Of a stretch of 25,021 nt of DNA, positions 1 through 25,021 are shown one piece after another (positions within the stretch are counted from its first letter, which is position 1; the number at the start of each line of letters is the position of its first letter). Origin of the DNA: a virus; the IMG/VR virus record IMGVR_UViG_3300020470_000194, positions 1 through 25,021 of that record; one strand, written 5' to 3'. Made by a program: the position numbers and the translations under genes. The notes below the pieces were generated by a model, which was not told where the DNA came from, did no database searches, and was given only the letters and a program-made list of their open reading frames with translations.

Positions 1-261
1 GCCTGCCTGCGAGTCTCCCAAGTCCTCAAGAAAAACATATGTCGCATAGTCTCCGCCATAACCTGACGGCATATGATAAGGCGTATCCCATGTAAAATAT
101 TGATTGTCTTTTATGTCTACGCAATTTGTAAGCTCTAATTCTTTTAAAATTTCATCTATAATTTCTTGTTCCCCATCTTCTAAACCTGATGAGTCTCCAT
201 ACATGATATAGGTATTCCAATAAATAGGAAAATCATGCTCTACTGTTTGTAAATTTTTCAT
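1..261 (-). CDS. hypothetical protein, 3' end outside window
   Basis: Open reading frame from an ATG at 259-261 that stays open to the window edge (87 codons seen). A good ribosome binding site, AGGAG, lies 8 bases upstream of the start. The visible protein is acidic, with a stretch rich in Glu, Asp and Ile around residues 24-42, and ends at the edge in GDSQAG, encoded by a copy of the TGCGAGTC motif. It follows the gene at 281-529 by 19 bases and is probably cotranscribed with it. I do not recognise the family. Confidence 0.7.
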   Translation of the reverse strand, partial: MKNLQTVEHDFPIYWNTYIMYGDSSGLEDGEQEIIDEILKELELTNCVDIKDNQYFTWDTPYHMPSGYGGDYATYVFLEDLGDSQAG

Positions 262-280
262 TATTTTGATCTCCTATTTT

Positions 281-529
281 TTAAAGATTGTTTAGTCTTT
301 GACTAAAAGGAACTAGGCAGGTATCAGGTTGTTGAACTATCCCTGCATGAATTTTGATATTAAGAATATAAGATTTAATTGTGTCAGAGTAGTCTTGATA
401 AGATCCCTTAAACCAATCAGGTTGCACTTGAGCAGGTGTTTCTGAGCCTTTACCATGTATGCACTCTCTGAGAGTCCACCCATTCTCTTGTAATGTTTGA
501 AAGTAAGGTAGAAAATTGTGTTTGTCCAT
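281..529 (-). CDS. hypothetical protein, 82 aa, first gene of a small operon
   Basis: Start chosen at the ATG at 527-529 (MDKHNFLPYF...), not the longer ORF start at 553, because the recurrent operon leader (TATCTTTTAT immediately before the ATG) ends exactly there and upstream codons would translate the leader. Protein contains the patch NGWTLRECIHGKG and a Trp/Tyr-rich centre. No domain recognised. Followed by the partial gene at 1-261. Confidence 0.65.
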   Translation of the reverse strand: MDKHNFLPYFQTLQENGWTLRECIHGKGSETPAQVQPDWFKGSYQDYSDTIKSYILNIKIHAGIVQQPDTCLVPFSQRLNNL

Positions 530-534
530 AATAA

Positions 535-600
535 AAGATAGTTGCTTGAACACCCTTACTATAAACGATATTGCTACTGTTACAGTATTTTGTAATATAA
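535..600 (-). promoter_or_regulatory. operon leader/promoter, type 1 (copy A)
   Basis: Read on the minus strand: TTACAAAATACTGTAA palindrome-like block (580-595), AT-rich stretch, TATAGTAAGGGTGTTCA, then TATCTTTTAT ending 2 bases before the ATG. The part TATAGTAAGGGTGTTCA is shared almost base for base with the leaders at 1192-1280 and 6048-6136. TATAGT is the likely -10 element. No Shine-Dalgarno sequence precedes the start. Confidence 0.6.
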
Positions 601-606
601 CTTAAC

Positions 607-638
607 AATAAAAAAAGAGCTAATTTTACTTAGCTCTT
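607..638 (-). terminator. factor-independent terminator
   Basis: Perfect 9-bp inverted repeat AAGAGCTAA / TTAGCTCTT (615-623, 630-638) with a 6-base loop, followed on the minus strand by a run of T (609-616). It ends the operon 701-1191 and abuts the next operon's promoter block. Confidence 0.85.
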
Positions 639-700
639 CCTAACCCTTTTTTGTGTGTGTTCGCTTGCCTGCGAGTCTCTCAGCGAGTGCCTGCAAGTCT

Positions 701-922
701 CTAAACCCCCTGTATTAAGTGAGTCTGATTTGTTTTTTCAAGATAAGTTATATCAGCAATAATAAAATTACCCCCAAGCTGTTTTTCAGCTTTTTTAATA
801 ATTTTATGACATCTATTTGAAAAGTCTTTGTAAGTCTCGTTTAGACCTTGAGTAACTTTTTCATAAAGATGTGGCTTAGTAACAAATCTGTCAATTTCTT
901 GAATGATGTAATAATCAGTCAT
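701..922 (-). CDS. hypothetical protein, 73 aa
   Basis: ATG at 920-922 overlaps the stop of the upstream gene as ATGA. AGGAGG lies about 10 bases before the start, so this is a coupled downstream cistron. Protein is rich in Lys, Tyr and Thr (MTDYYIIQEIDRFVTKPHL...), mixed helix-like pattern, no recognised domain. Its operon is closed by the terminator at 607-638; the gap after its stop carries TGCGAGTC at 670-677 and TGCAAGTC at 692-699. Confidence 0.7.
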   Translation of the reverse strand: MTDYYIIQEIDRFVTKPHLYEKVTQGLNETYKDFSNRCHKIIKKAEKQLGGNFIIADITYLEKTNQTHLIQGV

Positions 923-1191
923 TTTTGTAAAACCTCCTTAAAAAGAAAATCGTTTTCTAAAATGTTCCGCACTCTTTCCCTATCTATTGAGTCTCCATCT
1001 CCCCAAGTAAATGTGTCTGAATCTCGAAAATTAATAGTATTTTCGTAAACATTCACAGCCATTTTTATGATTTGTTTTGAAAGTTTTTGATTAGTAACTA
1101 TATGATGTAACGGATAAATTGCATCATACGAACCATAAAAACTATAGACATAATCTATAAATTCTTTTTTTTGTGTAGCTGAAATAATCAT
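919..1191 (-). CDS. hypothetical protein, 90 aa, first gene of operon
   Basis: Start ATG at 1189-1191 preceded by TATCTTTATCAA and the type 1 leader; no Shine-Dalgarno. Protein starts MIISATQKKEFIDYVYSFYG and has an acidic loop with DSDTFTWGDGDSIDRERV near the middle. Not recognised. Overlaps the next cistron by 4 bases (ATGA). Confidence 0.7.
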   Translation of the reverse strand: MIISATQKKEFIDYVYSFYGSYDAIYPLHHIVTNQKLSKQIIKMAVNVYENTINFRDSDTFTWGDGDSIDRERVRNILENDFLFKEVLQK

Positions 1192-1280
1192 TTGATAAAG
1201 ATAGTTTGTTGAACACCCTTACTATAGCTTAAATTTTTGCTTATTAGTATTATTACAGTATTTCTTTACATTTTGTAACA
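1192..1280 (-). promoter_or_regulatory. operon leader/promoter, type 1 (copy B)
   Basis: Minus strand order: TTACA TTT TGTAA palindrome (1266-1278), AATACTGTAATAATACTAATA, a 15-base AT-rich spacer, TATAGTAAGGGTGTTCA, and TATCTTTATCAA before the ATG. Very similar to the copy at 6048-6136, including AATACTGTAATAATACTAAT. TATAGT is the likely -10. Confidence 0.65.
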
Positions 1281-1311
1281 ATAAAAAAAGAGGGGTTTAT
1301 CACTCCCCTCT
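1281..1311 (-). terminator. factor-independent terminator
   Basis: Inverted repeat AGAGGGG / CCCCTCT (1289-1295, 1305-1311), followed on the minus strand by seven T (1283-1289). It ends the operon 1373-2316 and directly abuts the promoter block of the next operon. Confidence 0.85.
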
Positions 1312-1372
1312 AGGTACTATCTTTATATGCCACCCTAATTGTGTGTGCCTGCGAGTCCCTATGCGAGTCTCA

Positions 1373-1825
1373 CTAGCCATAAACTAGGGTGTTGTAGGTT
1401 GTTATCTGCAATATAGAATCTGCTATTGAGCTATCAATAAGTCCTAAGTTATCGTCTTTAAAAGCTTCAAAAATAGTTGCACAATCTTCAGTATTAAGAT
1501 TAGTCTTACCTGAGACTATGTTTTCAATAGCTTTAATAACATCTCTAACTTTGAATTCATGTGTATCTTCTTCAATATCTTCTACTTTAATTTTGGTGTC
1601 TAGTGTCAAGTCTTTAACCCATACACAATTACCCTCGTATTCGTGATTATCTTCTAATATGTAACACCCTGCTGAGTCTTGTTTTATCTCTCCTACAACT
1701 ATATCGTGACACCAATAAGAAGTATCTTGACCCATAGTGCAGAATAAATCTCTAAGATTTTCTAAAGTAATTTCAAAAAAGAAATTAGCGTGTAATTGGA
1801 ATTTTTGTTCGGTTGTTTTAGTCAT
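1373..1825 (-). CDS. hypothetical acidic protein, 150 aa
   Basis: Start ATG at 1823-1825 overlaps the upstream stop in TAATG, with AAAGGAGC a few bases upstream. The protein is acidic, with Cys-containing motifs FCTMGQDTSYWCHDIVV (about 28-44) and a VKVEDIEEDTHEF-like acidic segment in the middle, then a helical C-terminal half. The N-terminal beta-rich look could be a binding domain, but I recognise no family. Second cistron after 1825-2316. Confidence 0.7.
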   Translation of the reverse strand: MTKTTEQKFQLHANFFFEITLENLRDLFCTMGQDTSYWCHDIVVGEIKQDSAGCYILEDNHEYEGNCVWVKDLTLDTKIKVEDIEEDTHEFKVRDVIKAIENIVSGKTNLNTEDCATIFEAFKDDNLGLIDSSIADSILQITTYNTLVYG

Positions 1826-2316
1826 TATTCATGCTCCTTTTTGTTTTCGTCAATGTAATCTAATAACTGATAAGCCATCTGACTAATAACTTCATACTGT
1901 GATTGAGCAATTCTTTCAAATGTACTTTCTTTGCCAGTAGTAAATTCTGACTCGACATAACCTCGTCTAAGGTCTTCTTGTACCCACTTAAGTAAATCAG
2001 CATTGTAAACGTCAACAGAACCATCAATAATCTCATGTATATGATCTTCTATATCTTGTCTGTTCTCATACTCAAGAAAGTCAGATAACAAAGTGTGAAT
2101 AGTGTCATATCGCCAATCGTTTGGTGACTCATCATCATGCAATGGATAAATCAAATCTTGACGTATATGTTCTTTATCTGGGTGGTCATCTTTGATGCTG
2201 TAATAAACTTTATTCATACCACGATCTACACAATCCTGTGATCTGGTGTTAGATGTAAAAGCATCAAACAAATACTGTGTGTATTCTTGAAATTTTGTTT
2301 GAGTTGAATTAGCCAT
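1825..2316 (-). CDS. hypothetical acidic protein, 163 aa
   Basis: First gene of its operon. ATG at 2314-2316 follows TATCTTTAAGCTT with no Shine-Dalgarno. The protein (MANSTQTKFQEYTQYLFDAF...) is Asp/Glu-rich, with DDHPDKEHIRQD and EDHIHEIIDGSVDVYNADL segments, and predicted mostly helical from its residue pattern. No conserved domain recognised. Confidence 0.7.
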   Translation of the reverse strand: MANSTQTKFQEYTQYLFDAFTSNTRSQDCVDRGMNKVYYSIKDDHPDKEHIRQDLIYPLHDDESPNDWRYDTIHTLLSDFLEYENRQDIEDHIHEIIDGSVDVYNADLLKWVQEDLRRGYVESEFTTGKESTFERIAQSQYEVISQMAYQLLDYIDENKKEHE

Positions 2317-2450
2317 AAGCTTAAAGATAGAAGATAAAGTTAGTCAGGTCTTACTTTCGTCCATGTGGTTAAAACCCATGTGGCTAAATGCCTGATATTT
2401 ATACAATAGCAAATTATAATACTATTGTGGTAGTTTGTTACATTTGTTAA
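2317..2450 (-). promoter_or_regulatory. structured leader and promoter of operon 1373-2316
   Basis: Minus strand: TTAACAAATGTAAC block at 2437-2450 touching the stop of the preceding gene, then CAATAGTATTATAAT, giving a good -10 TATAAT, then about 90 bases of leader. The leader holds a direct repeat (plus strand CCATGTGGTTAAAA and CCATGTGGCTAAAT), TCAGG..CCTGA ends that could pair, and a double TATCTT(C/T) tract before the ATG. It is longer than the other leaders in the window. Confidence 0.5.
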
Positions 2451-2689
2451 TAATCAATTTGGAATCCAGCAGTTCTTGTGAACTCATCAAGAAACTTTTG
2501 GATAACATAAGGGTTTAAAGTCTTGTTATGAAAGACTTTACAAAACTGGGCTGCATGAAGAATTGTTTCTTCATCCCACTCGTTACCAGTAGTGTATTTA
2601 TCGTTGAATTTCATTTGATCTCTAACTGCTTGAGAGTAATTTAACTCAACTGTTACATCTTCAAATTTTTTTGTTTTTCTTGTAGCCAT
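2447..2689 (-). CDS. hypothetical protein, 80 aa
   Basis: ATG at 2687-2689. Begins MATRKTKKFEDVTVELNYSQ and is otherwise a mixed-charge helical-looking protein with one Cys (FCKVFHNKTLNPYVIQKF). Its own promoter appears to be the TATAAT at 2716-2721, about 27 bases before the ATG, immediately after the CCTAGAAG hairpin. Unrecognised. Confidence 0.65.
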   Translation of the reverse strand: MATRKTKKFEDVTVELNYSQAVRDQMKFNDKYTTGNEWDEETILHAAQFCKVFHNKTLNPYVIQKFLDEFTRTAGFQIDY

Positions 2690-2715
2690 AATAATTGATA
2701 AAAATAAGGGTTAGC

Positions 2716-2750
2716 ATTATACCTAGAAGTTTTTTCAAGCCCCTTCTAGG
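2716..2750 (-). promoter_or_regulatory. hairpin-plus-promoter, type 2 (copy 1)
   Basis: An 8-bp inverted repeat CCTAGAAG / CTTCTAGG (2722-2729, 2743-2750) is followed directly, on the minus strand, by TATAAT (2716-2721), GCTAACCCTTA and the gene start at 2689. The hairpin overlaps the stop of gene 2735-2932. A second copy with the same flanks lies at 4134-4168. It may act as an operator or as an attenuator of upstream transcripts. Confidence 0.5.
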
Positions 2751-2932
2751 CGATTCTGAGAGGGCAAATTTATACCTAAAGCGTCATATTCTGCTTTAAG
2801 TTGCTCATCTGTAATTTCGTGATTGAACCAAGCGTTTTCAATAATGGCTCTTCTTTCGGCCTTTATCTCTTTTAATGTTTTAGGTTGTTCCATAGGTTTG
2901 AATAAAACATAAGGTGAACTAATCATAGTCAT
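2735..2932 (-). CDS. hypothetical protein, 65 aa
   Basis: ATG at 2930-2932 with GAGG about 10 bases upstream, inside the 3' end of the preceding gene (14-base overlap). Charged helical protein (TLKEIKAERRAIIENAWFNH, then DEQLKAEYDALGI), resembling the short helical N-terminal pieces of DUF2786-type or DUF3310-type phage proteins, but not assignable. Last gene of the operon beginning at 3847. Confidence 0.6.
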   Translation of the reverse strand: MTMISSPYVLFKPMEQPKTLKEIKAERRAIIENAWFNHEITDEQLKAEYDALGINLPSQNRLEGA

Positions 2933-3056
2933 TTAATTTACCTCGCAATTTAAAATAAGTTTTAAATTCTTCTTCGGTGCAATTTTCTAAATAACTACAA
3001 TCGGAATCAAGAATCCTAGAAAGTAAGGATTCTTCTTTAGAGGTTAGATGAGTCAT
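2919..3056 (-). CDS. hypothetical acidic protein, 45 aa
   Basis: Short cistron with ATG at 3054-3056 overlapping the upstream stop as TAATG. It begins MTHLTSKEESLLSRILDSD and ends KLNDYD. The tight coupling on both sides (TAATG in front, overlap with the next start behind) supports it being translated. Function unknown. Confidence 0.55.
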   Translation of the reverse strand: MTHLTSKEESLLSRILDSDCSYLENCTEEEFKTYFKLRGKLNDYD

Positions 3057-3847
3057 TATGACCCACCTAACGCTTTGTAACCACCGCCAGCAACTTGTCT
3101 AGATAAGCCTACGCTACCGCCTGCTGATCGCCCTGCTGAACTACCAGAACCGCCTTGAGTAAAACCAGAACTAGAAACTAATCTAGGATATTTTTGTTTT
3201 TTGTATGCTCTGATAATTTCTTTTTCTGTATTGTTTTTCTTTTGGACTGCTAGTGCAGATTGGTTAACAGTTTTACTGTCAAGTTGTAACTGTCTACCAT
3301 TTTCTTCCTCATTTTTTTTCATTTCATAGAAACGACTAGCAACTTTGTTAGCCCATGCTTTTCTAAAGCTGTTTCTGTGGGCTGAACCCATCATTGCAAC
3401 TTGAAATGGGTCTTCTTTACAATGCTTTGTCCAATCATCATCTAAAGCCTGTAAAAGATAGTCTGTATAGATTTCTATTTCTATTTGACTTTTCTTTGAT
3501 GAAAAGACCTCAAAATGTCTAGTTATTGTACGCTTATAGCTATATCCGTTATAATCAGCGTCATCAAAGGAATAAACAACTGAGCCATTATAAAACCTAG
3601 CAACTGCTCCTAATATTGTTGCTGTAGCTGGGTCGATACGCTTATAAGGTTGACCATATCTAAATGAGATAGCTTCTATCTCCTCGTCAACAGTAGACAT
3701 ATCTAGCTGTTGCTCTAATTGTTCTCTGGTGATACCTCTAGCTTGAAGCTGTTGCTCTAGCTTTTCTTCTGCTGCTCTTCTCTCGTTAGGATTAGAAGAA
3801 GTTGTTAGTCCTAAAATTTTAGATAGAACTGATAATGATCTTGCCAT
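3056..3847 (-). CDS. DUF2786-type protein, 263 aa
   Basis: Start placed at the ATG at 3845-3847 (MARSLSVLSKILGL), which follows TATCTTTATCAC; the longer ORF would translate the leader. Residues 4-45 resemble the DUF2786 N-terminal domain (ILGL..SSNPNERRAAEEKLEQ..ARGITREQLE). A central domain with the FDDADYNGYSYKRT segment and aromatic residues follows. The C-terminal tail is Gly/Ser-rich and ends GGGYKALGGS, matching the usual 'G..ALGG' tail of that family. Function of the family is not established; it is common in phages and plasmids. First gene of operon 2735-3847. Confidence 0.7.
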   Translation of the reverse strand: MARSLSVLSKILGLTTSSNPNERRAAEEKLEQQLQARGITREQLEQQLDMSTVDEEIEAISFRYGQPYKRIDPATATILGAVARFYNGSVVYSFDDADYNGYSYKRTITRHFEVFSSKKSQIEIEIYTDYLLQALDDDWTKHCKEDPFQVAMMGSAHRNSFRKAWANKVASRFYEMKKNEEENGRQLQLDSKTVNQSALAVQKKNNTEKEIIRAYKKQKYPRLVSSSGFTQGGSGSSAGRSAGGSVGLSRQVAGGGYKALGGS

Positions 3848-3930
3848 GTGATAAAGATAGGTAAATTTGTTTACATATTTAATATAGCGCATTATGGTAC
3901 TAATGCGCTACTCTGTTACATTTTGTAATA
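3848..3930 (-). promoter_or_regulatory. operon leader/promoter, type 1 (copy D) with extra 10-bp inverted repeat
   Basis: Minus strand: TTATTACAAAATGTAACAG, then a perfect inverted repeat TAGCGCATTA / TAATGCGCTA (3885-3894, 3901-3910; spacer TGGTAC) that overlaps the likely -10 TATATT, then TATCTTTATCAC and the ATG. The inverted repeat is unique to this copy and is positioned like a repressor operator. Confidence 0.6.
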
Positions 3931-3931
3931 A

Positions 3932-4108
3932 TTAAGGCAACTCGCCATTGTCTATAGCTTTTTTACAATCATCAATAGTCTGATAATCTACAGGCCATAT
4001 TTCATAATATGGGTCATCTTTAAAAACTTTAGCAATATTGTAATAAGGTTTTTGTTGTTCATCATAAAGCTCGTTAATGTCAAAACCTTTATAATTTTCC
4101 TGATACAT
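3932..4108 (-). CDS. hypothetical acidic protein, 58 aa
   Basis: ATG at 4106-4108 with an excellent Shine-Dalgarno AGGAG 4 bases upstream, preceded by TATCTTT. Begins MYQENYKGFDINELYDEQQ and ends AIDNGELP. It has an aromatic-acidic centre (DDPYYEIWPVDYQT). Unrecognised. Promoter is probably the type 2 element at 4134-4168. Confidence 0.65.
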   Translation of the reverse strand: MYQENYKGFDINELYDEQQKPYYNIAKVFKDDPYYEIWPVDYQTIDDCKKAIDNGELP

Positions 4109-4133
4109 AATTCTCCTAAAGATAAGGGTTATA

Positions 4134-4168
4134 GATATACCTAGAACAACTTAGAGGGCTGTTCTAGG
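4134..4168 (-). promoter_or_regulatory. hairpin-plus-promoter, type 2 (copy 2)
   Basis: Inverted repeat CCTAGAACA / TGTTCTAGG (4140-4148, 4160-4168), followed on the minus strand by TATATC (4134-4139) and AACCCTTATCTTT before the start at 4108. Flanks match copy 1 at 2716-2750: CAATCGCCTAGAA before the hairpin versus GAATCGCCTAGAA, and ACCCTTA after the -10. Confidence 0.5.
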
Positions 4169-4182
4169 CGATTGTGAAAGGA

Positions 4183-4419
4183 CTAAGATTCTAATATTGA
4201 GTCAGAATAGACAAATACATTGCAAACCTCTAATTCTTCTTGTTGAGTTTCAAGATCAACAATAGTAACGTATTTTCCGTTAGTTCGCATCTTAGGTTGA
4301 ACCATAAAATACTTGTCTCCAGATTTAGAAGTAACCTCTTTGTAATTAACTTTGAGAAACTTTAAAGTTTCTTCTGCGTCAAGATCAACGATTAAATCTG
4401 ATGTAAAAGATAAAGTCAT
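4183..4419 (-). CDS. hypothetical protein, 78 aa
   Basis: ATG at 4417-4419 directly follows TATCTTTT with no Shine-Dalgarno. Beta-rich pattern (MTLSFTSDLIVDLDAEETLKF.., then GDKYFMVQPKMRTNGKYVTIVDLE), reminiscent of a small ligand- or nucleic-acid-binding fold, but no family recognised. Confidence 0.65.
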   Translation of the reverse strand: MTLSFTSDLIVDLDAEETLKFLKVNYKEVTSKSGDKYFMVQPKMRTNGKYVTIVDLETQQEELEVCNVFVYSDSILES

Positions 4420-4587
4420 AAAAGATAGTAAAATAAACTACACACTTAATATAACAGCTATTAGTATTAATATGATACTCTGTAACAATTCTTAACAATT
4501 AGTAGTGGGCTTATATAATTAGAGGTTCAATTTAAAAAGCATATTCCTCTGGGGTCGCTTACCCTTGCCTAGTTAATGCCACTATGC
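4420..4587 (-). promoter_or_regulatory. operon leader/promoter, type 1 (copy E) and downstream spacer
   Basis: Minus strand: direct repeat AATTGTTAAG/AATTGTTACA (4481-4500), GAGTATCATATTAATACTAATAG, a possible -10 TATATT, then TATCTTTTATG at the start of 4183-4419. The remaining bases, 4505-4587, are the 3' spacer of the operon 4588-6047. They contain a short GGGT..ACCC hairpin (about 4553-4565) without a T run; I see no gene there. Confidence 0.5.
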
Positions 4588-4809
4588 CTATGCCTGCGAG
4601 TCTTCCGAGTCTTCCAAGTCTTCCTCTTCCTCTTCCTCCTCTTGTGGTTCATACATTTCAAAGAAATCCCTAATTTTCATATCAGGATAATTCATAAGTT
4701 CATCTATAAGTTCTCCAAAACAATTACTTGAACTGTATCGGTAAGAGTAGATTGTCATAAGCTCGTCTACACATTCACTCATAAATTCATCTCTTTCTTT
4801 TTGATTCAT
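4588..4809 (-). CDS. very acidic small protein, 73 aa
   Basis: ATG at 4807-4809, 4 bases after the upstream stop. Helical N-terminal part with aromatic and acidic residues (MNQKERDEFMSECVDELM..), then from about residue 53 a nearly uninterrupted Glu/Asp tail ending EDLEDSEDSQA. Phages often encode such proteins as DNA mimics or enzyme inhibitors, but this is only an analogy. The TGCGAGTC motif at 4595-4602 lies in its last codons. Confidence 0.65.
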   Translation of the reverse strand: MNQKERDEFMSECVDELMTIYSYRYSSSNCFGELIDELMNYPDMKIRDFFEMYEPQEEEEEEEDLEDSEDSQA

Positions 4810-4813
4810 AAAT

Positions 4814-5110
4814 CTAACTCTCCCAATTTCTAGGAAAAATCTCCTTTTGTAATCTGTCTCCTTCAGTAGAAAGTCTGTTGTACAAAAATGAGCCTCTTAC
4901 TTTGGTTTCATGTATATGTTTAGTGCCTACTAATTTGGCCTCGTCTGTTAATCTACCTTGAGCTTTATCAAGTGCTAACTTATGAGCTTCTTCATAATCA
5001 TTTTCTGAAACATCATAAATTTCATAAACTGTAGTTGTTTTTGCAACTCTAACTCTATGTATTCCTTGATAGCCATAATTACCATGCTTGTCTCTGACAT
5101 TGTGATTCAT
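4814..5110 (-). CDS. hypothetical protein, 98 aa
   Basis: ATG at 5108-5110 overlaps the upstream stop (TAATG), with AGGAGG within 10 bases. Beta-alpha pattern: HRVRVAKTTTVYEIYDVSEND, then a helix EEAHKLALDKAQGRL, then KHIHETKVRGSFLYNRLST. Looks like a small compact phage protein; no family recognised. Confidence 0.65.
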   Translation of the reverse strand: MNHNVRDKHGNYGYQGIHRVRVAKTTTVYEIYDVSENDYEEAHKLALDKAQGRLTDEAKLVGTKHIHETKVRGSFLYNRLSTEGDRLQKEIFPRNWES

Positions 5111-5724
5111 TAGTTTTCCTCCTTCTTATCAAGAAAAGCTGTATCAATTCCCATGTCCGTCAACTTTATAAGGATATTGTCTCTGGTATGTTCATCTTCG
5201 ACATATGACATAAGAATTTCAATAGCTGTTTCATATTTACTATTTTTTCTTTTATTAGGAAATTGTTTGATAATGTCCATATATTCATCATCATTGTGTG
5301 TACCACCCGCAATAAATTCCACTTCGTCTTGCATATAAGATACAAAACCTAAGTATTCATCAATATGCTCAAAGTCAGCACCTAACCACTCGAACTCGTT
5401 GTCCCCAACATAATACATGAGAGAATCGTAATCCATATCCATAAGTTCCTGTAATAACTTTGGATTGTTGACTTTAAAATACTCATTTGTAGGAGATTCG
5501 GTGTAAGTATAAAATTCTATGCAGTTGTAGAATCTATTTTTTTCCTGACCTTCTTTTAATTTTCTACCATTATATGTATAAGGTAATTCACAGGTAGCAA
5601 GTACATAGCGTAGTGTCTGGTCTGACATCTCATAAAAATCTTGATTGTTATAACCTTGTTCTGGTAAATCAAGATATACAAATTTTTTAACAATTTGCTC
5701 TTGTGTAAATGTTGTTGTTGTCAT
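5110..5724 (-). CDS. hypothetical acidic protein, 204 aa
   Basis: Start at the ATG at 5722-5724 (MTTTTFTQEQIVKKFVYLD), which overlaps the upstream stop as TAATG and has GGAGGAG just upstream; the earlier ORF start lies inside the preceding gene. Rich in Asp, Glu and Tyr, with MDMDYDSLMYYVGDNEFEW and FEHIDEYLGF segments. C-terminal helical region ends LDKKEEN. Unrecognised. Confidence 0.7.
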   Translation of the reverse strand: MTTTTFTQEQIVKKFVYLDLPEQGYNNQDFYEMSDQTLRYVLATCELPYTYNGRKLKEGQEKNRFYNCIEFYTYTESPTNEYFKVNNPKLLQELMDMDYDSLMYYVGDNEFEWLGADFEHIDEYLGFVSYMQDEVEFIAGGTHNDDEYMDIIKQFPNKRKNSKYETAIEILMSYVEDEHTRDNILIKLTDMGIDTAFLDKKEEN

Positions 5725-6047
5725 TACTCCTCCTCCGTTGTTTCTGTAGTCCACTCGACATGAACTGATGGTGGGTCGATCTCATTGTCATCAGGGTCAT
5801 ACTCTTCTTCTGTAAAGCAAAGTTCTTTGTAAATGTCTTTCCAGTTTTGTATTAGATAACAAGGCAAGTAACCTGTGTTGTAAAAAATGTCATCTATGTT
5901 GTAGTTGACTTGATAGTTGTCTTGTTTTTGAAGAGCGTCAATAACATTTGATGAATCATCAAAGAAATCAAAATCATCATCACTTGAGAATCTCCAATCA
6001 AGGAAATCACTCCTGTTGATTTTTGCAATAGGTTTTTTTTCTGTCAT
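5724..6047 (-). CDS. very acidic protein, 107 aa, first gene of operon
   Basis: Start at the ATG at 6045-6047 (MTEKKPIAKINRSDFLDW), directly after TATCTTTTATCAA; the longer ORF would run through the promoter. Contains SSDDDFDFFDDSSN near residues 20-33 and an acidic C-terminus (EEEYDPDDNEIDPP, ending TEEE). Net charge is strongly negative. Possible DNA-mimic character, but no homology recognised. Confidence 0.65.
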   Translation of the reverse strand: MTEKKPIAKINRSDFLDWRFSSDDDFDFFDDSSNVIDALQKQDNYQVNYNIDDIFYNTGYLPCYLIQNWKDIYKELCFTEEEYDPDDNEIDPPSVHVEWTTETTEEE

Positions 6048-6136
6048 TTGATAAAAGATAGTTGCGTGAACATTCTTACTATAGCTTATATTTTTAACTA
6101 TTAGTATTATTACAGTATTTTGTAACAAATTGTTAC
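6048..6136 (-). promoter_or_regulatory. operon leader/promoter, type 1 (copy C)
   Basis: Minus strand: a perfect 7+7 palindrome GTAACAA/TTGTTAC with one central base (6122-6136), then AAAATACTGTAATAATACTA, TATAGTAAGAATGTTCA, and TATCTTTTATCAA before the ATG at 6047. It begins 2 bases from the stop of the Mom-like gene, so it is the intervening switch between two operons. Confidence 0.65.
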
Positions 6137-6137
6137 A

Positions 6138-6833
6138 TTAGAATAATATTCCTTGTCTGTTTATATTATCGTAACTATCGTATCGTACATTATCACCTTT
6201 TGGATATGGCTCTATTGCGTAAGTTAACGAGTCTCTCATAGATTTCTTTTGCTTGCGAGTCCCTAAAAAATAAAAATATCTATGTTTTCTTGGTCGATCT
6301 AAAGTATATAATCTATCTCCATACATTTCTCTAAGTTTTAAAATTTTACCCTTTGCGAGTCCTCTGCCTACTTTGTCCATCAAAGATGCACTATGCAAGT
6401 GTTCAAGTCCTTTAACCTTATAATCAAATCTTTTTGCTGAAAGTCCAGTATAAATAAAATTACAAGCTTGATAAATATAACCATGATGATGTAGAGATGT
6501 ATCTGCATAACTTACAACAACATTTGGTGTCGATAATTGTTTTAGCGTTTGAGATACAAAAAAAGATAAAACATTTTTTTCTAAACCTTCATCAACAACT
6601 AATCTATTTAACTCCAAAAAAGTATCTTGAAATTTGCCTGCAAAAGCATATTTAACTAAAGTATGAGCAACTGGTCTTCCGTAGCTACAAATACCAACAA
6701 TAAATTTATTTTTGTATAGTCCATAAGCATGAGAAACACTTGGAATACGTTTTGCATAATGTTTTTGTGTAAACCACTCAACATATTCATTCGTACTAAG
6801 CTTGCGAACTATATATTGATCTTTAAGGCTCAT
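6138..6833 (-). CDS. Mom-like DNA modification protein (adenine carbamoylmethylation family), 231 aa
   Basis: Resembles phage Mu Mom, a GNAT-fold protein that converts some adenines in phage DNA to a carbamoylmethyl form, blocking host restriction. Visible motifs: HY at 25-26, ELNRLVV (74-80), KNVLSFF (86-92), and the core YADTS...HHGYIYQACNFIYTG between 109 and 130, which is the most diagnostic block of the family. Length (231 residues) is close to Mu Mom. Last gene of the operon that begins at 7981; its start overlaps the upstream gene by 11 bases and lacks a clear Shine-Dalgarno, suggesting coupling or low expression. No Com-like zinc regulator, which controls mom in Mu, is obvious beside it. 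The exact modification made here cannot be read from sequence. Confidence 0.8.
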   Translation of the reverse strand: MSLKDQYIVRKLSTNEYVEWFTQKHYAKRIPSVSHAYGLYKNKFIVGICSYGRPVAHTLVKYAFAGKFQDTFLELNRLVVDEGLEKNVLSFFVSQTLKQLSTPNVVVSYADTSLHHHGYIYQACNFIYTGLSAKRFDYKVKGLEHLHSASLMDKVGRGLAKGKILKLREMYGDRLYTLDRPRKHRYFYFLGTRKQKKSMRDSLTYAIEPYPKGDNVRYDSYDNINRQGILF

Positions 6834-7047
6834 CTGGAACTCTTTTCATAATTACATCATTAGATAAAGACCAAATGTATTGATGTATATCTTTGCCACG
6901 ACAATCTTCAAAGAATTGCCAAGCATTATCTTTTAAATATTTAAACTGTTCATCACTTGTTAATTTAAAAAAGCTATCAGGTACATCATCATCTAAATAA
7001 TGACCTGATGCCCATTGATAAACTTTTTGCTCATAAGTTAGTGTCAT
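6823..7047 (-). CDS. hypothetical protein, 74 aa
   Basis: ATG at 7045-7047 with AGGAG about 9 bases upstream. Aromatic-rich acidic protein (YQWASGHYLDDDVPDSFFKL, later AWQFFEDCRGKDIHQYIW). It overlaps the start of the Mom-like gene and is the best positional candidate for a partner, though I recognise no domain. Confidence 0.65.
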   Translation of the reverse strand: MTLTYEQKVYQWASGHYLDDDVPDSFFKLTSDEQFKYLKDNAWQFFEDCRGKDIHQYIWSLSNDVIMKRVPDEP

Positions 7048-7058
7048 TGTTTAATCTC

Positions 7059-7244
7059 CTATGAATTTTGACTAACAATATCCCATGTAGAGATAAAACT
7101 TTCTAGCCAGTAAGATTGATTACCTGTGAGCCTGTCTTTAGTATCTGCATTGTGAAGTAAATCACTTGCACATCTGCGTGGAAAATTGTTTTTCTTGCAC
7201 CATGCCTCGAGTACATCACATAGAAATAACATCTCTCTTGTCAT
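7059..7244 (-). CDS. hypothetical protein, 61 aa
   Basis: ATG at 7242-7244 overlaps the upstream stop as ATGA; GGAGGAGGAA precedes it. Short helical protein (MTREMLFLCDVLEAWCKKNN, then RRCASDLLHNADTKDRL) with three Cys. Unrecognised. It resembles a small helical binding protein of the kind often found as host-takeover genes. Confidence 0.65.
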   Translation of the reverse strand: MTREMLFLCDVLEAWCKKNNFPRRCASDLLHNADTKDRLTGNQSYWLESFISTWDIVSQNS

Positions 7245-7438
7245 TCTTCCTCCTCCTCGTCATCATAATCATCTTCTTCTTTGAGTTCTAACTCTCCGAT
7301 AGATGAATTTCTTATAAGATCAATAACATCAACGAGTGCATCTGAAAATTCTTCATTCTCACTTGTATCTGGTGAATCATAACAAGACGCATAGTTATAG
7401 ATAGCTTTATCTATGTATTCATAAAGTTTAATTGCCAT
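7241..7438 (-). CDS. acidic protein with Glu/Asp tail, 65 aa
   Basis: ATG at 7436-7438 behind AGGAGG. Helical protein (MAIKLYEYIDKAIYNYASCY...) with a C-terminal tail EEDDYDDEEEEE. Third protein of this acidic-tail type in the left region. Unknown function. Confidence 0.65.
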   Translation of the reverse strand: MAIKLYEYIDKAIYNYASCYDSPDTSENEEFSDALVDVIDLIRNSSIGELELKEEDDYDDEEEEE

Positions 7439-7440
7439 TG

Positions 7441-7623
7441 TTAAAACCTCCTTGTTGGCTTATATTCTGGAATCTCATAATCGAGATTTTCTTTTCCTTT
7501 CGGGATTTCTATAGATGCTAATTTTTTATATAAAGGAATTAGATCTTGATTGTATTGAAGTTTGTTTTCTACCATTTCTAATAGTTCAAACAATTCTTCT
7601 GTAGTAACTGAAATCTGGTGCAT
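7441..7623 (-). CDS. hypothetical protein, 60 aa
   Basis: ATG at 7621-7623; the Shine-Dalgarno GAGGAG is formed by the last codons of the preceding gene. Helical N-terminal half (TTEELFELLEMVENKLQYNQ) and a Pro/charged tail ending YKPTRRF. Unrecognised. Confidence 0.65.
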   Translation of the reverse strand: MHQISVTTEELFELLEMVENKLQYNQDLIPLYKKLASIEIPKGKENLDYEIPEYKPTRRF

Positions 7624-7627
7624 TTTA

Positions 7628-7981
7628 TTAATACTCCTCTGGAAATAAAACTACTGTGTTGCAATAATCCTGTTCGGAAAACTGAGTCAAGTCCATGTCA
7701 TCTTTGGTAAGACCATAGCCTGATGTAATAATCCAAATAGTTTTGTTGTCTTGCAATTTATAAACAGAATGTAATCTGCCACCATTACTACTTCTAACTA
7801 CCTGATTGTTAGTCTCTGCGTCTTCTGGTGCTAGATCACCCCAATCTCCGCTTGCGTGTAACATCATTTTTGATCTGATGTCTTGTTCTCTAACAGAACT
7901 AAATAATTGATACTCGTTAACTTTTTGAGAGAAAGCTAATGTGCCGAGTAATTTTCTTTTAGGTTTAACTGATGTTGTCAT
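7628..7981 (-). CDS. 'GDWG' family protein of plasmids and mobile elements, 117 aa
   Basis: The core ASGDWGDLAPEDAETNN, a segment GGRLHSVYKL, IWIIT, and the ending TVVLFPEEY match a widespread small-protein family known from plasmids and integrative elements (pattern GDWG..D..D...N, RLLSVY, IWIIT, LLPEEY). The family has no established function. Here about ten extra residues lie between IWIIT and the C-terminal signature. First gene of the operon that ends with the Mom-like gene; start ATG at 7979-7981 follows two TATCTTTAT tracts, no Shine-Dalgarno. Confidence 0.75.
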   Translation of the reverse strand: MTTSVKPKRKLLGTLAFSQKVNEYQLFSSVREQDIRSKMMLHASGDWGDLAPEDAETNNQVVRSSNGGRLHSVYKLQDNKTIWIITSGYGLTKDDMDLTQFSEQDYCNTVVLFPEEY

Positions 7982-8064
7982 TAATAAAGATAAAGATAAA
8001 ATACATTTTTAATGTACAGGATAAGTTAGTACTTGTATAGTACTTTGTTACAAAATCGTAACAA
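7982..8064 (-). promoter_or_regulatory. operon leader/promoter, type 1 (copy F)
   Basis: Minus strand: TTGTTAC GATTTT GTAACAA, a perfect 7+7 inverted repeat (8045-8064) that touches the stop of the upstream gene, followed by AGTACT ATACA AGTACT, a second symmetrical element, a CTTATCCTGTACATT stretch, and a doubled TATCTTTAT before the ATG. It controls the six-gene operon that includes the Mom-like gene. Confidence 0.6.
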
Positions 8065-8286
8065 TTAGTTTTGACTGTCTTGAAATAATTGGTCAATAGC
8101 TTTTTCTAGCAACTGACTTGCTAGAACACTATGTTGTACAGGGTCAGTCTTAACTCCCCCATGCAAGTCCCAAGCCCTGCCACAAGTAGGGCAAGCCTTG
8201 TATTTGTAACCATTGGCGAGTGCTTTTAATTTAGTTAAAGTAGATTCTTCTATTCGGCAATTAACTTGTTGCCTTTGGTTTGACAT
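8065..8286 (-). CDS. small protein with a CxxC knuckle, possible DNA-binding regulator, 73 aa
   Basis: Begins MSNQRQQVNCRIEESTLTKLKALA, which looks like a short beta strand followed by a helix as in ribbon-helix-helix proteins, then CPTCGRAWDLHGG (about 32-44) and a C-terminal helix HSVLASQLLEKAIDQLF. A single CxxC could bind metal as a dimer. A regulator is plausible because it has its own consensus promoter and sits between two regulated operons, but this is inference. Confidence 0.6.
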   Translation of the reverse strand: MSNQRQQVNCRIEESTLTKLKALANGYKYKACPTCGRAWDLHGGVKTDPVQHSVLASQLLEKAIDQLFQDSQN

Positions 8287-8311
8287 AGTTGATAAAATAT
8301 AAACTACTGTT

Positions 8312-8340
8312 ATAATACTCGATACTTACTTAGTAGTCAA
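8312..8340 (-). promoter_or_regulatory. sigma-70-type promoter for gene 8065-8286
   Basis: TTGACT (8335-8340), 17-base spacer, TATTAT (8312-8317), on the minus strand, ending 26 bases before the ATG. Unlike the type 1 leaders, it has a recognisable -35 element and no TATCTTT tract. Confidence 0.6.
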
Positions 8341-8341
8341 C

Positions 8342-9121
8342 CTACCAAGTCTTTTTCCATGTATCTTTAATAGCTGTAGCCCAACTTGGTGCAATTGAAG
8401 TTCTGCCAATTTTATCTTGCAAGTCTTTATCTAAAACCTTAACAACGATTCCGTCAGTTGGATAGCGACTAAATATCAACGAGTCTTGCCATTGACTATG
8501 TAATTGCTTGACTTTATTTACAACATCTTTGTTAACTTTAATATGACCGCATACATGAAAACCCCACTTAACAAGTTGTTGTAGGTTAGAGATTTCTGTA
8601 CCCTTAGCATCAAATATTTGAAAAGCACAAAAAGACAAGCCCATGCCTGATGGTTGCTTCTTGCGTAAATGACCTGCTGCGAGTCTCTGTGATCTAGCAG
8701 GTATAAGCCCCTTGCCATATAACTCTCCTCTAATATCAACAGTACCTTTTGCAATAATATGTTTCGGTAAATCCTCAATCATTCTCATGCAATATGTTTT
8801 ATCTATACCTTTGCGAGTCCATGCTTTAACCAATAAACCATCTACATATCTAACAGCCATAGCACAGCCATCTATCTTAGGCTCAACAATTACAGGTGTA
8901 TTTTTTGGTAGATAAGAATACCACTCTGCAAAAGGTAAAGTACCAAGTCCTGATAATACACAACCCTCTTCTACTTTCTTAAGTGCAGGGTGTTTTGGGT
9001 TAGATTTTATAAGTGCTTGCTTTATCGCATCAAATTGTTTGTCAGATATTATTGATCTACCTGCTCTATAAAGATCATTGTGATATAAAAATTCTTTTGC
9101 TAATTCGTCTGCGATTGACAT
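8342..9121 (-). CDS. minimal NAD+-dependent DNA ligase (LigA-type adenylation domain), 259 aa
   Basis: Seals nicks in DNA using NAD+. The N-terminal helix-rich part (YHNDLYRAGRSIISDKQFDAI) matches the NMN-binding Ia domain. Adenylation motifs follow: KIDG with catalytic Lys82, RGE at 131-133, SQRLAAGHLRKK (144-155), CAFQIFD (165-171), DGIVVKV (223-229) and WATAIK (247-252). The protein ends 7 residues after motif V, so the OB fold, zinc finger, helix-hairpin-helix and BRCT domains of the roughly 670-residue cellular enzyme are missing. No second gene with these domains is seen in the window. The start ATG follows TATCTTTATCATAATT. Confidence 0.88.
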   Translation of the reverse strand: MSIADELAKEFLYHNDLYRAGRSIISDKQFDAIKQALIKSNPKHPALKKVEEGCVLSGLGTLPFAEWYSYLPKNTPVIVEPKIDGCAMAVRYVDGLLVKAWTRKGIDKTYCMRMIEDLPKHIIAKGTVDIRGELYGKGLIPARSQRLAAGHLRKKQPSGMGLSFCAFQIFDAKGTEISNLQQLVKWGFHVCGHIKVNKDVVNKVKQLHSQWQDSLIFSRYPTDGIVVKVLDKDLQDKIGRTSIAPSWATAIKDTWKKTW

Positions 9122-9130
9122 AATTATGAT

Positions 9131-9160
9131 AAAGATAATAATACTATTGTAGTATTAAAC
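9131..9160 (-). promoter_or_regulatory. promoter with inverted repeat before the ligase gene
   Basis: Minus strand: AATACTA CAA TAGTATT, a perfect 7+7 inverted repeat (9140-9156), merging into TATTAT as a -10 candidate and then TATCTTTATC before the start. The CAATAGTATTAT string is shared with the promoter at about 2410-2425. Confidence 0.5.
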
Positions 9161-9163
9161 TTA

Positions 9164-9928
9164 TTACTTTGCAAGTCTTTTTATCTCTTCTTTCCAATAT
9201 TTATAAAATCTATCATCTGCAAGTCTTTTTACTCTCATCTTAAATGTTGATTGTGGGTTTTGTCTTGGGGGTGGATTAAATAAAAATAATGGTGATAAGT
9301 ATGATCTGTACTTACCTCTACTTGGTGTTACTTCTCTATATATACCTTTTCTATATTTTCCAGTATCACTTCTAAAAGCAATTACTCTTGCATCTTGAAT
9401 TTTTCCATTTTTTCTTGATTTAGGCGGTATTACTTTATCTCTTGTTTGACCAAGTGCAATCATAGTATTTGAATAAGTTGATTTTGTGACCCTATTATTT
9501 TTTCCCATTTTAATAAATCTACTCTGTGTTACTGCAAATGGATAATCACCTTGATTCATATAACTTCTATTTTTTAAAAATTGAGTAAATAAAGTTCCAT
9601 ATGCTTTTGTTGAACCTCCACCTATAGGGGGGTAAAGATATTTACCTGCTGGATTGCCTTTACCGATTACATCTTTAACTCCAACAAATAAACTTAATCC
9701 ACTTTGCTTTGTAAAAGTACTATTTAATGTAAAAAAAACAGCACTTTCAAAAGGTTTAAACCCATGTTTACCTAAATATGTTTGAGCTATTAATCCATTT
9801 TTACCTTTTAATTCCTTTCCAAGTTTTGTCAAAGTTCTTTTTGCAGCAAATTCAGACTGACTTTTTTCATAAACATTAAGTCTTTTTTTGATTTTACTAA
9901 AGTCATATATTATGGCTGCACTTTTCAT
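9164..9928 (-). CDS. possible virion assembly (minor tail/connector-like) protein, 254 aa
   Basis: Start at the ATG at 9926-9928 (MKSAAIIYDFSKIKKRL); a TTG at 9956-9958 would add 10 residues. A basic protein: helical N-terminal part with FAAKRTLTKLGKELK, then KPFESAVFF, VGVKDVIGKGNPAGKYLYPP and IGGGSTKAYGTLFTQFLK. This order ('PF..A', 'KGNPAGKYL.P', 'GG..K..') resembles a phage family placed near head-tail connector or minor tail Z proteins. The location between ligase and primase is unusual for a structural gene, so the call is tentative. Confidence 0.5.
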   Translation of the reverse strand: MKSAAIIYDFSKIKKRLNVYEKSQSEFAAKRTLTKLGKELKGKNGLIAQTYLGKHGFKPFESAVFFTLNSTFTKQSGLSLFVGVKDVIGKGNPAGKYLYPPIGGGSTKAYGTLFTQFLKNRSYMNQGDYPFAVTQSRFIKMGKNNRVTKSTYSNTMIALGQTRDKVIPPKSRKNGKIQDARVIAFRSDTGKYRKGIYREVTPSRGKYRSYLSPLFLFNPPPRQNPQSTFKMRVKRLADDRFYKYWKEEIKRLAK

Positions 9929-10181
9929 ATCGAGTCTTGTTTTTTTATATATTAGCAAGTCTTAAAGTGTGAGACTAGGTGTTTATTAGGTGTCCATAGT
10001 GTCCTATGTGTGCCGACCTTCCCTATAGAGTTTCCTAAACCCCTATTTTTCCCCTATATGCTCCCTATACTCCCCTCTCTCCTTACTTATTATACTTTAT
10101 AGTAAAAGGTATAGACACTATAGACACGCTCTATATCGCAAGTCTTGACATTGTTTGCGGTGTCCATAGCGTGTACTAACC
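9929..10181. other. 253-bp intergenic region with iteron-like repeats; candidate replication origin
   Basis: No ORF. Contains GTGTCCATAGTGTC (9990-10003), its near reverse complement GACACTATAGACAC (10114-10127), and GTGTCCATAGCGTGT (10160-10174). GACACGCT occurs at 10123-10130 and again at 10197-10204 inside the primase gene end. Between the repeats, about 10015-10085 is strongly pyrimidine-biased on the plus strand, followed by an AT-rich stretch. Position beside a primase-helicase gene suits an origin. It may also hold the promoter of 9164-9928. A hairpin TAACCTC/GAGGTTA (10177-10195) covers the primase stop codon. Confidence 0.45.
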
Positions 10182-12341
10182 TCACACAGAGGTTAAGACA
10201 CGCTCCGAGTCTCGAATGTAGACCCATTTGCGACAGCCCCTACTTCCTCTACGCTTTTTTTCGTAGCCTAGATTCTTTAAAATCGTTGCAACTTGCATTT
10301 GATCGTATCTTGTTTGTCTTTCGATTGGCTTTTCAATAGCTTCAGACAAAACAAGTTCTGTTGTTAATTCTCTATGAAAGTTTTGTGGTGTTTCGCAGAA
10401 AGATTCGATAACAGCTTTCCAAGGCGATTCGATTAAATAATCTAAATTTTCCTCATTTACTTTTAATTCGTTTTCTTTTGTAAGGTATGTAGTCTCGCCA
10501 TTCTTGTAAGCCATCACGACAGCCGACCATATCGAGTCCCTCTCTGCAAGTAATCCCTCGCAATCTATAGGGTTTTCGATTCCAATATTTTCTCCTAGCT
10601 TGATTATCCAAAATCTACGATTCCCAGTCTCATCTACAAGAAATCCGTCATGTCTGTTCGTACTTCCAACAATAATTCCTCTTCTAGGAAATGCCTCAGT
10701 AACTTTGCCATAAGGAACTCTAAAAACATCTGTTTCTTGAGATAAAAAAGATTTTATCTCCCCTGCCATTTTTTTAGAAGTTACGGCTTCTAGTTCAGCC
10801 ATTTCGCAGATCCAACTTCTATGCAAGATCATAAGTGAGTCTTTTCCGTTAATGTCTCTAAGTCCATCACTAAAAAACTCTCCTCCCAATACAGACCAAA
10901 ATGTAGATTTTCTTGACCCTTGTTCTCCTAACAAAACACAAGCATTATCAAATTTATGTGGTGGTTCATAGGCTCTTGTTACTGCTGCAATAAGAGTTTT
11001 TTTCAACATATCATCATAGATAGTTGGTTCTGGTAGATGTGCATCTTCTGGTCTTAAATAAGTGCTTGCGAGTCTGTCGATATAAGCAGGCGATACAGTT
11101 TTATAAACTTTATTTAAATAATTAACTACAGGATTGTATTCATATTCTCTTGCTATCTGCACAACACAATCAAATGCTGTATCCTTATTACATTTATAAC
11201 CTTGTCTTGCAAGTTCGAGATAATATCTATCTATAGAAGTTGACCCCTGACAAACTTCTCCATTTAATTCTATTTGTTGAGTAAATATGTTGTATCTAAA
11301 TGCGTGTTCGCCATTGTCTCTGCGAGTCTTTAACAGATTTAATAATTCATTAGCTTCTATTTTTTGTAATTTATCTGAGTGAACTAATGTAGGATTATCT
11401 GGATTATCTGGATTTATAACTTTCATTACCTTTGGTGGCTTATAACCATGTTGCATCGCCCAGTACCAAAAGCTATTAGCTTCTATTTTTTGCCCTCCAG
11501 ACTTAGCAACTTGATCGAGTCCTCCCCATGCTGGCGAGTGTTCTTTCATAAGAGTTATTGCATCAGCAGAACTTTTGCCTGCATCTTCGCAAGCTTTTAT
11601 AAGACCCCATAAAATATTGCGATACATATGATATGTGTTGGAGCCGGGTGTTCTTGGTGGTATGTGTGCGAGTGCTTTTTGTACTGTCGCAAAATCTTCT
11701 TTACGATATTCTTTAAATTCTACAGATTCTTTATTTTTTTCATATTGTCTTTTTGTTGGCAAACATTTCTCTAAATCTTTTACTGTATATTTTTTATCTG
11801 ATGTATGAATAATCGTAGTCATACCACCATGAGTACCATCATCTTTCATATGATAAGTTCCGGGCAAACGCATCACTCTTGATGGGTTTTTCAAAGCCCT
11901 ATCTGCATCTGCATAATCTAGTAATCTTTCCTGTATAGGCTTCCAAGTCTCTGGTTCTATTGCTTTTTTTAATATCCAATAATTATGAATTGACTTACCT
12001 CCTGTATCTATTTGTATTGATGGTTCTGGCAAGCCTAACTCTTTCCAAATATAAATTTGCTCTGATTTTGGTATATCATCATGCTCATAAAAAAATGCTC
12101 TACATCCTGTTATCGAGGAATCTGTATCCTCGCCATCATTAATTACGAGATAAACACCTCTACCTTCTTCTTGGCAATGTTTTATCCAATCTCCATTTGC
12201 ATTAGATTTTTTACCACGATCTCTTTCTTTTAGTGGATGACCTTTAGGAAAGAATGATCTTAAACGAACTTTACGAATATCTTTTCCAAGAAGTTCTAAA
12301 AATGACCGCCATTGGCTGCGGTCTAACTCAAATGCAGACAT
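10182..12341 (-). CDS. primase-polymerase and helicase fusion (VapE/DUF5906-type), 719 aa
   Basis: Replication initiation protein. N-terminal archaeo-eukaryotic primase-like domain: acidic motif YEHDD (85-89), GGKSIHNYW with the S-x-H motif (117-119), and DRALKNPSRVMRLPGT (147-162). A helical linker resembling the primase C-terminal domain follows (about 230-300). The C-terminal VapE-type P-loop ATPase has Walker A GEQGSRKST (472-480), Walker B WICEMAEL (510-517) and the sensor/arginine region VGSTNRHDGFL...GNRRFW (558-578). Both catalytic halves look intact. Start ATG follows TATCTTT without Shine-Dalgarno. It sits next to the candidate origin, and the C-terminal tail includes a winged-helix-like segment (about 640-719). 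Confidence 0.88.
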   Translation of the reverse strand: MSAFELDRSQWRSFLELLGKDIRKVRLRSFFPKGHPLKERDRGKKSNANGDWIKHCQEEGRGVYLVINDGEDTDSSITGCRAFFYEHDDIPKSEQIYIWKELGLPEPSIQIDTGGKSIHNYWILKKAIEPETWKPIQERLLDYADADRALKNPSRVMRLPGTYHMKDDGTHGGMTTIIHTSDKKYTVKDLEKCLPTKRQYEKNKESVEFKEYRKEDFATVQKALAHIPPRTPGSNTYHMYRNILWGLIKACEDAGKSSADAITLMKEHSPAWGGLDQVAKSGGQKIEANSFWYWAMQHGYKPPKVMKVINPDNPDNPTLVHSDKLQKIEANELLNLLKTRRDNGEHAFRYNIFTQQIELNGEVCQGSTSIDRYYLELARQGYKCNKDTAFDCVVQIAREYEYNPVVNYLNKVYKTVSPAYIDRLASTYLRPEDAHLPEPTIYDDMLKKTLIAAVTRAYEPPHKFDNACVLLGEQGSRKSTFWSVLGGEFFSDGLRDINGKDSLMILHRSWICEMAELEAVTSKKMAGEIKSFLSQETDVFRVPYGKVTEAFPRRGIIVGSTNRHDGFLVDETGNRRFWIIKLGENIGIENPIDCEGLLAERDSIWSAVVMAYKNGETTYLTKENELKVNEENLDYLIESPWKAVIESFCETPQNFHRELTTELVLSEAIEKPIERQTRYDQMQVATILKNLGYEKKRRGSRGCRKWVYIRDSERVLTSV

Positions 12342-12367
12342 AAAGATAATAGGTATGTTTAAAAGCG

Positions 12368-12724
12368 TTAGTTAACCTTGAGTATTTCTAAGGCATCTCT
12401 TACATTACGAGCTACCCCTGTAATTCCTCCAGCTTTCTTAACAGCTTGAAGCCAATTATGTTGGTTTTTTGAGAGTTGTCCAGTATTTGTTTTAACTTCG
12501 ACACTACAAAAGACTGCCAAGTCTTGTCCTATCATCTCAGGAGTAATCTTGACAGTCTTAAAACCAATAAGGTCAGAACTACCCTTTGCCAATCCAAACT
12601 GTACCCATCTCCCTGTTCTAGGATCTGGAAGTTTTCCAGTTTCGTTGCGAAATAAACGTAAGTCAGAATATTGTCCAAGAGCTAACCTTATATTTTGTTG
12701 TAAGACTGTCTCTTGGTTTGACAT
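12368..12724 (-). CDS. VRR-NUC domain nuclease, 118 aa
   Basis: Single-domain nuclease of the PD-(D/E)xK superfamily. Visible catalytic pattern: SSDLIGF with Asp51, then VEVK with Glu76 and Lys78, and the C-terminal helix motif GQLSKNQHNWLQAVKKAGG. N-terminal Glu5 and Gln9-10 are also typical. Stand-alone VRR-NUC proteins are common in phages, next to replication helicases and are thought to cut branched DNA. It lies between the primase gene (27 bases downstream) and the small regulator gene upstream. Confidence 0.85.
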   Translation of the reverse strand: MSNQETVLQQNIRLALGQYSDLRLFRNETGKLPDPRTGRWVQFGLAKGSSDLIGFKTVKITPEMIGQDLAVFCSVEVKTNTGQLSKNQHNWLQAVKKAGGITGVARNVRDALEILKVN

Positions 12725-12752
12725 CTAACGATGTAGTTTTTTCCATAATACA

Positions 12753-13022
12753 TTATTTATAAGAATAATCTGGTTTATCAGAAAACTTGCTTCGGAGTTT
12801 ATCTAACATAGCTTGTGTGTCTTGCTCAAAACCATCATCTAGTTTTTCTTGTCGTTGTTCTTCAAACATAGAACTAAATCTGCCACTATAATATTTTTCT
12901 CTAACAAGATTTCGTAGATATTGGCTAGTAGACACACCATTTTTATCGGCTTCTCGTTTTACAAACTCATGCCGATCTGGTTCGAGTTGAAAAATAACTC
13001 GAACATATTTTTTGTCATCCAT
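12753..13022 (-). CDS. ribbon-helix-helix-like DNA-binding protein, 89 aa
   Basis: ATG at 13020-13022 chosen (MDDKKYVRVIFQLEPD); a GTG at 13055 would overlap the upstream gene and a palindrome. The beta strand YVRVIFQLEPDRHEFV, then KREADKNGVSTSQYLRNLVREKYY, fits an RHH fold (strand, helix, turn, helix). The C-terminal 45 residues are charged and probably disordered or for oligomerisation. A perfect 14-bp palindrome lies 17 bases upstream, suggesting autoregulation. Confidence 0.7.
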   Translation of the reverse strand: MDDKKYVRVIFQLEPDRHEFVKREADKNGVSTSQYLRNLVREKYYSGRFSSMFEEQRQEKLDDGFEQDTQAMLDKLRSKFSDKPDYSYK

Positions 13023-13039
13023 GTTATAAAAATTAGTTA

Positions 13040-13053
13040 GGTTTGTACAAACC
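13040..13053. promoter_or_regulatory. perfect 14-bp palindrome, probable operator
   Basis: GGTTTGTACAAACC is its own reverse complement. It lies between the stop of the ParB-like gene and the start of the RHH-like gene, next to an inverted repeat CCACTAA/TTAGTGG (13052-13072). RHH regulators bind such short palindromes. Confidence 0.55.
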
Positions 13054-13054
13054 A

Positions 13055-14026
13055 CTAAGTTAAATTAGTGGCTTGCGTTGATGATATTTCCATTATCTCA
13101 TTTGTAGATGGAAGATCAATAAATACTTTAAAAGGGTCTTCTAATGCTTGTCTTATGTAACTTGTATCTGTACCACACATAAAATGAAATGCTGATCTTA
13201 ATGTATAAGCCCAAGCATCAGCACTATTCCAATAAGAAGATTTTAAAGATCTATCACAAGTTTTTTTATAAAGTAATTGTGCTGCCCTATCTACAGGTTT
13301 AATATCCTTATCTACACCATTTATAGGTGATGCCATACCACAAGAAACTATATTTAAAAAATGAATTGCCCTTTCTTTCGGAGTCATGTCGTGATTTAAC
13401 TTACGCTTTCCAGATTGATTGTTATAAATCATTTCTGCATAAATTTTTAAAGCTGCTGCAATAAAAATATTGCGTGTTTTTGAGCAATGTAATTTATTTA
13501 TATAACTTAAAAACTGATTATGTTTTAGATAAGTTTGAGCAACAATACTATCGTGGCAAGGTTTTGCAAATTGTTGTACACCAGTAGCAACATTTACTCT
13601 AGCCATTGCATGACGAATAATAGAACAATCTTTTCTATTTATGGCGATACCACTTACAGTAATCCTGTCGTGCATAACTCTCGACTTACCAACATCCATA
13701 ATTAACTTAGATTTATCAGGCAAATTTCTTACAACTAAAAAAGGTTGTGTAAGGCCAGTTTTTATAACTGCTAGTAACCTATGCTGTCCATTTACTAATA
13801 CATTTTCTGTATTAAAACAAATAGCAGAATCAGAAAGAATGAAACGATCAGTTTTCATTTCTTTTTCTAATTCCAAAATATTACTTAGAACAACTTTTCT
13901 ATTATTTTTAAAATTACGACCCATATAAATTTGAGCCTGTTCTGGAGTAATAAATTCAATACCTACTTGAACATCTTTGTACTGCTCAGTAAGTCTAGCT
14001 GTAATTTCTTGTGCTGTTAGTGTCAT
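13055..14026 (-). CDS. ParB-like nuclease-domain protein, 323 aa
   Basis: Start moved to the ATG at 14024-14026 (MTLTAQEITARLTEQYKDVQ), because the longer ORF start at 14050 overlaps the -10 element. The N-terminal half resembles phage ParB/sulfiredoxin-fold proteins: ITPEQAQIYMGRN.., then VLVNGQHRLLAVIKTG with the family's G-Q-H-R box, and VVRNLPDKSKLIMDVGK. The C-terminal half is helical. Phage proteins of this class occur in replication blocks; role in segregation, regulation or nuclease activity is not known. First gene of the operon leading into the regulator, VRR-NUC and possibly primase genes. Confidence 0.7.
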   Translation of the reverse strand: MTLTAQEITARLTEQYKDVQVGIEFITPEQAQIYMGRNFKNNRKVVLSNILELEKEMKTDRFILSDSAICFNTENVLVNGQHRLLAVIKTGLTQPFLVVRNLPDKSKLIMDVGKSRVMHDRITVSGIAINRKDCSIIRHAMARVNVATGVQQFAKPCHDSIVAQTYLKHNQFLSYINKLHCSKTRNIFIAAALKIYAEMIYNNQSGKRKLNHDMTPKERAIHFLNIVSCGMASPINGVDKDIKPVDRAAQLLYKKTCDRSLKSSYWNSADAWAYTLRSAFHFMCGTDTSYIRQALEDPFKVFIDLPSTNEIMEISSTQATNLT

Positions 14027-14048
14027 CACTTTTGCGATCTGTAACATC

Positions 14049-14077
14049 ACTATATAAACAAGATCTAGTTATGTCAA
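14049..14077 (-). promoter_or_regulatory. consensus sigma-70 promoter
   Basis: TTGACA (14072-14077), exact 17-base spacer, TATAGT (14049-14054) on the minus strand. The best-matching promoter in the window; it gives a very short leader (about 15 bases) to the ParB-like gene and decides its start codon. Confidence 0.8.
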
Positions 14078-14111
14078 CTAATTTAACTGTCTAGTTTACC
14101 GACCTATGACA

Positions 14112-15800
14112 TCAGAACCCAAAGAACTGGTCATCATTGTAGTTATTTCTAGGTTTTTGCTTCTTTCTAAGTTCCCATCTTTTCTTAGCCCAGAATTGAT
14201 TATGACCACGTTTCTCTGCGAGTCTCATCCAATCCTTTAATGTCTTACAACTCCATTCTTCTAACTTTTTTCTGCGTTGTTGTTCTGATCTAATTACAGC
14301 AATATCATCAATGTCTACTTCTGCTAATCTTACTAAACTTAAAAATTGTTCTGTAAATTTTTTCTTTGCATAATCTGTATGTTTTGAATGAATACCATAC
14401 AAGTCTTTTTTACAAAAATCTTTAAATTGTGCTTCTGTAAAACATTTAGCACTTGGATTTTTGCGGTCTAAAGAAAACTGAAAACCTGTTTTTCTTTGGT
14501 CATCATCCCAAGCATAAAAATATAATTTTGCACCTGTAGATTTTTCTATAATTGGATCTCCTTCATCTAATCTCAATTCTTTTTTCATCTTTACTAACTC
14601 ACCCTCTTCATATGTAATTTCTCTTTTTCTTGTTTCTTTTTGATGTCCACATACAGGACATATTGGTTGTGGTCTATATACTGCAAAACAAACCTCGCAA
14701 GTTTCTACTGCTGGTGCGAGTTCTCCTTTTCTTTTTGTTTTTGCTTTTTGGTGTAAATCATATTCTCTTATATCATCAACAAATCCATGACGTTTTGTAT
14801 TACCTACATGATCTAAAACTATTGCAACTTTATTAGGTTCTGGCCTTAAAACTCTACCTACCTGTTGTATATATAAAGCTTCTGATTGTGTTGGTCTAAG
14901 AAGAATAGCGACATAGCATCCCTCAACGTCAAATCCTTCTGATACTACATCTATAGAAACTAATATCTGTACCTTTCCATTTTTAAAATTATCTATTAAT
15001 GTTTTTCTTTCGTCAGATTTCATAGAACCTGTAATAAGTTCTGCTGTATATCCAGCCTGTTTAAATTTATTAGTCACATACTGTCCATGTTTTACTGATA
15101 TGCAAAATGCGATAGCTGGTTTATTCTGTCCAAGTCTTCGATAATTCTCTACTGCATCACCAACAATATCAACCTTGTCTAACTCATCTTCTACCTCTTT
15201 TTTGCTGTAATCACCTCTAATTGTCCTTATTTTGTCTAAATTTAGCTTATTTGGGGGTGCATATACTTCATGTTCAGCTAAATATTTTTGTTCTACAAGT
15301 TCTGGAATAGTAGAGCCAACTATAAGATTATCAAATATTTCTCCTAACCCTGCACCTGTCATTCTCATAGGTGTAGCAGTTACTCCAAGTTTTATTGCTT
15401 TTTTGTAAAAATCAAATATCTTTCGCCAAGAATTAGCTACTGAATGATGAGCTTCATCAATAATTATTAGATCAAACTGATCTGGATTGTTTAGTCTATT
15501 AATTAAAGTTTGCACAGATGCAACTTGTACATTACTCTTAAATTCCTTACGGCCTGCTGCAATTATTCCGTACTTAACATTAGCTTTAGTTAATTTATCG
15601 CCAGCCTGATCTATTAATTCTTTTCGGTGTACGAGTATAAGAACATTAGAACCTTTTAGCCCTGCAAGTCTTGTTATTTCAGAAAATATAACAGTCTTGC
15701 CTGCACCTGTAGGAAGAGTAAGCAGCACATTTTTGTTGCCTGCTTTAAAAGACTTTCTTATGTTAGAGATTGCTAAATTTTGATAATCCCTTAGTTGCAT
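14112..15800 (-). CDS. superfamily 2 DEAH-box DNA helicase, 562 aa
   Basis: Translocates on or unwinds nucleic acid with ATP. Motifs in order: QLRDYQNLAI (Q-like motif at 2-11), Walker A LPTGAGKT (29-36), LVHRKELIDQ (Ia, 57-65), IIIDEAHH (DEAH 115-118), TATPMR (141-146), then the second RecA domain with VSEGFDVEGC (287-295) and QQVGRVLRP (312-320). A four-Cys zinc ribbon CEVC...CPVC follows at 368-384. The C-terminal 175 residues are basic and unknown. Family is that of UvrB/RecG-like phage and SSL2/RAD25-like helicases. Single-gene transcript from the divergent promoter at 15805-15850. Confidence 0.88.
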   Translation of the reverse strand: MQLRDYQNLAISNIRKSFKAGNKNVLLTLPTGAGKTVIFSEITRLAGLKGSNVLILVHRKELIDQAGDKLTKANVKYGIIAAGRKEFKSNVQVASVQTLINRLNNPDQFDLIIIDEAHHSVANSWRKIFDFYKKAIKLGVTATPMRMTGAGLGEIFDNLIVGSTIPELVEQKYLAEHEVYAPPNKLNLDKIRTIRGDYSKKEVEDELDKVDIVGDAVENYRRLGQNKPAIAFCISVKHGQYVTNKFKQAGYTAELITGSMKSDERKTLIDNFKNGKVQILVSIDVVSEGFDVEGCYVAILLRPTQSEALYIQQVGRVLRPEPNKVAIVLDHVGNTKRHGFVDDIREYDLHQKAKTKRKGELAPAVETCEVCFAVYRPQPICPVCGHQKETRKREITYEEGELVKMKKELRLDEGDPIIEKSTGAKLYFYAWDDDQRKTGFQFSLDRKNPSAKCFTEAQFKDFCKKDLYGIHSKHTDYAKKKFTEQFLSLVRLAEVDIDDIAVIRSEQQRRKKLEEWSCKTLKDWMRLAEKRGHNQFWAKKRWELRKKQKPRNNYNDDQFFGF

Positions 15801-15804
15801 AAGG

Positions 15805-15850
15805 TTGACATTTGTTGCCCTATACTATAATATGTTGTTATATGTGTCAA
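15805..15850. promoter_or_regulatory. symmetric, overlapping divergent promoters
   Basis: Plus: TTGACA (15805-15810), 15 bases, TATAAT (15826-15831), serving 15858. Minus: TTGACA (15845-15850), 15 bases, TATAGT (15824-15829), serving 15800. The two -10 elements share four bases and the spacers are equal, so polymerase cannot occupy both. The 15-base spacing is shorter than ideal. Confidence 0.65.
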
Positions 15851-15857
15851 GTAATTT

Positions 15858-16094
15858 ATGAAAGACCCAAACAACTGGAGCAAGCTACAAAAAGAAACAA
15901 GCGAAGAGTTTGTAGACAAGTTATTGCTTCATGTAAGAACAAATAATTTTGAAGCGTTTTGTTTTGCTGTTGATCGTGGTATGTGGTATTACGGCCAAGA
16001 AAAACTTACTTATCTTATGCACAAAAAACTTATTGCAAAAATCTGCGAATGTGGTGAGCTAGATAAATTTCTTAAGTGGGGAGAAAAATTCTAA
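15858..16094 (+). CDS. hypothetical protein, 78 aa, first gene of recombination operon
   Basis: ATG 27 bases after the plus-strand -10 element, no Shine-Dalgarno. Begins MKDPNNWSKLQKETSEEF; helical, aromatic-rich (FCFAVDRGMWYYGQEKLTYLM), with a CECGEL pair of Cys. Overlaps the nuclease start by one base (TAATG). Unrecognised; its place suggests a role in recombination or early control. Confidence 0.7.
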   Translation: MKDPNNWSKLQKETSEEFVDKLLLHVRTNNFEAFCFAVDRGMWYYGQEKLTYLMHKKLIAKICECGELDKFLKWGEKF

Positions 16095-16936
16095 TGATAT
16101 ATAAACCACTTGTAATGTCTAACGAAGAGTATCATGGCAAGACTAAGTACGAGTCCTCTTCTACTATTCGCAAAGCGTTAATTAGCCCTAAAAAATATTT
16201 ATATGATAAAACTGCTGAAACTGTACCTACTAAAGCTATGGAAGAAGGTACTGCTGTTCATACATTTTTTCTAGAAAATGAATTATTTAAAAATAGATAT
16301 TGTTTTAAACCTAAAGCATTTAATGGTAGAACTAAAGAAGGTAAACAATGGATGGAAGAGCATGGTCATTTAAATATATTGGCTGCTGAGTGGGAAGAAA
16401 ACCTAATCCATATGAACCATAGCTTTTTAGATAGTCCAGCAAAAATAATTTACGATAGAAAAGGATTAACAGAATTAAGCTATTTTAGTGAAGATTTAGG
16501 CGGAATAAGGGCAAAATGTAGACCTGATTGGATCTCTAGTGATGGTCATACAGTAGTAGATTTAAAAACTACACAGGATGCGAGTCCTAAAGGTTTTCAA
16601 AAATCTATAGCAAATTTCGGCTACCATATTCAAAGTGCATGGTATATGCGAGTCCTTAAGAACTTAGATGTACCTGTAAAAGAATTTATATTTATTGCTA
16701 TAGAAAAAACAGCACCCTTTTGTGTTGGAGTCTATCGTGCTAGTGAAGAAATGCTAGAAGAAGGTAATAAAAAAGTAGATGAAGCTATTGACAAAATATT
16801 ATGGTGCAAAGAAAACGATTCTTACCCAGACTATACTCCTAACGAAATAGAAACAATCGACTTACCTTCTTGGATGAAGAAAAAACAGCAACCAGAATAC
16901 GACCCTAATTTAGATCAGGAGATTCAACTTTACTGA
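16094..16936 (+). CDS. RecE/exonuclease VIII-like PD-(D/E)xK nuclease, 280 aa
   Basis: Double-strand DNA exonuclease partner of RecT, resecting ends for annealing. Start set at the ATG in TAATG at 16094, not the in-frame codon at 16076. Motifs: SSSTIRKALISP (21-32), GTAVHTFF (52-59, the G-x-x-x-H box), RPDW (Asp145), VVDLKTT with Asp156 and Lys158 of the DxK pair, and IQSAWYM with the Q-x-x-x-Y box (180-184). All expected catalytic residues are present. The order of genes (nuclease, RecT, SSB-like) matches phage recombination modules. Contains two copies of TGCGAGTC, at 16579 and 16647, read in different frames. Confidence 0.85.
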   Translation: MIYKPLVMSNEEYHGKTKYESSSTIRKALISPKKYLYDKTAETVPTKAMEEGTAVHTFFLENELFKNRYCFKPKAFNGRTKEGKQWMEEHGHLNILAAEWEENLIHMNHSFLDSPAKIIYDRKGLTELSYFSEDLGGIRAKCRPDWISSDGHTVVDLKTTQDASPKGFQKSIANFGYHIQSAWYMRVLKNLDVPVKEFIFIAIEKTAPFCVGVYRASEEMLEEGNKKVDEAIDKILWCKENDSYPDYTPNEIETIDLPSWMKKKQQPEYDPNLDQEIQLY

Positions 16937-17067
16937 TGAGAAAAGAATTTCCCTACGACCCATACGAAGGTCAGGTCTTTTACGACCCAGAAACAGAAAA
17001 AACTTGGGTGTTTGCTCGTGACGAGTGGGTAGACATCACTTATGAGGACATTACCTATGACATCTGA
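16936..17067 (+). CDS. hypothetical acidic protein, 43 aa
   Basis: ATG overlaps the nuclease stop (TGATG) and the ORF overlaps the RecT start. Encodes MRKEFPYDPYEGQVFYDPE..., rich in Asp, Glu, Tyr and Trp (KTWVFARDEWVDI). Coupling on both sides suggests a real cistron. Function unknown. Confidence 0.55.
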   Translation: MRKEFPYDPYEGQVFYDPETEKTWVFARDEWVDITYEDITYDI

Positions 17068-17677
17068 AATTACTAAAACAAATACAGAGGGCGAGTCCTC
17101 TATCTATCAATCTACCGAGTCTTTTGAGTTTGCTCAAAGACAAGCTAAAAGTCTTGCAGAATCTAATCTTGTGCCAATAAGCTATCAAGGTCAAAAAGGA
17201 TTATCTAACTGTCTTGTTGCATTAGAAATGAGTAAGAGAATGAATCTTAGTCCTCTCACAGTAATGCAAAACCTTAATATTATTCATGGCAGACCAAGTT
17301 GGAGTGCTGCTTTTGTATCTAGTCAAATACTAGGTTGCAATAGATTTAAAAACTTTGACTATATAGTTACTGGAAAAGATGATACTTTATCTGTGCAATG
17401 CCAAGCTATAAGACTAGAAGATAACAAGCTTGTAAAAGGCACAGCAGTATCTATGAAGATGGCTAGACAAGAAGGCTGGACTAAGAATAGTAAGTATCAA
17501 TCTATGCCAGAGCTAATGCTAAGAAACAGGGCTGCTACTTTTTTCGGTAGACAATATATACCTGATCTTTTATTAGGTGTGCAGACTAGCGAGGAAGTAG
17601 TTGATATAGAACCTATTGATGTTACTACGAGTAATGTTGAGGTAGTACAGGAGGCTAAAGATGACTTCGGATTCTAA
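17057..17677 (+). CDS. RecT-family single-strand annealing protein, 206 aa
   Basis: Start taken at the ATG at 17057 (MTSEITKTNTEGES), with GAGG 10 bases upstream; an ATG at 17042 would add five residues. Family-typical block: VPISYQGQKGLSNCLVALEM, then MNLSPLTVMQNLNIIHGRPS and WSAAFVSSQIL, followed by GTAVSMKMARQEGW and the MLRNRAATFFGRQYIPDLLLG C-terminal core. It pairs ends exposed by the nuclease gene upstream. The short form, about 206 residues, lacks the long C-terminal tail of Rac RecT. Confidence 0.85.
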   Translation: MTSEITKTNTEGESSIYQSTESFEFAQRQAKSLAESNLVPISYQGQKGLSNCLVALEMSKRMNLSPLTVMQNLNIIHGRPSWSAAFVSSQILGCNRFKNFDYIVTGKDDTLSVQCQAIRLEDNKLVKGTAVSMKMARQEGWTKNSKYQSMPELMLRNRAATFFGRQYIPDLLLGVQTSEEVVDIEPIDVTTSNVEVVQEAKDDFGF

Positions 17678-17852
17678 GAAAGAGTTTTTAACACCTAGCG
17701 AACTTGCTGAAAGATGGCGAGTTCATATTGGTTCTGTTGAAAGATGGAGAAGAGAAGGCAAACCGCCTTCTTTCTACACTATTAATGGAAAGATCCTCTA
17801 TAAGTTGGCTGAGATAGAGGATTTAGAATCAGCCAAACGTCAATCTAATTAA
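17661..17852 (+). CDS. helix-turn-helix protein, excisionase/MerR-like, 63 aa
   Basis: ATG at 17661 inside the end of the recT-like gene, with GGAGG 6 bases upstream. Winged helix-turn-helix pattern: LTPSELAERWRVHIGSVERW, RREGKPPSF and a wing INGKILYKLAEIEDL. Such proteins act as excisionases, repressors or replication accessory factors. With no integrase visible, a transcription regulator of the recombination operon is as likely as an excisionase. Confidence 0.75.
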   Translation: MTSDSKKEFLTPSELAERWRVHIGSVERWRREGKPPSFYTINGKILYKLAEIEDLESAKRQSN

Positions 17853-17861
17853 TTTTTATCT

Positions 17862-18245
17862 ATGGACTTTAAATTACCACTTGCAGTTTTCTCACAAACA
17901 GATGAAGACCACAAAAAGCGTTACAAGGAAAACTACGATCCTAATAAGAACTATCCTAAGTATTCTGGTGTTATGCAGATTACAGAGGCCGATATTATTA
18001 AACTATGTGAGTATGTACAGAAAGCAAAGCCAGAACATAGCGACTTTCATGGAGAAGGTGTAGTTACTATAAGAGCTACAGGCTATCTAAATGAGAGTAA
18101 AGCTGGCAAGAAGTATATCGGTCTTAACCTAGAGCCTGACTATAAAACTATGAAAGCTATAGAGGAAGCTGATGCGAATGACTCTGCGAGTCCCTCACCT
18201 GCACCTAGAACAGTAGACAAAAAAGAAGAGGAGTTTCCTTTTTAA
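17862..18245 (+). CDS. SSB-like single-strand DNA-binding protein, 127 aa
   Basis: Follows the nuclease, RecT and HTH genes. The C-terminus is a low-complexity Ser/Pro/Ala linker followed by the acidic tip KKEEEFPF, which closely resembles the SSB tail that recruits partner proteins. The N-terminal 90 residues have beta-strand patches (VVTIRATGYLNESK, YIGLNLEPDYKTM), compatible with an OB fold, but are not a close match to cellular SSB. Identification rests on the tail and context. Confidence 0.6.
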   Translation: MDFKLPLAVFSQTDEDHKKRYKENYDPNKNYPKYSGVMQITEADIIKLCEYVQKAKPEHSDFHGEGVVTIRATGYLNESKAGKKYIGLNLEPDYKTMKAIEEADANDSASPSPAPRTVDKKEEEFPF

Positions 18246-18249
18246 CATT

Positions 18250-18293
18250 GGGGCTATAAGAGTTTTTGATGAGTTTTCTCTTATGTAAGCCCC
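18250..18293 (+). terminator. terminator-like hairpin after the recombination operon
   Basis: Long stem: GGGGCT (18250-18255) with AGCCCC (18288-18293), and ATAAGAG (18256-18262) with CTCTTAT (18278-18284). No strong T run follows (CCTCACTTTTA), so efficiency is uncertain. Confidence 0.6.
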
Positions 18294-18335
18294 CTCACTT
18301 TTACTAGATTTTAAGCCAAATTAAGCTAAAATAGA

Positions 18336-18740
18336 ATGAAATTATCCTTATCTATGCCTTTAACTTTTAATAGTAAACAAATTGATAAAGTTGTCACGAT
18401 TGATGATGTCGGGTCTTTATCCAATCCAGAAGTTTTGTTGTTGAAAGATGAGCTAATGACTGCTATCAACAATATGGATAACTATATTAAGAAATTTAAA
18501 CAAGAAAAACAAGAAAAATACGATAAAGATTGGCATCAAAAAGTAAGACGCAAACAACAGGTATGCAAAGCTTTTTTATCACAACTTATAAGCCTAGATC
18601 ACGATGAAAGTTTATTTCGATCTATTTATGATAAACATTTTTCTCAAATTATCTTACAATATATAGATAGAAACGACTTTAGAATTATTCACGACAAAGC
18701 ACGTTCTTTAGCTATTGCTGAATTAGAAAAAATAACATGA
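18336..18740 (+). CDS. hypothetical protein, 134 aa
   Basis: ATG at 18336 follows TAAAAT, a possible -10, at about 18326-18331, 5 bases upstream, hence a leaderless or poorly defined start. The protein has a Lys-rich coiled-coil-like middle (about 45-70) and helical C-terminus. Overlaps the next gene by 4 bases (ATGA). Not recognised. Confidence 0.6.
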   Translation: MKLSLSMPLTFNSKQIDKVVTIDDVGSLSNPEVLLLKDELMTAINNMDNYIKKFKQEKQEKYDKDWHQKVRRKQQVCKAFLSQLISLDHDESLFRSIYDKHFSQIILQYIDRNDFRIIHDKARSLAIAELEKIT

Positions 18741-19039
18741 CACCAAAATACGTTAACGGAAAAAGAAGTAACAAATCAGAATTGAAATTACAAAAATTAA
18801 AAGAAAACAAGCTAGAAGAATTAGCAAAAAAATTAGATTCTGATATTAGAGGTTACGATCATATTGTTCAATATGCAGACAATCATACTGCGAGTCTTCG
18901 TAGCGATTGGGTTGATGAAAATATTAGAACAATTATTATTAAACATAATTATCAAGTTAATAAAGTTTCAAAAATGTTAATTCGTGATTTTACAGCCGAA
19001 GAACAGGAGGCAGTTGATAATGCAATCACAGAATTTTAG
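18737..19039 (+). CDS. hypothetical basic helical protein, 100 aa
   Basis: ATGA overlap with the gene before. Basic N-terminus (MTPKYVNGKRSNKSELKLQK) then helical segments, ending FTAEEQEAVDNAITEF. The repeat motif TGCGAGTC lies at 18889-18896 in its coding frame (T-A-S-L). Probably DNA-associated, judging by charge only. Confidence 0.6.
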   Translation: MTPKYVNGKRSNKSELKLQKLKENKLEELAKKLDSDIRGYDHIVQYADNHTASLRSDWVDENIRTIIIKHNYQVNKVSKMLIRDFTAEEQEAVDNAITEF

Positions 19040-19247
19040 AGATAAAGAATTATTAGCAATGACACCTGATATGGAAGGTGTTACAAGACCACAAAAAGAT
19101 AAAAAAACTAAAAAATTTACTTTTATTCTTAAAGGTATTGGAATAGGAACTGCACCAATGAAAATATCAACATATGCAGAAACACAAGCTAAAGCTGTTA
19201 AATATATTAAGGCTAGATGGAAAGATTGTAGTTACGAATTGATATAA
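19020..19247 (+). CDS. hypothetical protein, 75 aa
   Basis: Start ATG at 19020 (MQSQNFRDKELLAMTPD) has AGGAGG 8 bases upstream, inside the end of the preceding gene. C-terminal part has the pattern ISTYAETQAKAVKYIKARW, a helix seen in small phage proteins that bind nucleic acid. Not recognised. Confidence 0.65.
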   Translation: MQSQNFRDKELLAMTPDMEGVTRPQKDKKTKKFTFILKGIGIGTAPMKISTYAETQAKAVKYIKARWKDCSYELI

Positions 19248-19262
19248 AAAAGTAAAAAAATC

Positions 19263-19448
19263 TTGTATGTCACACATTTAGCCTGCAAAGGTAATTTTGG
19301 AGTCCAGCCCATATATTATGGTCTTACATATAAATTTAAAGGTTGGTTTTATGACGGAAAAACTGTCTATCTCAGCAGAACATTTGAGACACGATCAGAG
19401 GCACAAGCTGAAGCAGAAAGAATCAGGAGAAATTATATGTTGCGGTAA
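19263..19448 (+). CDS. hypothetical protein, 61 aa, TTG start
   Basis: Start TTG at 19263. Pattern of an integrase arm-type or AP2-like DNA-binding strand-helix: YYGLTYKFKGWFYDGKTVYL then SRTFETRSEAQAEAERIRRN. Overlapped in another frame by 19351-19518 for 98 bases. Both frames look coding, so either an overlapping gene pair or a frameshift fusion. Confidence 0.45.
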   Translation: MYVTHLACKGNFGVQPIYYGLTYKFKGWFYDGKTVYLSRTFETRSEAQAEAERIRRNYMLR

Positions 19449-19518
19449 TCATGTATTTAGAGTTATAAATGGTAGAAGATACTGGCTTAGTCCACCACCT
19501 GATGATTACGAACCATAG
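19351..19518 (+). CDS. hypothetical protein, 55 aa, overlapping previous gene
   Basis: ATG at 19351 (MTEKLSISAEHLRHDQRH). Unique downstream part, beyond the other gene's stop at 19448, encodes CCGNHVFRVINGRRYWLSPP, which looks like a genuine beta-rich peptide ending PDDYEP. Could be a separate cistron or the C-terminal extension of 19263-19448 reached by frameshifting. Confidence 0.45.
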   Translation: MTEKLSISAEHLRHDQRHKLKQKESGEIICCGNHVFRVINGRRYWLSPPPDDYEP

Positions 19519-19526
19519 ATACAAAA

Positions 19527-19841
19527 ATGGCTTCTCTTAGATACCATGCTGGTCGCATGGTTCTTTACGAAGAAAAGCCTACTGTATGGCGAGTAAAAAT
19601 TAAAACAAAAAAAGGCAAATTAAATTTACCCTTACAAGCAAAAGAATTAGAGCCTGCACTTATAGAAGCAGAGTATTTATATGCAGATGCACGATGTATG
19701 AGTAGAGATCATCCTCTTTGTATAGATTGCATACATCATCATGTAATAAAAGCAGAATGTAGTCTTGGTTTACCAGAAGGCAAAGCTAGTGGTGGAGTAT
19801 GGGCTAAAGACTGCGCTTACTTTTGGGAAAGGAGGATTTAG
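19527..19841 (+). CDS. putative zinc-binding small protein, 104 aa
   Basis: ATG at 19527, 8 bases after the previous stop. The N-terminal half is beta-rich and basic (TVWRVKIKTKKGKLNLPL). The C-terminal half holds CMSRDHPLCIDCIHHH, AECSLGLPEG and DCAYFW, giving up to five Cys and three His for metal binding. Family not recognised. Its end overlaps the convergent gene 19804-20088 by 38 bases. Confidence 0.6.
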   Translation: MASLRYHAGRMVLYEEKPTVWRVKIKTKKGKLNLPLQAKELEPALIEAEYLYADARCMSRDHPLCIDCIHHHVIKAECSLGLPEGKASGGVWAKDCAYFWERRI

Positions 19842-20088
19842 TATCTTTTCTATCTATATAATCTCCAGCTTGATTTATTATTTTTACTAACCTAAAATTT
19901 TCTTTAGCAAAAGCACTAATAAGATCTGGTATGTCATCAGGATCGACAGTATCAATAATATGACGTAAAAACACCTCAACGTATAATTCTTCCTCTAATG
20001 AAACCTCAGCTAATACCCAAGGCTCAACTTTGCGCCTTCTTTTAGCTTGTTTGTCAAACCAATTAGACCAAGGCATTACAAGTTTCAT
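19804..20088 (-). CDS. hypothetical protein, 94 aa
   Basis: ATG at 20086-20088 with AAGGGA about 8 bases upstream. MKLVMPWSNWFDKQAKRRRK gives a basic aromatic N-terminus; the middle is helical and acidic (VSLEEELYVEVFLRHIIDTV). Tail-to-tail overlap with 19527-19841. A start at the second ATG (MPWSNW) is possible. Unrecognised. Confidence 0.5.
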   Translation of the reverse strand: MKLVMPWSNWFDKQAKRRRKVEPWVLAEVSLEEELYVEVFLRHIIDTVDPDDIPDLISAFAKENFRLVKIINQAGDYIDRKDTKSSFPKSKRSL

Positions 20089-20170
20089 TACAAGTCCCTT
20101 TAAACTAAGACTAGCGTACTGGTCATATAAGGCAACAAGGCTATACTTGACTTAGTTACACCTACACACT

Positions 20171-20233
20171 ATGCCCGGACATTACGGAACAGGAATGAAA
20201 AAGAAAAAGAAGAAAAAAGGCGGTAAAAAGTAA
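20171..20233 (+). CDS. tiny lysine-rich phage peptide ('MPGHYG' type), 20 aa
   Basis: ATG at 20171, stop at 20231. Encodes MPGHYGTGM followed by seven Lys and GGKK. I recognise this form (MPGHYG, then a poly-basic tail) from small ORFs in marine cyanophage genomes; its role is unknown, though charge suggests nucleic acid or virion binding. No Shine-Dalgarno. Confidence 0.6.
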   Translation: MPGHYGTGMKKKKKKKGGKK

Positions 20234-20395
20234 TTATCTGCCCGGAAACAAAGCTTTTTCCAACGCATCAACCAATCTGTCATCAACTGTATTGTCAGTT
20301 TTTTTGACCATAGCTCGTACTATATCAAGTGCGAGTTTTTTTAATGCTTTTCCACGAAGAAAGGCAAAAATGATAGGCTCGATAACTTTTAGCAT
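20234..20395 (-). CDS. small amphipathic protein of cyanophage type, 53 aa
   Basis: ATG at 20393-20395; its stop directly abuts the stop of the MPGHYG peptide. Begins MLKVIEPIIFAFLRGKALKK, continues with LALDIVRAMVKKTDN and TVDDRLVDALEKALFPGR. Amphipathic/hydrophobic helices may bind membrane. The 'TDNTVDD' and 'ALFPGR' signature matches small phage proteins I have seen near lysis or structural genes. Confidence 0.6.
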   Translation of the reverse strand: MLKVIEPIIFAFLRGKALKKLALDIVRAMVKKTDNTVDDRLVDALEKALFPGR

Positions 20396-20448
20396 AATTT
20401 TTTTTATGTTGCTAGATTAATAGTAGCTCACTCCTCACACATAGAGCT

Positions 20449-20484
20449 ATAGCCTCTTCTACTGGTCATAAAGGGAGAGGCTAT
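20449..20484 (-). terminator. hairpin at end of holin-like gene
   Basis: 9-bp inverted repeat ATAGCCTCT (20449-20457) / AGAGGCTAT (20476-20484), overlapping the stop codon of 20481-20711. No T run follows on the minus strand, so it may act as an RNA-stabilising hairpin or rho-assisted terminator. Confidence 0.5.
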
Positions 20485-20711
20485 CTTCTTGGTTTTATTT
20501 CTGCAACAGCAAGCTCTACTTCTTTTAGTCGATGAAATACCTCTTTCATGTCATCGTGCATATCATCTATTTTTGTTGTTAATAATTCTATAGCTGTTGT
20601 ATTTCGCACGAGATCATCTCTTGATTGCCTTCCTCTATAAGATACAGAACCTACAGATACAAAACAGGCTGTAAGTAATGCCCCACCTGTTGCTGCTATT
20701 ACCTCAATCAC
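20481..20711 (-). CDS. holin-like protein (one membrane segment plus coiled coil), 76 aa
   Basis: GTG start at 20709-20711 (VIEVIAATGGALLTACFVSV) with GAGGA about 8 bases upstream and a -10 TATAAT at 20736-20741; the longer ORF start at 20786 would place the promoter inside the gene. One membrane segment at about 4-22, then SYRGRQSRDDLVRN and a heptad-like coiled coil to the end (KEVFHRLKEVELAVAEIK). This layout is that of XhlA/holin-like phage proteins. Lysis role is inferred. Confidence 0.6.
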   Translation of the reverse strand: MIEVIAATGGALLTACFVSVGSVSYRGRQSRDDLVRNTTAIELLTTKIDDMHDDMKEVFHRLKEVELAVAEIKPRR

Positions 20712-20753
20712 TTTACGAGTCCTCGATCTATGTCTATTATACAGAAAAACCCT

Positions 20754-21179
20754 ATGGAAAAAGAAAAAATAAAAGATATACCACAAAAAAGTAAAGAATT
20801 AGAGGATGATAAACCTGACTATCAGGAGAAAATCACCTTTTTAGTTTCTACAGTTGCACAAGCATTTATATTAACTTGGTGTTTGCTTGTATTGTCATTA
20901 GGATATGTAAAGCTTCCTAATAAACTATTCGGTATTGACATCCCAGACCAGCCAAGGGTTGACAGTACTTTTGCAGCAGGTCTTTTAGGTAATATTCTTG
21001 GAGGTCTAGGCATTTCTGTTAACGCTGCACAAGGTAATAAGAAGAAAAAGAAAGAAGAAACAGAAAATGGTAATATTAGTAACTCTGCTGGTGGCACACA
21101 AACTATAATAATAAAGCAGCCACTAGAAATCGTCACAACAAAACCTGACGTAATCAAAGTTGATCCCACAAAAAAATGA
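20754..21179 (+). CDS. membrane protein with one transmembrane helix, 141 aa
   Basis: Start at the ATG at 20754 (MEKEKIKDIPQKSKEL); an ATG at 20730 would add eight residues. Charged N-terminus, one helix at about residues 30-53 (VAQAFILTWCLLVLSLGYV), Gly-rich segment GLLGNILGGLGISVNAAQG, then a Lys/Glu-rich stretch. First of four adjoining genes of exported or membrane proteins. I associate this gene order with marine cyanophages. Function unknown. Confidence 0.6.
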   Translation: MEKEKIKDIPQKSKELEDDKPDYQEKITFLVSTVAQAFILTWCLLVLSLGYVKLPNKLFGIDIPDQPRVDSTFAAGLLGNILGGLGISVNAAQGNKKKKKEETENGNISNSAGGTQTIIIKQPLEIVTTKPDVIKVDPTKK

Positions 21180-21697
21180 AAAAACTACTTCCATTTATTT
21201 TTGCAGTTGCAACAACTCCAACTTATGCCGAGATTACGGCTAAATATGTAACTTCAGCACAAATTTCCATTGACTCGCCATATGTAATTACTAATGCTGC
21301 ACCATCAAGTTACAGCATTAGTGGAAGTAATATTACAACATCTACAGGCACAGGAGAAAATGTTGTTACTAATGCAATCGGTGGATTAAATCTTGGAAGT
21401 TTTGATAATAATGGCTTGCCAAATGCAATACATACTAATAAAACAGTAACAACTGCTGGTTCAAGCTTTTCGCTTTCCGAGTCATATCAAGCTGGTGACG
21501 GGACACAAACTGCGATCACTCCATCTAGCGGAATAGCAACTTTGCCTATTCTTGGTGGACAAACTACAGTAATTTCTGGAGGTACTGCTGGAAACTTAGC
21601 CTTAACCTCTGTATCATCAGGAATTCATACTTGTACGGCTGGTGGAAGTGGTACTAGCTGCATTGGATCTACTACTGTCAGCATAGAAATTGACTAA
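21176..21697 (+). CDS. secreted Ser/Thr/Gly-rich protein, 173 aa
   Basis: ATGA overlap with the gene before. Signal peptide MKKLLPFIFAVATTPTYA with likely cleavage before EITAKY. The mature protein is beta-rich, with many Ser, Thr and Gly and few charges (TNAIGGLNLGSFDNNGLPN, TTVISGGTAGNLALTS) and two Cys near the C-terminus. Likely periplasmic or virion surface; not recognised further. Confidence 0.65.
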   Translation: MKKLLPFIFAVATTPTYAEITAKYVTSAQISIDSPYVITNAAPSSYSISGSNITTSTGTGENVVTNAIGGLNLGSFDNNGLPNAIHTNKTVTTAGSSFSLSESYQAGDGTQTAITPSSGIATLPILGGQTTVISGGTAGNLALTSVSSGIHTCTAGGSGTSCIGSTTVSIEID

Positions 21698-22127
21698 ACT
21701 CTGGCTGCTGCTAGTATTTATATACCCGATCAAGGTTTTTGCTACCCCGGTAGTCCCTCAGTTCAGATCCGGGAGTTCCACGACTTCATCAACTTCTGAA
21801 TCTGTCATAAATGAAACTATAACTAGCCATCAGTATCGAACTGGTTATACATTTAGTGTTTCGGGTCACAATATAGAATCAACAGATATTAATGGTTACA
21901 TCAATCCAACACCTACAAGTGTTAATGAACAAACTGTTGGAGGAGTAAACTTTTCTTGGACTACTTTAGATGGCACAACAAATGCAAGGTGGAAGGTAGC
22001 AGTTCCCGGAAGTTCCTTCAGTTTGGTCGAAAGCGTCATGGCACCAGGTTTAGATACAGTTACCACAATAACAAGAACAATAACTACATCAACTACAACA
22101 GAATCTACAAGTACATTTGGTCAGTAG
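21690..22127 (+). CDS. secreted cyanophage-type protein, 145 aa, TTG start
   Basis: TTG start at 21690, overlapping the previous stop. Signal peptide (TKLWLLLVFIYPIKVFA) then TPVVPQFRSGS. Body contains HQYRTGYTFSVSGHNI and the block PGSSFSLVESVMAPGLDTVT followed by a TTTT/TST-rich tail ending STFGQ. This pattern ('TGY..S.TG.NI', 'PG..F..VE.. .GPGL', Thr-rich end) is one I know from cyanophage genomes. Role not established. Confidence 0.6.
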   Translation: MTKLWLLLVFIYPIKVFATPVVPQFRSGSSTTSSTSESVINETITSHQYRTGYTFSVSGHNIESTDINGYINPTPTSVNEQTVGGVNFSWTTLDGTTNARWKVAVPGSSFSLVESVMAPGLDTVTTITRTITTSTTTESTSTFGQ

Positions 22128-22711
22128 CTATATTTCTAAGTCCTGTTAAAACACTTGCTAACACTACTGTTGCAAGTCCTCAAAGCCAATCGACAGGGGT
22201 AGTAAATAATAATGCAACAATGATAACCCCTTCTAGTCATCCACAATTTAAAATGTCGCAAGGTATTATTTGCTCTTCTCCTAGCCTTACGTTTACACCC
22301 TATATTACCGATGCTTGGTCATTTAATAGGCCAATAGAACAGGTGACGAGACAAAATATCTATGACGAAAATACTGGAGAAGTAAAATATGTGCAAGAAA
22401 CACCTCGCTTTGAAAAGGATAATTACAATTTAAACTATGGTTTTAGTCTTCAACTAAACATACCATTGGGAAAATCTCCAGCACTTTGCCACGAGGCGAC
22501 TCAAGTAAATATTGATGCACAAAAATTATTAATAGCTAAAACTAAAATGGAGATGGAATTGTACAGACTTAAGGTTTGTACTGAGCAGGCGAGGTTAGGC
22601 GGACAATTTATTGGTAAATATGCTGCTACTTGTGAAGGAATACAAGTTAACATACCTCCTAATCAAGTTTTGCCTCATGTACATAAAATTGAGGTAAAAG
22701 CACAAAAATAG
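22115..22711 (+). CDS. secreted protein, about 198 aa, non-canonical start
   Basis: A signal-peptide-like stretch (IWSVAIFLSPVKTLA, cleaved before NTTVAS) lies near the N-terminus, but no ATG, GTG or TTG is found in frame before it until 21956, where translation would give an unlikely basic/Asn-rich N-terminus. ATT at 22115 is given as a provisional start, overlapping the previous gene by 13 bases. The mature part has YITDAWSFNRPIEQVTRQNI, FSLQLNIPLGKSPALC and Cys residues, ending in a helical Lys-rich tail. Third secreted protein in a row. Confidence 0.5.
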   Translation: MWSVAIFLSPVKTLANTTVASPQSQSTGVVNNNATMITPSSHPQFKMSQGIICSSPSLTFTPYITDAWSFNRPIEQVTRQNIYDENTGEVKYVQETPRFEKDNYNLNYGFSLQLNIPLGKSPALCHEATQVNIDAQKLLIAKTKMEMELYRLKVCTEQARLGGQFIGKYAATCEGIQVNIPPNQVLPHVHKIEVKAQK

Positions 22712-22738
22712 CCCCTTCAGAATCGACTGTAAGGGGCT
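22710..22738. terminator. bidirectional terminator between convergent genes
   Basis: 8-bp perfect stem AGCCCCTT (22710-22717) / AAGGGGCT (22731-22738). On the minus strand it is followed by ATTTTTG, a moderate T run. Lies between the stops of 22711 (+) and 22766 (-). Confidence 0.7.
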
Positions 22739-22765
22739 TGTAAAAATGTCTGCTTATGTTTGTAC

Positions 22766-23401
22766 CTACGATTTTGGCTCTTTTGATTTACTTATTTTAG
22801 AAATGAGTTGCTTCGTTAATGGCCGTACAAGTTGTAAAACAAGGGGAGCAGATGCACCAACCAAAGCCAAGCTAAATACCCCAACAAACTGAGGGGCAGA
22901 AGGTATGTACTGATCTTTGAAGGGTACGTCTTCATAAAGAGTAATGCACTCTTGTTTATTATCAGACAATTTATGACCTATAACACGTTCAAGTTTTTTT
23001 TCGTTACGAAAATCACCTATTCGTTGGTCTTTTGAACTTGGACATTCTGGGATCACTATGTCATCTTTTTTCCCTTCCTCTGGTATTTTAGGAGTTTCAG
23101 TTTCTGGAATATTAGGTTCTAAATTATTTGTTGGTGGTGGCTCTTCTACAATTGTCATTTGGTTGGGATTAAAAACAGGAGGTATAAAATTAGGAAAAGA
23201 AAAATCGCATATTGTATATACACCATTTGGGTCATCTAGTAATAAATTATGATTACCTGTGTTTTTTATATCTCGATGCTGATAAGTACAACCTGGTGTA
23301 TTTATATTTAAGTATTGTGTTAATACAGGAATATCTGGTGAATATGGCTCTGGAATGTATATTTCTGGAATATATATTTCTTGAATTTCAATCGTAGGCA
23401 T
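22766..23401 (-). CDS. proline-rich membrane-anchored cyanophage protein, 211 aa
   Basis: ATG at 23399-23401 (MPTIEIQEIYIPEIYIPE); a TTG at 23417-23419 is an alternative. Proline/Ile/Glu repeats at the N-terminus (IYIPE, IPEPYSPDIP), then NTPGCTYQHRDIKNTGNHNL, DDPNGVYTICDF, a Pro-rich linker, and a membrane segment at about 170-190 (GVFSLALVGASAPLVLQLV) with a basic tail. The 'NTPGC..HRD..N', 'DDP.GV' block is one I associate with cyanophage genomes. Role unknown, probably virion- or membrane-linked. Confidence 0.6.
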   Translation of the reverse strand: MPTIEIQEIYIPEIYIPEPYSPDIPVLTQYLNINTPGCTYQHRDIKNTGNHNLLLDDPNGVYTICDFSFPNFIPPVFNPNQMTIVEEPPPTNNLEPNIPETETPKIPEEGKKDDIVIPECPSSKDQRIGDFRNEKKLERVIGHKLSDNKQECITLYEDVPFKDQYIPSAPQFVGVFSLALVGASAPLVLQLVRPLTKQLISKISKSKEPKS

Positions 23402-23537
23402 CTCTTGGCTTATATACAATTACATCACAATGACATTTTGGACAAGATAAATTTGTAGACATAGAATACTGCGTGTCCTCCTCCAAGTCTTCATCTCCTC
23501 CCCAAATCAACTCGGTTTTACAATGCCAACAATTCAT
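23388..23537 (-). CDS. small zinc-ribbon protein ('MNCWHC' type), 49 aa
   Basis: ATG at 23535-23537 overlaps the upstream stop as TAATG. Two CxxC pairs, C3-W-H-C6 and C32-P-K-C35, bracket an acidic segment (IWGGDEDLEEDTQYSMSTNL). This matches a small cyanophage protein I recognise by its start and its 'ELIWGGD' and 'NLSCPKC' strings. Overlaps the next start by 14 bases. Confidence 0.7.
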   Translation of the reverse strand: MNCWHCKTELIWGGDEDLEEDTQYSMSTNLSCPKCHCDVIVYKPRDAYD

Positions 23538-23767
23538 TATTTTTTTGGATTTATTGGAAATGTTGGAATTTGTTTTGATGTTTCTGATGGTAAAGTTTTA
23601 CCCAATACATCAGGCATAAGTCCCTTTACATTATCAAGTACTTGATTCATCATCTTTGCCTTAAATTGTTCTGAAGTTACATACTTAAATGTAAAAAAAC
23701 CACCGCCTAAGATTCCCAAAACTAGGATCGTAGTTACGATAGTTAAAGCATCTAAAATTTTTCTCAT
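23537..23767 (-). CDS. small membrane protein of cyanophage type, 76 aa
   Basis: ATG at 23765-23767. MRKILDALTIVTTILVLGIL followed by GGGFFTF forms one transmembrane helix (about 8-28); then a cytoplasmic or periplasmic amphipathic region with KMMNQVLDNVKGLMPDVLG and a Pro-rich end (IPTFPINPKK). Strongly reminiscent of a recurrent cyanophage membrane protein. Function unknown. Confidence 0.65.
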   Translation of the reverse strand: MRKILDALTIVTTILVLGILGGGFFTFKYVTSEQFKAKMMNQVLDNVKGLMPDVLGKTLPSETSKQIPTFPINPKK

Positions 23768-23897
23768 GTTAAAAGAGCAAATAGCACGAGCTACAGCATT
23801 AATGTCAGTAGTCGTTTTGTTACTTATTGTAGCTCTATCTCCTCTCTATGTCACAATGAGCTTAATGACAAGACAAATGCAAGAAAAGCTTAACTAG
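23766..23897 (+). CDS. putative membrane peptide, 43 aa, divergent from 23767
   Basis: Start ATG at 23766-23768 shares the palindrome CATG with the start of the minus-strand gene. Encodes MLKEQIARATALMSVVVLLL then IVALSPLYVTMSLMTRQ, a plausible single transmembrane helix, ending QEKLN. Overlaps the 3' end of 23890-24111 by 8 bases. No Shine-Dalgarno. Its hydrophobic pattern supports it, but a chance ORF in the promoter of 23767 is possible. Confidence 0.45.
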   Translation: MLKEQIARATALMSVVVLLLIVALSPLYVTMSLMTRQMQEKLN

Positions 23898-24111
23898 ATT
23901 TTTGTGCGTCAGAAGGTTTTAATTCTTCTTCTTGAGCTTTTGTAGATAATAATTGTGCCTGTGCATCTTTTACACCAATAATTGCACCTTGATACCTATG
24001 TTCGTTTTGACATTCTAATTCGTAAGACCTCTTTGCCTGTTCCTTACGATTTTGTATAGCAATAAGCTCTTGTTCGTATCTTTTTAAAAGATCATCTAAT
24101 GGATTTGTCAT
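23890..24111 (-). CDS. hypothetical coiled-coil protein, 73 aa
   Basis: Start at the ATG at 24109-24111, overlapping the upstream stop as ATGA, with AGGAG 1-2 bases before; the earlier ORF start lies in the tail-fibre gene. Charged helical protein (LLKRYEQELIAIQNRKEQAK, SYELECQNEHRYQG), a long coiled coil or helical bundle resembling small phage assembly or tail-associated proteins. Unrecognised. Confidence 0.65.
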   Translation of the reverse strand: MTNPLDDLLKRYEQELIAIQNRKEQAKRSYELECQNEHRYQGAIIGVKDAQAQLLSTKAQEEELKPSDAQKSS

Positions 24112-24695
24112 GCTCCTACTTCCATTACTGTAATTGTACAAGGACATCTCATATGCTGGTCATAGTTACCATTAGTTCCTGTAGTACCTAATCTGGCAGT
24201 AGCACTACTAAAAACTTTCATTAAAATTCCATAAGTATGAGAGTTAGTATCTGCTGGTGTATCTAAAAACATAAAACTAGCTTCTTCTGCATGAGTGTCT
24301 GTAGCATTTCTAAATCTAAATGTACCTGATTCTGCATTATTACCTGACGCTGCACCTATTGTATTACCATCCATAGCTGACCCATCTTTTGCTAATTTAA
24401 AGCCAGCAACATAATTACCTGAACTAACACCACCATACAAAGTGACGTTTATTAAAATTTTATTGCTTGTTGAAGCTGCTGTAATTGCTTGAGTTAAACC
24501 TGTAACTAATACATAACTATTGCTAGTTGTAGAAAAAACATCAGTTTTTACTGTCTGTAAAACTTGTAAAATTTTTCCACCACCAAACCCAGTAGCTGTA
24601 CCATTGCAGGTAACATTACCAGAACTATCTAATGAAATAGCATCACTAGACGCTCCAGTATGCCTAATACTATTAACAATTAGCCTACTGCTCAT
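24108..24695 (-). CDS. tail-fibre/receptor-binding-type structural protein, 195 aa
   Basis: ATG at 24693-24695 overlaps the upstream stop (ATGA). N-terminus SRLIVNSIRHTGASSDAISL with DSSGNVTCNGTATG is the short repeat typical of marine phage fibre genes. Then a beta-rich, Gly/Ser/Thr-rich body (NKILINVTLYGGVSSGNYVA, GTFRFRNATDTHAEE) fit for a trimeric fibre or C1q-like head, ending PCTITVMEVGA. It is short for a complete fibre, so probably an accessory or adhesin tip. Confidence 0.7.
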   Translation of the reverse strand: MSSRLIVNSIRHTGASSDAISLDSSGNVTCNGTATGFGGGKILQVLQTVKTDVFSTTSNSYVLVTGLTQAITAASTSNKILINVTLYGGVSSGNYVAGFKLAKDGSAMDGNTIGAASGNNAESGTFRFRNATDTHAEEASFMFLDTPADTNSHTYGILMKVFSSATARLGTTGTNGNYDQHMRCPCTITVMEVGA

Positions 24696-25021
24696 GGCTT
24701 GGGATACTTGTCTTTAGTGGCTTTAATTGCAGTAGCCCAAGTCCCTGTTGTATCTAACTTACCAGCAACCATATCTTTATAAAGCATATCTAACTGATCT
24801 CCTATCGTTGGATAGATAGTATCTGTTGTCCCTGCTGCACCTGTTCTTTGTGACTTATACAAAATCGCTGCTGCTGCATCGTCTAACGATTTTCGGGCTG
24901 CTGCTATTTTTGTATCATCTAGTGTTACTTTTGATCCGTCAGCAGCAAACGCTCCAGCAGAATCGTCTATAGAAACAACAGGTTTTGTTGCCGTTTTGTA
25001 AGCCTCATAAATAGCTTCGTG
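24692..25021 (-). CDS. tail-associated phage protein, 5' end outside window
   Basis: Open from the right edge to the TGA at 24692-24694 (109 codons seen). Contains VTLDDTKIAAARKSLDDAAA, then IYPTIGDQLDMLYKDM and a C-terminal TTGTWATAIKATKDKYPKP. The 'YPTIGDQLDMLYKD...W...I...K..YP' signature is a known phage motif found beside tail fibre genes. Start not visible. Confidence 0.7.
   Translation of the reverse strand, partial: HEAIYEAYKTATKPVVSIDDSAGAFAADGSKVTLDDTKIAAARKSLDDAAAAILYKSQRTGAAGTTDTIYPTIGDQLDMLYKDMVAGKLDTTGTWATAIKATKDKYPKP

Follow-up and report, generated by a model that had tools for sequence, protein, structure and literature searches.

A strand-locked DNA word in the early half of a family of uncultured phage genomes and its candidate reader

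DNA words that are locked to one strand are, to our knowledge, rare, and each of the known ones (Chi, KOPS, stoperators) revealed a machine that reads along DNA in a single direction. An initial annotation of the window, which is the whole 25,021-nt stretch of viral DNA analyzed here, pointed to such a word, TGCGAGTC, and this raises the question of which machine, if any, reads it in these phages.

The word in the window

Counting gave 16 copies of TGCGAGTC on the plus strand and none on the minus strand, as the annotation had stated, and every copy is followed by C (seven) or T (nine). The claim that fewer than one would be expected was borne out, as shuffles give 0.17 copies with a maximum of three; against a Markov background, as the annotation had proposed, TGCGAGTC is the top word of its length (order-2 expectation 0.20, log10 p -24.5). 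The shorter CGAGTC, put at about 28 to 2, is indeed present 28 times on the plus strand and twice on the minus strand (1949 and 21272), with 2.4 copies expected in all.

The boxes recorded in the window all lie on the plus strand. At the left end TGCGAGTCT lies at 8..16 within the leftward ORF 1-261 and again at 670..678, between genes and on the transcript side of a leftward terminator hairpin (641-612), with a weaker box, TGCAAGTCT, at 692..700 immediately past the stop codon of the leftward ORF 701-922. Further intergenic boxes are TGCGAGTCC at 1350..1358 and TGCGAGTCT at 1362..1370, the latter shortly past the stop codon of the leftward ORF 1373-1825, while the 3' end of the leftward ORF 4588-4809 (EDSEDS tail) carries a box pair, TGCGAGTCT and TCCGAGTCT, 9 bp apart (4595..4612). 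A Mom-family gene contains the core box CGAGTCT (6228..6234) and two copies of TGCGAGTCC (6254..6262 and 6354..6362), and a ligase-like gene contains CGAGTCT (8480..8486), TGCGAGTCT (8678..8686) and TGCGAGTCC (8812..8820). CGAGTCT is also found at 9931..9937 in ORF 9164-9958. The PrimPol gene holds TCCGAGTCT at its 3' end (10204..10212), the core box CGAGTCC twice (10533..10539 and 11516..11522) and TGCGAGTCT twice (11067..11075 and 11321..11329), and TGCGAGTCT is present near the 3' end of the SF2 helicase gene (14217..14225). Among the rightward genes, the one encoding a RecE-like PDDEXK protein has TACGAGTCC at 16148..16156 and TGCGAGTCC at 16579..16587 and 16647..16655, the RecT-like gene has GGCGAGTCC at 17090..17098 and, 24 bp from it, CGAGTCT at 17116..17122, ORF 17862-18245 has TGCGAGTCC at 18185..18193, and ORF 18737-19039 has TGCGAGTCT at 18889..18897, which includes the final exact 8-mer. 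The right edge of the box zone is marked by TACGAGTCC at 20714..20722. The stop reported at about 18.9 kb therefore holds for the exact 8-mer, which ends at 18896, and not for CGAGTC, single copies of which continue at 20716 and 21478.

The reported indifference to gene orientation and reading frame was seen again, with boxes in all three frames and in both gene directions; the majority of sites are inside ORFs and others are between genes, as had been claimed (e.g., 670..678 and 1350..1358). A switch of orientation is absent not only near the candidate origin, where the annotation had found none, but anywhere. Synonymous-codon shuffles of the early coding sequence give 1.7 words on the plus strand versus 22 seen, and in the late region of the near-complete relative G002 (see below) 0.6 were expected and none seen, which counts against codon or protein effects as the source of the word. 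The same test showed that the strand bias is a gain on one strand and not a depletion on the other. The word is over-represented under selection, even though it lies inside genes in every frame.

Distribution, strand lock and confinement to the early half

Comparison with related contigs, as the annotation had recommended, showed the word to be enriched there too, with identical polarity. The polarity recurs in about 25 contigs, mostly marine, of uncultured tailed phages whose family marker is a replicase composed of a PrimPol (AEP) and a VapE helicase (10182..12341 on the minus strand of the window). Across the family the word occurs about once per kilobase, on one strand and in the early (replication) half only; 14 pooled early regions gave a count of 117:0 and the consensus W[G>C>A]C[G>A]AGTCYY. 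The lock is to the DNA strand and not to the genes, because the word keeps to the same strand in leftward genes (141:1), in rightward genes (63:4), between genes (103:2) and in the G020 subclade, where a block of genes is inverted. Box density is highest between genes (2.4/kb), followed by rightward (0.98/kb) and leftward genes (0.77/kb).

In near-complete genomes the sites are spread through the whole early half, and next to none lie in the structural half, the operon of which is leftward and box-free. In G002 (52,363 bp) the 8-mer count is 13:0 over a range of 2.7-21.5 kb, and the last 26 kb contain no CGAGTCY on either strand. Density peaks from terS and the presumed cos to the start of the PrimPol gene (1.0-1.7/kb) and is about zero beyond +14 kb; the early zone adjoins terS and the presumed cos in G014, G053 and G065, and the terminase is lambda gpA-like.

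It had been considered that the copies could be remnants of one recent repeat expansion. This failed, since only six of 21 sites are common to a relative at 76% nucleotide identity, and where a site is private, gap-free alignments show point substitutions between the two genomes, which rules out recent expansion as the origin of single sites. Point substitutions create and remove sites. Tandem arrays, each of 3-10 boxes in one orientation, do occur, outside the window, at leftward gene ends in relatives, with pitches of 7, 8, 9, 10/12, 11, 16 and 24 bp. Most arrays are located beyond the stop codon of the leftward gene, at a distance of a few to some tens of bases, with a leftward terminator-like hairpin after the array in three genomes checked, and the window boxes at 670 and 692 are placed likewise beside the terminator 641-612. 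Sites within leftward genes lean toward the 3' end (6, 8, 16, 17 and 30 by quintile), a trend that may reflect no more than a weak constraint on the protein in that part.

Two relatives, G065 and G066, lack the word. No convincing substitute polar word was identified in word-less relatives: most copies of GGTGCTGG, found in G065, G066 and G052, are within structural genes that run leftward, and this word was read as codon-driven. Where other contigs had two close copies of TGCGAGTC, they proved in the main to be unrelated contigs with repeat arrays, or else belonged to the same family. The annotation had spoken of a cyanophage, which is plausible, several proteins having their closest cultured relatives in Synechococcus phages, but is not proven; no tRNAs were found as a clue to the host. 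Taken as a whole, the claim of a polar signal stands, the word being strand-locked, gene-independent, selected and conserved through a phage family.

A candidate reader and a possible mode of action

The word is probably read by a phage-made protein. With moderate confidence we propose as its reader a 73-aa Arc-like ribbon-helix-helix (RHH) protein with a CPTCG zinc-knuckle insert, encoded in the replication operon (8065..8286, minus strand). Its strand carries a Q-x-N-x-R triad, as do the base-contacting residues Gln9, Asn11 and Arg13 of Arc (PMC12645479), and the pseudo-palindromic core of the box, GA-G-TC, suits a two-fold dimer. Matches to a PHROG "Arc-like repressor" (E 0.0014) and, below threshold, to Pfam RHH_3 are both weak, and in a low-confidence AlphaFold monomer (pLDDT 61) two helices fit an RHH fold while the strand is unformed. 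Arc of phage P22 shares the triad and the RHH-like helices with the candidate but lacks the zinc-knuckle insert between the helices, and it has a single 21-bp TAGA operator in place of dispersed boxes.

The presence of the word tracks this gene in a suggestive manner, although not significantly with respect to phylogeny. All 25 contigs that form the main enriched group have the gene, and G065, which is nested within the enriched clade, has neither the gene nor the word (0:0 in 26 kb). G014 is enriched (7:0, p 3e-5) and G059 shows a weaker excess (9:2), both without a recognizable RHH homologue; enrichment is weak in G053 and G063, which carry the gene, and a distant homologue on the phage contig L291 (GC 0.50) is accompanied by no word. 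A tree-aware test of word versus gene had two informative pairs only and was not significant.

The explanation which we favor, tentatively and with more doubt than confidence, is that the word forms asymmetric boxes, candidate binding sites for a phage protein, which have a one-way effect on a machine tracking along the DNA, most likely a leftward RNA polymerase. The sequence 5'-W[G/C/A]C[G/A]AGTCYY-3' would be the binding box and the RHH protein its putative ligand. Since isolated boxes kilobases apart share one direction regardless of genes, the orientation might be read by something that travels along the DNA, a step in which our confidence is low. The most economical traveler would be leftward RNA polymerase, with bound boxes acting as one-way, stoperator-like stops that silence leftward transcription across the early region, including late transcription entering from the leftward structural operon, which would itself have to stay box-free. 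Two points speak against transcription stops: an RHH dimer is symmetric and alone reads no chromosome orientation, and a leftward stop in rightward genes, where boxes are as dense, would catch only antisense or read-through transcription.

The closest parallel to such stops is offered by the cluster A mycobacteriophage L5, in which more than 20 short, asymmetric, oriented sites over the genome are bound by the phage repressor (PMC9283540). Like these, the boxes are dispersed, asymmetric phage sites and strongly over-represented. The L5 sites, however, follow the direction of transcription, whereas the word ignores gene direction (63:4 rightward, 141:1 leftward); they lie in short intergenic spaces, whereas most boxes are inside genes, although arrays and the densest sites are intergenic; and their reader is a two-domain HTH protein and not an RHH protein. 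The word matches none of the one-way DNA signals against which it could be tested, and a literature text search for it returned apparently chance occurrences among the matches listed. That it represents a new kind of one-way marking, with a zinc RHH protein, about 20 dispersed asymmetric boxes and an array on one strand of the early half directing a DNA-tracking machine independently of host and genes, is a possibility which we consider doubtful still.

Alternative explanations

A replication signal is rather unlikely. The boxes would be iterons or priming sites: the arrays would form an origin or belong to one, and at the single boxes the PrimPol-VapE replicase would initiate or load on the lagging template as the fork moves in one direction, with PrimPol as the rival candidate reader. 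The word does occur in a PrimPol family, the RHH gene is in the replication operon, the direct-repeat arrays resemble iterons, and a polarity independent of genes would be natural. There is also a precedent in NrS-1, a phage PrimPol of the same PrimPol-HBD-helicase architecture, which initiates at a particular 8-nt word of the template, TTTGGTTA (PMC8718748). The NrS-1 genome, however, contains its word just twice, once on each strand (PMC7102993), as opposed to tens on one strand of half a genome here. Moreover, lagging-template sites should span the whole replicated genome, yet the structural half is almost devoid of boxes, which counts against a genome-wide polarity of replication, or of packaging, as the annotation had suggested; no orientation flip is seen throughout, and the word is missing from G065 and G066, the PrimPols of which are 66% and 73% identical and closer than those of some word-bearing members.

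Control of recombination by Chi-like sites, also raised initially, is improbable. Such boxes would shield the DNA when a host nuclease of the RecBCD/AddAB type enters through the cos end, the end that is injected first and lies exposed in the concatemer. As with Chi, the word is polar, dispersed, indifferent to genes and beside a vulnerable end: the lambda gpA-like terminase fits, and the early zone adjoins terS and the presumed cos, where density is highest before falling away. It is, however, not G-rich, and sister phages exist without any box. Above all, a host Chi is disfavored because the word is not enriched in any of about 560 bacterial chromosomes (200 picocyanobacterial, 299 Pseudomonadota and 59 further), most having about one copy per 60-300 kb versus about one per 1.5 kb in the phage, with the reservation that the true host is unproven. 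The same survey separates the word from host segregation words of the KOPS/FtsK type.

A little less probable again is a partition or genome-organizing complex, in which the RHH protein would bind the array as a centromere, as do Omega and ParG, and spread to the dispersed boxes. Omega, itself an RHH protein, binds 7-10 consecutive non-palindromic 7-bp repeats, and its complexes work with mixed heptad orientations (PMC9499535). The pSM19035 parS heptads and the present arrays, some with 7- and 8-bp pitch, are alike as short direct repeats in genomes that also encode an RHH protein (here a weak call). Here, however, some 20 isolated boxes are scattered over 20 kb as well, all with one orientation, a property that should be irrelevant for boxes kilobases apart, and no ParA ATPase was recognized among the searched window genes or in the rest of G002, read by eye.

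A mark of packaging or injection polarity, read by the terminase or on entry, is very improbable: the boxes are polar and concentrate at the end which, in a lambda-like phage, is the last to be packaged and the first to be injected, but the small terminase is equally conserved in the word-less G065 (68% identity) and in G056 (70%). No inversion of early versus structural regions that would separate packaging direction from strand was found.

Restriction or modification polarity can be nearly dismissed: T7 keeps EcoP15 sites in one orientation (type III enzymes), the Mu Mom target SASNY fits GAGTC and a Mom-family gene is present (6138-6833), but the bias is an enrichment on one strand rather than a loss from the other, and this gene has a patchy distribution in the family that does not follow that of the word, being absent from the word-bearing G008, G013, G020-G022, G051, G054 and G056.

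The word is specific to these phages, conserved across large protein divergence, and selected despite lying inside genes, in the early half only. As one small candidate protein is indicated, synthetic DNA allows the question of the reader to be addressed directly, despite the phages being uncultured. If the proposal is true, these phages would mark their DNA in one direction by means of a small protein of their own, independently of genes and host.

A one-way word under selection

The initial annotation had described a polar word, TGCGAGTC, over-represented on one strand, and this was borne out: 16 copies lie on the plus strand of the 25,021 bp window, which comes from IMG/VR, and none on the minus strand, against a shuffle expectation of 0.17. 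The skew reported for the broader word CGAGTC holds as well, at 28:2 by strand. When words of lengths 5 to 9 were scored against an order-2 Markov background, the top-ranked words of the window were all nested (CGAGT, CGAGTC, GCGAGTC, TGCGAGTC, and CTGCGAGTC). As a null model synonymous codons were shuffled within genes, which leaves both the proteins and the codon usage unchanged; under this model the early coding sequence of the window, i.e., the replication side of the genome, carries 22 copies of CGAGTC on the plus strand vs 1.7 expected. The minus strand of the same coding sequence showed no comparable excess, and no CGAGTC excess was found in the structural halves of the family contigs G002 and G056. 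Phage-level density of the word was approached by 0 of 200 picocyanobacterial chromosomes and by none of a further 299 plus 59 other chromosomes. Several of the proteins have their closest cultured relatives in Synechococcus phages; a cyanobacterial host is plausible.

Conservation and distribution of the boxes across the phage family

The gene at 10182-12341 encodes a 719 amino acid PrimPol-VapE replicase, assigned from sequence matches to solved structures of a PrimPol AEP domain and of a VapE-like protein, from the Pfam match to VapE, and from a match to the PrimPol of cyanophage S-2L. Relatives were gathered with this protein as the query, and every contig was oriented by its PrimPol gene. 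The strand of the word relative to PrimPol is the same in essentially all enriched members, with a pooled count of 117:0 across 14 early regions. The variants of the word gave the consensus W[G>C>A]C[G>A]AGTCYY, hereafter the box; CAAGTC is also polar, although weaker than the main word. In the relative G010 (L146-L147) the words CCCGCA/ACCCGC are over-represented yet non-polar (14:12 and 13:11).

Merged plus-strand sites number 10-25 in the early half vs 0-1 in the structural half of the near-complete genomes G002, G056, and G054. Relative to the PrimPol start, box density is 1.0-1.7 per kb between -14 and -2 kb and 0.74 per kb in the final 2 kb ahead of it; past the start it is mostly 0.1-0.4 per kb, apart from another peak at +4-6 kb, and farther out than +14 kb boxes are nearly or wholly absent. 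Since TerS adjoins the left side of the box zone in G014, G053, and G065, and since the terminase is lambda gpA-like, the zone would begin beside the presumed cos. Between relatives at 76% nucleotide identity, six of the 21 alignable sites are common to both, and the private sites are substitutions within gap-free alignment. Box positions shift between relatives while density and polarity are kept.

Spacing between sites has an 8 bp periodicity, and nearly every strongly enriched genome contains a tandem array of 3-10 boxes in one orientation, mostly intergenic, with pitches of 7, 8, 10/12, 11, 16, or 24 bp; in G001 the array sits some 0.7 kb to the left of the first base of the window. In the neighborhoods that were read, a leftward gene has its stop codon no more than about 35 bp to the right of the array; in three genomes (G002, G010, and G053) the array is followed in turn by a hairpin resembling a leftward terminator. 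Long tandem repeats of 44 and 88 bp, rich in GGCAAGGC, are present in G059 (L258, about 13.0-13.7 kb).

A candidate reader and its gene neighborhood

A gene-presence table together with a profile search singled out a 73 amino acid protein (8065-8286, minus strand) as the candidate reader of the word. Its sequence combines a putative Q-x-N-x-R strand with two predicted helices and carries CPTCG as an insert, and its PHROG assignment is Arc-like. An excess of the word on the plus strand was found in 25 of 25 contigs that carry this protein, with p below 1e-3 in 24 of them and 0.02 in G063, and G065, which is nested within the same clade, has neither the gene nor the word. Two members depart from this pattern by having the word without the protein: G014 and, with a weaker excess, G059. 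Because a tree-aware test of the word against the gene has only two informative pairs, the link between them is a lead and not proof. A distant homolog of this putative zinc ribbon-helix-helix (RHH) protein is encoded on the 83 kb phage contig L291, where the word is absent. A second RHH-like gene in the window (12753-13055, minus strand; Pfam NikA-like, E 8e-4) is present in only four of 24 relatives.

Several other genes of the region may be recorded here. A Mom-family DNA modification gene (6138-6833, minus strand; Pfam Mom, E 5e-35) is patchy across the family. A short DNA ligase-like protein with a match to the NAD-dependent adenylation domain is encoded at 8342-9121 (minus strand). In almost every relative the ligase and PrimPol genes are separated by a gene of the early region (9164-9958 in the window, minus strand) with a match to a PHROG family labeled "minor tail protein". 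A recombination module at 16076-18245 (plus strand) comprises a RecE-like PDDEXK protein, a RecT-like annealing protein, and a small conserved gene.

Strand lock and possible mechanisms

Across 15 early regions the word keeps to the plus strand in leftward genes (141:1), in rightward genes (63:4), and between genes (103:2), and it is present in all reading frames. In G020, G021, G022, G051, and G056 an early block of 2-3 kb, which includes homologs of leftward window genes, runs rightward, and its boxes remain on the same strand as elsewhere. Counted by genes, the rightward block of these five contigs comprises 6-9 early genes at about 2.2-6.4 kb, some of them homologous to leftward window genes.

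A bound protein alone ignores the direction of a distant site, and a strand lock on the kilobase scale therefore points to a tracking machine. This machine could be the leftward RNA polymerase, which best explains both the box-free leftward structural operon and the arrays at the ends of leftward transcripts, and which explains less well the equal box density in rightward genes. As to other functions, a role of the boxes in replication appears unlikely, a Chi-like role is improbable, partition is slightly more so, and a part in packaging is very hard to credit. Outright identity with a stoperator, with Chi, or with a primase site fails in each case on the features tested. The word is real, selected, phage-specific, and polar, and the boxes may function in a stoperator-like manner.
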